Of a stretch of 64,000 bases of DNA, positions 1 through 64,000 are shown piece by piece (position 1 is the stretch's first letter; the number at the start of each line of letters is the position of its first letter). This DNA is from Symbiodinium sp. CCMP2592 (Eukaryota; Sar; Dinophyceae; Suessiales; Symbiodiniaceae): positions 124,001-188,000 of the forward strand of contig CAJNDT010000498.1 of assembly GCA_905221615.1 (NCBI GenBank), written 5' to 3'. A program made the position numbers and the translations under genes. Under the pieces are notes generated by a model. The model was not told where the DNA came from. It worked only from the letters and a program-made list of their open reading frames with translations, and ran no database searches.

Positions 1-2
1 TC

Positions 3-326
3 CAGCTACCGTGCAGACTGCAGAGCTTGACGTTCGGATTTAGGTTCAACCAGAGCCTGGAGGGCATTCAACTACCCAGCAGCCTGCAGAGTTTGACGTT
101 CGGATTTGAGTTCAACCAAAGCCTGGAGGGCATCCAACTACCCAGCAGCCTGCAGAGTTTGACGTTCGGATTTGAGTTCAACCAGAGCTTGGAGGGCATC
201 CAACTACCCAACAGCCTGAAGAGTTTGAGGTTTGGTGGGCATTTCAACCAAAGCCTGGAGGGCACCCAACTACCCAGCAGTCTGCGAAGTTTCGCTTCAA
301 CGAATTTTCGTGTAGTCACGTGGTGA
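3..326 (+). CDS. 3' end of a leucine-rich-like tandem repeat protein
   Basis: The frame is open from the window edge, so the start of the gene lies outside. It reads four copies of a 22-residue unit (66 bp), FNQSLEGIQLPSSLQSL plus four or five linker residues. Phe-Asn pairs are encoded at 45, 111, 177 and 243, exactly 66 bp apart. The last copy is degenerate and is followed by FASTNFRVVTW and a TGA at 324-326. Regular spaced Leu/Phe suggests a solenoid like leucine-rich repeats. I recall such FNQSLEG repeats as very common in Symbiodiniaceae proteins (memory, not searched). Function is unknown. The near identity of the DNA copies implies recent tandem duplication. Confidence 0.7.
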   Translation, partial: QLPCRLQSLTFGFRFNQSLEGIQLPSSLQSLTFGFEFNQSLEGIQLPSSLQSLTFGFEFNQSLEGIQLPNSLKSLRFGGHFNQSLEGTQLPSSLRSFASTNFRVVTW

Positions 327-574
327 GCAGTGATGTGCTGGCTTCGCTTCCTCTTCAATGGCAACTGTTCACAGCTTCTTCCGGGCATGAGTGGGTTTTC
401 TGCAAAACGTCCTACAGCAGCTGTTCGTCGTCTCCAGGGCAACTGGAGCAACTGGTATCGATGTCGTCGGTCGTTCCGGACTTCGTTGAATCCCGAACCA
501 GCTTGACTCTTGCAAAAAAGCCGGAACAAGAAGGAAACCCAAGTGCTGATGCCGCCCACAAACCTGCGGAGTGA
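320..574 (+). CDS. possible small exon or ORF after the repeat gene
   Basis: An 84-codon open frame overlaps the end of the repeat gene in another frame. It reads Ser-rich then a charged tail (KKPEQEGNPSADAAHKPAE) and stops at 574. The tail looks protein-like, but there is no domain and no splice evidence. It could be a downstream exon or chance. Confidence 0.2.
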   Translation: MVSSDVLASLPLQWQLFTASSGHEWVFCKTSYSSCSSSPGQLEQLVSMSSVVPDFVESRTSLTLAKKPEQEGNPSADAAHKPAE

Positions 575-2440
575 TGTTTGCTGTTCGCCTACGGGCCTCT
601 TCTATGGTGCATGCTTCCATAAAGCGTGCGCTGGACCTGCTCAGTGGAGAAGGGGCTACTGCATTTCAATAATAGAATATACTATCCGACACCTCATCTT
701 GATGATAAAGGCACCAACATGTGAGGTTTTAGTGTGCGAATTTGAGACTGGGCCCAGCAAATCCTGCAGAAGCCGATGAAAAACCTGTACAAAGCCACTA
801 CCTAAGCTATGTAAATTGCTTTCTAATGAGTTCAGCAAGTTGCTTAGCCCTCAACCTTCAAACTCTTCTTCTAGAACTTTGACCTATGTAGTGCTACGAG
901 GTCCCTAAACCCTCTAAACCCTAAATCCTAAACTCTAAACAGAACGGTTTCGGGTACCCATGACATCACCACGGTGGCGGAACATAGACCTTACCCATCA
1001 TTATGCGTCTGATTGTTACGGTTGTTATCCCCCATGGCTTTAGCAACTCTCTTTGGCGGCGTAAGACGGATTCATATGATTGCTGTTCCGATGCAAAGAA
1101 AGAATTTGACAGGGATATCCTCAAGACCACATGTATAATTTGTGCATGATACCGGCCTATGTGCGTCAAAGGAACATTGCACGTCTTTAAGTAAACTTGG
1201 AGTTGCATGCTGAGGCTTTACTGGTGGCATGCTGTACGCAGTGGGCCTGGCAGAGACACGGCCGAGATTTGGTCGAGACCGCCTAGCTCCGAAGCCTCAA
1301 CTAGTTGTGGGTGTTTTGTTGCGCTGGGTGCAGCTGATGAGAAGCCATTACTGACGTTCATGTTGACAACTACCCGACGGGGTGTCCGACTTGCTGGGAG
1401 GGTGCCTGGTGGGGTGCCCGACGCTCAATGGGTGAACTGAACAGACAGTTTCTATTGCTTTGCCGGCAACGCATGTCTCTAGCGTTCTTCTCAGGAACGG
1501 TGTCATTGGCGCACTTCGCACACAGCACAAAGAAAAAGAAAGGCATCTTCGAGAAGTTTCTGTGTGCCTCAGCTGAAGTGAACCAAGCGTTGGAAATTTC
1601 AAGCTTCGCGACAGCATCGTTTCTGGATACACCGCGGAAGTGAAGTCAAGAGGTCACATCGACGGTGTAAGCAATTTATTGCGGGACGCATCCAATTTGG
1701 AGTACGGTCTAGACAGCTCTCCTTGCCGTGGCCTGTAGCAAGGCTCTCAAGGGCACAGTGTCAGACTCAGCTGCCCACGCTGGTAGCATCGGATCGGATC
1801 AACAAGGCAATATTGTAACTACGAAAACCGATTCGGGCCCATCGTGGGTTGTGTACTTTGCTGCTAACAACTGACAAGCATACAGCGTGCAGCAACTTTG
1901 CTGCGGTGATGACAGTCAGTTTCCAGATGACGACGGCGGGTGCTGATGATGTCATCCGTGTGACAGTGTTGAAGCGTGTGACTCTGACTACTGATGCCCT
2001 CCTGCGCCATCCTGAAGTCAAATATGATGCTTCTATGCACTTCCTCCGTTCGGACTGCAGTTGTTCAATATCACTCGCTTCGTGCGGCCTTTGCCGGGAG
2101 TCGTGATGCTTGTTCTTGATACTTCAATTTACTCTGCGCAGGCGGCTTCTCCGTCAAGAGTGCACGCTTCGACTGTGGCACAAGATGATCTGAAGGAAAA
2201 GGAGAGACTGTGCAAAGTGCAAAGCCCGGGTTGTGGTTTCCGCGTTTATGATGGTTTTGGGGGTCCAGGGGTCGCATATAGTGCTGTGCCTTGTTGCATT
2301 TGATGGATTAGGCATTTCTGAAACGTTTCGAACTTGGGAAAGCAAGTCGTGTGTACACCAGCCCACAATATCCCCCCGCTTTCTCTAAAAGAACGCTAGC
2401 AGCTTACAAGCCCACCATCCCAACCAGCTTGAATGGGATG
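575..2440. other. no convincing gene
   Basis: Only short overlapping frames are seen on both strands. A run of CCCTAAA-like heptamers lies at 902-940. A minus-strand frame at 966-1208 ends in a charged helix-like stretch but shows no recognisable domain. I see nothing else I can support. Confidence 0.4.
902..940. repeat. degenerate interstitial telomere-like heptamers
   Basis: About five imperfect CCCTAAA units in a row (CCCTAAACCCTCTAAACC and variants). This is the same sequence type that is abundant in the right half of the window. Confidence 0.7.
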
Positions 2441-2449
2441 GCGGCTTAC

Positions 2450-2667
2450 TAACAACTTATGCCTTTTATCCACATTACCAACTAGGTTATAACCGATTAC
2501 CTCACTTATAAACGGTAGTTATTAGCGAGTTAATAACCACTTAGTTAAATGTTTGTTAACGGCTTGGCAATGATTTACTAACCCATTTAGCTAAAACCTA
2601 TAAGTGTTTTTACATGCATTGAACAGCTGCTTTAAGAAACTTTAATTTTCAATATCTGCAGGGCGAT
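2450..2667 (+). repeat. AT-rich element, copy 1 (shares both ends with 8469-8717)
   Basis: AT-rich stretch starting TAACAACTTATG and ending ATCTGCAGGGCGA. Both ends match the element at 8469-8717 while the interiors differ. Inside are degenerate TTANTAAC / ACTTATAA-type motifs. The right end reads like a 3' splice site (CTGCAG|GG). It may be an intron of a mobile type or an AT-rich repeat. Confidence 0.4.
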
Positions 2668-3160
2668 ATGTTTCAAAAAGGCCACTGTGTCGTTTGCATT
2701 TTGGAAAAACGACATCATGTTTAAGCTCGGAAGCACACCAAAACAAGACACCATCATGAACCCACTGAAAGTGTTTACCATCCACAGGAGGATTGTGTCA
2801 CCAATTCTTCGACATGCATCTATCAGGAACATGAATTGGGTCAAACGAACAAGGCATTGCTTCGTTAGGAAAACCAGAGGCACGACATCAACAACATGGA
2901 CTGCTAGACATAGGCCACATGTGACAGGATGAAAGTGGCTCACCCAAACTGAGCATATAAAATGCTTGGACACACATGACGATCGGGTCTTTTAGCATGC
3001 TTTCAACTTGGAGTGTAACTGCATTTCCATCATCGGAAACCGTTCTGGTGTAGTTGAAACGAAGTTGCATGACATGAGTCCGGAAGTATGCCTGCCTGCA
3101 TAATCTTTCGTACCTGCAGCTACATGGCTCGCAGAAACACGAAACCCAAACAGTTTTCAC
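2632..3160 (-). other. open minus-strand stretch, uncertain
   Basis: Two overlapping minus-strand frames (113 and 90 codons) lie downstream of the transposase on the same strand. They are rich in Phe, Leu, Val and Cys, with no family I recognise. They could be a decayed part of the neighbouring element or chance. Confidence 0.2.
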
Positions 3161-3222
3161 ACAACTTTAAAGCTAAAATTTTTTGCGCCCATCAAAAATC
3201 CTCGAACCCAAAGCTCGCAAAC

Positions 3223-3478
3223 AGCCTGTAAAGGCTTTGTGCAACAGAAGCCTGTAAAGGCTTTAAGGTTTAGGGTTTAGGGGTTTAGGGTTTTTTAAGT
3301 TCGTAGACAGCCTGCAAAGGCTTTGTGCAACAGAAGCCTGTAAAGGCTCAAAGTTTAGGGTTTAGGGGCTTAGGGTTTTAACTGCGACACGAGCCTATAG
3401 AGGCTTCTAATTTCTGGTTGATAAGTTTATGCTGGTTTAGAGTTCTGAAAAGCCTCCATGCCAAGCCTGCAAAGGCTG
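3223..3478. repeat. AGCCT-palindrome cluster with TTTAGGG, tandem duplicated
   Basis: Six 14-bp palindromes of the form AGCCTnnnnAGGCT (centres GTAA, GCAA or ATAG). An approximately 88-bp block containing two palindromes plus GTTTAGGGTTTAGGGG is present twice (3223-3300 and 3311-3380). It lies just downstream of the minus-strand transposase. Confidence 0.8.
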
Positions 3479-3569
3479 CATGGCAGGTACTATCGGCCTC
3501 GTGAATTTCCTTTGGCAACAACCAAGATTTTAGAATAGAAGTGTTCGGTTTTAAGCAAACGCTCTTTTT

Positions 3570-5789
3570 TCAGGACCCTCTTGCCAGAAGGTTGCGAGCA
3601 TGGTACGGCAGCAAAGTCCGATACACATCAGAGGACTTGAAATAACTCACAGCACACAGTATTCCAAAGCTGCTAACCACATGTGCTTGATTGTCATGTG
3701 CCTCCTTCCACTCAGCAGCATCAGCCAAAGTCTTCTGGAAATCCAAGAACTTAAGAATGCTGTGAGGCTGGCCGTTGCCAAAGTTGGCCAGCAAAATGCC
3801 ACAAGCCAGGGCCGACTGCATCTTCAGCAACACAACATCACCAGTTGAAACAGATCCGCCCCCAGCAAGCTTCAAGGTTCTGCAGATGGTGACTTGGCCC
3901 ATCGTCACACCATGCTGGGCCAGAAGTTCCTGCATGGCCCGAGTGGCCTTGCAACTTTGAGAAAGCAGCCTGCACGACATGTCGAAACGGCCCGGTTGCT
4001 TCAATTTGAAGAGCTGACCGGAAACGACCTCTTCCAGCACTGCCCGTTCATAGGCTCTCATGTTCTTTATAGGAGTTCCAATTTTCGTCAACTGCTTGTG
4101 TTTTCGTTCCATAGCAAAGCATGGAATGAGACAATTGTGCAGCTGCAAACTGTCTCCATAATGAAGCATCCAGTGGAATTTCTTGACCATCCAAGCTTCC
4201 CAGTCGTTTTCCACGACCAGCTGAAGGACTCGCTCAGCTGCTTTGCCCAACTCTTTTCCTCGCACACATCCATGAACCACAGATGTCAACAGTTCCAAGA
4301 AAAAAACCATGGCAACCAATGCCTTGCAAGGCCTTTGATCTGCGGCCCCAGCACATGCAGTCGATGCGAAGTGGGACAAGATGGGCCCGATGCACAACAG
4401 CTCAGAAGCTTGCATTTTCAGTTTGCTACTCTTCTTGCATGCATCCACCCGCTTGCTGTCAAACAAACTAGGGAGATCCGGGCATGCTTTTTTGGTAGCT
4501 GCAGGCAACACCCAGAAGCCGAGGTAGTCCCGAAAAGAAGACCAACTCTGAAGACCTTGCTCTTGCATTGCTTGAAGGAAAAGGTAGCCGACGATGTTCA
4601 AAGCTCCGTTCGCCACAACTCCATGCATCCAGTCGTGCATGTAACAGCTCACCGGTTCCAAAAAAGGTCTGAGCCTCGTAGAACCCAACAAAGCTTCGCG
4701 AGAAAACGAGAACCCTGTCGCCTGCTCCCACTGTGCAAACACTTTCGGTGTCTCGGAAAGAAATCGTTGTTCCATCCTCTGCCAGCTGTCAAGTACTTCC
4801 GAATCACTTGCCAGGTGCAATTGTGACTTCTTTGTATACTTGGCAGTAGAGAAGTCCTCCTCTGCATCTGAATCATTGTCGCATTGTCTGCTCGACTTGA
4901 TACAGATACAGTTCTTACACTTGACACAAAACTTTGTGTCGGAGTCCCCCTTCATGGCCAGGCAGAACTTCTGTGCGGCACCGTCCTGGACCAAGATCCT
5001 GAACCTGTAATACAGCCGCAATGGTGGATCCTCAGGATCAGGAGATTGCAGCAGTACTCCAGTGAGTTGAGGATTCACAACATCGTTGCAGAACACGTGT
5101 TCCTGGGTTGCATGGACGAAGGCATCCAAAGTTAAGACATTCAAAAGCATTTAGATGCTATGTACCCAAGGCAAGCTACAAACATAATGCTGAATGCATG
5201 CAAGAAACAAGAATCCTCTTCAAGACCTGGCTCATGGAGCCGTCCAGTTTGCCGATGAAGTTTGTCTTCTGGAACATCAAGCACATCCATGCATCTTCGC
5301 ACCCGAGAACGGCTCCGCCGAACTCTTTGAAAGAGCAATAAAGTGCCCAGGATTTCTTATTGGTTTTGCACTGAGGGCATTTCCAGGCCAACATTCGTCG
5401 CTGTATACCACCAACGAATATGGGTTGGCAGCACTCGATGGATTCCGACTGTGGCAGCTTTTCAAAAGATCTGTAAAGGAACCCCCTTGCTTGAAGAGTC
5501 CGTGCAGGAAGCTGTGGAAGTTCACGAACATGAGATCCTTTTCTGCACCATGCACATCGATGACTCTGCAAGTTTGAAGAAGGCTGCCGTAGGCATTCCA
5601 AGATGATATCTCCTTTCTGGTTGCTTCAAGCATCGCCTTTGTGTGAACAACCTCGGGGATGCCTTTCTCCTGAATGGTTTTCAGGATACCCTCCAAGGCC
5701 GACTTCGAAACATAAGGCACACCCCTTCTCAGATCATGCAGCTTCTGCAATTTCGCAGGCCTTCCTGATGCAGCTGCATCTTTATCCAT
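3570..5789 (-). pseudogene. CACTA-like DNA transposase, one intron, one frameshift
   Basis: The main exon (5102 to 3570) has DWMHG (residues about 173-177 of that frame), KFHWMLH about 150 residues later, and ERKHK after it. This order is typical of the Transposase_21/Plavaka-like group of cut-and-paste transposases. A CxxC-type cluster (KFCVKCKNCIC) lies near its start. A 106-bp intron (5208-5103) joins LKRIL to EHVFCND in phase. The upstream exon starts at MDKDAAASGRPAK (5789) and reads to YSDECWPGNAL. The sense then moves to another frame (NKKSWALYCSFKEFGG) near 5390, so one indel is needed. With the break it is probably inactive. The stop is at 3570-3572, followed by the palindrome cluster. 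Confidence 0.75.
5103..5208 (-). other. spliceosomal intron in the transposase
   Basis: On the minus strand the donor is CTT|GTTTCTTG and the acceptor ACCCAG|GAAC. The intron is 106 bp with in-frame stops. Removing it joins two open frames in phase 0 with sensible protein on both sides. Confidence 0.7.
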
Positions 5790-6103
5790 TGCATGCAGTA
5801 AAAGCACGATGCACCATACATGATGCACACCGACAGCCAGAGGGCACCATGATTAACATGCGGCAAAGGGATACATCAGGAGCAGGCATGCAAAGAAGTA
5901 TACACCTAACCAAACAGGACCATGTCCCATGCACAGTTGTTTCTCACACGAGCTCTGGAATTGCATGGTTTCCGGTTGCTACTTTGCATCATGCAGGAAA
6001 ACATGCATAAGCACGTTGTTTGATATGAAGAAAACCTTGCGACCCAAACGATTGACCCGAACAGCTGCTAAGGAGACATCATTAAGTGTGTGTTTGCATG
6101 TTT

Positions 6104-6325
6104 CAATGCAGCCTGTACAGGCTTACCAAGAGGGTTTAGGGGTTTTGGGTTCAATGCAGCCTGTACAGGCTTACTAAGAAAGCCTACACAGGTTCAATGC
6201 AGCCTGTACAGGCTTACAAAGAAAGCCTACACAGGTTCAATGGAGCCTGTACAGGCTTACAAAAAAAGCCTACACAGGTTCAATGCAGCCTGTACAGGCT
6301 TACAAAGAAAGCCTATACAGGCTGA
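6104..6325. repeat. 43-bp minisatellite built on the AGCCT palindrome
   Basis: Five units. Each begins CAATGCAGCCTGTACAGGCT and continues with TACAAAGAAAGCCTACACAG. The first unit has TTTAGGGGTTTTGGG in place of its second half. The perfect palindrome is conserved in every unit and the linker varies. Confidence 0.85.
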
Positions 6326-7180
6326 GGTGTTGATAGTTTGACACAATGTTTCAGGTTGTTAGGTTGTGCATGCATTCGGGTGTATGCATGTAGGTTTGTG
6401 CGCCTTTGGACCCCTTTGTGTATGCATGTATGCATGTATATATATTGTGTGTTTTAAGTTTGTGTGTATGAACCTATGGCCTGCATATGTATGTCTATAT
6501 GTATGTATTCTCGTGAATGTATGAATGTGTATGCATATGTAATGAATGTACACAGTATATGTGTGTGTAACGATAGTACTTACACAAATCCCTGACATGT
6601 GAGCCAATACAGGCTGTCATAATCATACACTCACCAAAATGACAAGCAATCTTTTTGGCACCGATGCCAATATAGCCTCGAAAGGCTGCTCCAGTAATCC
6701 ATGTTGTGATAGAACACATGGCTCTTGCTTACTTTAGCATCCTCCTTGCGACAATATGTAAAAAAAGCGCCATGAGACTGCACAGGCATAGTCATGCAGT
6801 CACACAAAGCAATCTCTAGGTTCCGAATATTCCATAGCCTTTACAGGCGAACTCCATTAATCCGTGCTGTGGCATAGCATGGTTTTGTTGAGCATCATAC
6901 TTGCCACACTGTGAAACAATCTGAGCTTGTACAAGCTGTCATAATCAGACATTCACACAAAACGCAAACAAGATGCAATGTCACATAGCTTACTGCCTGT
7001 ACAGGCATCAATGCATGTAGTGGCATAGAAAGTTTTTTCAGCATCCTGCTTGCGAGAATGTTGTCAACCACCCACCGTCCTAGAGATCGCGAGTCTTTTG
7101 GGTGGTGTTCTCACCTCCCAAAACATACCCAAAACACAGCCATGCGACATGCTTGCTGAAGCAGTGACACGTGTGAAACG
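6326..7180. other. non-coding, TATG/TGTA-rich tract and palindrome remnants
   Basis: From 6360 to 6600 the sequence is a degenerate ATGTATGCATG/TATATG tract. Palindrome variants occur near 6675 (AGCCTCGAAAGGCT), 6838 and 6985. No gene is seen. Confidence 0.6.
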
Positions 7181-7600
7181 TCACTTGTACTTCAAACCGT
7201 GCTTCTTAGCATACTCGATCCATTCGGACCTGTTGAGACGAAGTCCCGAGAAGCTCGGGTCGCGACACTGATCGCATCCATTGGCTGCTCCTCGGCATCG
7301 CAAGCAACCGAGTTTCAGCTTCGGATTTGAAGTCGTAACCTTCGAAGCCGGGGGATTCTTCTTGGCGGCGGCGGGTCGCTTCATTGTAGGTTGCTTCGTT
7401 TTCTTCTTGTGAAGTTTCTCGAAGGCTTGCTTCTCGAAGTCTTCCAATGGTGTGGGCTCACCAGTACTCGGCTCACCATCTGCGGCTTCATCCTGTTCAT
7501 TGTCCCCTGCAGCTTCGCTGTGTGGTGTAGGGTCCACCTTACCATCCTCGAGTGCTGCAGGTGTCAACAAAGCAGTTGACTTTTGAATGAAGCTGTTCAT
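7181..7600 (-). CDS. small Lys/Pro/Ala-rich protein with paired CxxC motifs
   Basis: 139 codons from ATG at 7600 to the stop at 7181. The N-terminal part is acidic and low complexity (about residues 20-60). A basic MKRPAAAKKNPPASK block follows, likely a nuclear localisation or DNA-binding tail. The C-terminal domain has CLRCRGAANGCDQC, i.e. CxxC-x6-CxxC, then DPSFSGLRL. I recall MKRPAAA plus GCxxCR-x-GCxxCR proteins as recurrent in Symbiodiniaceae (memory). The Cys pairs could bind zinc. It lies head-to-head with the plus-strand series starting at 7996. Function unknown. Confidence 0.6.
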   Translation of the reverse strand: MNSFIQKSTALLTPAALEDGKVDPTPHSEAAGDNEQDEAADGEPSTGEPTPLEDFEKQAFEKLHKKKTKQPTMKRPAAAKKNPPASKVTTSNPKLKLGCLRCRGAANGCDQCRDPSFSGLRLNRSEWIEYAKKHGLKYK

Positions 7601-7995
7601 ATGCTGACCGAGCTCATCATTTGCTGATTAACCATCCCCATCGGCTGATTGGCAATCTGCATCTAAGTTTCTGCTTCCAGAGAAAGTGGGTTTCCTGCTG
7701 AAGACATGAGCAACACAACGGAAAAGGGCTTAGAACCCAATTAAGAATGCATCCCATTGGTTCTTGTGTGGCCTTCTCACAGGGACCCTTGGGTTGAAGT
7801 TGTGCATTGCTGCATGAAATTCATGCCAAGCAGACCAGAGCTGTCAGCTGGTCCATGCAGGAGCAAACAAAAGAATTGCTGGATCAGCCTCTACAGGCTT
7901 CTTTGTGTTGCGGTGCCTGAGCCTTTAAAGGCTTTCACTTTGTGGTATGCATGCTATGACACATGTAGCAGGGCAGGCATCTTGGATCAGGAATC

Positions 7996-8502
7996 ATGTC
8001 GCAGTGGACCGTGAAGGACATAGCCAATGAGCTGCAAAGCATGCAGCTGTTGCTAGTGGCACGGCCCAATGTGAAGGAGCTGAAAAGCTCCTTGTTGGCA
8101 CAAGTCATGCGCAAGCTTCAGCTCATGCCACAGTTGCAACCCACTCAGATTGTGGAGCTCTATGATCTCTTGAAAAGCAGCGGTCTTCCTAGCGACATGT
8201 ACGACCAGTTGGTTCAGGTGGTGGATCAAAAGGTTGTTTCGAGTGGGAACAATGGGTCAACCAGGGAAACTGTTGTGCCCCAACATTGTGAGAACCTCCA
8301 CATGTACTTCACCAACTCAGAATGGCAAAAGCTTGAGTCCGTGACTATGTGGGAAGGATGCAGTGCGATTGCCCATCGTCTGAAACTCTTGGGTGTCCGG
8401 TCGCTCAAGGAAGGGACGACAAAATCAGCTACTGCTTTGTTGGTATGGGAACAAGCTAGCAAAGTCATAGTAACAACTTATGAGTCCTTACAATGTCCAT
8501 AA
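7996..8502 (+). CDS. dinoflagellate-type unknown protein, first exon
   Basis: ATG at 7996 follows palindrome-bearing leader DNA (copies near 7890 and 7920). The protein starts MSQWTVKDIANELQSMQLLL and continues through helical segments (PNVKELKSSLLAQVMRKL; PTQIVELYDLLKSSGLP) to about residue 157. Sense is lost at SKVI, where an AT-rich stretch begins (8469), so the last residues before the stop at 8502 are probably intron. I recall homologues of this helical module as common in Symbiodiniaceae gene models, function unknown. No catalytic motif seen. Confidence 0.55.
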   Translation: MSQWTVKDIANELQSMQLLLVARPNVKELKSSLLAQVMRKLQLMPQLQPTQIVELYDLLKSSGLPSDMYDQLVQVVDQKVVSSGNNGSTRETVVPQHCENLHMYFTNSEWQKLESVTMWEGCSAIAHRLKLLGVRSLKEGTTKSATALLVWEQASKVIVTTYESLQCP

Positions 8503-8717
8503 GCCATTATATGTTCAGTAAACAATAAGACGAGTTATATAAAAGTGAACATAAAACCAACAAGCGATTTAAGAGCTTATACCATGTTAGAGGTGTTACT
8601 AACTAGTTATGTAAAAATTATATAAGATTAGCAAAGGCAATTATTGATGTTATTAAATCAACTAATTGAATTTCTAACCGACTATTATTTCTGTTAATTC
8701 GAAAATCTGCAGGGCGA
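8469..8717 (+). repeat. AT-rich element, copy 2, probable intron
   Basis: Begins GTAACAACTTATG directly where the coding sense of the 7996 gene ends, and ends AAAATCTGCAG|GGCGAGTG, a good 3' splice site. AT content is much higher than in the flanks. It shares both ends with 2450-2667. Confidence 0.5.
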
Positions 8718-8869
8718 GTGTTTCCGATTTTGGTTTACTTGTCATGTGTTTCTTTGCTCCAGATTGTTGTGAAAGGAACGAGTTTTCAAGTTAGAAACGT
8801 GATGGGAATGGTGTTGCATGCATATATACTCGTTTCATGTGCATGTGTTTGGAAAAGCCTGTGTGGCTC

Positions 8870-9012
8870 AGAGACATTTGCATGTTGGTGAAAGCCTGTG
8901 TGGCTATTTGGTTGAAAGCCTGTCTGGCTCTTGTAAATGTAAAAACCTGTAAAGGCTTGAAAGCCTTTACTGGCTGCATGCAAGACAACCATGATGAGAT
9001 GTATGCCTGTGA
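8870..9012. repeat. imperfect palindromes in the leader of the 9107 exon
   Basis: Degenerate copies such as AAGCCTGTGTGGCT, AACCTGTAAAGGCT and AGCCTTTACTGGCT, separated by TG-rich linkers. All lie before the acceptor at about 9106. Confidence 0.65.
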
Positions 9013-9106
9013 AGGCATGTGCATGTGGATGCTGGAATGTAGAATTTGATGGTTGTAAGTTTTTGCTCGAAGAAGCTTGTCATCTTGTATCTACCTTGTA
9101 TACAGA

Positions 9107-10442
9107 GTCTGCCATGGAGGCCGCTCTGTTGGCGAAGATTAACAGCATCAAAGAGTCCACCGGGCTGTCAATCAACACGAAGACCTCTCAGATCCTCGAA
9201 TTGCTTCAGCATAGTGGGCACCTCTATACCCAAGTGATCAAGGCACCCTTGATGCTCGTCCACCCAGTGAACCGGCGCGGCAAGCTAATCAACAGCTGTG
9301 ATTCGCACGAGAAGGGATGGCGGGCCCTGTCGGTAGGTTTCGATGTTGCCCAGCTCGAGGGCAACAGCATCTGTACAGAGTTGTCTCACACCTTGAAAGC
9401 CGAGGCTTTCAAGGCAAACGAAGCCCTTGTGACCCAGGCAGAGGGGCGACTTGCCCCCTGCAGCGGGAAGGAGCGATTCTGTAGCCTTGGGTCGTCTCAC
9501 ATGAGCCAATTTGTAAAGGCATGCTTGGCAGGCGCCAAGACGGACCACGAGAACATGGCTCAGTTGAACAGTGGCTACTTGAGTGTCGATATCCTGGGCA
9601 CCAAGTTCAAGGATCATGCTTTCCAGAAGGTTTGCAATGATGGCTGGACTTGGAAAGTCATCAGTGCAGCAGCAGCTGATGAAATTGGTGCTTGGTTCCC
9701 CACCATGGTGCAGGCAGCTGCGAACAGCAGCAACTTTGTGGCAAAGGTCGCAAATGAGATCGAGGTCGCGATGAGCTTGGCCTACCACTACGACCAGTGC
9801 AAGAGCATGGAGGTGGCCATTGAGACGACGAAGTGGTCAATGCCACTGCCCTATATCAAGTCGGTGGGTCACTACACCGCGAATTTTGCGGGGGGCGAAG
9901 GCTTCCCGCTTATTCGCTATATGAGCGACGTGAGCAAAACCTTTAACTCCAGCTTGTTGATGGGTGCTGAGTTTATGGACTGTTTGGCCTTTACTCAGAT
10001 GAAAGACTCAACATGCACCTACCCGCTCTTGCGAACTGCCTTCTGGATTTCAAACATGCTGTCGACAAAACAGCAGGATGGAATCGCAGAGCAATTGGTC
10101 AAGAGCGATTTCGAGAAATTGAAGTCGCCGGCTAACAAGGACCTGGTGAAGTCCGCAGAGTCCCTCACGAAAATGTGCCTCGAGCTCCTTCAGAACCTTG
10201 GGTGGATGCACCAAAAGCGGGGGATCTCCATCTTTGCTCGGATGCAGATCAGGACGGCCCTGTTCCTGCGCAAAAAATCCGGGAAAGGACGGGGGTTCCA
10301 TGTCTACAAAAGCCTCCATGAAATTCAAGAAGCCTTTACCAAGGAAATCGACAATGCAAAGACCCATGGAGAGTCCTTCCAGGGCCAAGCCCAAGGAAGT
10401 GAGGCCAGCAGCTCAGGAGCTGCCGGCAGCACCGATTTGAAG
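9107..10442 (+). CDS. large exon of dinoflagellate-type unknown protein (MEAALLAKI)
   Basis: The acceptor TATACAG|AGTCTGCC precedes the in-frame ATG at 9114. The exon then reads 443 codons without a break to GSTDLK, with donor AAG|GTCATG. It starts MEAALLAKINSIKESTGLS and is mostly helical with conserved-looking Trp/Tyr/Gly patches (DGWTWKVIS, SVGHYTANFAGGEGFPL). It ends in a basic region (ALFLRKKSGKGRGF) and a Ser/Ala/Gly linker. No catalytic motif is visible. I recall this as a Symbiodiniaceae-restricted family often found near repeats. The intact length argues for recent or current constraint. The frame stays open to 10598, but that tail is palindrome-rich intron. Confidence 0.65.
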
Positions 10443-10700
10443 GTCATGTCCCTACAGGCCTGGAGTTTGAAAAAACCCCTAAGCACTAACCCCCTATATA
10501 ACCGCAGAAAAAAAACCCTAAATAAAAGCATCTGGCTCAAAACAGCCTACACAGGCTTACACAAAGCCTATAAAGGCTCGGAGCAAAAGCCTATATAGGC
10601 TTGATGCAAAATTCTTGCATTATGCTTGATGCCTTAATTCATGCATTCATTGGTGTATAGGTTCTGTGTACATAGCATGCATGCATGTGCATACACCTAG
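10443..10700 (+). other. intron, phase 0, carrying three palindromes
   Basis: Donor AAG|GTCATG and acceptor ACACCTAG|GATACT join two coding frames in phase 0. It contains AACCCTAAA-like sequence and three palindromes at 10546-10603 (centres ACAC, ATAA, ATAT). Confidence 0.6.
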
Positions 10701-11038
10701 GATACTTCGTCGCCCGCCAGCATCGCTATGCAGCTGTACCCGTGGTCGAAAGCGAATGGAAAGCACTTGAAGAAGGATTGCAGTGACATCCACGTGTTCA
10801 TGCACATGGACGACACGGACGGTGTGTTCACAGTGACAGATGTTTGGGGCAAGGGGGAGACGGTGAGGGTGCCACACAAAGACCTCAAGTTCATGAAAGC
10901 GACTAGCAAAGAGATCCCAATCATGTTGGATAGCAGCATCATCCACCGAATGCAAATCGCAGCGAACCTCACGGATGAAATTGAGAAAGCAAATGCTTTC
11001 CTCAAGTTGCACACATCCTTCCAGGAGCTCCTCGACAT
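10701..11038 (+). CDS. exon continuing the 9107 gene
   Basis: Continues in phase after the 10443-10700 intron. It reads DTSSPASIAMQLYPWSKANG, then DIHVFMHMDDTDGVFTVTDVW and a charged helical end. A donor AT|GTGATG at 11039 joins in phase to 11105 (ELLD-I-KLRHKLDDDD). An internal ATG (10728) could instead start a separate 104-residue protein ending in TGA at 11040; the phase agreement on both sides favours the spliced reading. Confidence 0.55.
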
Positions 11039-11104
11039 GTGATGTTGAACATGTTGTGTGTTGATGGCTGCTAGTAATGTAAGGATTCCTGCATTTCATT
11101 TAAG

Positions 11105-11480
11105 AAAGCTTAGGCACAAGCTCGATGATGATGATCTTGATTTCAGCACTGATTCGAAAGTCTTCGCGAAGAAAGGTTTCAAAAAGGGTCATCTCAAACT
11201 CCTCCCGTATGGCTCGATTGCGAAGTCCAGCTCCCCCGAGAAGGACAAGGCCAAGTGTTTGATTGAGACGGATTCCGGAGCATTCTTCGTCGTGCAGCCC
11301 CCCAAGGTTGACTTTGCCACAGGCATGTTGGTCCCCTTCTTTTGGGTCGGGTCGAGTCGGAGGCCACCATGGAGATGTGCAGAAGCAAGTTTCACAAGCT
11401 TTCGATGCCATTCATGAAGAACACGAATGCCTTGAAGCCGGGGCAGCAGCTCCTCCTGTATAAGCCCCCTGTACAGCAGG
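11105..11480 (+). pseudogene. exon with frameshift, same gene series
   Basis: Acceptor TTTAAG|AAAGC. The exon reads KLRHKLDDDDLDFSTDSKVF on to VDFATGMLVPFFWV, then sense jumps to another frame (ESEATMEMCRSK to QQLLLYKPP) at about 11347, inside GGGTCGGGTCGAG. The duplicated GGGTC suggests a small indel. A (GA)n microsatellite follows directly. Function unknown. Confidence 0.5.
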
Positions 11481-11483
11481 GGC

Positions 11484-11487
<4 letters not shown>

Positions 11488-11544
<57 letters not shown>
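11488..11544. repeat. (AG)n microsatellite
   Basis: About 28 uninterrupted AG repeats just after the coding sense ends. Confidence 0.95.
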
Positions 11545-11546
<2 letters not shown>

Positions 11547-11677
11547 GATTGCACAGAAGCATGCACAAGCACGATCCAGTACAGACACGGGTGGGCATTT
11601 TGCAGTCGGCTAGCGCCCGGAAAAAAGCTAATCATGTTCTGTAGACGTGGGTTTGTGGTACATGAAGTAGTAAGAAA

Positions 11678-11820
11678 GCCTGTATGGGCTGGGTATGGAT
11701 GTATGTGCATGATATTGAAGCCTGTAGTGGCTAAACCTTTGTTGTGTATGATACTCAGGCAAGCCTGTATCGGCTACACATTTGATGTGCATGCATGAGA
11801 TGTAAGCCTGTACAGGCTAG
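11678..11820. repeat. four AGCCT palindromes at about 40-bp spacing
   Basis: AGCCTGTATGGGCT, AGCCTGTAGTGGCT, AGCCTGTATCGGCT and the perfect AGCCTGTACAGGCT at about 11679, 11720, 11763 and 11806. Linkers are unrelated. Confidence 0.75.
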
Positions 11821-12028
11821 TAAATGATAAGCATGCGGTTATGTGCATGTGTGTGTTTCTTTCAACCTTACATCCGTGTTGCATGCATGTTGCTACTGGC
11901 AGCAATCGTTGAGCCCGACAGTGCATGCAATGCATGATGTAAGATTTGCAAATGTGCATGCTACTTTGTTTGTGCACAGGTGTATGTATGAACTATAGAA
12001 TACGAGATTCAACGAACCCTTCCACGAT

Positions 12029-12587
12029 ATGGCTGCCATGGAAATCCGTGAGAAGGTCGAGCTCCAGTTTAAAGAAGGGCCCAGAGTTATCATGCCAGAT
12101 GACCTCATTGTCCGTGAAGATGAGGGTACATGGGTCAAATTGAGGCCGTCGCATTACTGTGTGGCCAAGCTTATTCTGGGAATTCTGGGACACATGGATG
12201 ATTACAAATCCAAGCACCAACCCAGCCTTAGTGGTTGCAAGAAGTTCGCAGAATTGAACAAAAAGGTTCACCAGAAGGCCATGGAGCACATGGTCGATGA
12301 TGACAAAGCAGCCGATGATGTGTTTGGTGAAGAAGATCAGGGTGAACAACCAAAAAAGAAACAAAAGAATCCAGTTCCAAAAAGCCCCGCCAACATTGCT
12401 CATCGACATTGGTGGCAAGGAGATTGAAGTGAAGACACCATCGTCCTTGAAGGGATCCGACATTGTAGTCAAGCTCGATGCAGACATGCTCAGTGCTGTT
12501 TGTGAGTATGTAGATGAAAACATTGAGAGTTGCATGGGCAAAGACAAGCGGGCCTATGTTAAGAGTGGCTCATTCAAGAAGAAATGA
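12029..12587 (+). pseudogene. exon series member with frameshift near 12380
   Basis: Reads MAAMEIREKVELQFKEGP through a Lys-rich acidic linker (DDKAADDVFGEEDQGEQPKK). The frame then ends early (HWWQGD, stop about 12425), while the next frame carries on sensibly (APPTLLIDIGGKEIEV to KRAYVKSGSFKKK, stop 12587). The switch falls in CCAAAAAGCCCC, a homopolymer run prone to slippage. Lys tail and acidic linker suggest a nuclear or nucleic-acid-associated protein, but nothing more can be said. Confidence 0.5.
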
Positions 12588-12792
12588 ACTTGTACATGCT
12601 GGGTGTACATGTGACAGCTGCGAGATTTCTTCCTCTGTGTGAGAAAAATCATTGCATGATGCATGCACTCCTCAAACCTTAAATAATGAACCCTACACCT
12701 CCACCCTAAACCGCATGCCCCTGGGATGTGTTGTTGTTCTGCTCATCTTAAATGAAGCATGTGCACTGTGCTTAAGAACACACATAAGTTGC

Positions 12793-13195
12793 TCTACATA
12801 CCCGAAGCCTTTCTAGGCGCTAATTTCGCTGCATCCCAAAAACCTGAAAGCCTGCACAGGCTACATCCCAAAAACCTGAAAGCCTGTAGAGGCTACCATC
12901 CCAAAAACCTTTTAGCCTGCACAGGCTAAAATCCCAAACACATGAAAGCCTCTACAGGCTACCATCACGAAAACCTGAAAGCCTTTACAGGCTACCATCC
13001 CAAAAGCTTCAAAGCCTCTACAGGCTAGCATCACAAAAACATGCAAGCCTCTACAGGCTACAATCCCCAAACCCTGAAAGCCTCAACAGGCTACAATACC
13101 AAAACCCTGAAAGCCTATACAGGCTACAATACCAAAAACTTGAAAGCCTCTACAGGCTACAGTACCAAACAGTTGAAAGCCTCTACAGGCTCTAT
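12793..13195. repeat. 31-bp minisatellite with a conserved AGCCT palindrome per unit
   Basis: Twelve to thirteen units of about 31 bp (GAAAGCCTnTACAGGCTACnATCCCAAAA). Arms AGCCT and AGGCT are nearly invariant; centres vary (GCAC, GTAG, CTAC, TTAC, CAAC, ATAC) and linkers drift. It ends in an exon-like region at about 13240. Confidence 0.85.
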
Positions 13196-13241
13196 GTAGA
13201 AACCATGAATGGCAAGTTGCTGCTGCAGGTTACTTGAATAG

Positions 13242-13500
13242 CCGAGCAAGGGCATGCTCATTTTGGTTACATGGGCAGACACGGGCAGCTCAAGATGGAG
13301 GGTGTTCCCGAGTGGGCCAAGGAATGGGCCCGTGAGCTGACTCAGTCGACTTTCTTCTTGATTCTTGATGTTCTTTTGAAACATGGGCTTGTGCACAGTG
13401 TATGCAACCATTGATGCAGGAGTACGAAGATGGCTTGGCTGCCAATGAGCGGCCTGCCAAGATGCCGAGGACCGAGGCCCGGCATGCTGGAGTTCTTTAA
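13242..13500 (+). CDS. two small exons (MGRHGQLKMEGVPEW and EYEDGLAANERP)
   Basis: At about 13242-13340 a frame reads EQGHAHFGYMGRHGQLKMEG then VPEWAKEWARELTQST. At 13414, after acceptor GATGCAG, a second reads EYEDGLAANERPAKMPRTEA. Both look coding and carry no palindromes. They continue the plus-strand series. Confidence 0.5.
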
Positions 13501-13559
13501 GCTTGTGAAGGCTTGTTGCATGCCTTGACTGTTTGTGTTCATGTCTGCCTGGGATGCAT

Positions 13560-13912
13560 GCAGGTGACCCTGAAGCCTCTTCCTAGAGAAGGTCCTGGCG
13601 GTGCCTCTTCCTACAGAAGGTCCTGGCGGTACTGGTGTGCCTCTTCCTGAAGAAGGTCCTGGCGGTGGGGTGCCTCTTCCTGAAGGTCCTGGCGATGGTG
13701 TGCCTCTTCCTCAAGGTCCTGGCGGTGATGTGCCTCTTCCTGAAGGTCCTGGCCGTGCACATGTTGTGGCTCTTCCTGAAGGTCCTGCAGTGCCTATGGC
13801 TGCAGCAACGGCAGCTGCTCCTGGAGTTCGGACGCCCATGGTGCCGGCCAGTGTGCCTTTGCATGTGATAGCACAGCAAGCACAGGACCGGGCCCTTGCA
13901 TGCAACATGTTC
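13560..13912 (+). CDS. exon with VPLPEGPGG repeat
   Basis: A 27-30-bp minisatellite encodes about six VPLPEGPGG-like units. A unique stretch (AAAPGVRTPMVPASVPLHV, IAQQAQDRALACNMFL) follows. The first one or two units are out of frame with the rest (13560-13620), which fits decay or a later acceptor. Pro/Gly-rich and probably disordered. Palindromes resume at 13939. Confidence 0.5.
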
Positions 13913-14061
13913 TTGTGCAGTGGCGAGTGTTGTTGTCGAGCCTGTGGAGGCTGAGGTGTTTTTGTGAAGCCTGTAAAGGCTCATGTGTTGCTCTCATGTA
14001 CAAGCCTATGGAGGCTATAGTACTGAAGCATGTGGTGCTCCTGCATTCCTGGTTGGTGCAG

Positions 14062-14623
14062 GAGCTGCAGGAGCAGGAGAAGATGTTTGCCAAGGCCATG
14101 GTGGAGGCTCTGCCGAAGATTGCGGCGACAGCACCCAAGATGGAGCCTCCGTTCAAGCAGCCGCCGGCTGCAAAAGCGCCGCCTGCCGAGGAGTCCGTCG
14201 ATGCCGAGGCCGAGGCTTTGCTGGTTGAGCAAAAGCGGCTGGCTTTGCAAGCTCAGCTGCTGGCCGAGGCCGAGGAGCAGGAGGAGCTGGAGCGACTGCA
14301 GCTTCGCCAAGGAGGAGCAGGAGGCGGCTTCTTCTTCAGCGGCAGGGATGGCACAGCCGGTGCAGGAGCCCAGTCAGGCAGCACAGCCGGTGGAGGAGGC
14401 CACGACGGAGGTGAAGCAGGAGTACTACGAGCACTGGGTCAACGAGAACGGCTACAAATGCTGGGTCGTCGGCGATGTCTGGTGGTTCGAAGACGACCAC
14501 CAAGCTGGCCTTTACTGGAAATGGAGTAAGGATAGAGGCTGGCAGCGGTGGCGAGAACCAGATTCTCGGCAACAATGTTGGTGGTTTTGGTCAACCCAAC
14601 ACCAAACCGACAATCCTGTCTAG
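14062..14623 (+). pseudogene. Ala/Glu coiled-coil exon with aromatic C-terminal domain, frameshifted
   Basis: Acceptor TTGGTGCAG|GAGCTG. The first frame reads ELQEQEKMFAKAMVEALPKI, a Pro/Ala linker, then a long helical stretch (LLVEQKRLALQAQLLAEAEE). At about 14300 sense shifts frame to KEEQEAASSSAAG, then EYYEHWVNENGYKCWVVGDV and a Trp-rich end (GLYWKWSKDRGWQRW), stopping at 14623. The Trp/Tyr pattern resembles short beta repeats seen in dinoflagellate proteins; no named domain is certain. Confidence 0.5.
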
Positions 14624-14640
14624 GCTAACAAAGCAACCGA

Positions 14641-14698
14641 AAGCCTGTATAGGCTAACAAACCAAACCGAAACCGAACAGCCTGTATAGGCTTCTTGG
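14641..14698. repeat. two AGCCTGTATAGGCT palindromes
   Basis: Identical copies at 14642 and 14679 with similar flanks (ACAAANCAANCCGAA), directly after the stop of the preceding exon. Confidence 0.8.
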
Positions 14699-14811
14699 TG
14701 GTGTAATTAATAGGTTGCACATGACACATTGGGTTAAGCTGGTTTCTAGTGGGTGGGACACATTGGGCTAGGCTGGTGTGTAGTGGGTGACCAAATGAAT
14801 CTGAACCTGAG

Positions 14812-15040
14812 GTGGACGACTCGCAAAAGACTCGCAAAGGCTGGCTGACCCGAATGGTGGTGCTGCTTCACAAGTATAAGAACAGCGACTTCGCTGGCTT
14901 GGAGGCCGACATGAAGTGGTACCAAGAGCACCATGCTGTTGTTCCTGCGATGAAGCACCTGGAGCGCTCCAGAAGCATGGGAAGGAGGTCGCCTATGGAT
15001 ATTACAGCTGAGTCTGTCGATGATGGGCGAAAAAATGAAG
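14812..15040 (+). CDS. exon of unknown protein (DDSQKTRKGWLTRMVVLL)
   Basis: An open frame reads DDSQKTRKGWLTRMVVLLHK then KNSDFAGLEADMKWYQEHHA and a basic end. Palindromes resume at 15058 and 15088, so the exon probably ends before that. Last coding piece of the left series that I can support. Confidence 0.45.
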
Positions 15041-15215
15041 GAGGTGCTTGGTTTTCGAGCCTGTATAGGCTGTGTAGCAAGGGCAAAAGCCTGTAAAGGC
15101 TGTGTAGCATACGGGAAACAGAGTTTGCTTGGGTGTTGTGGTTTCGGTGTTCAGTGTAGGTGCAACAACAATAACAACAACCCCCGACCACCCGCTATAC
15201 AGATGACACACAGCA

Positions 15216-15412
15216 AACACCACCACCGCCGCCGCCGCCGCCGCCGCCACCACCACCACCACCACCACCACCACCACCACCACCACCACCCCCCCACCAC
15301 CACCACCACCACCACCACCGCCCCCACCGCCCCCACCGCCCCCACCGCCCCCACCGCCCCCACCACCGCCACCACCACCGCCACCACCACCACCACCACC
15401 ACCACAAGCACC
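15216..15412. repeat. (CCR)n microsatellite
   Basis: CCG, CCA and CCCCCA triplets run for about 195 bp. Long open frames on both strands here (poly-Gly, poly-His, poly-Trp) are artefacts of the repeat. Confidence 0.95.
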
Positions 15413-15471
15413 AGCAACAACAGCCCAAAGCACAGCATCCACCCGAAACCAAAGAAAGCATATCCTTGTAT

Positions 15472-15538
15472 GAGCCTATATAGGCTAAGTGACCAGCCTT
15501 TATAGGCTTCAAGTTTCAGTCAAAAGCCTGTGCAGGCT
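15472..15538. repeat. last AGCCT palindromes of the window
   Basis: Three copies (centres ATAT, TTAT, GTGC). I found no further copy of this family from here to 64000. Confidence 0.75.
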
Positions 15539-15599
15539 TCTGTTGTTGAGACATGTTGACAAGCTCAGTTGATGTTGTGCTCAGGTTTTTGTTGATATC

Positions 15600-15960
15600 A
15601 ACCACGATTAAAGGCATGATTGGTATGAGTGGGCTAAATACTTGAATTTAGGATTCTAGATTCAATTCCAGGCCTTCAGGGTTTAAGTTTAGGATTCTAA
15701 ACTCTGATTATTGCTTGAGTAGAAGGCCAAACTCAAACGAGCCAGGTGTGGGTTTGAGTTTATTACATTAAACTGAAACTGTATTTGAGTTTAAAATCTT
15801 AAATTCAAAGCCGCAGGCTTGGGATTTCAATTTAGAACTTTAAATTCAACCATTTAGCAGCCTATATATGTCTTACTGTAATTATCTATACGAAACTATT
15901 ATTCTATTATAATTGAACTACATTTTGAATTCGCTGAATCATATAACCAAATGCAATCTA
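15600..15960. repeat. AT-rich degenerate repeat, no gene
   Basis: Repeated variants of TTTAGGATTCTAAA, TTTGAGTTTA and TTAAATTCAA on both strands. It separates the palindrome-rich left part from the rest. Confidence 0.6.
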
Positions 15961-15990
15961 TCCTAAATAGTGTGTGAACCTTTTGTTGCA

Positions 15991-16130
15991 ATGTCATCGA
16001 CACACGAAGCTGCAGCTGTGCCTTGCTATGTTGGAAATATCATTTTGGACGGAGCAGAGGATGCACAGGTTGTGGTGATGCAGGACGGCAACATAACCGA
16101 GTATGCTTTGTCCCAAGAACGATGCAGAGT
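15991..16130 (+). other. possible start of a protein (MSSTHEAAAVPCYVGNIIL)
   Basis: A plus-strand frame reads MSSTHEAAAVPCYVGNIILD then GAEDAQVVVMQDGNITEYAL and looks coding. It overlaps the end of the minus-strand Met/Gln repeat frame, so only one can be real here. Confidence 0.3.
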
Positions 16131-16495
16131 TTTTTTTGGGCTGGCAACAGGGCCACCCATGTGCATGCCGTTGCCAGCAATCATGTGGGAGCTCGGAACC
16201 ATCTGCATCTGGGCACCGTTGCCATTCATCACCTGTTGATTAGCCGGAACCATCTGCATCTGGCCACCGCTGCCATTCATCACCTGCTGATTAGCCATCA
16301 CCTGGCCACTCGTGTGCATGCCGTTGTTAGCCGTCATGTGGGGTCTATCAACCATCTGCATCTGGCCACCGTTGCCACCCGTCATCTGCTGAGCAACCAT
16401 CTGGCCACTCGATGCCGAGGGCTCGCCCTGACCAATCATGCCACTCGACTGGGCACCTCGCTTGCTCCTCTTCGGCCCCTGTTGCATACACATGC
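16131..16495 (-). CDS. Met/Gln/Asn/Gly-rich repeat protein, partial
   Basis: The minus strand reads QQGPKRSKRGAQSSGMIGQG, then imperfect units of NGSGGQMQMVPANQQVM repeated about four times. The composition (Gln, Met, Asn, Gly, almost no charge) suggests a disordered, prion-like segment. The DNA unit is about 48-60 bp. The frame continues beyond 16130 into less sensible sequence. A likely upstream exon is at 16575-16820 on the same strand. Confidence 0.45.
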
Positions 16496-16574
16496 ATGAG
16501 ATCGATATGCAAGTTCTATAACGAAGCATGACATGCAGGCTTAAAGTTACCAAGCATGCCTTCTTTCAAAAATT

Positions 16575-16820
16575 TCAGCCTGCCTTGAACATGACTTGGT
16601 TGCTGGAAGACCGAACCGGTGTGGAATGACACCTGACTTGTGCCAAACCAGGACAATCCTTGCTGATCGGCTGCTCGTCGGGGTAAGAAGCTCGGAAGTG
16701 ATCGGGCGGAAGATCGCCAGGGGAAGCAGGGAAGTGTAGCAGATGCTGGGCACCATTGGGCATTGAGGTGGGGCAAACCTGGAAAGACGAAGTGAGGTGT
16801 GCGGCCAAAGAGTAAACCAC
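16575..16820 (-). CDS. probable exon upstream of the Met/Gln repeat
   Basis: The minus-strand frame reads CPTSMPNGAQHLLHFPASPG, DLPPDHFRASYPDEQPISKD and HSTPVRSSSNQVMFKAG. Pro/Ser-rich and disordered in character, consistent with the same protein as the next piece. No domain. Confidence 0.35.
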   Translation of the reverse strand: MVYSLAAHLTSSFQVCPTSMPNGAQHLLHFPASPGDLPPDHFRASYPDEQPISKDCPGLAQVRCHSTPVRSSSNQVMFKAG

Positions 16821-17093
16821 ATCTCCACACGGATGGCTCTGGCCCTTCTTGATGTGTAACTAGCCCATTAGTATTTTGTTCAACACCTCCAACAAATTAG
16901 GAAAACCCCGACCCATTCAAGTGTGTAGTGAAGTGTGATCATTGGTAACGCGTGAACTCTTTGAAATCGCTACGGTAGCTTGCTTGCGTCATTGCATCAA
17001 CCGCTGCATTGCTCGTGACATCCACAGCATCGAATGAGCGGACATCGAGACAACGTCTGCCGGTTGAGCCCGTGTGGGAGAAGCACAGTGTAG

Positions 17094-17282
17094 ACCTGCC
17101 ACGACAGCGTCCACAAGAAGCACATTAACAGCATCTCAGGTTTGCCCCAAAATTTCCAGACTCGCACGCTCATCCGCAAAGAAGTGGCGAAGAGAAAGAT
17201 CCGCGAAATGCACCCACAAGAGATTTTTGAAAGAAACCTCAGCAGTGCTGTACTTCCGAGGGAATACACACAAGAGATCTAG
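17094..17282 (+). CDS. basic exon ending in a 46-bp tandem repeat
   Basis: Open for 63 codons after a TAG. It reads SVHKKHINSISGLPQNFQTR, TLIRKEVAKRKIREMHPQEI, then FERNLSSAVLPREYTQEI and a stop. The end overlaps a 46-bp tandem repeat (CACACAAGAGATCTAGATTG type, three imperfect copies to 17335). Function unknown. Confidence 0.4.
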   Translation, partial: TCHDSVHKKHINSISGLPQNFQTRTLIRKEVAKRKIREMHPQEIFERNLSSAVLPREYTQEI

Positions 17283-17537
17283 ATTGAAAGATGTATTTCC
17301 TAGGGATTACACACAGGAGATCTGGATTGAAAGAGACGAATGTAGATGTGGCTAGATACTGGAAGCATTCAGGCAAGCCGACCAAGTACAGTGTTTGCGT
17401 GACTTTCGTTTTGAGTGCAGATGTCCACTTCAAGCCAACACCAAACAGAACCTGACCATCTAAGCTCCCCTCTTAACCCGAGAGCCCTAAATCCAAGCCC
17501 TCGGCCGGACCCCAGCCGGAACCTTCAGCACCCCAAA

Positions 17538-17640
17538 TGGGTAGTTGTCAAAATTATAATGTCCCTTTTTGGTACCCTAAATATTAGGCGCGTATCATAT
17601 TAGGGACCCAAAACGGGACCCTAATTTTGACAACCACCCA
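17538..17640. mobile_element. MITE family A, copy 1
   Basis: About 103 bp with inverted ends TGGGTAGTTGTCAAAATTA / TAATTTTGACAACCACCCA. The interior has GGTACCCTAAATATTAGG. Related copies are at 31424 and 33935. Confidence 0.75.
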
Positions 17641-18896
17641 AATCTTGAACCCTTCTCCGAGGTCAGCCTCCTTCTCCTCGAAAAGAGGGGCGGGTCTCGC
17701 TTCTTTGCCTTGCAGCAGACGTCATGTCCTCAAAGAGTCCTCAAACCATTGAGGCACGTACAGTGCTTTGTGGTTGCATGGCCTTGCATCATTAATCTCA
17801 CTGTCTCTCACAGATTCCACGTGACTACAGTATGATCCTGGTTTCCGTGCTTTGGATCGTGAGGCGGGGGTTGCGAGAAGACCTTGGGGATTTTCGAGAC
17901 CGCACTCGAAGTTAAGAACGATGCAGACCCTGTGATCTGGCACACGGACCCTCGACCCCAAACCACTCATACTCATGGCAGCAGTCTGCAATCGGTGGAG
18001 AATCTCAGCGATTCATAGCCCAAGGAAGACAACAATGTAGACTGTGATTTTAAACAGACTACAAGCTAGATTACCCGTAACCCGGCATGATGGTTCTTCG
18101 AGAGTTCACAAGAACATTTTCTCTATGAGATGCCTTTGTGTTTTGCACGCCTGTAGACACTCCCAGACGGCGAGTGCATGTATAGAATGAGATCGTTTCA
18201 GCCTCAGGCAAGATCGTGGCTCACCTGTCATGTTCAAGTCCGGGCAAAAATGTCCCAAGTACTCCGCAGTCCAAGGTTCTACCTCGTTGAGCCCCGCAGC
18301 GACAAAGGGTACTTGCTGTCAGTGGGGCACTTGATGTGTGGACACTGCAGCTGCGCAGAAGCTGCAGTATGTCTGATGCTACCTTGCACCACCTGTCGCA
18401 GTCGCACCACTCTATTAGCATGATGAATCGCAAGATGCCATTTGGACAAGGACTGCTTGGGCCGTTGAGTCCAAAGGATTCACACGCTGCTGTAGAAGAT
18501 ACTCCTGGGTGACATAGAAGACATGGCTCCTGGGGTGGGCAATTGAGATCAAGAGCGCGAGCGCTGCATGTATTTATGGGGCTGGACGGTGCCAACATTA
18601 TATGATGACACATTAACAGTCCCGAAGAAGAGAAGCGAAAATGAAGATCACAGTCGAAGTGATAACATCGTTTACAATCAGAATCATAAGCGTTTACATG
18701 CAGCCGAGGCCGAGGCTGTCATAGTACGAAAAGTAACATACGGATCGCCACGGACCCCGAAACTCTGAACCCCGATGCTGAAACTCCTGAACTCCAAACT
18801 CCTAAGCCCGAAGCCCTACGGCCAGGCTTCCAAACTCCTATTTTCCTAAACCCGAAGCCCCTTAGCCTAAACACTGAGATCTTGAACCCGATCGAG

Positions 18897-18960
18897 CTGG
18901 ACATGCCGGCCGTCTTGAAGTCCCACCAGGCGCCTCAGCGCAGAAAGTTTGAAAACAATT
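18897..18960 (+). CDS. small exon (DMPAVLKSHQAPQRRKF)
   Basis: Follows a C-rich heptamer tract (18750-18890) and acceptor CGATCGAG. Reads LDMPAVLKSHQAPQRRKFEN. G-rich tract begins about 19000. No family recognised. Confidence 0.4.
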
Positions 18961-19481
18961 CTCCTCATGAGTTTAAAACGGCCTTATTGCGGGGGCCTGA
19001 ATAATCTTGAAAGCCGCAATGTAGGGGCCTTAATTGTTAGAATAGGGTTTTGGGGGCTCCGTCTTGAAATTATGGTACATGGAATAAAGGGAAATCCTGA
19101 TCATCCGGAACCCACGTTCCAACTTTAAGGCGTATACTATATTATAGGACCTTGTGTCTTGCGGTGCTTTGGTGGGTACAGCGGGGCATTGTCCGGGTTG
19201 GTGGGCTTTATAGCTTTCAGTGGGGGGTTTTCAAATAATGCTCCTGACTAGAGTACCACTTCAGGCCCGCATCGTGTAAAATTACCGTACTTCATGGCTT
19301 GTGTAATGGGTGTAGCTTCCGAGCTTCATTGTGTCTGCTTTCGGAGAGGTTACAACCAGCGAGGATCATCATAGCGAGGTCGGTAGGTACAGAGTCAAAG
19401 CTGCAACAACAGGTAGCTGCCATGCGGAATTCAGAATGGCCAGGGGTCGATGGATGTTTCGTTGCCAATATTGCTTCCCAG

Positions 19482-19595
19482 CTCTTCCTGGATAAGGCTA
19501 AGGCTAGGATTGATAGTTCTGCCCTGCTGCCTCCACACCCTTCATTGCAGATCACTGAGCTCAACGAGGATGAAATGGGCTTGGCGGCAACCCCG
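19482..19595 (+). CDS. 38-codon exon with good splice sites
   Basis: Acceptor TTCCCAG|CTCTTC and donor ACCCCG|GTGAGA enclose exactly 38 codons in phase 0. It starts LFLDKAKARIDSSALLPPHP and ends ITELNEDEMGLAATP. An internal acceptor (CATTGCAG) could shorten it. Function unknown. Confidence 0.55.
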
Positions 19596-19678
19596 GTGAG
19601 ATTACTGCAGCCCGCGTCTATCCACATGGTCGCCGCCGACGTGCTTGTCAGTTTGGTCGTCATCTGGTCACCACTATG

Positions 19679-19778
19679 GCAGAAGCCAGAAAGTTGGAAC
19701 ATGCCGCTAAAGCAAAATATAATTAGGGAACCTAGCACTTATCCTCCTAAACCCATGTTCCAACTTTCTGGCTTCTGC
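19679..19778. mobile_element. 100-bp element with perfect 25-bp inverted ends
   Basis: 19679-19703 (GCAGAAGCCAGAAAGTTGGA...) and 19754-19778 are perfect reverse complements. The interior is AT-rich. Sequence differs from the other MITE families; GTTCCAACTTTaAGG also occurs at about 19112. Confidence 0.75.
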
Positions 19779-20093
19779 TGAGCACAGATGATCTGCGCAT
19801 TTTGCAATTTCCGCCAGCCGGTGAGGCTTTGGAAGGATGGGCGGTCTTCCTCGGGCAGCAGCGGGAGGACCTCTGTTGAAGAATTAATGCAATGGTTATG
19901 TTCTTGATGATGCCTACGTTAAGGGTGATGGCGCCGATGAGGAAGAGAACGAGGGCAAGGACGAGGATTCAGGATGATGAGGACCATGTTGATGCCGCTA
20001 CTTGTTGAAGGCAATGTTGGAAATGATGTAAGCATGGGGACGGTGTAGCTGCTGGTGATGACTATATTGACAGAGGATTAAGCTGATGATGCC

Positions 20094-20218
20094 GTGGGGG
20101 GAGATGACGGCATCGAGGGTGATGGAAGATTTGATCGTGATGATGACTACGAACTTCGCGTTCTTGCTGCTGGCGACCACGACTACGACGACTATTATGA
20201 TGATGACATGTGGTTGGC

Positions 20219-20249
<31 letters not shown>

Positions 20250-20445
20250 CGGGTGATGTTGGTTGTGATACATGATGGACGACGGTGGACGGTGGAGAAT
20301 GGTGATGATGGTGCCGATAATGATGTCGGTGATGGTGATGCTGAGGCTGAGGATGATGATGATGGTGGTGATGACGATCATGATGCCGATGATGATGATG
20401 GTGATGATGATGATGCTCATGCTCATGATTGTGACGATGGTTAGG
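20094..20445. repeat. (GAT)n-type microsatellite tract
   Basis: Interrupted GATGATGATGGTGATG repeats. Open frames here (poly-Asp or poly-Met) follow from the repeat and are not taken as genes. Confidence 0.85.
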
Positions 20446-20699
20446 GCCTTAACTAAGAGTTGCTTTGATATCCTGGTGGTGACGATGGCCATGGTGATAC
20501 TCAAAAGAAGAAGACGATGCTGTTGTTGATGATGATGACGGCGACGACGATCATGGTGATGAAGACAGGATCGCCCCAGTTGAGAAACTGTCGCGAAGTC
20601 CCAGCGTCACCATAGCGCCGTCATCATGACAACACTGCTTTCATCGTCAGTAAACCTGTCAGGACCCCTTCGTGAAGACGATCACGGATGTTGGCATAC

Positions 20700-20996
20700 C
20701 CAAGGCTTGAATGTGGTTGGGGCGGTTATGAGCGACTGTCTTGCAAGGTTATTGAGGGAAGGCTGTGCGAGCTTCCCAGTTTCAGGTTAAATCAAGACCT
20801 CGTAGTATGTGAAAGGTGCTGTTTCCACAATCAGGCTTTTGCTGTTGCCTGTCCAGCCTGCGCGGCAATCTTGAAGGCCTGTGAGCACTACTCCACACAG
20901 TTCGCAGCTTTCCTGCGAACTTGTGAGGACCTGCATTTTGTTTGTGCGGCAGTCGGTGTTCAAGCAGCTTACGACCAATTGCAGCGGGATTGTTGA
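20700..20996 (+). CDS. Cys-rich frame (CxxC ... CxxC)
   Basis: An open frame reads VCERCCFHNQAFAVACPACA, then ILKACEHYSTQFAAFLRTCE and a stop at 20996. Two CxxC pairs 15 residues apart could form a zinc site. An acceptor-like CCTGTCCAG lies inside, so the true exon may be shorter. No family assigned. Confidence 0.35.
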   Translation, partial: PRLECGWGGYERLSCKVIEGRLCELPSFRLNQDLVVCERCCFHNQAFAVACPACAAILKACEHYSTQFAAFLRTCEDLHFVCAAVGVQAAYDQLQRDC

Positions 20997-21045
20997 TGTC
21001 GAGACAGAAGATGCAAGTTCAAGTTGTGACAAGTGAAAAAGCGAG

Positions 21046-21097
21046 AAGAATCAGGACTACGTGGGGGACCTCTTCGTGCCCAAGATAGGCAGGGATG
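21046..21097 (+). CDS. 17-codon exon (KNQDYVGDLFVPKIGRD)
   Basis: Acceptor AAGCGAG|AAG and strong donor GATG|GTAAGG. Reads KNQDYVGDLFVPKIGRD. Typical micro-exon; function unknown. Confidence 0.5.
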
Positions 21098-23090
21098 GTA
21101 AGGGATTATTCCTATGATCACGACGCCGTGCCCAGTGCAACTGCAAGCAGGAAGCATACAAGAAAGTTTGTCAAGCGTACTGCTGTGGATTCGATTCTTT
21201 TCTGGCTTGGTCGGGGTGGGATGTAATTCTTTAGATATGGGTCAAAACTCCAGGATCGGAAAGCTTGGAAGGTACCGATCTGTCCGCGTTCGGTACTCTG
21301 CATGATGAAGCTTCATGGAGCCCGTTGCAAAACGGCTGTCTTACGTAGGTCTCTTGCATCGTGATCATTCTTCAGCCTAGAACTCAAACCTGAACCCTAA
21401 TTAACATCCCTAAACCCTTGAAGCACTTAGGGGTGTCAAGAGATGGCAGAAGGAAATCAAAACTCTACAGCTCTGCCAGGCCTTTCCGAGGCCCATGTCT
21501 TCAAGCAATCCGGCGCGAGGGGCCTAAACACTCTGCCCGTTTTTCAACTCTAAACCTGGGGGTTGGGGGTTTGGGGCTCAGGGTTTCGGGTTGGAGGCGC
21601 GTTCAAAGGCTTTGCAATGAGGTCCACCCTATATGAGATCGAGACGAGAAGAGACCTAATAGCAGGATCCTCATGTGAGCACCTGCAAACAGAAGCGGGC
21701 TGTTTCCACGCTGAGTTGGTTTCCAAGGAGCTGCAGCCATTGCTACAAATTGTCCAGGAGGACGTGCGGCGCCTCCTGGTGACTTGGAGAGATTACAGTT
21801 GAAGTACCTACGTCGTGTTAGGGTTTCGGGTTTAGGACTCAGCATGCAGTTGTAGTTTTTTGTGGAAAGGGAAATTGAGGTTTACGGTTGCTTCTGTAAT
21901 GCAAAGTGCTGCAGATGCTATCTACTTAACACACACGGCTGGGGCATTGCTACAGTGTGCGTTTGATTAGCCTCGATTTCATGAAATTCGGTGGTTTGTC
22001 ACGGCATAGCGGGAATCTGCTCAACCTAGTCGCCAAGCAAGGCTGTCGCGGAGATCTTGGTGTGAGATGCCGGTGTTATCTTGTCTTGCGGGGATCAGGA
22101 TGATTGTCATCATGGCCACAACCCACTGTCCAGCTGCGGACTGTGTTGAGCTGTCAGGATCATGAGCTCTGCTGTCTTTGTCAGGGCTCGTTCCAGCCTC
22201 AAAGCCTCAAGTGTGGAAAGCCTCAATATCCGCTTTCCTCAGTCTACGAGGGGTGGGAAGGCCCCTTATACATCAGGAATTCCCAATTCCACCCCTAGGA
22301 GGTTTGGCAAACCATTTGAAAGCTTGACCTTACTAAACGCTGGTTAATTTTTTAAAAGAATTTCACCTTATCAAGCCCTACTAAGCCTTGTTACAGCTGG
22401 TTACTTAGATAACCTAGCCGTATGTACGACTTATTTCACTTCATTTCAGCTTGCCAGGCCGTACACATGAACCCTAAAATCCCCGGTAGCCGCCTCTAGA
22501 ACCTCTTGCGCTACTACCCCGTCAAAGGAGCCCGAATAGATTCGAAGCCCAGGAGCGACCGGACTGGGTTGGTAAGGCAGGGCCTGCAGCAGGGAGCATT
22601 CCAAGTTGTTTGGGATTTCGTGTTTTGGGTTTTAGAATCCTACCCCCCCTGCCTATGCCCTTCTGCGGCCTAATGTTTGTTGGTTCTGAAAGGTGTCGTC
22701 AGGGTCTCTTCGGGACAATTGCGGAAGGGGGAGTTTCGACCTGCAAGAGCTTAGGTCTTGGTCGCGATGCACTAAGTAATCTCATGCTTCCCGGGAAATT
22801 GAATCTTGAGTCATTGCGCTTTCTTAAAGACCATCAAACCGCAGGCTTAAGACTGCTTGGACGTCGAAACCTTCGCAGTGAATAGTTCTTTCAGTGGAAC
22901 ATGAACCCGGGGCAGACATCTGACAGCCACTGAAACCGACCTTAGAGTGTCGAAGCCCTGACATGGAAGGCTTGCTTGGAGGCATCCTCGATGAGAGTTT
23001 CAGAACATAAGGAGTGTTAGACCCTGATCGCCAGAACTGCTGAACAAGGACCCTTATTTTCAACGGCCTCCAAATCTCACTGACCGACAG
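21098..23090. other. intronic or intergenic, weak exon candidates only
   Basis: C-rich heptamers at 21370-21420, a candidate exon at about 21468-21518, G-rich tract 21555-21600, a candidate EDVRRLL exon at 21757-21778 with donor CTG|GTGACT, and G-rich tract 21815-21840. At 22104-22298 a Cys-containing frame (SCQDHELCCLCQGSFQPQSL) could be coding. An AT-rich stretch lies at 22316-22450. Confidence 0.35.
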
Positions 23091-23213
23091 CTGCCTTACC
23101 AGGGCACAGAGGATGTCGACGTTGTCATGGCCGTGGCTGATCCCATGGGCGAGGAGATCCTGCCGGAAAGCATGGCTCGTACCCTCCAGCGACCACTGCT
23201 CGGAGAGCTCATA
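23091..23213 (+). CDS. LOV/PAS photoreceptor gene, exon 1 seen
   Basis: Acceptor CCGACAG|CTGCCT and donor CTCATA|GTACGT bound exactly 41 codons, phase 0. Reads LPYQGTEDVDVVMAVADPMG and ends ARTLQRPLLGELI. The segment lies directly before the LOV core; VVMAVADPM recalls the strand that opens many LOV domains, though spacing to the next exon is unusual. It is placed in this gene by position and phase only. Confidence 0.5.
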
Positions 23214-23806
23214 GTACGTAGTAATATGTCATCAGGAGCATCCTGGCAGGCCCTCTTTGGCCTAGCCCTGCTCCAGCAGAAGCGGTAGCAGTAGCAACAT
23301 CACGATGGTTGTCAGGGAGGTCGCTGCTCAAGTTATGAGTTTGGGTAGTCAATGCAAAGCATACTATTCGTGTTAGTTTGTATTTAGTATTTAGTTATGG
23401 TCTCGAAGCTGTTCACGTGCATCCCCTTGGTGTTCTTGTTCTTCTGGCTGGACTGGCTCCTGAGTCTGTAAGAACGGTAGTTGGCAACACATCTTTCAAT
23501 AGTCATCTACTGCCTGGTGCCATTATGTCTTGTCATTGCTCCCGAGACTCTTATTGTGATTCTTTGCCCTGTCACTTGGGCGTTATCTAGCTCGTACTTT
23601 TCAAACCTTGAACTACCCTTGCCAGGTACCCACTTACAGACAACATTCATAGAATAATTACAGAGTCTACAACATTACAAGCAAACCTCTTCCGATCCTA
23701 AACTCCATCACCTGAACCCTGAGCCGCAGCCCCTAGACCACTGAACTTAAACCCCAGCCAAACCCTGAACCCTGACCCTAAACCCTCTTCACTTCTGGCG
23801 TTGCAG

Positions 23807-23869
23807 GACTACCCCCTGGTCTGGATCTCCCAAGGATTCGAGGAGCAGACGGGCTACCAGCGCGAGTGG
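23807..23869 (+). CDS. LOV domain exon (start of the core)
   Basis: Acceptor GGCGTTGCAG|GAC. Twenty-one codons read DYPLVWISQGFEEQTGYQRE plus Trp, matching the strand and helix of LOV/PAS domains (pattern PxVxxSxxFxxxTGYxxxE). The next exon continues VLGRNCRFLQ, and canonical LOV spacing requires the cut after Trp, which makes the donor TGG|GCCAAG. This is a GC donor, as known in dinoflagellates. Confidence 0.75.
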
Positions 23870-23934
23870 GCCAAGGGCCCCAGGGGGTCGAGTCGACCGC
23901 TTCAGGGGCCGTTACTATATGAGTATTCGTACTA

Positions 23935-24010
23935 TTTTATTATTATTATTACTATTATTATTATTACTATTATTATTAATAGTGCTGCTATTATTATTAT
24001 ATACTATTAT
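23935..24010. repeat. (ATT)n microsatellite
   Basis: Imperfect ATT/ACT repeats for about 75 bp within the LOV gene intron. Confidence 0.9.
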
Positions 24011-24040
24011 GATGTCGATCTTAGTCAGTGTTTAGGGTTT

Positions 24041-24130
24041 AGGAGGGACCCTTAATGGGGACCCCTACCCCATAATGGGCTATATATTGGGTATATAATA
24101 GCTATATTACGGGTATATACCTGGAGGTCC
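24041..24130. mobile_element. MITE family D, copy 1
   Basis: AGGAGGGACCCTTAATGGGG then CCCCATAATGGGCTATATAT. The reverse complement of much of this is found at 34031-34099. Confidence 0.6.
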
Positions 24131-24206
24131 TTTGTTGAGCCCTTTTCGGTTTCGGTCTTAGTCAGTCTCCTGTGTTGTATTCTACTCCCCAACCTTCACA
24201 GCGCAG

Positions 24207-24261
24207 GTCCTAGGGCGAAACTGCCGCTTCCTGCAGCCCAAAGGCGGAGAGCCGGAGGGGA
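24207..24261 (+). CDS. LOV domain exon with the photoactive-cysteine motif
   Basis: Acceptor CAGCGCAG|GTCCTA; reads VLGRNCRFLQPKGGEPEG. GRNCRFLQ is the diagnostic LOV motif, and its Cys forms the flavin adduct in blue light. Donor GGGGA|GTGTGG leaves phase 1, which fits the phase of the exon at 24950. Product: blue-light sensor, cellular role unknown because effector domains are not identified. Confidence 0.8.
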
Positions 24262-24284
24262 GTGTGGTTTCGAGCATGATACTA

Positions 24285-24387
24285 TGGGAGTTTCCGAAAA
24301 TAGGGGTACCTTATTTTTAGGTCCTTATAATAAGGATCCTACTATTGAGGGTACTATATTAGGGTCCCCTATTTCCGGAAACTCCCA
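24285..24387. mobile_element. MITE family B, copy 1
   Basis: Inverted ends TGGGAGTTTCCGAAAATAGG / CCTATTTCCGGAAACTCCCA, interior GGTCCTTATAATAAGGATCC. It sits 24 bp after a LOV exon, inside the intron. Copies at 56251 and, partial, 46701. Confidence 0.75.
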
Positions 24388-24949
24388 GATGGCTGTGCTG
24401 TCCGGACTTCTCATAGTACACAAGATCACTAGGAAGGACAGGACAGAATGCAGGGAGACCCGCCATGACTTAAGCACGGCTATCCAAGGGTGTCAGGTTT
24501 GTGGAGTGTTAGGACGACCTGTACAGAGTGCAATGCCACCAAACTCTTCTCAAGTCTTTAGCTCGATTCTAGCCGAGGCTTGTTCTTGAGAAGTGCCCAA
24601 GAGAGTAGCCAATGGCTGGCCAAACTTCTCCTTATGCAGCCCTTCGGTCGGCGATGCCTGCTTGTTGCGACGGTCACTCTGCGGTTCGATACTGCGGTGT
24701 GTTTGATGGGAGGAGTCCATCTTCCGACATACCGCATCGGACCATCGCATGACTTGACACTGCGAACACACGGTTACAGAGGGGGGCAGCCCCTTCAAGA
24801 GTCCCCACAAAAATAGTAAGAATTGTAGTAGCAATATTAATAATAAGAGCAATAATAATTGTACTAATGCTAATTTGGTATAAATACTAACATAGCAATA
24901 AAAATAATCACAAAACGATCTCCTGGGCTATCCGACTATCCGTTTGCAG

Positions 24950-25056
24950 ACCACGACCGCAACGAGCGGTTCAACGGCGATCAGCTCGAGAAGCTCCGCC
25001 ACTTCTGCCAGGCTTCCAGGCTTCCCGACTTGGCCAGGGAGCTTATTCTGGGACCA
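24950..25056 (+). CDS. LOV gene, following exon
   Basis: Acceptor CGTTTGCAG|ACCAC. With one base from the previous exon it reads HDRNERFNGDQLEKLRHFCQ then ASRLPDLARELILGP. This is the position where dinoflagellate LOV proteins, as I recall them, have a helix with an FCxA segment. Donor CCA|GTAGTA, phase 0. The rest of the LOV core (the strand with a FWN-type motif) was not found in the next 3 kb. Confidence 0.6.
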
Positions 25057-25235
25057 GTAGTATTATGATTATTATTGCTATTATTAACACTATATTAATA
25101 TTCTACTATTATCAATATTACTAGTACTATGATTGATTATTCTTACTATATTAGTATGAGTACTATTATTATTATCATTATTAATGTTGTTACTACTATA
25201 ATTGCTAGTCTTATGACTATTATTATTACTATTGG
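25057..25235. repeat. (ATT)n/(TTA)n microsatellite tract
   Basis: Imperfect ATT, ACT and TTA triplets directly after the LOV exon donor. Confidence 0.85.
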
Positions 25236-25551
25236 ACATCAGATCTACAGGACTAGGCGACTACGCAGCAGTTGAGATTGTTGAGGTTCTAGATGGGGCC
25301 GTACGAGGGTTAGAGCTTGCACGAAATGGGCTCGACAAGTTCATGCACAAGAGCCGGTTACCCAGACAAGTATTACCCTCCAATCACCCAGTTCTGAAAG
25401 CAGCAAGCCCTGGGCAGCGAGGTGTCGGTACAGGATGCGACAATGTATGGCCTTTCCGTATTTCTGTACTATTTCAACTCCGTCTCAGTGTTTCTTTCGC
25501 AGTCAATCCCTGTCTCTTCTGCTTATATATACTTGTAAATATACACATATG

Positions 25552-25582
<31 letters not shown>

Positions 25583-25600
25583 CCACTCACGAGCTTCTAG
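25232..25600 (+). other. open frame of uncertain status
   Basis: Reads DYAAVEIVEVLDGAVRGLEL then ARNGLDKFMHKSRLPRQVLP, which is protein-like, and ends in a (TA)n microsatellite at 25555-25580. No splice sites fixed. Confidence 0.3.
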
Positions 25601-25886
25601 AATGGGCAAGCTCGTGATTGCATCTTTGACATCCTACGCAGGCCCAGGGGTAATTCGTTGTGTACAGTGTCGACATGGCTGGCACTTAAGTCAAAGATGA
25701 TCAACGAATAAATGCAACCCCTTATAGCAGCCCAAGTAGAGCCCCGCAGCGAACCCAAAACCCAGAGACTCCAACATCCCTTAATCAAGGAAGGTATCCT
25801 AAATCATATTAGGGATCCCATTAACATTTCAGGTATATTCCTTAATTACGGGATATTGGAGTCTCTGGGAACCCCGTTGGTTGAAG

Positions 25887-25961
25887 GCAGAGTCGCCGGC
25901 CTACGCTCACGAACACCTTCGCCCTGCTGCTAAACGAGCGCAGGCCGACTCCAACGAGATC
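25887..25961 (+). CDS. 25-codon exon (AESPAYAHEHLRPAAKRAQA)
   Basis: Acceptor GGTTGAAG|GCAGAG. Reads AESPAYAHEHLRPAAKRAQA then DSNEI, helical in character. Ends at TGA or at a GA-type donor. Family unknown. Confidence 0.45.
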
Positions 25962-27559
25962 TGACGAAAGATGACACGGGGTCGAATATTTTGCAACAAG
26001 TATATGAGACCGTCTAAGTCCCCGTGCGGCAATATGCCACAAAATTTTCCAATCATTAGGGCTCCAATACAACTAGTAATGCTAGCATGTCGCAATACAG
26101 TTGTAAGAACGAGCAGACAGGTACTGATTCAAAAAGAGCATCGTTGTTGCCAGGGTCAGTATCCGAGGTCATTCTGCTGAGGACATGCGATTCTAGCGCC
26201 TCTTATTGTCCCTCGCATCGGTTTTCTTTATCATTACTGCTGCCGCTGTTGTTGCTGTTGCTGCTTCTGCGGCTGCTGCAGCTGGTCGTGCAAGAGTTCC
26301 TCCTTTGACGACGACAGCATGATTATGCTCACAATCTATGTTGGCAGCCGTGGGCTGCGAGTGAGGTAAAGTTTGCAAAAACATAAGTTGGGCGGCTATC
26401 TGGATCACATCTGCCACGGGAAACAGTGGTACTACTCCGATGGTTCCTGTTTTCCGGAATCAGCATCAACAACGGCATCGGCATCATGATTACTGCTATG
26501 ATCATCACAGCAAGAACCAGGGTCATCAATTAATAGCGAGATTGAAGGCACCGAATTTCATGTCTTTGCACTTAGCCGCCGCGAGGTGTCGATGCTTATG
26601 TCATGTGCATATGTTGTGCGTACACAAGCATATTCGCATGTGTGTGTGTATATATGTATTATGTACACACACACGCACATTTGTAACCAACATGATGCCG
26701 TGAAACTGTTGCTGGTGCCAAGCTGCTAGTCCAGGCCTATTGCTAGTCATGATTTGTGCAGCTTGCTTCCAGCAGGAACAGTTCACCGTTCTGGAACCTC
26801 AGCAGCTACCTCCATGTAGAGGCGCATCTGGGGCAGGGAGCGAAGCATGTACAGCTCTTAGGCCACGTCTTCGGGCTGGGGTGAAGACCCCCTCCTGTGG
26901 AGCCAAGACCAGGATGCTAAGTTTCCGACTTTCGGCCATGAGCACGAGTGATCCGATCCTCCTTGACCCGCAAGCCTTGGGTTCAGGTCAACGGAAAACC
27001 CTTCATCGTTTCGTTAATGCTGCCGTTCCGCGAGGCTCGGAGCTGAATGCTTGCAAAGGAGCCCTTACATCACCGTGGATGCGAATAGACAGTGCTCTGT
27101 CTTTCGTAAGCCGTACCAAGCCTCGTCGGGAAGCGAGTCCTGTGTTTTGAAGCATTGGTGCATCAGTCATGGTCGGTCTATAGCGGTTCTGGACTCACGA
27201 GAACTCAGATCAGTTTGCATCACCACATGGCAACCATAAGCCAAGGTTCTCATTTCGGTACTGCAGGCATGTTAGCGGTGTGGCTCCACTATATCTGGGT
27301 GCTGATACCTGTCACAGTCAGGACCACGTTAGGCCCAGGATTCTCATGTCTGGTACTGAGATGGAGTGGTGAGACATAGCCGCACGATGTAGCAGGACCC
27401 TGTCTATGAAAGTCATGCTAGTACCGTTTACTGAGACTCGCATGGATAGATGCCGCGAACTCGAAGAACGATCCAACTCCTGAAACCCGAAATCCATAAA
27501 CAGCGCCTGAAGCCTAAACCCATAAAGACCACAAAGGCCAAAGAAGGACCTGAGCCAGA
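25962..27559. other. no gene I can support
   Basis: Contains a GCTGCTGTTGTTGCT-type triplet tract (26235-26285) and a TG/CA tract near 26630-26680. A 136-codon frame (26740-27150) has no domain and no clear splice sites. C-rich heptamers begin near 27480. Confidence 0.3.
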
Positions 27560-27668
27560 ACCCTCCTTTCTTCGTTTCTTTGCTGAACTCTCCTGGGCCA
27601 ACGAGGAGAAAGTTCGCCTCGCCGAGCTCCTCAGCTTGGATCCCGAGGCACGACGATGGCCCCTCTGA
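27560..27668 (+). CDS. exon (SWANEEKVRLAELLSLDPEA)
   Basis: Follows a C-rich heptamer tract (27480-27545). Reads FLRFFAELSWANEEKVRLAE then LLSLDPEARRW, a clear amphipathic helical stretch. The next exon candidate (28400) has similar helical character. Confidence 0.5.
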
Positions 27669-27690
27669 AAAGGGTTCTGCAAGGGTTCTG

Positions 27691-27791
27691 CGGTTGATGA
27701 TATAAATCCTGCATTACCTTAAGGGCCCTGAACTATGGGAATTATGGTATATTCCTTACAATGAGTCCTGCAGGATTTATATCATCAACCG
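27691..27791. mobile_element. 101-bp element with perfect 23-bp inverted ends
   Basis: 27691-27713 (CGGTTGATGATATAAATCCT plus GCA) and 27769-27791 are exact reverse complements. It lies in the intron right after the preceding exon. Confidence 0.75.
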
Positions 27792-28399
27792 TGTAGGAGT
27801 CATTGAGGGGTTACAGGTTTAATTTATGTAAGGAATCCACACAGAATTGCATCTCCGCGGCCGGCCATCCGCAGCAAGCATCGCCAACAAGCCTGAACCT
27901 GGGACGATCAGCAAACAATTGGTAGGGAACAACCGAAGAAAACCCCAGTTGGTTGCGATACTCAAGTTTCAATGTAAGACTTCCAACAAGCCAACATAGC
28001 AACTAACAAAAGACATCGCAAGTAGCGGCGACAGTCGTAGTAAGCAGCAACTGCAGGCGCCAACATTCAAGCAGTTAAGCATTACCAGACGTCATCAGCA
28101 AGTACAACATCAGCTAACAACGTCAAACCTGCCTGGCCGACATAAGGCTCAAACCACATGACAACCCCGTGAACAGGACATGGGAGCAAACACGACCGAC
28201 CATCTCCAGAGCCACACAAAGCTGGAACATGACAGCGAGAGGTACTGGAATCCCTAAACCCTCTTTAAACTCTAAAACCCAAAGCCTAAACCCACATAAC
28301 AGCAGTGAGAGAATGAGCCCACAAAATCGACACAAACCCTCTCTAAACCCAAGCCCTGAGAGTTTAACCCCCCCCCTAAGACTCCACGCATCAACGTAG

Positions 28400-28474
28400 G
28401 CCCTGGCGCAGCAGCAGCGGCTGAAAGGGCTCCTGGCGCGCCACGAGGGCGGAGCGAAATTCACGAGCCTCGAG
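28400..28474 (+). CDS. 25-codon exon (ALAQQQRLKGLLARHEGG)
   Basis: Acceptor TCAACGTAG|GCCCTG after a long C-rich heptamer tract (28245-28375). Reads ALAQQQRLKGLLARHEGGAK then FTSLE. A GC donor, GAG|GCTTTT, would close it. Family unknown. Confidence 0.5.
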
Positions 28475-28986
28475 GCTTTTTGGGGAATTCAGGGCTCTAA
28501 GAACTCGTAGTAAGGGACCTAGGGACATATAGTGATATCAGATAATCAACTATAAGCCATATTAGGGTAGCCGTAACCCAGGGGGCATCTCGTCCGGGAT
28601 CTATAGATCATGATGTCGTAGAATCAGGATCCTGCTAGATCAAGGTTACTTGTTGGACCCTCGTTGTCTGAGACTTCCATAGTACTGGGGGTTTCCATGC
28701 GATTTGAAGCGCAACACAGAGATTTAAATTTGTTGTGTTCTCGCTCCACGACGAGGACATTGCAAGGCAGAATCCTAGGGAGGCAGCCCGAAAGTGCGGA
28801 CGAGTCAGCTTCAGCAGCCTCCGATGGGACCATTCATCGTCTGTCTTGCTTTCCCCAACTTCTTCATACTGATTCAAAGAGAAAGGCGGCTTGCGATTGT
28901 TGTCATGAAGCCCCTCCTGAAACGCAGAGCTTTAACCTCTTGCGGGATTTTGCTTCAGTTCGGTGCGCCTCCACCAACCTGCCCAG

Positions 28987-29124
28987 GCGGTCGTCCGGCA
29001 GCTATTTTCTGTGTTCTTCGACGACTTTCCCAGAGTGCTTCAGGTCCGACAACAGTCCAGCGATGCAGCTATGTCGATGTTTCGGAGAGTGGCTTTCACG
29101 GTTTTGGAACGCCAGCTGCATAAG
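28987..29124 (+). CDS. 46-codon exon (AVVRQLFSVFFDDFPRVLQV)
   Basis: Acceptor CTGCCCAG|GCGGTC. Reads AVVRQLFSVFFDDFPRVLQV, RQQSSDAAMSMFRRVAFTVL, then ERQLHK, with either a GC donor AAG|GCACCC or a stop shortly after. The pattern of alternating hydrophobic and charged residues is convincing. Two longer frames overlapping it on the same strand are less protein-like. Confidence 0.55.
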
Positions 29125-29345
29125 GCACCCAAAGCCTGAAAAGCCAGGCCCCGTACCTGGCCGCAGCAAGCGGCCCTCTGCGAATGATGCCCATCTTCGG
29201 GACGGGGGACCCAGAGCCTAGCTGCAGCACAGGACGATCTGTGATAATATCCGACAAGGTCAGGCAGAAGGGAGGCCGCGATCATATCGAAGCAGCTCGC
29301 ATCCATGTGGTGACTATTGGTGTGGCCTTTTCTGTTTGTGTGCAG

Positions 29346-29439
29346 ACGCTGCTTGAGGTTGGAAGTCGGAGCAAACAACACGCAGGCCGCGCAAGCGGAG
29401 CTGATGTATACGGGGCTAAGTGGCTTAGTGTGTTGCCTG
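29346..29439 (+). CDS. exon candidate with strong donor
   Basis: Acceptor GTGTGCAG|ACG and donor TTGCCTG|GTATGT. Two frames are open: LEVGANNTQAAQAELMYTGL or TLLEVGSRSKQHAGRASGAD. I cannot choose between them. Confidence 0.4.
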
Positions 29440-29533
29440 GTATGTAACACTTTTGGCATCCACTTGAGTGCTTTCTTTGGCTCAGGGCGCCCCAACTAGA
29501 ATTTCAGAGCGCTTTCTTGTTTTCAACCAACAG

Positions 29534-29631
29534 GAGCAACCGTCTCGCAAAACTGAAGCGAGCCAGCTTTTCTGTTGAAGCCACTCCAGGCAATGGCTGG
29601 TTCCTTGAAGCCGGGTCTTCAGTGGGAGACG
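29534..29631 (+). CDS. exon (SNRLAKLKRASFSVEATPGN)
   Basis: Acceptor ACCAACAG|GAGCAA and strong donor GACG|GTGAGA. Reads SNRLAKLKRASFSVEATPGN then GWFLEAGSSVGD. Unknown family. Confidence 0.45.
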
Positions 29632-30247
29632 GTGAGAGCATGACAACAGATTCTCCGCAGGGGCACCGGCACCATCAGACACGCTTGGGGTTGGCAGATG
29701 TAGGCCATGCAGGCTTGAACTCAACATGGCTGGGAAGGCATCTATTGGAAAGTTAACGGTCGAGAGCAAGATTGGAATGGATTTCCATGGATTGCAAGGG
29801 TGATAAATCTGGCTCAGGACTGTTTGCAATTGAGCTGTTAGGCATCTTATCTGCACATCGCCAGTATCCCAGTCCTTGCAGCTCCCAATGACGGAACCAA
29901 ACCAGACTGAAGTCCAATGGCCTAGGGCCGGGCTCCGGCATGTACACATTGTCCTGCCGAGTGGTCCCACGACGAAGGCGAGTCCATCGCATGCTAGTGG
30001 GCACGCGATTTAGGGCAGGTCTCGATTTACTTGAGGGTCTGCATTAAGTCTGTCGGCATGGGTGTGGAGCATCAGCAGCAGCATCGTTCATCGTTTAGAA
30101 ACAGCGTTCTGCCTGCGGGACCATCACTGTCACCATCCTCATCGCCACAGGAGTCGTGATTTTTGTCGTCGTGAGTAAAATCAGATGACGAGGACTAGCA
30201 TGAGTGGCTACAGTTATGTTATAGTAATGCCTATAACAACGCAGTGA

Positions 30248-30313
30248 TAGTCCCGAGAATGCCCAGATCGAGGAACTGAAAGACGCGTTCCAATGGCAAC
30301 AACAGCAGCATTG
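30248..30313 (+). CDS. exon candidate (PENAQIEELKDAFQWQQQQH)
   Basis: Within a frame open for about 130 codons to 30629, the first part reads PENAQIEELKDAFQWQQQQH and looks coding. The remainder (CYLLSRSMRLMVYSTG and on) is less certain and contains a second acceptor-like GGCGCAG at about 30410. Confidence 0.4.
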
Positions 30314-30607
30314 GCTTTGTGTTGCATTTAGTGCGTGTTACTTACTATCCCGTAGCATGCGGCTGATGGTCTATAGCACGGGTCTCACTATTTCCAAATG
30401 TTGGCGCAGGGTCCTCTGCTTGGCTTCTAGATTGTTCCAAAAGCTAGAAGCTATCAGTTTATTGGTGCGAGTTTCGTGGCATTACAGGAACGGTAAGGAC
30501 GATAGCCTTAGGAATGCTCTGACGGGAGACGTCCGAAGATTCTTGCCAGTAGTGGCCCTAAACCATGACTCCCAACCACCCAAAAAGCGCGAACCCCTAA
30601 ACCCTAG

Positions 30608-30718
30608 CGGTCAGAATCCACAGCTATGAGCCCTGCGAGGCAACGGACGGAAGCACCTTCGTACGCAAGATTTTGCCTCTGAAGCTGGCCACGCACCCAG
30701 GAGTGTTGGTCTACGAAG
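30608..30718 (+). CDS. exon (RIHSYEPCEATDGSTFVRKI)
   Basis: Acceptor CCCTAAACCCTAG|CGG, formed by a telomere-like heptamer tract. Reads RIHSYEPCEATDGSTFVRKI then LPLKLATHPGVLVYE. A G-rich tract (TTTGGGGCTTTGGGG) follows at 30746. Confidence 0.5.
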
Positions 30719-30909
30719 GGCTGCTATCACTCCTTGTCTGGCGTTTGGGGCTTTGGGGTTACAGTTCAGAGGATAGCAGTGGCAGCGCCGACAAGGCAAG
30801 GTTCGGAGCTTCCGAGACGCCTGATGACCAGTTCGTGGAATTCTTCTTGTAAGGGGCCCTCTACTTTCAGCTTCATCGAAGCCGCCAGCTCGAAGCCTAA
30901 AACTTACAG

Positions 30910-31163
30910 TAAAGCCTGGCAGCCGAGTCTCTGGCAAGCTACTGGAGCCCCCTGGCCCGGACACTGAAAAACCTGAGGCCCCCCAAAAGCAAGCCACCAA
31001 GGCACCAAACCCAAGTCAGACAAAGCCCACCCTTGTAGAACAACCCCAGCAAGCTCTCGATTTGAGCCATACCGGCGCCCGAACAACAACGACAGCAGTA
31101 GTAGCCGTGACAACAGTGCCATGGGGTTCCATGTGTAATAGCATAATGCTACGTTCACAGTAG
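30910..31163 (+). CDS. Pro/Lys/Thr-rich exon candidate
   Basis: Reads KPGSRVSGKLLEPPGPDTEK, PEAPQKQATKAPNPSQTKPT, then LVEQPQQALDLSHTGARTTT and stops at 31163. It is a plausible disordered linker. A second frame is open over the first 60 bp. Confidence 0.4.
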
Positions 31164-31423
31164 CAAGATGATACTTAACGAACTTTTAGAAAGAGTATGT
31201 ATTGCATGACAAGCAGTACGATGCATTGACCGATGTGCTGCAACAAGAATAATGCGAAGAATTCCCGGAGCCCTAACCCAATCAATCAGAACCTGTATAT
31301 GCTCGAAATCCATAACATTTATTTCGATATATAAGGTATATACATGTGTATATATACATCTGTGTTTTAAGATACAAGCTTAGAGTGTGTGTGTATGTGT
31401 ATATATATATATGTACACACATA

Positions 31424-31525
31424 TGGGTGGTTGTCAAAATTCGGGTCCCTTTTTGGGTCCTTATTATAGTACGGCACCTAATATTTAGGGTACCCAAAAA
31501 CGGACCATAATTTTGACAACCAACC

Positions 31526-31526
<1 letters not shown>
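31424..31526. mobile_element. MITE family A, copy 2, inside a (TA)n tract
   Basis: Ends TGGGTGGTTGTCAAAATT / TTTTGACAACCAACCA with TATA-repeat on both sides, so insertion into a microsatellite is likely. Confidence 0.75.
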
Positions 31527-31557
<31 letters not shown>

Positions 31558-31580
31558 AGGGAATACACAACACATAAGAG

Positions 31581-31694
31581 ACAATGCCCCCGAAGCCTTC
31601 AAAGAAGCCCAGGCAGAGGTCCTCAACAACCTGCAGCGCCAGCATTTGCACTATCTCCGTGAGGCCATGGTCGAATCCTCAGAAGATGTCGAAG
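31581..31694 (+). CDS. exon (APEAFKEAQAEVLNNLQRQH)
   Basis: Donor GAAG|GTCAAA. Reads APEAFKEAQAEVLNNLQRQH then LHYLREAMVESSEDVE, a strongly helical, possibly coiled-coil segment. G-rich TTTAGGG tract begins within 15 bp of the donor. Confidence 0.55.
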
Positions 31695-32961
31695 GTCAAA
31701 GGGGGGGGGTCTAGGGTCTATGTAAGGGTTTAGGGTTTAGTGAGGGCTTGCTATACTGCTTAGAGTTGGGGGTTACGTTACATGATGTAGGGCTAGGGAT
31801 ATTTAAGTCCGGGGTCTTGGTTTTGGCCTGGAAGGTACCGTCTTAGTGTTCGTTCTTGTAGCCCTGAGCATCCGAAGACTTGGCAAGCTTCAGGTTCCAA
31901 AAGCTAGGAATAAGTCGGTTAGTCAACATCCCCTTGCCATGGAGGGTGTCGGGTGGTTGCTGGTAAGCCTCAATCTGGACGGGGAGCTTCGTCGATCCCA
32001 TGTTGCAGCTCTTATCGAGAACTCTAGACCTAAACACTGTGTCTGGGCTCAGTGAGTCCTCATGGAAGGAAGCCATCATATGGTGTGGAAGACCGAAGGG
32101 TGGAGTAATGACATACGCTTACCTTCGTGCCGCATACAGTGTAAGAGGGATCAGGTCATGTGTGCCCGTTGCGGGTTCATTGCGTATTCGGCATAAAAAA
32201 GTGCGGCACCAGATCATTGTATAGTAGAGAGCAGCAGTCTTAACTTAAAACCAGAGCCTTAAACCCGAAAGCTTATCACTTGGCCGCCTACAGACCAGTT
32301 GAGGTGATCACGGTTCGGACACCACCGCACCTCGTCTTCGTCCTGGCAGAGGTGTCACTCGAAGGGCCGTGTAACATGAGGGGGGAGTCAGCACATGGAT
32401 TCTTTTGTCTTGAAACGTCCCTAAATTACGGACCTGCGGTTCAATTTTTTGCCCTTGGTCGCAACCATTGTTGAAAGTTGCTTCTGTCCGTGTTGTTGGC
32501 CCAGTTGGCCTTGCACCATCTGCACTGGAAAAGGTTTCGGCCATTGCCCTAATTAGATCCTTGCCTCAGCAGGAATGCAGCCGTGCTTCTGTCTGTATAG
32601 CAAAGCCACTGGCCGAGACCAGGTGCGCAAGACCCTGGCCACTGCGGGCTACACAGTGCCGGAAGCTCAAGCAAGATGCGACTTGGGATGACGCGAAGCG
32701 TTTGGTCTGACACGGCTTGACGTCTTTGCTATCGGAGGGCGTGCTGGTTCCTGGACGTGCGGGGCTGCACGCCCGCAGATGTTGGAGAACACTGGAAGGC
32801 CTGGTCAGCAGTTACGAAAAAGAAGTCAAAGTGAAAGGAAGCAGAGGAATCGTTTTGTAATCGGGTGGTTCTGACTCAGTTACCTGAGTTCGCTGCTGTA
32901 CCGGCACACTCACCGAATCACTTGTTTTGCATCCGAGCACAGTTCTGAACCCTAAACCCCG
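31695..32961. other. intronic or intergenic, no firm exon
   Basis: G-rich heptamers at 31700-31760. Several frames of 60-80 codons (for example 31846-32055 and 32468-32710) have no domain or fixed splice sites. C-rich tract at 32940-32962. Confidence 0.3.
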
Positions 32962-33054
32962 ACCATCTCCCGTCACCTCCGGGAGGCGGTCTCCCAGGCA
33001 AAGGCCCCCACCGAGGCGCTCAGGGGCAAAGTGTTCAGAGGTTTCCGAGAGCTC
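32962..33054 (+). CDS. exon (TISRHLREAVSQAKAPTEAL)
   Basis: Directly after CCCTAAACCCCGA. Reads TISRHLREAVSQAKAPTEAL then RGKVFRGFREL; donor CTC|GTGTAG or TTCAGAG|GTTTCC. The exact acceptor is unclear. Family unknown. Confidence 0.4.
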
Positions 33055-33850
33055 GTGTAGGATTGAGGGCGCTTGGCCAGGTTACCGTTTGGGAGTGTCG
33101 AGGTCTGAGCGATAGCTAGGGGTGCATGCTCCTTTCTCCTTCCAGTATAATAAGGCTGTCAGAATGTCCCCTTCGGCGGTGCTTGATTCAAGATAGATGG
33201 AGTAGGGCTGAGTGAAGTCCGGGAGGTCTAAGCCAGAAAAGCACTTCTTGCTGCAGCCATCTGAGCTCATTCCAGCTGTGTGTTTCCATTTGCGAAATCC
33301 TCGCACGAGCATCTGGGCTTGCACTGCTTTTCATTGGCATCACGAGTCTGACTGAATTCCAAAAATCTACGTCTGAAAGTTCTATTTCTACTTTCGGGGG
33401 GTTGACTTCTGCGGTCTAGCTCACTAGTCACTGCTCAGTCATAGTTTTTCTAAACTACCGGTGAGAGGCTGAGGGTGCTCGCCGTGACCCTGTTAGTTGA
33501 CAGTCGCAACCGGGCCCCTGGACGCTGTGCCCTTCAAGATGCCCTAGAAGTCCTTCAGAGCTCCTCTTACCAATGGGTTCAGGGGTTGGTTTTGGGCGTC
33601 CGAAAAACAGGGGAAGCAGGGGGATCTAACTCAGCTGCCGGTCGTTGTGCTTTGAATTCTGGCAAACAAGAAAACAAGGTCCTTTCAAGTCGGCAACTCT
33701 CCTTCCCCAGTCAGCAACACTTCGAGTAACCGCCGAGCAATCTTAATCAGAGTGGCCCTACAGCAACCCTGTCGGTAACCATAAGCTAGTACACATCTGT
33801 TTGGCGATGGTGCTAGAAACCCTAAATCCTAAATCCTACACCCTACTATC

Positions 33851-34099
33851 ATGTGGGTAGTTCTCTAAATTAGGGCCCTTGCTGGAGTCCCTTTTACAAG
33901 GGTGCCGTGTTAGTATGGGGAAGAACTACCCATGTGGGTGGTTGTCAAAATTATGGCCCCTTTTTGTGTACCCTAAATATTAGGTGCCGTATTATAATAA
34001 GGACCCAAAAAGGGGGGGACCCTAATTTTGACACATTATATACCCATTATGTAGCCCATTATAGGGTAGGTGTCCCCATTAAGGGTCCCTCCTTTTAGA
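33851..34099. mobile_element. three small inverted-repeat elements end to end
   Basis: 33851-33933 has ends ATGTGGGTAGTTCT / AGAACTACCCAT. 33935-34033 is MITE A copy 3, cut off at its right end. 34031-34099 is MITE D copy 2, reversed. They abut without spacer, so they were probably inserted into or next to one another. Confidence 0.65.
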
Positions 34100-35097
34100 G
34101 CTGCCCATGTGCCAGCACAGGTTTATGTGCTAGCCTGGCAGCTGTCGCGCCTTTCGGCGGAACCCGGCGATTTGAGGCTCCAAAGTCTCCTGTGGCAAAG
34201 TTCAAGCGCGCTTTACTTGGAGGTTCATAGGTACTGTAGCTATAAGTAGAGTTATAAGTCCCTGAATGTGGGCTAGAACTATAGTTCTCCGACTTCTAAT
34301 CACAACATATACCTACCATCTTCTTTACTGTCTGTCGCCGACGACCCTGATTTCATCCACCAAGGGCATTTCACAAGTTTCATCCCGCAATTACCTGATA
34401 ACTGGCGCCGGGCTCCACGCCCCTTCAAGATGGATCGCAGCCCAAGTCCCAGTGCTCGACCAGAGCAATTCTGAGTAGGATGTGCTGAACAAAGTGGGGA
34501 GGAACCACAATGCAAAAAGAGTCAACATGAACCTGCACATAGTGCCCAAATTGCTGCCAGAGCCCCCGAAAGCAGAATTATGCTTTTTTCTCAGCTCAAA
34601 ATCCTTTCTCCACAACAGGCACCAGGTTGCCCCTAAACTCGCTCAGACTTTGTCTAGGCGATGTGGCGTTCGATCCTCGTGTCCTTGGCTACGGTTGCCT
34701 GCGCCATGCGCCCGAAGGCTGCCGAGGTCAGCCTCGGGGTTTCGGCAGGATGCGAAACGGGTACTACTAGGGTTCCTATTGCAAGGGGTGCGAGAAGGTG
34801 GCGATGGTGTTGCAGGTGAAGTCGGAGAGGCTTACAGAAAGAGAGTTCTAAGCAAATTGATCCTGTTAAGCGGCAGACCGCACGGAGCTTGAGCTTAGGG
34901 CTCAACTACATCTTCTGGTTCCCATGGTGACAACTCGTTGAAGTAGTGATGATTCACAGCTTCGACACCCGAATCTGTTGACATCGGGGATCAGACCATG
35001 GGCGCAAGATCTCAAGGGTCTCCTCCATTCATGGTATGACTTTGTTTGTTTACTCATCTATCTGTAGACATCTATACGTATTGGTCATGGCTCCAAG

Positions 35098-35171
35098 ATG
35101 GAACCTGCAGGAGCCCAGCTTTCTGGAGGGCAGATACGAGCGATTCGACCAGCTCTACAGGCACCGGGATG
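35098..35171 (+). CDS. exon (WNLQEPSFLEGRYERFDQLY)
   Basis: Acceptor CTCCAAG|ATGG and strong donor GATG|GTGAGC. Reads WNLQEPSFLEGRYERFDQLY then RHRD. A nearby frame at 35517 (QYFKHYEKGTPRS) may be the next exon, but its phase does not match directly. Family unknown. Confidence 0.5.
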
Positions 35172-35811
35172 GTGAGCTTCACGGCCTAAGCTCCTGAGCC
35201 TTAAGCCTCAAATCGTAGTGTGTAAGTGTAATCTGTAAGGTCACGCATAATGAGGTGCAGAGAGGTAAGCGAGGACATGTTGATACATGATGGCGAGGAG
35301 AGCTAGGAGCCCTAGCTTCTGGGGTTGGCGGCTGGGTTCGGGCATTGGTTTCGGATGACAGCAGCCGATCACAGTCGCCGAAGAAGATAGAAGACATCAA
35401 TGGCTTCAGCCCCTGGTTCGTGCCTGGCTCTGCTTTCCGCACTGCAATGATGCGAAGCTGCTAAGACCTCTAAGCCCGGACCCCGAGCAGCCCTGAACTG
35501 CTGCATGCGCAGGCAGTACTTCAAGCACTATGAGAAGGGGACACCTAGAAGCATGCCAGGGTCTGCGCCTCAGACGTGAAAGAAGCTGTGAAAGCTGTGG
35601 AGAAAAGTTCGCCGATCTGCCCAGAGCTTCTATCGGTTAGGAGACAGGTCTTCTTGTGTGTGATTGGGTGAAGCAGAGAGAGAGGAGGAAGCCGAACCAC
35701 TTATACCTCCTCCCGGCAAATTGAAGGCTCTGATCATATAATTTACAATAACACTTTAATGTACTATAATATACTAGAATAGAATATGCTGTACTATATC
35801 TCTCTTTCGAG

Positions 35812-35878
35812 CTCCCGAGGCTGCAAGCCCACGAGATCCCTCTGCAGTTCGAGTTTGAGCTCCCAAAACGGATGTACG
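35812..35878 (+). CDS. exon (LPRLQAHEIPLQFEFELPKR)
   Basis: Acceptor TTTCGAG|CTCCCG and donor TACG|GTGTGA. Reads LPRLQAHEIPLQFEFELPKR plus Met-Tyr. Leaves phase 1, which matches the exon starting at 36862. Confidence 0.55.
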
Positions 35879-36143
35879 GTGTGATCCTCAGCAGCTCCAG
35901 GGGCTCTAAGAAGCGCTTTTTTTTGCTTTCGGGTTAGGGTCCGGGCATGTCCATATTCGATGTTTCGTCGGTATTTTGCAAATCGGTATTCTCAAATGAC
36001 ACAACCGGGGCAAACACTCGGATACCGGAAATCGTAGTTTCTACGATTTCGAGAGATTGGGCGTGGCACTGCGGTTGCGCCAGGGACATGCCAGCCGCAT
36101 AACCCATCCGAGCTTGACTTAGCTTGCCGCTGTACACGGCGCA

Positions 36144-36488
36144 GTGGATGATTTCTATGACAGATTCCCCCCTATGTTTTTGATCCAAGACCCTCTTTCG
36201 ATGCACTCTTTGTCCGCACGTTCGGTACTTCCTCGCCTGCTGAGTCTTGAACATGACACCCGAGCTGTTGCTGCTGCGTGGCGGCATCACACCGTCAAGC
36301 GCGCTGCAGGCCTCCGCCTACTTATTCTCGGGTTGTGTAGAGCATGGTGCAAGATTGGAGAAGATCATGTCTTTGGCAAGGAGCCCAGGCCCAGGCTGAA
36401 GCCCCCAAGGAATTTTCGCCGCCGCACAATCATAGTGGTTGCACAAAAATGTCGTCGGCAGCTATGCTGTGTGTTTGTAGATGTGTGA
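36144..36488 (+). other. 114-codon open frame, uncertain
   Basis: Reads DDFYDRFPPMFLIQDPLSMH, then a Leu/Arg-rich middle and a basic end. It lies in the intron between two phase-matched exons (35878 and 36862), so it is either an extra exon or chance. An acceptor-like GGCGCAG precedes the Met. Confidence 0.25.
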
Positions 36489-36499
36489 ATGTGTACAGA

Positions 36500-36510
36500 T
36501 ACGCATTATC

Positions 36511-36577
<67 letters not shown>

Positions 36578-36700
36578 GTATGTATATGTACATGCATACA
36601 TATCCATATCCCCCGTATATCTGTTGTTCCATTGTGTATACATATGTATATATATATATATGTATGTATACATATATATATATATGTATGCATATGCATC
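36500..36700. repeat. (CATA)n and (TA)n microsatellites
   Basis: CATACATACATA followed by TATATA and TATGTATA runs. The overlapping Tyr/Ile/His-rich frames on both strands are artefacts. Confidence 0.95.
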
Positions 36701-36861
36701 TGCTTCGTCTCTGGATGTTGTATCGCGGCACATACGTTTTCCACCCTGCGGCATGGCAGTTTGTTAATCTGAGATTGACAGTCAACATTCCCATCCACAC
36801 CTCGCTGGTGCCTTTGCAAAACCGCCAAAGCTGCATCGAAGGCCTAGGCCCTAAACCCTAG

Positions 36862-36952
36862 CGAAGGCCGGGGGACTCGGTGCCACCTTTACGAGCGGCT
36901 CCCCCTTCTGGTATATTGAAGTGGATGGCTCCGGCCTCAGTGCTAGCGGCCG
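36862..36952 (+). CDS. exon (GGLGATFTSGSPFWYIEVDG)
   Basis: Acceptor CCCTAAACCCTAG|CGAAGG, again made from heptamers. With G from the previous exon it reads AKAGGLGATFTSGSPFWYIE then VDGSGLSASGRMLQ. Phase fits 35878. The right end is uncertain. G-rich tract (GGGGTTTAGG) follows immediately. Confidence 0.55.
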
Positions 36953-37220
36953 TATGCTTCAGGGCTTGAAGAGCCTGGGGTTTAGGACTCTAATGTTCTG
37001 GGGTTTGGGGTTGGGAACTTAAGACTTAAGGTTTCGGGGTGGATTCTTCAATTCTTTGAATCTCGAGGCTGGACCTCAAAGCTATATTGCTGCCATTACG
37101 TAGGCCCATAAAGCCCGAAATCACACCAAAAGCCTGAACCCTACATCGTCCTGTTAAAGCTTTGCCACTCTTCCCAAAAGCAGCCTAAACCCCAAATCAG
37201 ATCCCAAGCCCAGACACCAG

Positions 37221-37254
37221 TTGCTGCCGAGGCCTGGGAAGCAAGCATCACCAG
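37221..37254 (+). CDS. micro-exon bracketed by heptamer tracts
   Basis: Thirty-four bases between acceptor GACACCAG and donor CACCAG|GTGATC. One frame reads AAEAWEASIT. C-rich tract lies before (37185-37215) and G-rich tract after (37300-37400). Confidence 0.4.
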
Positions 37255-37525
37255 GTGATCCAGGCCCTACCGGAGGCCAACAGCGAGCCTTGACTTTGAT
37301 AGGGCTTTTGGGGATTTCAGGGCTTAGGGCTTGTAGGGTTTGTAGTGTTTGGCCCTAGGGTCTCGGGCATGCAAAGGGTTTCGGGCTTGTATGGATTTGA
37401 GTTTGGGTGGCTCGTTGTGTCTTTGGTTGTTGTTCGTGTGTGGCTCGGGGGCTTTGGGGCTGAAGGGTTTGGGGTTGGGGAGTTCAAGAGAATGAAAGGC
37501 TGCTCTGGCAGGTGCACAAGCTTCC

Positions 37526-37640
37526 TACTTGAAGGATCATGGGACTTAGTAAGTAAGGTTATAAGTACCCTAATTGGGGTTACAAGTATGGTTACCCCCA
37601 ATAATAACCCTAGTTACTAAGTCCCATGATCCTTTTAGTA
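37526..37640. mobile_element. MITE family G, copy 1
   Basis: 115 bp, ends TACTTGAAGGATCATGGG / CCCATGATCCTTTTAGTA, outer TA on both sides like a TA target duplication. Copies at 43235 and 51420. Confidence 0.85.
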
Positions 37641-37810
37641 AGCTATCTGGCGATGACCAAGGTCGTTGTTCGACCACAGACTGTCCTCCATTCGAGCTTC
37701 GCAAGAGACTTGGTGAACTACTTCGACAAGCTTCATGCCGCCTGACTATTAGTGGCTGGAAGAAAGCTTGGACGCAAGAGCAATCCGTTTTCAGCCCGCG
37801 TAAGCTGTAG

Positions 37811-37920
37811 ATGGAGTCAAGCACACCAGCGCTTCCATGAACATCTCAGATTCCTTGGAGGTCCGAGCGAGGCTTATGCGCAGTTGTCAGAAGTTTCCAA
37901 AGCAGCGCGCACTGTGGAAG
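37811..37920 (+). CDS. exon (WSQAHQRFHEHLRFLGGPSE)
   Basis: Acceptor GCTGTAG|ATGG and donor GAAG|GTAAAT. Reads WSQAHQRFHEHLRFLGGPSE then AYAQLSEVSKAARTVE. A frame just upstream (LRKRLGELLRQASCR, about 37690-37800) may be a further exon. Family unknown. Confidence 0.55.
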
Positions 37921-38039
37921 GTAAATACAAGTGATGGTGCCGCTGCTGTTACATGTACCGGCATGGTGGTACGGGTGCCGGTTGTGCTGCTGCTTCTCAA
38001 GTCATTACACGTACGTGCACTGCTGCTTGCTGTTGCACT

Positions 38040-38215
38040 CTCCTCCTGCGCCTGCTCCTTCTCCTCCTCCTTCCCCCCTCCTCCACCGCCTCCTCCTGCT
38101 GCTACGACTGCTATTACTTCTGTTGTTGCTACTGCTACTGCTTGTGCGACTGGTACTGCTATTGCTGCTGCAGCTGTTGCTGCTGCGGCTGTTGCTGCTG
38201 CAGCTGCTGCTGCTT
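38040..38215. repeat. (GCT)n/(CTC)n triplet tract
   Basis: CTCCTGCTGCTACTGCTGTTGCTGCTGCGG-type triplets; any frame is low complexity. Confidence 0.85.
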
Positions 38216-38819
38216 ATTTCTAAAACAGTCCTGGTATTGATACTGCTACTGATGCTCATTCGAGTACAGAGTCTGGAGGACAAGTGTTCTGCTGAATTGT
38301 GTTTAACATTCCAGTTTGCAACGTAGAAGATGCTGGGGAAGGTTTCACATCCAAGCATCAGGGCTGCGGCTGTGGGCTCTCGGCGCAGGCTTTCACTTAG
38401 CGTTTCGAAGCTCTCAGGTGTCGCATGCAGTTCACAAGACTTCTTTTCAGCCGCGACCTCGGCTTCTGAGAGCGTCCCCGCCATAGGAGATTGAAGCCTT
38501 GAACCCGCTGCATCCCAGGGAAGCAGAAGACTGCATGCTAGGCTGTTCTTCGGGCTTACATGCAAGTACACACAACAAGTCTTATAGGCGACAGAAAAGG
38601 AAGACAGACACATGAGTGAAAAGGTAAATCTACAGGATGCCGAACTTACTTGTCTCCATTTCCGACGCACATATACTTGTCTGCAGCCGTGCAGACACAC
38701 GTGCAGATAGATAGAGGTACTCAGAACATCGCTCTCAGTTCCTAGTATAGTATACCATAGTCGTGTATCCTATACTGTAGTATACTCCACTCTACTATGC
38801 TATACTGCACTAAGCAACT

Positions 38820-38856
<37 letters not shown>

Positions 38857-38879
38857 CTGTGCTATACTTCTGTTCTGGC

Positions 38880-38973
38880 CAAGTCCGGACCATTTCGCCG
38901 ACTTTTGAGTTACGATCTTTGTTCGGGTATTCCTCAAGAGCCCCAGAGCCTCAATCCGAAGTTGATACATGAG
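38880..38973 (+). CDS. exon (DLCSGIPQEPQSLNPKLIHE)
   Basis: Donor CATGAG|GTGAGA, phase 0. Reads KSGPFRRLLSY then DLCSGIPQEPQSLNPKLIHE. Start not fixed. A (TA)n run lies at 38821-38852 before it. Confidence 0.5.
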
Positions 38974-39017
38974 GTGAGATCCTATACAAATCCGCTTTTC
39001 GCTACGTACTGTGGCAA

Positions 39018-39028
39018 CTACTACTGCG

Positions 39029-39122
<94 letters not shown>

Positions 39123-39165
39123 GACTGCTGCTACTGCTGCTGCTACTGCTGCTGACTGTGGCTCC
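39018..39165. repeat. (ACT)n then (CTG/CTC)n microsatellite
   Basis: About 20 ACT triplets followed by GCTCCT and CTGCTA units. Thr- or Leu-rich frames here are artefacts. Confidence 0.95.
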
Positions 39166-39203
39166 GATGGTATCTCCCCGATATTCAACTGACTATTTGC
39201 ATA

Positions 39204-39452
39204 AGCTGAGGTTCACGGTGGGCGTTTCTTTGGCACGGATGAAGCCGCTGCTCAGCGCCGCTATGCCACACGCTACCCGTACTCGCATCCACAAGCTTTG
39301 CAGGCTCATTTGAGCAGTCTTCGGGATTCGTGCATTCCGGCCTTCATGGCGGGTAGAAGTGTTCTCTGTGTTCGGGATTGGCATGGGCTGTCGCTGGGTC
39401 GGCCACAAAAATGCCTTCTTCGATTCCTAAAGCTACACGGCAAAGTGGAGTG
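39204..39452 (+). CDS. 80-codon open frame (GGRFFGTDEAAAQRRYATRY)
   Basis: After a TAA the frame reads GGRFFGTDEAAAQRRYATRY, PYSHPQALQAHLSSLRDSCI and on to CLLRFLKLHGKVE, stop at 39450. It lacks an early Met, so it would be an internal or last exon. Aromatic-rich start is protein-like. Unknown family. Confidence 0.4.
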
Positions 39453-39924
39453 ACGACAGGAGCAAACTGAAATCAGTCCATGCAGCGGCACCATGTGCCG
39501 ATGATTCAATACTTTCGTCTATATGGCGCAGGGTATTTCCAGTGGTGACGAATGCAGTGCCTGGCCTTCCAACCTGGCAGAAGTCAGATACCATTATGCA
39601 TACTTCAGAGTTCATGGTGCATAGGGGGTATGAGACCCGAAGACACGAAGCGCCCGAGCCGAGACAGTTCCCATTCGGGTTTCCTGTGGCTCGGCCTCAA
39701 AAGCACCGTGGACCTCTAATATCCCAAACCACTACGAAGCACGCGCAGCCCACCGGCTTCAAGGATCCTTTGGCAAAGAATGATCCTGGATTTCCAAGCT
39801 TCGGGATTTTAGGGCTGAGGTGACGGGGGAGCTAAGTCAGCGGATTGGAAGAAGTTTATAGGGACCTTTGGTGAATGTATATAGATCCTTGATTCACGCC
39901 TCGCATCAGTGCCGCTTGTTGCAG

Positions 39925-40050
39925 AGATTGTGCAGGAGCCTCCAGTGCAGCGACAGCTATGCACCCAGGCCGCAAGTAGCGGCTTCACAGCTGCTGGACT
40001 TGGACCCCCAAATTCATTGCGCCATCGCCATGATCTAGCGCTGCAATCAC
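39925..40050 (+). CDS. exon candidate after TTGTTGCAG
   Basis: Two frames are open after the acceptor at 39924: EIVQEPPVQRQLCTQAASSG or QVAASQLLDLDPQIHCAIAM. Either could be real. Confidence 0.3.
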
Positions 40051-40059
40051 AGAAGTACC

Positions 40060-41161
40060 CCAAAGAAGTGTCGCCCTGCCATGCAGTCTCGGGCCGTCGA
40101 TGTTCAGGGAAGGTAGAAGCAAGCCCGACAACCTAAAAGTTTTGGTCTGTCGGGGTTTGCTTTCATCTCAAGCCGCCCGAAAAAAAAGGAACCCCACAAG
40201 CTAAACCCCGAACTGATAGGCTAAGGGCTTTCAGTGTCCAGGACTTCCCCCCTAAACCACTACGACATCATCGAGGTTCATGGTGACTTCGCCCTTTGGA
40301 TTTCCTGAGATCGTGTTGTAAACGTCTGCATGAAATTGATCTCGCGGTTCGCACTGCCAGGCTCATAAGTTTAGAAGCAGGCCGCGGCTTGCTCGGTAAC
40401 CAGACTCTCGAGTGCAGAGTCATACTTCGCAGGGGCACTTTGGACTCACACTTTCACGACGCTAGTTGTTTGATCCCTGGGGGCTGAGCCTGCAGAAGAC
40501 AGGGCACAATACACGTTCAAGACACGAACCAACAAGTCAATATCAGGAGGGCATGCTGCATCTGGGATCCATGGTCCTGGGACAAGCTGCCGGCTGCGCT
40601 TCCTGTGGTGGCCTGCCCGTTGTCGGAGAACCATTCTAACTGCAGATTAATATAGAGCCTTAGCAAGTACAGTAAGTGTTCACGGTACATCAGACCATAA
40701 TATTCAGGCATCATAAGGATAAAAGTTAAAATATTATCAAGTATGCAAGCCGACGCTTGGGTCTCTTTCGTCAACTCAGGCTTCCCAAAGCGATGCCAGT
40801 CCCCGTGGTTGCTCCGAACGCACTTCGGCGCCTTGCCTTATACCGGGTTTGGGGGTTCAGGTCGTGGAGAGTTTTCTTCATTCGGGAGGGGTGGGGTGTT
40901 CTTGGTGCGTTGGGCTTGAGGGTTAATGAATAGGAGTTTTCGGTTTGGGGCTTGGGAGGTGGGGTTTAGAAAGAATGAGTATCGACAAAAGCGTCACGGA
41001 TGTTCCGCGAACTGACACGGTAGGCTTCGGCAGACTCGCTTTGCAGCACAAGGAATTGAGTGGTTTATCTGCTTTTGGAGCTCATGACGGCAATGGCCTC
41101 CGAAGCAGCACCAGCAGGATGCTGCAACAAGTGCACAAACCCTAACCTTGACCTCTTGCAG
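40060..41161. other. no firm gene
   Basis: C-rich heptamers at 40185-40240 and G-rich at 40845-40970, i.e. an exon-bearing interval by the orientation rule, but I could not fix an exon. Confidence 0.3.
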
Positions 41162-41215
41162 GAGACCTGGTTCGAAGTCTTCCCGAAAAGGCGGCGGCCC
41201 CAGCGACGGAAAAGT
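41162..41215 (+). CDS. 18-codon basic exon
   Basis: Acceptor CCTCTTGCAG|GAG, preceded by AACCCTAACC; donor AAAGT|GTATCT. Reads ETWFEVFPKRRRPQRRKS, possible nuclear localisation signal. Confidence 0.5.
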
Positions 41216-41355
41216 GTATCTGTAAACAAGATGTTTATTTTGCCGTAGGGTTCCCTGTATGGTATGTACTTGACGTCGGCTTTATAGAGTTGTGTTCAGA
41301 TGGTCCAGTTGCACTTCATCGCTTGTTTGTCAAGGCGCTGGCTCTTGGAGTAGAT

Positions 41356-41484
41356 ATTGGAATCGTCAAGCCTGCAAGATCTCCCAGCAGTTTCTGAGGC
41401 TAAGTTCTGCAGAGAGGTGGCAAAATGCTTCCATGAAGTTTTCCCAGGAAGAGTTCCAGCCTACTTAGACGCACAGCGGCGCTG
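41356..41484 (+). CDS. exon (EAKFCREVAKCFHEVFPGRV)
   Basis: Acceptor CTTGGAGTAG|ATATTG. Reads LESSSLQDLPAVS then EAKFCREVAKCFHEVFPGRV and PAYLDAQRR, with TGA or a GC donor at the end. Strongly protein-like. Family unknown. Confidence 0.5.
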
Positions 41485-41624
41485 ATCAGACAGACCCCGC
41501 AACTCTCGAGATTTTGGCTCACTGGGGGACTCAGCATGTAGTCACACCTATCCCCAAGCCCACAACCCTAGACCCGAACTCTTACTACTTATCACCACTT
41601 TACAAAGGCACTACGTCTGCCAAG

Positions 41625-41732
41625 TGCGAGTTTGGCAAATGCGATCTGAGGAGCGGGGAAACCTTACTGACGACATGCTGCATGCTTGGGGCGGAGATCC
41701 GGATGCTCCCCTGTACCCACAGGCCTCAGGGG
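41625..41732 (+). CDS. exon (NLTDDMLHAWGGDPDAPLYP)
   Basis: Acceptor CTGCCAAG|TGCGAG. Reads VWQMRSEERG then NLTDDMLHAWGGDPDAPLYP and QASG. C-rich tract before (41550-41580), G-rich after (41755-41800). Confidence 0.5.
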
Positions 41733-42996
41733 TTGAACGATGTAGGATCTATACGATAAGGGCTCAGGATTCAAGGCTTCGGAGTTTTGAGCAAGGGACA
41801 CAAAGTCCTTGCTGTCCTCTTCAGTAAGAAATCAAGGCTCCACAACTCCCCCGAAACACCCACTCAAACAAGGTCCCGGCCAATGCTTGGAAGGAATAGA
41901 AAGGGTTGTGATGCTTCAGGAATCTTCCGGGGTACGGGAGCAGCCCTGATCCTGGGCAGTCTCTAAACGCCAGTCATCATAGCCTGGTCAAAGTCGAGTT
42001 CAGACACTGGCACTGGGGCGTATGTGGGGACACAAATTTAGAACCAAAGCAGGATTCGTGGGAGCTTCATAAAAAAGATCCTCAGTTTTCTGAATCTCCA
42101 CAGCCGCAGACGCCGCTGCGACCACATACATTCTGCAGAGATTGACAGATCTAGTCATCAAGCTTGAAGATGAAGACTTGTGCACACGCCTCTAGCGATG
42201 TTCATGTTCGAATCAACCGAAGTCTCAACCGCCCATGGCAGTTGAAGTGGCAAGAAGCATCCTGTACACGGGATACAAATAATGCTGGCAAGGACGACTG
42301 CCGTTGGCCGTTGGCAGCATCATCTTTTGTGTGGTCCGGTGTCATCCGTCGTCGACACGCCGACAGTCATTATTGTGTGCATGTACGTGCTGTTGCTACT
42401 TCCATTGCTCTGATTGTAAGTCAGGCTGGTATAATATGATGTTGTTATGCCAATCTGTCATTATTGTCGTCGTCGTTGTGGTGTTGCAGTCGTGCTGCTA
42501 CTTGCTGCGGCTGCTGCTAATCACTGTCGTCGTTGTTGTCGTGGGGTTGCTGTTGTCGCCGGCTGCTAATTCTGATGCTGCCTCTGATGGCTGCTGCTGC
42601 TTCTGCTGATGTGTTTCTTCTTGTTGATGTTGCTGTTGGCAGATTCATGATGGCAGTGAAGTTGTTGTAGACATAATTTACAATCATAGCATTGCATCCA
42701 TACAAGGGGTAAATTGAGTCTATCCGCCTCACTGCCCCAATCACCCTAGCCCCGCCATGTGCTCTTTGATTAAAGTTTGGGGTGTAGAATTTTCGGAGGG
42801 TGGAGTGGGCCAAGTGTGACAGGTCAGGGCAAGCGCCCCCTACTGCTGACAAACTCAAGCACTGCTCACGCCACGGTCCTTACAATCATCTCACTTGTAG
42901 GAGGTGTCAACATCACATGTTTACACCAGTCATCCTTTCGAAACGAGCCTGGGAAGCTTGAGCCTTACCCCGAACCCTAAGCTCTGCTAGACCCTA
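41733..42996. other. no firm gene
   Basis: A 91-codon frame at 42164-42439 is possible. A GTTGTCGTCG/CTGCTG triplet tract lies at 42460-42610. C-rich heptamers at 42965-42996. Confidence 0.3.
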
Positions 42997-43150
42997 GCCG
43001 GAGATATATCAGAGTTCGACGGCCCCCGCAGCGCCGGAAGACCCAGGAAAGTCCGAAATCCTGGCCATGCCCAAAACCCACCACCACGGCAACGAGTGTG
43101 CCGAGTATACCAAGTCCGGTATTTTGGATTCGACGGTGCCTGTTTTCCAG
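42997..43150 (+). CDS. exon (APAAPEDPGKSEILAMPKTH)
   Basis: Acceptor GACCCTAG|CCGGAG. Reads EIYQSSTAPAAPEDPGKSEI, LAMPKTHHHGNECAEYTKSG and on. Pro/Ala-rich start then a His/Cys patch. MITE G copy 2 follows at 43235. Confidence 0.5.
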
Positions 43151-43234
43151 CGATGCTCGTCATCAGGATCTTCAATCCCACTTTTCGATCTGTACATCGG
43201 TCGCTTCCTTCCCGCAGCTCTCACTTTCATTCTG

Positions 43235-43348
43235 TACTTGGAGGATCATGGGACTTAGCAAGTAAGGTTATAAGTACCCTAATTGGGGTTATAAGTATAG
43301 TTACCCTAATAATAACTCTACTTACTAAGTCCCATGATCCTTTAAGTA
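43235..43348. mobile_element. MITE family G, copy 2
   Basis: 114 bp, ends TACTTGGAGGATCATGGG / CCCATGATCCTTTAAGTA; very similar to copy 1 and same orientation. Confidence 0.85.
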
Positions 43349-43631
43349 TGATTGCTTCTCTCGAACCCAGAGGCGGCTGCGGATGGAAGCAGGAATTCAA
43401 ACCGGGAGCGAAAACCTAATCAAATCTCGAAGTAGGGGCCTAAGCCCCGCAACAAGACCGCAAAAGGAGCCTTTCAACAGAAAACCTCAAGCCTAAGCTA
43501 GGATGGACAGGAGCCGGAGCCCTTCAGCACATAGCAGATGCAAGTGCAATCCGAAACCCCAAAAGCCCTACACCCTATACCCCTGAATCCCCAAACCTTA
43601 CACCCGAAACCCCCCCTAAACCCTTAAACAG

Positions 43632-43692
43632 CAGGGCATCATGGACTATCTGCACTTTCCAGAGATGGCGGAAGTCGGGGGCATGGCCCGGG
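43632..43692 (+). CDS. 20-codon exon (QGIMDYLHFPEMAEVGGMAR)
   Basis: Acceptor CTTAAACAG|CAG and GC donor CGGG|GCTGAG. C-rich tract before (43555-43630), G-rich tract after (43725-43780). Good example of the orientation pattern. Confidence 0.5.
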
Positions 43693-43984
43693 GCTGAGGC
43701 CAAAGTGGAACCGAGGGCTTTCTCCCAGTGGGTTCGGGTTTAGAGGTTTAGGCTTTAGGGTTCAGGGCTTTTGGGCTTTGGATTAGCTCGTCATGCTGTG
43801 TATGCGTGTGCATGGGTGAGCGCTGATGTGGGCAGGTGCGCAATGAAGCCGCATACATGCTCATTGAGTCATTCGCATACATATGTATGCATTAGCCGCA
43901 GCAGTGAACCAGGTGAAGACTTCATTGGTGCACTGCGGTTTCATGGGCAGATGCCGTTCGATGCAGTTCGTTGAAACCATCAAA

Positions 43985-46310
43985 TGATGGGGTCGAACTG
44001 CTAGCCCTGCCTCAGCTGATGCTGGTGATGCTCGCCACGCCGTCCCCTGCATTCGTAAATTTAACTTCGGCGAGCTGCTAGCCCTGCTGCAAATTCAAGC
44101 GACCGGAGATGGGAGAGTGAGTTTAACACGATTTCCAGCTGATGCTGATGATGCCCGTCTTGTGGTTCACTTCTAGGTAAAGCAATTTCCAACTGATGCT
44201 GATGATGCTCGCCGTGCGGGTGGCTGAATCTATTAATGATTGGGGCGAACGGCCGGACATGGGAGAATAAGTTCAAAACACTTTCCAGCCTCGCCGTGCG
44301 GATCGCTGAACTGCTATCAAACGGCTGAAGATGGTAGAGTAAGTTCAAAAGCATTTTCCAGCTGATGCTGGAGATGCCCACCTTGCGAGTCGCTGAATCC
44401 AACCCATGATTGGAACGAACTGCTAGTCGTGCTGCAAGTTCAAACGGCCAGAGATGGGAAAGGAAGCTTAAACGATTTCCAGCTGATGCTGGTGATGCAT
44501 CCGTCCAATGACTGGGCCGAACTGCAGGTCGTGCTGCAAGTTCAAACGGCCCACCATGGGAGAGTAAGTTTAAAACTGGGACGAACTGCTAGCCGTGCTG
44601 CAAGTTCAAGCGGCCGAAGCTGGGGGAAAAGTTCCAAGCACTTTCCAGCTGATGCAGGTTGATGCTCGCCGCGCGGGTCGCTTAATCCAACCAGTGATTG
44701 GGACGAACTGCCAGTCGTGCTGCCAGTTCAATCGGCCGGGGATGGGAGAGTAAGTTCAAAACACTTTTGCAGCTGATGCTGGGGATGCTCACCGTGCGGT
44801 TTGCTGAATCCGTCCAATGACTGGGACAAACTGCTAGCCCTGCTACAAGTTCAAACGGCCGAAGCTCATGCTGTAGATGCCTGCCTTGCGGGTCGTTGTG
44901 TCCGATGAAGTGGACGAACTGCTGGTCGTGCTGCAAATTCAACAGCTGGAGATGGGAGACTAAGTTTAAACGATTTCCAGCTGATGCTGGTGATGCTCGC
45001 CGTGAGGGTCGCTGAATCCGTCCAATGACTGGGGCGAACTGCAGGTCGTGCTGCTCAGCTCAGACGGTCGGGGATGGTTTTAACGATTTCCAGCTGATGC
45101 TGGTGATGCTCGCTGTGCGGGGCGTTGAGTCCGCGCAATGACTGGTACAAACTGCGAGCCGTGCTACAAGTTCAACGGTCGAAGATGGGAGAGTAAGTTC
45201 AAGGCACTTTTTGCTGATGCTGGTGATGCTCGCCGTGCGGGTCGCTGAATCCAACCAATGATTGGGACGAACTGCTAGCCGTGCTGCAAGTTCAAGCGGC
45301 GCAGATGGAGAGTAAGTTCAAAACTTTTTCCAGCTGATGCTCGCCGTGCGCGTCGCTGAATCCGTCCAAAGACTGGGACGAAATGCTAGCCGTGCTGCAA
45401 GTTCAAAATGCCGAAGATGGGAGAATAGGTTCAAAACACTTTCCAGCTGATGCTGGTGATGCCCGCCGTGCGGGTGAATGGGACGAACTGCTAGTCGTGC
45501 TGCAAATTAAACGGCCGGAGATGCCGGAGATAGGAGACCAAGTTTAAACGATTTACGGCTGATGCTGGTGATGCTCGCCGTCCGGGTGGCTGAATCCGGG
45601 ACGAACTGCAGCCATAATTTGCATTTTTCCGGCCGGAGATGGGAGACTAAGTTCTAAACGATGTCCGGCTGATGCTCATGATGCTCGCCCTCTGGGTCGC
45701 TGAATCCATACCGTGAATGGAACGAACTGCTAGATGTGATGTAAATTCAAGCGGCCGGAGATGGGAGAGTAAGCTTAAACGATTTCCAGCTGATGCTGGT
45801 GATGCTCGCCGTGCGCGTCGTTGAATCCGTCCAATGACTGAGACGAACTGCTAGATGTGATTGCAGATAAATTCAATCGGCCGGACATGGGAGAGTAAGT
45901 TTAAACGATTTACGGCTGATGCTGGTGATGCTCGCCGTCCGGGTGGCTGAATCCGGGACGAACTGCTAGCCATAATTTGCATTTTTCCGGCCGGAGATGG
46001 GAGACTAAGTAGAAACGATGTCCGGCTGATGCTCATGATGCTCGCCCTCTGGGTCGCTGAATCCGTTCCATGAGTGGGACGAACTGTCAGATGTGATGTA
46101 AAAGCAGGCGGCCGGAGATGGGAGAGTAAGTTTAAAACAAGTTCTAGCTAGTGCTGGTGATGCTCGCCGTGCGGGTCACTGAATCCGTCCAATGACTGGG
46201 ACGAGCTGCTAGATGTGATGCAAATAGATTTAATCGGCCGGAGAGGGGAGAGTACGCTCGGCAAACTATTTCCGGTCATGCTCACCGTGCGGGTCGCGGC
46301 ATGCGTGCAA
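43985..46310. repeat. about 20-copy tandem satellite, 105-125-bp unit
   Basis: Each unit has TTTCCAGCTGATGCTGGTGA then TGCTCGCCGTGCGGGTCGCTGAATCC and ACGAACTGCTAGCCGTGCTGC. Period is about 124 bp in the cleanest part (45668, 45792, 45916) and shorter elsewhere through deletions. The minus strand is intermittently open (DSATRTASITSISWKS repeats), but frames break between units. Not taken as coding. Confidence 0.9.
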
Positions 46311-46360
46311 TGATTGAGGCAACCCAGGGCTGAGCAGGCATTTATTGAGCTTTCTTTCAG

Positions 46361-46579
46361 CGTAATGGCGAGGAGGAGGAGGAGGAGGAGGACGAGACAA
46401 TTGAGAGCAGCAGGCGCAGGAGCAGCAGTAGCAGCTGCAACAACAACAGCTACGACATGAATCAATTCCTGCAGCTTCGCATTGCATCCGAGGTGCGAGC
46501 GCGCCGTGGCACTGAAAATGTCAGCCGCGAGATGCCGGTGGAGGAGGACACCCGACATGCAGACTCAAGGCACCAATGA
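46361..46579 (+). CDS. exon with acidic and Ser/Asn-rich runs
   Basis: Acceptor GCTTTCTTTCAG|CGT. Reads RNGEEEEEEEDETIESSRRR, SSSSSCNNNSYDMNQFLQLR, then IASEVRARRGTENVSREMPV and stops at 46579. Glu run comes from a GAG microsatellite. Begins 50 bp after the satellite. Confidence 0.45.
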   Translation, partial: RNGEEEEEEEDETIESSRRRSSSSSCNNNSYDMNQFLQLRIASEVRARRGTENVSREMPVEEDTRHADSRHQ

Positions 46580-46596
46580 GCTCCCTAAGCTGGTAG

Positions 46597-46686
46597 CTCC
46601 CGGAGATCAACTCCTCACTCGTCCAGCCTCGTGATGTGCAGCAGGACGGCTTGCTGCAGCTAGCCAGCGACATGCACCCCGACTGA
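46597..46686 (+). CDS. exon (INSSLVQPRDVQQDGLLQLA)
   Basis: Acceptor GCTGGTAG|CTCCCG. Reads LPEINSSLVQPRDVQQDGLL then QLASDMHPD and TGA. Unknown family. Confidence 0.4.
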   Translation, partial: LPEINSSLVQPRDVQQDGLLQLASDMHPD

Positions 46687-46700
46687 AGTTGGAGCTCCCT

Positions 46701-46766
46701 GGGGGTACCCTATTTCGGGGTCCTTATAATAAGGATCCTACCATTTAGTGTACCACGTTAGGGTGG
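46701..46766. mobile_element. partial MITE family B copy
   Basis: Matches the interior of B copies (GGTCCTTATAATAAGGATCC) without clear inverted ends. Confidence 0.5.
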
Positions 46767-46845
46767 GTGCACGTGTTCTTGACTCGACCGTACCTGCCGA
46801 GGCTTAGCCACGAGCACCGGGAGCAGATCGACAATCGCCTGCGAG
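46762..46845 (+). CDS. 28-residue exon (HVFLTRPYLPRLSHEHREQI)
   Basis: Acceptor CACGTTAG and donor CTGCGAG|GTCCTC. Reads HVFLTRPYLPRLSHEHREQI then DNRLRG. It starts in or next to the MITE B remnant. Confidence 0.45.
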
Positions 46846-47182
46846 GTCCTCCAGCGGGTGGCATAGTTTTTTAAAACAAATAGGTTTTTTAGAAAAACCT
46901 ATAAAAACAAAAAAACACGAGATGCCCCAAAGTCATCCAAAGCCCCACCCTTACCACGAGGCTTCTAGACCGTCAGGTTAGAATTTAAACTAAACGAGCC
47001 CTCGGGAGCTGTTTGCGCCAGCTGCTTCATGTTGCTATGCCCTCTGAGAATCTGAGAACCCGTACTAAGTTTAAATTCGCCAATACCAACACCCTCAATC
47101 CCTGAGCCTCTAAAGCTTTCAGTCCCAAAACCCCAAGCCCGGAACCCCAACCCCAAAGTCCTTAGCCCGGTAAGCCCCAAAG

Positions 47183-47345
47183 TCCGCACAAGGCCGCCGC
47201 TGTGAAGTCAATGGCGAGCAGCCGACCGCAGGCGCCTGGATGGCGCCCAGTGCGCGGCAGTGGCTGCAAGCCGCATCTCTGGGCTCCTCGGATGGAGCCT
47301 TTGGGAGCCTGCCGGAGTACATGATCAGAGCGTGTTGCAAGTTCG
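47183..47345 (+). CDS. exon (ARQWLQAASLGSSDGAFGSL)
   Basis: After a C-rich tract (47095-47180). Reads VNGEQPTAGAWMAPS then ARQWLQAASLGSSDGAFGSL and PEYMIRACCK. Right end not fixed. Confidence 0.45.
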
Positions 47346-47722
47346 TTTTATGCCTGAGAAGTATCTATATGGTAGTGTTGGATGGGATAGGATATAGGGT
47401 AGAGATGGCATGGTATCACATGGTCCAAAACGTTACGTATACATGTATATGTCCGTATACATATACTGTACATACATATGCTTATGGGCATTCAGAGATT
47501 CGATACGTGTTTATTTACCGCGACAGGTGGTGCATAATCCGTATATGATCCCCTTGTAAGCCCTTGTAATTACCTTTTTCTCGCTACATACAGAAGATAT
47601 ACACACATACCTATTATATATATATATATGTATATATATATACACGCATATTTACTTGTTTTTGTATTTTTCATGCAGAGTGTGTGAGAGCGAGAGAGCG
47701 AGAGAGAAATAGGACCAAATAG

Positions 47723-47812
47723 GAGCCGGCAACCCTGCAAGACCCCTTCCAACAGCGTGCCGAGCGCGTGGGAGGCTTCATCATCAGACCAATCCGAAAA
47801 CAGCCTGCTTAG
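47723..47812 (+). CDS. exon (EPATLQDPFQQRAERVGGFI)
   Basis: Acceptor ACCAAATAG|GAGCCG. Reads EPATLQDPFQQRAERVGGFI then IRPIRKQPA. Preceded by GAGA repeats. Unknown family. Confidence 0.45.
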   Translation, partial: EPATLQDPFQQRAERVGGFIIRPIRKQPA

Positions 47813-48008
47813 GGTATATCGGATCCAGTTAGTACACAAAGCCGAATGTCAGATGACTGATTCCACGTCAAGGTACGAAAAGCTTCTCTACGGAGCACTA
47901 CATATACAAAGAATTAACAAGCACCCTCCGATCAAGATGCTTTGACTACGTGGCATAGAATATCAGGCAATATCAGGTACTGGTACAGGTTGATTGAATT
48001 AGCACTGT

Positions 48009-48551
48009 TTGGTTCTTTCCATCACGAAAGTCACCCCCAAGGAGCACCATGGGAGCCGAAACAGCTTTGTTAAAGTTGCGAGTTCAGCTGATGCCCAGCC
48101 CGAGCCAGGCAACCTCCTCGCGTGTAGGTTCGTACCATGCTTGTTGCACACCTTTTGTGGGAACATGGAGAATTGGAGCGAAAGTTTGACAATCCCTCAC
48201 GAAGGTGTGAAATCCAAAAGTGCATTTCTCTGGGGCAGCTTCTTCCTGCCCTGCATCCCTGGCATCCCTTTTCTCGGCAATGAGCCCCGAAGCCGTTCGG
48301 GTCCTGGAAGGTCAGGATTTGATGTCCGACCACGACTCGCCAACTTCCAAGGCCGGGTGTCAGCCCGCTTTTGCCTGTGCATCGGGTCCGCGTTATGCCG
48401 CGACATGCTGCGAGTCTTGATGTACCGGTGCTGTGAGTTGAGATGCCAAAGCCGATTGCGAAAGGGGCGAGTGTCCAAGCAGATGTTTAGGAGTGCGACC
48501 ACAACAGCAAAAGCAGGAATCCACAAAGAAACACCAGCATCAACTGCGTAA
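48009..48551 (+). other. region with competing open frames
   Basis: A 180-codon frame (TKVTPKEHHGSRNSFVKVAS at its start) overlaps a shorter one (SLFSAMSPEAVRVLEGQDLM) on the same strand and a 130-codon one on the other. A GT donor GTAG|GTTCGT at about 48127 suggests a short exon at the start. Unresolved. Confidence 0.25.
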
Positions 48552-48711
48552 CGGGCAAGATTGAACCCCTCAACTCCCAAATCCCTCAACCCTTCAAGCC
48601 CGCCTGAACCCTGCCAACCCCCAAACCAGATATCCTACACTCTAAACTCGTCCTAAACCCTAAACCCCTAGAAACCCCTAAATCTTCCGGAAAAACTAAA
48701 CCTCGCTCCAG

Positions 48712-48818
48712 GCGAGCCTCAGTCGAACCGTTTGGCGCTCCATGGGTCAGTGGCGCTTGTCGGCTGAAGAGCCGAGGCCTGCAGTGCCTGGCGCCCTCAT
48801 CGTCACAATGAGATGAAG
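48712..48818 (+). CDS. exon (ASLSRTVWRSMGQWRLSAEE)
   Basis: Acceptor CTCGCTCCAG|GCG after a long C-rich heptamer tract (48560-48705). Reads ASLSRTVWRSMGQWRLSAEE then PRPAVPGALIVTM. Confidence 0.45.
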
Positions 48819-48996
48819 ATCGAGAGTACATGATAATAATGATAAGAAACGGAGTAGTGTGGCAATAGTAGTGATCGTAGCGGTTTATGCGGGGTGTAGA
48901 GTCCTGGGCTCAGGACCCTACTATGATGTAGGGCCTTTGTAGGGCCTTCTGGCGGTCGTGCTTTGAGGCCTTTCCAAGTTCGGGTTACCCGTCCGA

Positions 48997-49227
48997 GTGC
49001 TAGCCTCTTGCAAAGCGCTAGAATCCGTTAGAAGGACCCAAAGTCGGATGTGGACTGAGAGCGACCAACTCGCACCTGCCTATATACTCCATTTTCAAAC
49101 CACGTGCGTCAGAGTCGGGGTTCTCAGGGCTCAGGTGGTAGATGTTCAGTTGTCGGGTCCACGTGAAGCTTTGGCACTTTTCGCTCACTGCACAGCTGCC
49201 CTTTTGGAAGACTGCAATTGGCCGTGA
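48997..49227 (+). CDS. exon candidate (GPREALALFAHCTAALLEDC)
   Basis: Reads WTESDQLAPAYILHFQTTCV, RVGVLRAQVVDVQLS, then GPREALALFAHCTAALLEDC and a stop at 49227. Good protein character, no splice sites fixed. Confidence 0.4.
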   Translation: MLASCKALESVRRTQSRMWTESDQLAPAYILHFQTTCVRVGVLRAQVVDVQLSGPREALALFAHCTAALLEDCNWP

Positions 49228-49289
49228 AGTTGTCTGTTTAATTATACATCTGTCTTCGCACACTTCTATACAGCTCTGCCCGTGTAACG

Positions 49290-49440
49290 GACATGCACAC
49301 ATATATACATATATATATATATATGTATATATACACAAATTTATACACATGCGCGTGCATGTACATTGACATAGATATACAGTTGCATTCACACACATCC
49401 ATATGTGTATATATATATATACATATGTATATACATACCT
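49290..49440. repeat. (TA)n/(CA)n microsatellites
   Basis: Runs of ATATAT and ATACACA. Similar runs occur at 47617-47645, 49915-49938, 52806-52820 and 61755-61775. Confidence 0.9.
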
Positions 49441-50200
49441 TTACAGATAGATTTCATGCACACATACGTTAATGCCTACGCACTCTGATTCCGACCATCC
49501 CTGAACAGGATTTTCCTTGAGTGCCGTGCACCAAGCAAGTGTTTGGGCAAAAGCGATGCCAAGTGGGCGCATCTCGGCCCCCGGCAAGCACTTATGGAGT
49601 GCCCAAAGCCCCTTCATCGAGGAATACACCTTAAAGCATACAGCGGGCTTCTCGCTATAGTTTAAGGTGCAATCCTCATCTAAGGGGTCTTATGCTTTCT
49701 GGGCATTCAGCATGCAGGTCCGATGATGTCTGCCTTTGTTTATCGCACGAGGCAGCGGCAGCTCAGTTTGCCAATAGTGGGAGCTCAGCCTTCCGTGTTC
49801 GTGACCTCAGTAGTGCATAAGCTTGTACACTAAGTTCAGGTGCGTGCAGGCACGCAAGTACATGTGCATACACATATGGAAAAACCTAAATTACATTACG
49901 TACCCACAGACGTACATATATATATATATATATATATGTCTGTGTGCGTGTGTACACATAGCTGTGTACATTATGTAGACAGACCAAAATCATATAGCGA
50001 GAGAGAGCACCGCGGCAAAGCCGGAGGACGCGCCCTAGTGCCCTGCGAAAGAAAGAGTGATGTGGGACACCAGAGTGACACAAGCCAGCCGCAAACCATG
50101 CCCGTTCATACAGACCAAAGTCACATCTGACCAAGTAGAAACAATCGGCCCCGAAGAAAAAACTAAACTCCCTAACACTAAAGTCCTTTGCAACCCCGAG

Positions 50201-50259
50201 GCTATGAAGGCATGCTGCTGGAGACTGCTCGTGCCATCCACCGCTTTGAGCATGCGTAG
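50201..50259 (+). CDS. micro-exon (YEGMLLETARAIHRFEHA)
   Basis: Acceptor ACCCCGAG|GCTATG. Reads YEGMLLETARAIHRFEHA before a TAG. Another frame is open here too, but this one is more protein-like. Confidence 0.35.
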
Positions 50260-50369
50260 CAATATCGCACACTTTACGGCCCAAAGCGGCGAAGCATCAG
50301 CGTAGGGTACCTCTCGAATCTCTTGCGAGAGAATGCCTTTCGCCGCTGGACCTGTCCTGTGTATTTCAG

Positions 50370-50460
50370 GAGCCGATGGGCTGAAGATGGCTGACGAAGC
50401 AACGAAAGTTGTGCCTGCACGGAGACAGCGCGAGAAGCATGCCCACTCCCTGCAGACACC
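50370..50460 (+). CDS. exon candidate (ADGLKMADEATKVVPARRQR)
   Basis: Acceptor GTATTTCAG|GAGCC. Reads ADGLKMADEATKVVPARRQR then EKHAHSLQTP. No domain. Confidence 0.35.
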
Positions 50461-51321
50461 GGCTCTCTGTTGCTGCTCGGAGAGTGAATCCGGTGTTCAG
50501 CGGAGGAGTTTCAGTGAAATTGTCATGATCATGTATCACTACAGCTAGCGCTGCGGCTCCAGGTTGTCATGATCAAGACCCGAACTAACTTCGGGATGAA
50601 TTTTATCCTTGTTGTGCTGGGGGGGGGTCGCTGTTGTTCAAGATGCTGTGCTTGTCGTTTGACTCAACGTTCTATTCGCTTTGCGATGGTCTTTGTTGTT
50701 ACTGCTGTTGTTCCTGTCCCTCCGTTGTGAGTAGCAGCCTGAGCAAACTTCAGGAAAGCCCGATATCAGGCAGCATCCCGATTCTTGAGCTCGTGGCCAC
50801 CTTGAGCTTGAAGTAAGATGGCCGTAACCCAAACAGCCCTCTAGCATCCAAGCAAGAGGCCTTACCGTTTCAGGGCTTGGGGGCAGCATGACGAAGCAAC
50901 TAGTTCTCAAGGCCCCGCAGCAAGTCAGAAGAAACTTCCACGGTGAACGCACGACTACCGAGTCCTTGCAACACCGGAAAAGCCGCAGATGCAAATCCTA
51001 AGCGGGAATCCCACGCTACTAGCACCGAAATTCTGTAATTCCCAAACTCTAAACCCCCTTGGTAAGCCCCAACTATCCTAGCCTGTAAACCTGTAATAGC
51101 CTCTCAAACAAGAACAAACATGCTACACCCCCAAAGAACACTCTGAATTTGTAAGACCTCCTGATCAACAACCACCCGAGGCCCCAAATTCAAGCTTCAA
51201 AGTTGCAAAAGTCCTCAACCTCTATAACCTTTCTAGAACCCTTCTAGTAGCCACCAACCCTTATGGAACCTTTCTAGAGCCCTGAAAGTAGCCCCCATAG
51301 AACTCCCGAAACCTGGGGGAG

Positions 51322-51409
51322 GCCGTGGGCCTCTTCGGGGGCAACGCCCGGCTTTTCAGCGCCGTCCAAGCGGTCAAAGCTGCTCCCGAGCAGCCCCCAG
51401 AACGCTTCG
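51322..51409 (+). CDS. exon (AVGLFGGNARLFSAVQAVKA)
   Basis: Acceptor TGGGGGAG|GCCGTG and donor TTCG|GTACAT. Reads AVGLFGGNARLFSAVQAVKA then APEQPPERF. C-rich tract before (51040-51310), MITE G copy 3 ten bases after, then a G-rich tract. Confidence 0.5.
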
Positions 51410-51419
51410 GTACATAGTA

Positions 51420-51533
51420 TACTTAAAGGATCATGGGACTTAGTAACTGGGGTTATTATTGGGTAACTATACTTATAACCCCCAATTATGGTACTTATAA
51501 CCTTACTTACTAAGTCCCATGATCCTCCAAGTA
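51420..51533. mobile_element. MITE family G, copy 3 (inverted)
   Basis: 114 bp, ends TACTTAAAGGATCATGGG / CCCATGATCCTCCAAGTA. Interior is the reverse complement of copies 1 and 2. Confidence 0.85.
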
Positions 51534-52187
51534 GGGTTCAGATGGGGTTAGGATACCCAATGTAGTCTTTAGGCATACCTCAGGCTCGTTTAGGGTTTGT
51601 ATGGGGTTTAGGGCTGAGGGTCTGTTATCCTATGCTAGGCTATGCTTTTGAGAGGTACGAATTTGGGGTTTAGGGTTCCGTAAACCTCCTTACATAATTA
51701 CAAATGCTAGTTTGGGAATTTGGGGGGGTTCCTTCTTTTCACTATAGTACAACATATCCCCAAACCCTATTCTAAACATGAAGGCCTGTCTATTGATGCT
51801 CCACCATGCTATGCTATGCTTTTGTTACTTAATATCGTACTATACTTCACTGTACTGTAGTTTCCCATAGTATCCGTTACTGCTGTATATATTTAGGCAC
51901 TATGAGGGATAGCTGTTTCTACTTCTTCAGACCCCTGTGTTATCTGTCCCCTTAACACAATGTCTGCAATGGTCCTATAGGGGATTACAGGTTCCAAGAC
52001 GCCTTACTTGTCTTTGGGTTTTGGAGGCTTTTGCATGGTGCCTATGAGGAGTTATGGTGCACTCAATCCCCGAAGGCCCCTTTTATTGGGAATCTGCTCG
52101 CAGTGTAACATCATATCCTCCAGTTCTCGGACTTAGGCTTGATGCCAGTGTCGCGGGTATTCGTGCTAAGGCCAGACTTTATGTAAG

Positions 52188-52290
52188 GAAAGTGCCGAGG
52201 AAAGACAAGCGAAGGAAAAAGACGAGGGGGGAGAGGGAATTCTGCGAGGCTTTGACCTCCCGGCTTCTGAAGCATCCGATAGGCTAGAAA
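52188..52290 (+). CDS. exon (ESAEERQAKEKDEGGEGILR)
   Basis: Acceptor TTATGTAAG|GAAAG. Reads ESAEERQAKEKDEGGEGILR then GFDLPASEASDRLE. A basic alternative frame is open over the same bases. Confidence 0.4.
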
Positions 52291-52498
52291 CCTGGCCTCA
52301 ATAAGACTTGTGACACTTATCCTTACATCAAAGACCCTGGGCATGAAAGGCATGCCATCAAGCTTGATCCCTCTCTTGAAAGGGCACGAAATCCGCGAAG
52401 TGTGTCGATCCTTGTGCTACCAAGGTGTCCATCTGTGCCGTGAAGGTCCACCCTGGGAAGAGGCCCAAGAGTTCGTTGGGTTGTGTATGTGGCGATAG
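52291..52498 (+). CDS. exon candidate with two open frames
   Basis: Either TYPYIKDPGHERHAIKLDPS (to about 52440) or GHEIREVCRSLCYQGVHLCR (to 52498). Both are protein-like; unresolved. Confidence 0.35.
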
Positions 52499-52719
52499 GG
52501 ATAAAATTCGGAACTATCAGGGAAAACGCGGTCGTCAGCTTGGGCAATATCAGCATTTCCCCGCGCTTGAGCTTGAGACGGCTGTACTAGTAACGGCTGC
52601 AGTCTTCAATGCACCGGAGATACTCACTATCCGGTCCGGCAAGGGCGCTAAGCAAGACTGTGATGGCTTGTCGAGCCAAAAGCAGGAAGAATCCCAGTTT
52701 GTGTGTGCCCGAAACGAAG

Positions 52720-52782
52720 GCCGGACGAGCCAGAGATGCGGCTGTTGGCCAAGCTCGTCAGCTCGGAGCCTCAAGCATTAAG
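52720..52782 (+). CDS. exon (PDEPEMRLLAKLVSSEPQAL)
   Basis: Acceptor GAAACGAAG and donor TTAAG|GTATAG. Reads PDEPEMRLLAKLVSSEPQAL, helical. Unknown family. Confidence 0.5.
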
Positions 52783-53613
52783 GTATAGAAAGCTAGTAAT
52801 CGTCTATATATATATATATAAACAACCTACTATAACCCAATACGGTACCTTACCTCTACCTACACGAGCTCATATAGTGTGCACATGCTGACCATGGTGA
52901 TGATGATGAGAGATGGTATACCTGAGAACCAGATTTCGAGCCACGTCGTCTCTGGCGGCTGAGATCATGTACAAGCCGAGTGCTTCCGGTGTTGGTCCGT
53001 CAGGCTCAGGCTTCTGCATCGTGATAACAAGGATCCAGCCTAAGCATTCGCAGATGTCCATCAGCTGAGCTCTGTGCATCAAGATCTTTCTTGAAGTAGC
53101 CTAGCAAACGCACCTTTTGCACGTCAACTTGGCGCCATGGAGTGTCTAACCGCGGTGTCGCAACTATGCTCCGCCACAAAGAAGCAGACGAGGTGCATCC
53201 TTCTGGAACGTGTCTCATAGATCGCACGGCGGTTAGGGGCCGCACGGGGCCATGGTTGTGGAAATGACATGTCCATACCGTGAAGCCGCAGTCATCAAGA
53301 GTCACAGGTTCGATGTACCGGATGCTTCACATCCTTCGATGGCAGTTATAAAAAAAGTTCAGAGTAACATGCAACGACAAGAGCCTAAAGCAGGACACCC
53401 TGCGCTCTGTTCGTCAGTGAGCTTACCACTGGGATTGGCTTGTAGCTCACACTGCCAGACCTTGGCTGTTGCCGAATGCAAGCAGCAGTTCTGCCTTGTG
53501 TCGCATTGCCAGGCTCTACATCATCCGGTCGTGGCCTGAGAATTGATAAGTTGGCACATCTCCTGACACATTTGCTGAGCTTGCTACTGTTAGAGAAGGA
53601 GGCCTAGTCCATT

Positions 53614-53889
53614 TTGTGTGCTGGCCTGCGAGGCACGGTGAAACCGCTTCCTGGACTGCATTCTTATCGATTCTTCCGGGATTTCGGAACATCGTTTGGT
53701 GTTTGGACTAAACTGCGGCTTCCTTTGATCATCGACAGGATCCCTATCTACGTCTCCAGTCTGATGCCAGCACTGTTCCAGTCCGACCGATTGCCGTGGC
53801 ATTTCCACACGCGAGGTCTGGAATGCAGAGCGCCGCATTCAGGGGCAGCTACTCGGCAGGAAGGATCGCAACTAACCGTCTCTCAATGA
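53614..53889 (+). CDS. 91-codon frame (PGLHSYRFFRDFGTSFGVWT)
   Basis: Reads PGLHSYRFFRDFGTSFGVWT, KLRLPLIIDRIPIYVSSLMP, then ALFQSDRLPWHFHTRGLECR and on to a stop at 53889. Continuous and protein-like with no repeats. A neighbouring frame (53796-54131) overlaps its end. Family unknown. Confidence 0.4.
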   Translation: MCAGLRGTVKPLPGLHSYRFFRDFGTSFGVWTKLRLPLIIDRIPIYVSSLMPALFQSDRLPWHFHTRGLECRAPHSGAATRQEGSQLTVSQ

Positions 53890-54418
53890 CACGGGATGCC
53901 AGTGCTCTGTCAGACAATTTCGGGCCACGGCTGCAGGACTTTGCTGACAGCAGCACGTCACAGAAACTGAACTCAGCAAGACTGCCAGCTGCTGCACCAA
54001 CGTTACATGTTCAAAAATCCGCAAGCGCGACACATGGATCCAAACTCTGCAGCCTCTGTCGCACCACTGTCGTTCTCAATCTGACCTATCTATGCAAGCA
54101 TCTTGGGTGCAGAAAGATGATTCAGGCTTGACATCGACCTCAATGAAGTGGGCAAGGTTCAAGCCGAGGCACGCTATTGCGAGCACTGTGATGATTATTC
54201 TGATGATTTGCCACGGTCAGAGCTACCGGCAGTTTGAGATTCGTAAACATGAACCTAAACCCTAAACTCCTGCAACTGTCGTTCATTGTGGTCGTTCTTC
54301 TTTCAACGATCTTGGCATATGCAGTCACCATAACAGGTTGATGAAAGGTCGAGATCTGGGGCCCACGACTACTGAGAGCTTCTAGTTTAGAAGGAGCTCT
54401 TGCTTCCTTTGCTCGCAG

Positions 54419-54565
54419 AATACTGCGGATGCCTTGAGCCGGCTGGGCGTGCTCGGCCGCGCCGCGGCCGTCGTCAGTTCAGCAGCTGGCGCAGCACTGG
54501 CAGCTGCAGGGTCCCAGCATCCACAAACTTCGACAACACGAGAAAGCAACAGCAGACAGCAAGAG
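54419..54565 (+). CDS. Ala-rich exon (NTADALSRLGVLGRAAAVVS)
   Basis: Acceptor TTTGCTCGCAG|AAT. Reads NTADALSRLGVLGRAAAVVS then SAAGAALAAAGSQHPQTSTT. The Ala/Val stretch could be a membrane helix. The right end is not fixed. A minus-strand frame overlaps it. Confidence 0.45.
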
Positions 54566-54719
54566 TAGAAGCCAGGATTGCGGAGAGCAACATTCATAAC
54601 TGCAAGAGCTTGCTTGTAAAGTTCAAAGACGGTCATTAAACCAATCGGAAAATGTGGTGACGTGGAGAGGAAGGAAGGATCAGCAGTGTGTGTGGCATAC
54701 GTGGTTTAATATGTCGTAG

Positions 54720-54843
54720 TGCAGGCTCCAGACACAGGCTGCACGCGTTCAGAGCTAAGGATCTCCTCCGAGCCTCCAGGACGGCTGACATCATCGCGGA
54801 CGCTCGGGCGCAAGCTGCTGAGTATAAGGGGAATTGCAATAAG
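54720..54843 (+). CDS. exon (AKDLLRASRTADIIADARAQ)
   Basis: Acceptor TGTCGTAG and donor AATAAG|GTGGGC. Reads AGSRHRLHAFR, AKDLLRASRTADIIADARAQ, AAEYKGNCNK; phases are consistent. Helical; family unknown. Confidence 0.55.
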
Positions 54844-55600
54844 GTGGGCGAAACGTCCCGCGTCCCAACCATATAAGCTCAAGTTCGCCCATATTCGCTG
54901 AAGAGCTGCCAGGAAAATTCAATAGATATCCGACTCCTGACTCTTGGTCACGTGCTGGGCCGCTGCATCCAGACCAGACCGGGATTATAACCCTTATTCT
55001 CATTTTGGGCTTTACCTCCACTATATGCCTGGAGACGATCCTCTAGCCACCGGTTCATACTTATAGTCCGCACGTAGCCCAGGGTAAGCACAGGTAACCA
55101 GCCCACGGCGGCTGCGTGGTCAGGTCATCTCCATGCTGCGGGAGCAACAGCAGCAGAGAAGCCAGATAACCTGCCTTCGCTGCTATTCTTGCTCCTGCAT
55201 CATGGTTATGGCCGTGGGATCAGGTTTCGAGGTGCACAAACAATGAACAGGACCACCGTGCAATCTTAGCGCAGCGATCCACAGGACACAAGGTTGCTCG
55301 GAACCGCTCAAGCATTGACCAACTTGTGGTATGAAAGAACTCACCACAACGTACCGGGCCAAGTGTTTCTGCGAACTTCGAGCTTCAATTTGAGGCCAAG
55401 CGGCCAGATGGTAAAAAGGCCATGTCAACTCACCATACCCATTTCCGGAATACAGTTGACCGCACCTGGCAATCGTCAATGACATACAATACAGAGACAT
55501 AGTACGTAATGTTAATCTAGTGTCGTACATGATACAGTATATCAGTACAAAATATAGTATATTCGTATACAAGATGGTACGTAATACTATTCCTATGTAG

Positions 55601-55718
55601 TATATCAAGCTGCGAAGTGAACGGGGCCATGACCTGAGGCTGCCAGTCCCCGCAAGCTGCACCGAGCGACGGATGCAGGCTGACGCCAACTCGCTGCGGG
55701 AGGATATTCGACTTTCGG
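55601..55718 (+). CDS. exon (YIKLRSERGHDLRLPVPASC)
   Basis: Acceptor CTATGTAG. Reads YIKLRSERGHDLRLPVPASC then TERRMQADANSLREDIRLS. A G-rich tract starts at once (TTCGGGCTTCAGGGCTT). Confidence 0.5.
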
Positions 55719-55856
55719 GCTTCAGGGCTTAAAGAGACTTAGAGTAAACTTGATCAGGTTTGAGGATATTAGGCTTTAGGGCTTTAGGGTTTAATGACTT
55801 AGAGTAAACTTAGAGGGATTGTTCGTTTGTTAGTGTGTGTTGTCTCGGTTTCCTAG

Positions 55857-56019
55857 AATTTCAAGGGGAGCCCCAGAAAAGGAATCGTTTTGTTTCCTTC
55901 CGGCAAAGGACCCAATCTACCGGGGAGTTGTCGAGTGTGAAAATGCAGGCGCCATATTGCAGAAGAAGCTTCTTTCAATAAGCTCTAAACACCTCCCCCA
56001 TCTGGTCAACAACCTGTAA
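55857..56019 (+). CDS. exon (LPAKDPIYRGVVECENAGAI)
   Basis: Acceptor GGTTTCCTAG. Reads SRGAPEKESFCF, LPAKDPIYRGVVECENAGAI, then LQKKLLSISSKHLPHLVNNL and a stop at 56019. Likely last exon of a gene or of a splice form. Confidence 0.45.
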
Positions 56020-56146
56020 CTTTCCAAGTGGCAATTCCTTGCAACGCAGTGCACCCCGAAACTCAAGCTACCACAAGCCCCAAACTCTGAAGCCCTGAAC
56101 ATTCCTTCAACCCTCCCCAAGCCCCAGGCCCTAAGCGATTAACCGC

Positions 56147-56249
56147 AGGCTTCCGGGAGATCAACTTCGGGAAGCTTCAGGGATCCAGCTCGGACTGCCC
56201 TGACAGCCGCCGGGCTGCAGAGCTTCCTTCCGGCTGCAAAGGATTGTAG
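56147..56249 (+). CDS. exon candidate after a C-rich tract
   Basis: Acceptor TAACCGCAG|GCTTCC after heptamers at 56060-56125. Two frames are open: FREINFGKLQGSSSDCPDSR or TALTAAGLQSFLPAAKD. MITE B copy 2 follows directly. Confidence 0.35.
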
Positions 56250-56250
56250 G

Positions 56251-56351
56251 TGGGAGTTTCCGAAAATTAGGGGTACCTTATTTTAGGGTACTTATAGTTT
56301 AATAAGGATCCTACTATTTAGGGTCCTATATTAGGGTCCCCTATTTTCGGA
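56251..56351. mobile_element. MITE family B, copy 2
   Basis: Left end TGGGAGTTTCCGAAAATTAG. The right end matches only as CTATTTTCGGA, so it is cut short. Confidence 0.7.
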
Positions 56352-56666
56352 TGCCGTAGCAGATGCCTTGGGTGGGAGGGTGGCAGTGTAGTAGATATCG
56401 GCTGGGACTGTCAGACCCCCCTATGCTGGCATGCGAAAGTGTCTGAATCCCAGACGTAAGGCAAAGCGCTCCAGACGGCGAACATAAATGCTCGGCCCCT
56501 AGCAGTTGCTGGCTGACTCTCCTGTGTCGAGTCGGGACTACTTGCTGCATAGGTTCATAGGGCTTGGGGAGCTCAGGACTTGGGCATTCTGGGTGTGTGA
56601 GGGCGTCACGTTGAGAGTACTGAAAGTCTCCGAAGTCTAGGACTTGGCTTTGCTTACCGGCAGGGA

Positions 56667-56880
56667 TTGGCCCCAGTGTTCCTCGTCGTCTTCTTGGTAT
56701 CCTTGTCCTTGTTCTTGGCCTTTCGGGAGCCGGTGGGGGGAAATCTGGACTGGTGGCGATCCTCTCGCGGCACAATAAGTGATACTGCCGGTGTTCTCTT
56801 GCAGGAAATGCAGATAGCTTTAGCTTTGCTGGAGCTCGGGATCTCATGGGACTGCTCATTGCATGACTTCTCCCACAGGT
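56667..56880 (+). CDS. frame with a hydrophobic N-terminal segment
   Basis: Reads APVFLVVFLVSLSLFLAFRE, a plausible membrane anchor, then GNLDWWRSSRGTISDT. After a possible acceptor CTCTTGCAG it reads EMQIALALLELGISWDCSLH. A minus-strand frame overlaps. No ATG at the start. Confidence 0.35.
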
Positions 56881-57477
56881 TGCCCTGTTTGTCTGAATCC
56901 ATGGCCTGAAATATGCGACTGACCCAAAGCATCCTCAAAGGACTCAACACCCTTCGGTTCGAAAAGAGCCCGGCATGGTTTCATCAGCCTGTCCTATGTG
57001 AAGCAAGGGTGTTTCACTCTAAAGTCTTAAAGTGAAATCACGCGGGACAGGCCTGGCTGCAAGGCGACCTCTCCAAGGCCTAAGCAGGGCCATCGCCAGC
57101 AGCTCAACGTAAGGTTCAGGGTTTACGAGGGTTCCTGAGTTGAAGAACCCTCACCAATTCAACTCCGCCTCTGAAGTCGAAGCTCGGACGATGCGAAGGT
57201 ATTCAGTAAGTAAGGCACTGCAAGCTTGCTAGTCGTTTGAGGGAGTCTAGCGGCCTAGCGTGCATGCTCGAAAAGATCAGAAGCATCGCAGTTTTGGAAC
57301 CATGACCTGCATAGCTTACTACACATGCTGCATGCAGCCTGTCGTCGTGACTTACGATGCGCTTCGTCCCTCGTCTTCCCTTCCATCCCAGCCCCCGGAG
57401 CACCTGAACACTGCTTGCAGTAGCAATTTCTGAGAGGGGAGGGAGGTTGCCCATTTCCCTTGCTGCACTTGGGTCAG

Positions 57478-57615
57478 GGCTACCCGGAGGGTGAGGACGG
57501 CTGTTCGCTCATGTCGCGATCGCTTTCAGCACTTCGCAACGCCGCGAAGCTCGGCGAGGTGGCCCGGGGTTTGCGGATGATGTCTTCCCGGTTGTGCCTT
57601 GCAGCCTTACTTAAG
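57478..57615 (+). CDS. 46-codon exon (SRSLSALRNAAKLGEVARGL)
   Basis: Acceptor TTGGGTCAG|GGC and strong donor CTTAAG|GTGAGG, phase 0 on both sides. Reads GYPEGEDGCSLM, SRSLSALRNAAKLGEVARGL, RMMSSRLCLAALLK. Joins in phase to 57791. Confidence 0.55.
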
Positions 57616-57790
57616 GTGAGGAATCTGAGGTCGGTGTTCTGCAACAGGCTCTCCTGCGCAGTGCTAGACATATTTCGTAAGGCCGGCCACCAGTATCGCA
57701 AAAGTCGGCCGAGTTTGTGCTCCCCCATGCCTCTGCGGCCATCAAGCACCGTCAAAGCAGCAGAGGTATATATGATAGGGCTGTCTGCAG

Positions 57791-57874
57791 GTTGTTATCG
57801 TTGTGGCCCACGGCGGCATGTCGGGCCCTCTGCAATCGGAGGCTGTCCGCGATGGCTTTGAGCCAGGGCATCAG
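57791..57874 (+). CDS. 28-codon exon, possible histidine-phosphatase strand
   Basis: Acceptor GTCTGCAG|GTT and donor CATCAG|GTGTGA, phase 0. Reads VVIVVAHGGMSGPLQSEAVR then DGFEPGHQ. A hydrophobic strand followed by HGG is how the second catalytic histidine appears in phosphoglycerate-mutase-like enzymes. The expected RHGE exon was not found, so the call is tentative. Confidence 0.45.
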
Positions 57875-57978
57875 GTGTGAGGTGACAGGCCAGTCAAGAA
57901 GAAGCCGCAGATCGACAGGTGTCAGATCAATGCGGGGAGGGCTTTGGTCAGAACATGTGAGGTTTCACAAGTACTTGC

Positions 57979-58716
57979 GTGATGTTGCGTGTGTTTTTGG
58001 CATGTTTGGGCCACAACGATATCTTGCCCAAGGCGCTTGTTAACTTCAGGCTAAGAATGAATGAAAGTGCGAAGACATCCTGGCACCGAGGATTCGCTGG
58101 AGCGCAGCTCAGATCGAAAGCGGCGAGGTGCCAAACTTGCACAGTCATCACGGCTTATGACGTGCTACATACATGTAGTTACATACTTACATATTCGGCC
58201 TGCCAAGAGGCTCATAGGCCCAAAGGGCTACATTCCCAATGCTTCCAAGTTCGAGGATTGCCCCCGATACAATCCAGGTGCCGCTCCGGAAGGGTGTGCC
58301 TTTCTCCGACCATGCAGCCACGTAGCTCTGACAGCAAAAAGACGGTTGCTAGAGTCGCAAGAAGGACGGGGCACAGTGCCGAATGCATACGTGATCTCCG
58401 AAGCAGGAACAAGAAGCCGATCGGGGTCGATATTCTCTGTGCGTACATGTTGCATTGTCGTCTTGACCCCGGAGAACTGAGGCTGGTGAAGCAGCCGTGG
58501 CTCGGGTGCAAGATGATGTCATCCGAAATAAGCGCTACAGTTGTCAGCTACCATGGAATCCCCGGTGAATCCCCTGTCATGGAGTCTGCGGCATCATACA
58601 GGTTCATTAGGCAGAGGCCGGAAGGGCGGGCAGGCACACTCGCGTGGGGAGCTTTCCTATCCGAAGCCCCAGAAGCCCTTCGGGCTGACAACCTATACCC
58701 TCCCGACTTGAGCTGA
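57979..58716 (+). other. 245-codon frame with a competing frame
   Basis: The longest plus-strand frame of the right part. A second frame on the same strand (58061-58480; GPKGYIPNASKFEDCPRYNP) reads more like protein. Neither shows a domain, so I do not call a gene. Confidence 0.25.
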
Positions 58717-58871
58717 CATGCAAGGGTGGTGAACTGCTGCTGCTCCACCGTGATCTACGACCACGCCTGGGGCTAAGTTGGCCACGCCGCCCTCCGTGCT
58801 ACGATTTATTTATCGTGTTACTATTCCTGCTATGTTGAGCACTGATTCATCTTTCAAAATGTCAACATTAG

Positions 58872-58977
58872 ATCACTTGATGCCCTTTGTGACCCGTATG
58901 ATTCGAAGACTTCTTGCGAGGACTCCGACAGCTTCCACGCGGAAGCCTGGTTTGCGGACCTCCAATCCGTGTCCCAG
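58872..58977 (+). CDS. exon (SCEDSDSFHAEAWFADLQSV)
   Basis: Acceptor CAACATTAG and donor TCCCAG|GTGAAC. Reads SLDALCDPYDSKT then SCEDSDSFHAEAWFADLQSV plus SQ, acidic. G-rich tract begins at about 59040. Confidence 0.55.
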
Positions 58978-59066
58978 GTGAACGCCGTGAAGGCAAAGGA
59001 TGACTCGGGCTGAAAGCCCTCCTCGGATTTTCGACGGCTCAGGGATGTCAAGGGTTTATAAGGATT

Positions 59067-59681
59067 GTGGCGTCCGGAGATGTTCAGGGTTTGGGTCTAG
59101 TATCCCTGAGATGTTGTTCTAGGTGTCAGAGTCTGCATGGGAAATCCTTGGTCCTCCTCAATCATAGGAAAGGCTTGGCCGGTCCAAGACAGCAGCACCA
59201 TGTGCCTGGGGGCGGTCCTGGGCAAAAAGCCCAGAACGGATGTGCAGCCAACGCAAATGCGGCTTGGCATGTGCCTTCATGCCCCCTGGCCAGCCTCCTG
59301 ATGCAGCCTACACGATGCAGTTATGATTTCCCACAGACTGCGAATGACTGCAACTCCGATACTTGCGAGCGGGTGTGCTGGCCGCATGGTGTTGTCAATG
59401 CTTCAAGAGGTGTCCGAAACTTTTGCTGCGCCTACCTACAAGAGAGCTGCTGGAAAAGCACCCAGCTCGGCAGATCATGTAGCGCACAGGGCTCATTCTG
59501 GACTCACTGGAGACCAACAGACATGGCGACCCAGGTTTGGGGATCCTGCCCATGGCCTACAACGTCCAAGCCCGAGCTGATGGATCTGATTCTGGCGTTC
59601 ACGAGGCCCCTAAACCCGACCCCTAAACCCGAATCCCTAAAACCATCCTGGAAGGCAGCCCTCAACAGACAAGCATGCTGA
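59067..59681 (+). other. 204-codon frame, uncertain
   Basis: Open from about 59067 and ends in heptamer-derived sequence (TRPLNPTPKPESLKP), so at least the tail is not coding. A competing frame (NRHGDPGLGILPMAYNVQAR) exists at 59500-59580. Confidence 0.25.
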
Positions 59682-59958
59682 GCCCTCCGGTTGCCCCCCC
59701 TAGCCACGTCTTTCAGGGAGCGGATCATTCTAGAGATGCCTTTGCTGCTTTCTGCCGACCCAGGTCTTCGGACCTGACCAGAGCTGGATCCAGACGCCTC
59801 ACGCACAATCTGCCCCTGCCCCGGCAAAGCGTCAGGTTCGAGGCCTCCGAGAAGACTCCACCGTAGGTTTGTCAGGGGCTGCTAGATTGCTGGATCCTCA
59901 AACTCCGAATTGCCCGACTTACCCCGAACCCTAAACTCAGGCCCAGGCCCCTCCGTAG

Positions 59959-60060
59959 GAGAAAAGACGGCAGTTTGAGGCGGCGGCCAGGCTCGGGATC
60001 ACTCCTGCGACCTTGGCCTTGAAGTGGCTGGAGCACCGAGGCCCGGGAGTCAGCGGAAGT
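59959..60060 (+). CDS. aldo-keto reductase-like exon
   Basis: Acceptor CCCCTCCGTAG|GAG. Reads EKRRQFEAAARLGITPATLA then LKWLEHRGPGVSGSV. The pattern A-x-x-L-G-I-T-P-A-x-L-A-L-x-W-L is the C-terminal helix signature of aldo-keto reductases (NADPH-dependent carbonyl reduction, cytosolic), followed by the PGV turn. Other exons of the enzyme were not identified. C-rich tract immediately before. Confidence 0.55.
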
Positions 60061-60422
60061 GTCGAGGGGTGGTGTGCAGTTTTGTAGTGTATACTGTCTG
60101 TGCACGTAGGGAGTGGATAGGTGCGTATCAAAGTACGTACAGACGTGTACGTACATACCTACATATGTATAAGTATGTATTATATAGTTTGCACTACTAC
60201 TATTCCTTCGAGTCTGAGGCCATTGTCCAGGGTCTCATTTTGAGTTGGATCAGTCTGAAGGTTCAACGTCCAGGACTTTCGGGCTTAGGCAGCAAGTTTG
60301 TTAGGAAATTGGTTAACTTATGTAGTTCAGGCCTTCATGTTGCATTCATGCCTGGGGAGTTGATGCAAGAAGTGCTAATGTTTGCGACACATGTCTCTTC
60401 TTCATAGCTGACACGTCTGCAG

Positions 60423-60574
60423 GATTTTTAGCGCTGGTCCCAGAACTCCAGGATCTTTTGAAGCACGGGGCTCGGCTTGATTCGCATGTAATCAGAGCTT
60501 ACCAACTCGTGCAGTGTGAGATTCGGGGACTCGTGCTGCTGCCGTCACCATCTTCAGCAACAGTGCAAGCATAA
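60423..60574 (+). CDS. exon (FLALVPELQDLLKHGARLDS)
   Basis: Acceptor ACACGTCTGCAG. Reads FLALVPELQDLLKHGARLDS, HVIRAYQLVQCEIRGLVLLP and a short Ser tail to TAA. The first part resembles one ankyrin-like helix pair, but a single copy is not enough to call it. Confidence 0.45.
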
Positions 60575-60864
60575 TGCCAATGACGATCGGGATTCAACGA
60601 TCACGACGATGACGATAACCTGGAATTCTAGGAGCATGCATCACCATCATCATGATCTCTGTTGTGTTCCGGCTGGAAGGATGGCTACAAAGTCAGCACA
60701 GTACTGATTAGCAGCTTAGCAACACCCGGAAGGCAAATGACAAAGACTGCCATGCATTTGCATGTTTATCGACGGCTCTTCAGCTCCAGACTCTTTGTGT
60801 TCGGGATGTTTGTGAAGAGAAGTGGCTATCAACATCGAAACCGGGTAGAACAAACATGATTCAG

Positions 60865-61009
60865 GTTGCCAGCGTGGGTACGGTGCAAGGATGCTAGCAA
60901 GAGCCGGGTTCTTGCGAAATGGATGCAAGTACCCTTTGCCCTGGCTTGTCTTGCGGCTTCCACAATGCTTCTTCAACTGCTATTGGCATTGCTCCCATTG
61001 CTGGTATAG
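60865..61009 (+). CDS. exon with a transmembrane helix and stop
   Basis: Acceptor ATGATTCAG. Reads VRCKDASKSRVLAKW then MQVPFALACLAASTMLLQLL and LALLPLLV, followed by TAG. Basic residues before the hydrophobic stretch fit a C-terminal membrane anchor. Confidence 0.45.
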
Positions 61010-61347
61010 TGTCGAGATCGTGAAGCTGTCATGTTGCGGCTACAGAAGGTCCGTAGGTGTTTGCCTTTTGGATTCCAATGTTGAGTTTGATAGTTACTGG
61101 GAGTGGCATCGCCACAGGAGCGCCATGCGATAATGCCATGCTGTGCGGGTAAACAACGCCAAAGCGAGACGAGATGCGCAGAAGCTCGAGAAACATAGGG
61201 CCACCCGCAGCCCAAAACACGGGATTGCGCAGCACGGACAAACAGGGACGTAGAGAATCATGTCTCCTCAGTGGCGGCCCAGACGACGACGAGCATGCTT
61301 CAAAGGCACAATGAGGGCTCGACCGACGGAGTCTTCAAGCAATCGCT

Positions 61348-61596
61348 GTGCACGCAGAAGCAGCCAAAAGCCCTAGCCCTCAACTTATCACCAGTAGCAG
61401 AGTACAGCCGTCTTCAGGTCCACGGAGATTGATGACCATCGCTGGTTCATGCATATGTACCGTGGCCGCACTTTGCTTGCTCAGTGACACACGACAGCTT
61501 GATGTCCTTGGCTATTTCGGTTGGTTTCCTTCCGGCAACGAAGACCAGTTAAACGTGAAGCCGCCTGAGCCAACAAAGTGGTTGTATGACTACTAG
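61348..61596 (+). CDS. 82-residue possible small membrane protein
   Basis: ATG to TAG without interruption. A Ser/Pro-rich start is followed by a hydrophobic segment (IAGSCICTVAALCLL), then GYFGWFPSGNEDQLNVKPPE and the end PTKWLYDY. The C-terminal part is very protein-like and resembles small organelle-membrane subunits in style only. It may instead be a last exon starting near TTATCACCAG. Confidence 0.45.
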   Translation: MHAEAAKSPSPQLITSSRVQPSSGPRRLMTIAGSCICTVAALCLLSDTRQLDVLGYFGWFPSGNEDQLNVKPPEPTKWLYDY

Positions 61597-62300
61597 AGTA
61601 GAAAATGAAGTAGCACAACAATGCAGAACCCTGTTATGCTTCACTCGTCAAGCAGCCATCCCCTACTCTACCGCCACAACTTGGAAGGTACCGCGAGGCG
61701 CCCTCAGTGGAGGCAGGGCATGCGTAGTTAGCTGCAGCTGTGCATGACTGTGTGTATATATATATATGTATATACAGCAAGGTACCAGAAAGGTAGTGCC
61801 TAGTTGTATCTCAACAACTATATGCACGTATGTATGCACGGAAGCGTCCGAATCAAGAAAATAACAAGGACCGTGTGTGCTTTCGAGATAGTCTTCGCAA
61901 GTGCAGCCATACGACAGAATTATCACCACTAGCACCATGGTCACAGACGAACCGCAACACGAGCGTTAAATTCTAAGCCATCGTCCCTAAACCCTAAATG
62001 CATTCAGATCGGATTCCCAAACGCCGAAGCTGTGAGAAGCAAGAGCTCCCTTCATTCCGTCAGCCATTAACCCTCAACCCGAAAACCTTGAGTCCCCAAA
62101 CCCGTGAAGAATTTCGAACACCAAAAGCCCAAACTCTACTCTCCAACCAGAAGCCCTGGAGGGCTCAGCGCAACCACCCACTAAAAACCCTAACACCTGA
62201 AGCCCCGGCCAAAAAAGCTTAGAACAGGAACCTCAGATCTTAAGTCCCTCCTTTCCCTAGAGTAGAACAATTGAAGAAAAGCTCTGAGCTCGAATCTCAG

Positions 62301-62395
62301 ATCTGCATGAAAGTCCTCGTGGCCACCGGCCTCGGGGCGATTCCACCTGCAGCGAACCCCGAGGCGAGCGCCCGGATTCGCAAGATCACAGAGTA
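62301..62395 (+). CDS. exon (KVLVATGLGAIPPAANPEAS)
   Basis: Acceptor GAATCTCAG. Reads ICM then KVLVATGLGAIPPAANPEAS and ARIRKITE before TAG. C-rich heptamer tract before (61985-62215), G-rich after (62400-62890). Confidence 0.45.
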
Positions 62396-62399
62396 GCCT

Positions 62400-62900
62400 A
62401 AAGGGGCTTTAAAAATTACCTATACTATTTTGGGGGGTTCCTTATTATGATTATAGTATAATGTGCCCCGAAACCCTATAAGAATTATTAAGGCCCCTAT
62501 AGTAGTCTATAGGGGGGTGCAGGGGTCAGGGCCCTATAGACTGACTGACATTATTCCCCGGGGTTTCCTGAACATAAGTTCCTCTGTACTTTGAGAGACC
62601 TCCAGACCGTGTTTAAGTTATCAGGGCCCCTATAGAAGAGCTAGGACCCAGAGTAGGCCCTTATTCCCTTTTTGTAGGGTTCAGGTTACCAAAAAGGGCA
62701 CCCTTTTTATTCCTAGGTTACTCTTAGGTTTAGAGAGGTTACGGGTTGAGTGTTCAGACTTTGGAAGTTCCTTGGGGTTGTTTAGGATTTATAGGATTTA
62801 AAGCATTTCGGCTTTGGGAGTAGGGTTTGGGAATTTGGGGTGAAGGCTTCAGTTGGGATTTCGAGCTGAGGGTTGGGAGAAAGGGCAGGATTTAGGAGTA
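62400..62900. repeat. G-rich telomere-like tract and CCTATAG repeats
   Basis: Includes GGGGGGTTCCTTATTATGAT (an element also found at about 51722 as GGGGGGTTCCTTCTTTTCAC), GGCCCCTATAG units, and TTTAGGG-like sequence to about 62890. No gene. Confidence 0.6.
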
Positions 62901-64000
62901 ATGACCACGGGAGGGTTCAGGATGCATTCTGGGGGTTTTCTCGGCTATAGGCTGTTGTTTGCAGGATGTGCAGACTCCGTAAGTCGGATGAGGAGCAGGG
63001 CTACAAAGCAAAACAAGCCTAAATGCCGAAGCAGCGTAATTCCCTGCTTAGCTTGTACCCCGGCAGTTTAAGTCGGGTAGTGCTGCGGAAAGGAGTTCGC
63101 CATCACGACGTGCGTCGGCCAACGCAATCCCGTCTTCGTATCACCTCTCATTGCGTGTTATCCCCCTGGCCCGGTTTGCAGGCCGCACTGTACTTAGCCC
63201 TCAAGCCTTAGACTACACACTGTCCCAACGTCGCAGGAGCCGCAGGAGCCGCTGCAGCCAGTCGCAGCAGCGCCACGGATCTACAGGCGACCCACACAGC
63301 TTCGTTCAGTATTCTGCAGAGAGAGAGATACGGCTTCAGGTTTCCGTCAACCCGCGACCTCCTGCCAACAGAATGAACTGTAGAAACTGCGGTGTAACAC
63401 ACCTCTTTGCGCAAGAACAGCCGCGAACGGCATATCTGGCTAAGCACCCTGGCTCGACGATGCTCCGTCACTTAAGCTTTGCAAATGGCAGAATGGAAGA
63501 ATGGTAGCACCAGTTTGGTGTCTCGAGCTATAGAGTGCGGGTTATTTGGGTATGAAATAGCCAGCAAGAAACCGGCCTTCTCTACGCGCGGACAGGATGC
63601 ACATCAACATCCAATATTTAAGCTTTGGCCAGCACATATCAGCGACAATTGAAGTGAACACGGGCTTCTTTGACAAGCAGTATGCTGCAGTGAGGCATGG
63701 TTGGATCTTGCAGAGGTCTTCAAAACAGAACCTCGAAAGCCACAAGCTCCAAGCGAATATTTTTTACATCTGATCTCAAGCCCATCACAACTTGCAAGCT
63801 GGACAGCCTCCGATCCAACATCCCAAGATCCGGGTCTTTGTCCCAAGAAGCAAGCCGTAAACAGGCCCGGCCCTGCACCAGAGGCAGGCAATGGCGATTA
63901 GGAATGCTTGGAGTGGAGCAGTTGTAGCAGTCAGTTCATGATCTACCATGTAACGTTACGGTTACCTGTACATAGAATTCTGTTTACTAGTAGTTATACA
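62901..64000. other. right edge, weak exon candidates
   Basis: A possible exon follows GTCCCAACGTCGCAG at 63234 (EPQEPLQPVAAAPRIYRRPT). A frame at 63640-63900 has no domain. Nothing firm. Confidence 0.3.

Follow-up and report, generated by a model that had tools for sequence, protein, structure and literature searches.

In the coral-symbiont dinoflagellate alga Symbiodinium, telomere-like heptamer tracts within introns are ordered by the splice sites: G-rich (TTTAGGG-type) tracts follow donors and C-rich (CCCTAAA-type) tracts precede acceptors, in introns with a low pyrimidine content ahead of the acceptor. This polarity and the low pyrimidine content are the established part of the analysis. 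The polarity is a bias and not a rule; few introns are two-armed, and some are reversed. The strong directional bias of telomere repeats in introns suggests that they are shaped, or put to use, by splicing. Our tentative preference, held at somewhat less than even confidence, is that splicing, in a role that we infer, favours G-runs past donors and C-runs ahead of acceptors, with telomere-type repeats serving as the raw material.

The window is the whole 64,000-nt stretch of DNA that was analysed, very probably from Symbiodinium tridacnidorum. Splice sites were placed by protein homology with P0001, P0003, P0008, and P0010, ignoring the heptamers; of 66 junctions attempted, two had no solution and three were removed for low score, leaving 61 introns, all in three plus-strand genes. 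The first gene (20663-32808) encodes a PfyP-like LOV/PAS protein in short, homology-anchored exons (tblastn with P0001, the S. natans PfyP, and P0010). Additional exons of this gene were found via P0010 at 51301-52766, where acceptor 51301 is uncertain and 51322 possible, and at 59767-62350 (exons at 59767 and 59980, and a weak one at 62328 whose junction lacks a solution). The second gene (34661-50256, tblastn) has 24 exons and is related to P0003, an MMETSP-sourced protein; the third (53137-59010) encodes a gpmB-like histidine phosphatase (P0007, P0008, P0011). Donors are mostly GC, and GC, GT, and GA are all used in Symbiodinium introns. Acceptors are AG/G and lack a U-rich pyrimidine tract; the pyrimidine share at positions -40 to -4 is 0.54-0.57, compared with 0.51 in mid-intron (78 introns). 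With such donors and no obvious pyrimidine tract, intron recognition becomes a question for this dinoflagellate.

Between 17 and 64 kb the window contains 195 C-type and 129 G-type telomere-like 10-mer matches, whereas ten first-order Markov sequences contain 3-12 and 1-15, respectively. CCCTAAA scores highest (total 340) among 43 units tried, some of which are mutual rotations of one another; the best of 19 other heptamers of the same composition reaches 132.6, and the runner-up among all other units, CCCCTAAA, reaches 293. Genome-wide, exact triplets of the CCCTAAA-type unit number 148,652, versus 1 for the reversed control (overlapping copies counted). The array unit matches the dinoflagellate telomere repeat, given as TTTAGGG in PMC11453091. 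The arrays are often degenerate, and many lie in introns. The main rival to the splicing explanation is neutral repeat growth, in which end-biased seeds (G-runs at the 5′ end, C-runs at the 3′ end) would have been expanded by slippage or telomerase-like copying into arrays without a role, the polarity being a by-product. This rival is possible, if not probable, and the specificity of the unit counts against it.

Tracts were called at a score of at least 10 in introns shorter than 5 kb (60 of the 61); nine C-rich and three G-rich tracts outside mapped introns were left out of the classing. The 41 tracts so classed comprise 17 G-rich tracts in 5′ halves and none in 3′ halves, and 21 C-rich tracts in 3′ halves and 3 in 5′ halves (Fisher 7.5e-9). 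All lie on the plus strand. G-rich tracts follow donors 21515 (21560-21592), 21779 (21818-21889), 22577 (22608-22632), 30688 (30736-30776), 31670 (31707-31824), 35879 (35920-35940), 36928 (two, 36953-36986 and 37001-37038), 37285 (37300-37484), 40828 (two, 40845-40874 and 40910-40969), 41723 (41730-41787), 43686 (43730-43784), 55679 (55701-55805), and 57078 (57110-57125); two more begin 157 nt past donor 23870 (24027-24043) and 200 nt past donor 51388 (51588-51677). C-rich tracts precede acceptors 23807 (23697-23786), 25887 (25752-25784), 27606 (27475-27526), 28400 (two, 28249-28293 and 28334-28379), 30640 (30556-30606), 32304 (two, 32020-32038 and 32239-32275), 35513 (35461-35498), 36867 (36843-36860), 37232 (37105-37211), 41651 (41547-41578), 43635 (43548-43629), 47193 (47086-47181), 48712 (48564-48702), 50201 (50158-50182), 56149 (56055-56144), and 59980 (59921-59936). 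Others lie in the 3′ half of intron 39304-39936 (39705-39734), slightly past the middle of intron 39961-40547 (40250-40262), and within intron 41723-43635 (42967-42996). The three exceptions are C-rich tracts in 5′ halves, behind donors 35161 (35185-35217), 39961 (40190-40213), and 54169 (54244-54271). The start of the G tract is 7-90 nt past the donor in 15 of 17 cases, and the C tract ends 5-107 nt ahead of the acceptor in 17 of the 21 correctly oriented cases. The tracts thus have a sense-strand position bias relative to splice sites, as would be looked for in splicing enhancers.

An earlier note on this DNA, whose observation is partly confirmed and whose interpretation is partly supported overall, had described oppositely oriented telomere-like heptamers at splice sites. 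The orientation holds in the window, although half of the introns are tract-free; the note had made its reading depend on non-random orientation at RNA-supported splice sites, and at homology-fixed sites none of 982 circular shifts was as extreme as the observed polarity. Its individual splice sites fared unevenly. Among 12 acceptors, 23807, 28400, 41162, and 48712 are exact and 36862, 43632, and 56147 fall within 5 nt, but 30608 is off by 32 nt (homology site 30640), 59959 lies 21 nt from the homology choice 59980, 51322 lies 21 nt from the itself uncertain 51301, 42997 falls inside intron 41723-43635, and homology yielded no acceptor for 62301. Among nine donors, 35878 is exact, whereas 31694, 36952, 43692, 51409, and 55718 are off by 7-40 nt, 37254 and 58977 are both inside exons by homology, and 62395 is a putative donor. 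The string CCCTAAACCCTAG, read as the acceptor itself in two cases, is present at both, but the homology acceptors there are 30640 and 36867.

A composition gradient at splice sites persists once the tracts are masked, which favours neutral growth. In the 30 tract-free introns, GGG is in excess over CCC at nucleotides 6-60 past the donor (54:15, p=0.006), in line with both neutral growth and the splicing explanation. Before acceptors in these introns, CCC over GGG is not significant (26:15, p=0.25); this weak C-run bias counts against neutral growth and, for its lack of significance, against the splicing explanation as well. The presence of a tract is independent of the donor dinucleotide and shows no steady trend with intron length, and 30 of the 60 window introns have no tract; these observations weaken the splicing explanation, and the tract-free half and the independence from donor type agree with neutral growth.

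Beyond the window, a gene for valyl-tRNA synthetase (ValRS; contig C225, minus strand), contributed 31 introns to a total of 92. Polarity there is weaker (within 120 nt of donors G16:C9, p=0.11; within 120 nt of acceptors C16:G5, p=0.013); over all 92 introns it is G29:C11 at donors (p=0.003) and C31:G5 at acceptors (p=6.5e-6). Against the splicing explanation, some ValRS introns carry tracts in the wrong orientation (e.g., 23629-24746), and the balance 240-400 nt ahead of ValRS acceptors is C4:G7. In 24 other stretches, 274 exon-like segments predicted ab initio have counts of C49:G18 on the left and G54:C19 on the right, compared with C75:G60 and C58:G61 around 387 random positions; by stretch, the sign agrees in 16, disagrees in 4, and ties in 4. 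Pairs 70-100 nt apart number 12,342 in C-to-G order and 7,120 in G-to-C order genome-wide (overlapping copies counted). In 20 stretches, C-to-G gaps of 60-250 nt only slightly outnumber G-to-C gaps (44 versus 32), an excess smaller than predicted, which counts against the splicing explanation. Acceptor- and donor-like words beside tracts in other stretches mostly show no polarity or the opposite sign, which also tells against splicing, in counts confounded because AGG words belong to the G tracts themselves.

The earlier note had further proposed that introns start G-rich and end C-rich, so that their ends could pair or feed introner-like mobility. Both arms within 150 nt (score at least 10) occur in 4 of 61 introns, with 3.4 expected, and over all 92 introns both arms occur in 14 versus 10.8 expected (p=0.17). 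Base pairing that joins the splice sites is very unlikely: folded intron ends average -62.06 kcal/mol in cognate and -62.01 in mispaired combinations (49 introns, p=0.47), and arms do not clearly co-occur at a score of at least 10. The ends are nevertheless complementary in kind, the two arms correlate in rank within introns (0.43, p=0.0006, 61 introns) with both scores also climbing with intron length, and 23 of 92 introns have perfect inverted repeats of at least 8 nt inside the 100 nt next to each end, versus 17.0 mispaired (p=0.053). A precedent is offered by fish introns, in which complementary (AC)n/(GU)n ends reportedly pair and allow U2AF2-independent splicing. Pairing of intron ends has little support.

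Introner mobility likewise has little support. Introns descended from elements whose terminal inverted repeats are telomere-like (TTTAGGG...CCCTAAA) would be G-rich at the 5′ end and C-rich at the 3′ end whichever way they inserted, which accounts for the polarity in both orientations, and inverted-repeat introners are reported from dinoflagellates (PMC7789003, PMC10666404). The inverted repeats within 100 nt speak for such an origin too, as do junction direct repeats of 3.7 nt in the 14 both-arm introns versus 2.8 nt in the others (p=0.04, uncorrected). It is nonetheless an unlikely origin: the arms co-occur without clear excess, pairing is no stronger between cognate than between mispaired ends, only 2 of 92 introns have inverted repeats of at least 8 nt in the 30 nt next to both ends (mispairing would give 1.2), and direct repeats over all introns average 2.92 nt versus 2.77 nt mispaired. 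In addition, 12 of the 17 window G tracts start 15-50 nt inside the donor, with no shared sequence seen by eye ahead of them, and all-vs-all blastn of 60 window introns, a single region, revealed no whole-intron family; the pieces common to window introns are 21-124 nt long and largely MITE-like hairpins.

As improbable as the pairing of intron ends is break healing, in which telomerase capped breaks in introns with TTTAGGG and rejoining left a G-rich left piece and a C-rich right piece, so that exons look telomere-capped. This would produce C-exon-G order on either strand and fits the long, near-perfect array in ValRS intron 24809-25593 (score 245.6), the abutting pairs (0-30 nt, 20 stretches; G-to-C 13 of 77, C-to-G 6 of 78), and the exon-centred co-occurrence seen in the window at a looser threshold in 8 of 53 exons (p=0.0085), with a rank correlation of 0.37 (p=0.006). 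The co-occurrence disappears at a score of at least 10 (4 versus 2.5 of 53 exons; 11 versus 10.0 of 29), however, and healing leaves unexplained why 34 of 41 tracts lie within 200 nt of a splice site of matching orientation.

Under the preferred explanation, that splicing favours these runs, telomere-type arrays are abundant in introns and splicing would filter their orientation. In its favour are the polarity in the window, in ValRS, around the exon-like segments and genome-wide, the GGG excess of tract-free introns, and the low pyrimidine share ahead of acceptors. In the pre-mRNA, UUUAGGG-like G-runs would be tolerated or favoured past the donors, most of which are GC; the same would hold for CCCUAAA-like C-runs ahead of AG/G acceptors without a U-rich pyrimidine tract. 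The arrays may act as, or have arisen from, intronic splicing enhancers, the G-runs near the 5′ splice site as enhancers and the C-runs near the 3′ splice site as replacements for the pyrimidine tract; slippage, telomerase or insertion may have generated them. A stronger version, which we consider doubtful, is that the telomere repeat has been absorbed into the Symbiodinium splicing code, with UUUAGGG as donor enhancers and CCCUAAA as a substitute for branch point and pyrimidine tract at thousands of acceptors; each CCCUAAA unit would supply a CUAA branch-point-like core and a C-run, and telomere-repeat turnover would then alter splicing. A polarised, easily scored intron-end repeat is a candidate recognition signal and could help gene finding in difficult dinoflagellate genomes; as a signal, it would tie the growth of telomere-type repeats to intron structure.

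Like the fish introns, those of Symbiodinium carry complementary simple repeats at opposite ends; in contrast, the unit is different and pairing is unsupported. We know of no interstitial telomeric repeats elsewhere that are ordered by splice sites. Such repeats share with the present arrays the dinoflagellate telomere unit TTTAGGG, according to the parts of PMC11453091 used here. Amoebophrya introners, as excerpted from PMC7789003, have 8-20 nt inverted repeats and 3-5 nt direct repeats overlapping the intron boundaries; they resemble the Symbiodinium introns in dinoflagellate lineage, complementary motifs at both intron ends, and non-canonical splice sites, whereas Symbiodinium has one genome-wide, degenerate telomere heptamer in largely independent arms that are mostly offset from the splice site. 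In Prorocentrum cordatum, where introners are defined by 8-20 nt inverted repeats within 30 bases of the ends, introner-enriched introns are similarly long, with GC, GT, and GA donors and AGG acceptors (PMC10666404, in part); that definition, its direct-repeat part not counted, fits 2 of 92 Symbiodinium introns (1.2 expected), and excerpts of the same source name neither heptamers nor a G-to-C polarity. Human introns with weak pyrimidine tracts use G-rich and C-rich intronic splicing enhancers (PMC2481429, in part), which are alike in their runs of 3-4 G or C and their association with poor pyrimidine tracts. The human enhancers, however, are short motifs upstream of the tract in which G and C are at least partly interchangeable, whereas in Symbiodinium the G and C motifs are position-polarised arrays of telomere type.

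Beyond 17 kb of the window (G000:C498:124001-188000, in an assembly of 1,098,105,373 bases and 5383 contigs), no start-to-stop open reading frame reaches at least 250 aa. Two read-through frames from 22-37 kb have no Pfam match, and neither an Rfam scan at gathering scores nor a tRNA scan has matches. A composite of three exons matches LOV/PAS domains and is 76% identical to one protein, S. natans PfyP, which in a tblastn search aligns with a collinear chain of exons on the plus strand at 20.6-30.7 kb (gene G1). A second composite matches P0003, a partly MMETSP-sourced homologue, and an S. natans protein whose contig is as long as the PfyP contig. Together, P0003, this S. natans protein, the homologue P0008, and the Effrenium protein P0010 delineate the continuation of G1 and two further genes: G2, a relative of P0003, and G3, a gpmB-like histidine phosphatase. 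P0010 extends G1 at 51.3-52.8 and 59.8-62.3 kb; if its model is correct, G2 (34661-50256) and G3 (53137-59010) seem to be nested in same-strand introns of G1.

Splice sites were set without use of the heptamers: between adjacent exon anchors, the donor (GT, GC, or GA) and AG acceptor that best restore the homologous protein were taken. Of 66 junctions tried, two had no solution, three were dropped for low scores, and 61 were kept. The resulting introns have a median length of 384 nt and 40 GC, 14 GT, and 7 GA donors, and the internal exons (n=53) measure 24-93 nt. The donor context in 92 introns (these 61 and 31 from a valyl-tRNA synthetase gene) is AG/GC, and G is overrepresented at +8, in the synthetase gene at +9 too. 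The usual donor context, GTAAGT, is unlike this one.

Tracts were called on the sense strand where wraparound alignment to (CCCTAAA)n or (TTTAGGG)n scored at least 10. The region from 17 to 64 kb contains 33 C-rich (C) and 20 G-rich (G) tracts, and 24 C and 17 G tracts lie inside the 60 mapped introns shorter than 5 kb. The claim of the earlier note that G-rich tracts lie toward donors and C-rich tracts toward acceptors is borne out in these introns, whose 5' and 3' halves hold G tracts at 17:0 and C tracts at 3:21 (Fisher p=7.5e-9). The observed polarity is 35; circularly shifting the tracts 982 times never reaches it (best shift 32). When tracts are instead defined as 10-mers with a single mismatch allowed (61 introns), the polarity is the same: donor sides carry 333 nt of G and 60 nt of C sequence, and acceptor sides 397 nt of C and 9 nt of G. 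CCCTAAA is the top-scoring unit among 43 tried, including all 20 heptamers of composition C3A3T1, and telomere-like sequence is about 15 to 25 times as abundant as in ten first-order Markov sequences.

The valyl-tRNA synthetase gene provides a second set of introns. Its end lies on the minus strand in the fetched stretch L026, and a homologous protein of 1047 aa (P0013; 95% identity to a 65-residue query piece) aligns over residues 410-1047 with collinear exons across 33 kb, for which 31 of 32 junctions were kept. Tracts at predicted exons in L026 had influenced the choice of this gene; L038 and L039 contributed introns that had not been inspected beforehand. Tracts are denser here than in the window, and their distribution by halves (5':3') is G 32:20 and C 15:25 (p=0.035). 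Within 120 nt of splice sites there are 16 G and 9 C tracts at donors (p=0.11) and 16 C and 5 G tracts at acceptors (p=0.013). At 120-240 nt the donor side has 8 G and 4 C, and the acceptor side 14 C and 5 G; at 240-400 nt the counts are 11 G and 2 C, and 4 C and 7 G, respectively. The 92 introns combined have, within 120 nt, 29 G and 11 C tracts at donors and 31 C and 5 G tracts at acceptors. Orientation is reversed in some synthetase introns (e.g., 23629-24746 in the reversed C225:100001-140000 stretch). Given these introns and the synthetase counts, tract orientation is strongly biased, most clearly at acceptors, without following a strict rule.

The genome contains 75,164 exact CCCTAAA triplets in forward orientation and 73,488 in reverse, with overlapping copies included; the reversed control yields 1 and 0. 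The arrangement CCCTAAACCC-N70-100-GGGTTTAGGG occurs 12,342 times genome-wide versus 7,120 for the opposite order. Elsewhere, in 24 stretches totalling 236,023 nt, an exon model trained on the window predicts 274 exon-like segments, flanked by 49 C and 18 G tracts on the left and by 54 G and 19 C tracts on the right. On the right the window-trained donor model may itself prefer G tracts, a bias that does not extend to the left-hand counts. At 387 random control positions the C:G counts are 75:60 on the left and 58:61 on the right. By stretch, 16 agree with the polarity, 4 disagree, and 4 tie, the positions having been hand-picked (C1:2350001 is at a long array, L033 is on the window's contig, and L034-L037 adjoin stretches fetched earlier). 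Leaving out the window's own contig and both synthetase stretches gives totals of 85 to 32, with 14 stretches in agreement and 4 not. In 20 stretches, C-to-G and G-to-C gap sizes show little separation; intervals of 60-300 nt number 48 C-to-G versus 39 G-to-C, and the C-to-G intervals are more open (p=1e-4) and GC-richer (p=2e-4). Six stretches with a GC content of at least 0.525 (L019, L021, L023, L029, L031, and L032) have 0-6 tracts per 10 kb, and 11 of the remaining 14 have 18-35. Tract density and GC content across stretches suggest two genome compartments.

The pyrimidine fraction at -40 to -4 of acceptors is 0.54-0.57 versus 0.51 in mid-intron, with C exceeding T (78 introns); there is therefore no classical pyrimidine tract. 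In the 30 tract-free introns, GGG exceeds CCC after donors (54:15), whereas the CCC excess over GGG before acceptors (26:15) is not significant. On these grounds the most likely reading, offered tentatively, is that splicing may favour or tolerate predominantly one orientation of the telomere-type arrays at either intron end. Tract presence is not predicted by the donor dinucleotide, and intron length has no steady effect. Acceptor- and donor-like words adjoining tracts show polarity that is mostly absent or of opposite sign, counts that are confounded by AGG within G tracts and that lend the splicing reading no support. Across 78 introns, the last 100 nt contain CTAAA 67 times and the first 100 nt 8 times; near acceptors it is the tract itself, with only 6 of the 67 in tract-free ends. 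A branch-point role of CTAA in C tracts is an idea resting on this excess, which stems from the tracts themselves.

The earlier note also proposed that complementary intron ends could pair; this is unlikely, as cognate ends pair no better than mispaired ones (duplex energy, 49 introns, p=0.47). Both arms, a donor-side G and an acceptor-side C tract, are present in 14 of 92 introns versus 10.8 expected (p=0.17). In the window the arms of one intron are rank-correlated (0.43, p=0.0006), in a test where longer introns also score higher for both arms. A C tract before and a G tract after the same exon, at a score of at least 10, show no clear co-occurrence, being found in 4 of 53 exons (2.5 expected) and in 11 of 29 (10.0 expected); at a looser threshold, 8 of 53 window exons have both (p=0.0085; rank correlation 0.37). 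The looser-threshold co-occurrence and the rank correlation of the arms point in the opposite direction. Introns might also derive from elements with telomere-like terminal inverted repeats, an unlikely origin: 2 of 92 introns (1.2 expected) have perfect inverted repeats of 8 nt or longer in the 30 nt next to each end; for the terminal 100 nt the count is borderline (23 versus 17.0, p=0.053). Junction direct repeats show no general excess (2.92 versus 2.77 nt), whereas those of the 14 both-arm introns reach 3.7 versus 2.8 nt (p=0.04 uncorrected). The 60 introns of the window resemble one another in short shared pieces, largely MITE-like hairpins, and not over whole introns. The pattern is probably not one of paired intron ends, exon-centred capping, or introner insertion.

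Hairpins of a MITE-like family (about 114 nt long) lie at 37526-37640, 43235-43348, and 51420-51533 and are 91-94% alike, and similar hairpins are seen by eye in two synthetase introns. Another hairpin element (24285-24387) has 101 nt (88%) in common with intron 56206-56461 and 63 nt (84%) with the 128-nt intron 46674-46802, about half of the latter, which is a possible introner. Long-armed hairpins of about 100-150 nt (17538-17640, 19679-19778, 25761-25869, 27691-27791, and 31400-31550) are mostly dissimilar by eye (those at 17538 and 31400 look alike), and an ATTAGGG-like core is frequent. A tandem array of about 120-nt units (44575-46254) lies within the G2 intron 43686-46493. The left 17 kb differs in style from the rest of the window, with longer open reading frames and palindromic AGCCTNTANAGGCT-like repeats, tandem and scattered, at 6148-6323, 12832-13191, and nearby. 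A hairpin word has 0 matches in viral contigs. The spliced-leader word is absent from the window and present in one viral and four prokaryote-assembly stretches; L001, a viral_contigs record of 7157 bases, carries the dinoflagellate word twice on the minus strand (2746-2764 and 2893-2911).

Among the matches listed (titles and opening lines of abstracts, with thin coverage of subscription journals), no work connects telomere repeats with introns of dinoflagellates. Passages of PMC11453091 and PMC7023079 name TTTAGGG as the telomere; words starting with “telomer” are absent from the main text of PMC8045281 and from PMC9860276. Among known kinds, the pattern comes closest to the introners of dinoflagellates and to intronic splicing enhancers. 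The mobility features of introners tested here are lacking, the duplication test aside, whereas the tracts do show the positional feature of intronic splicing enhancers.
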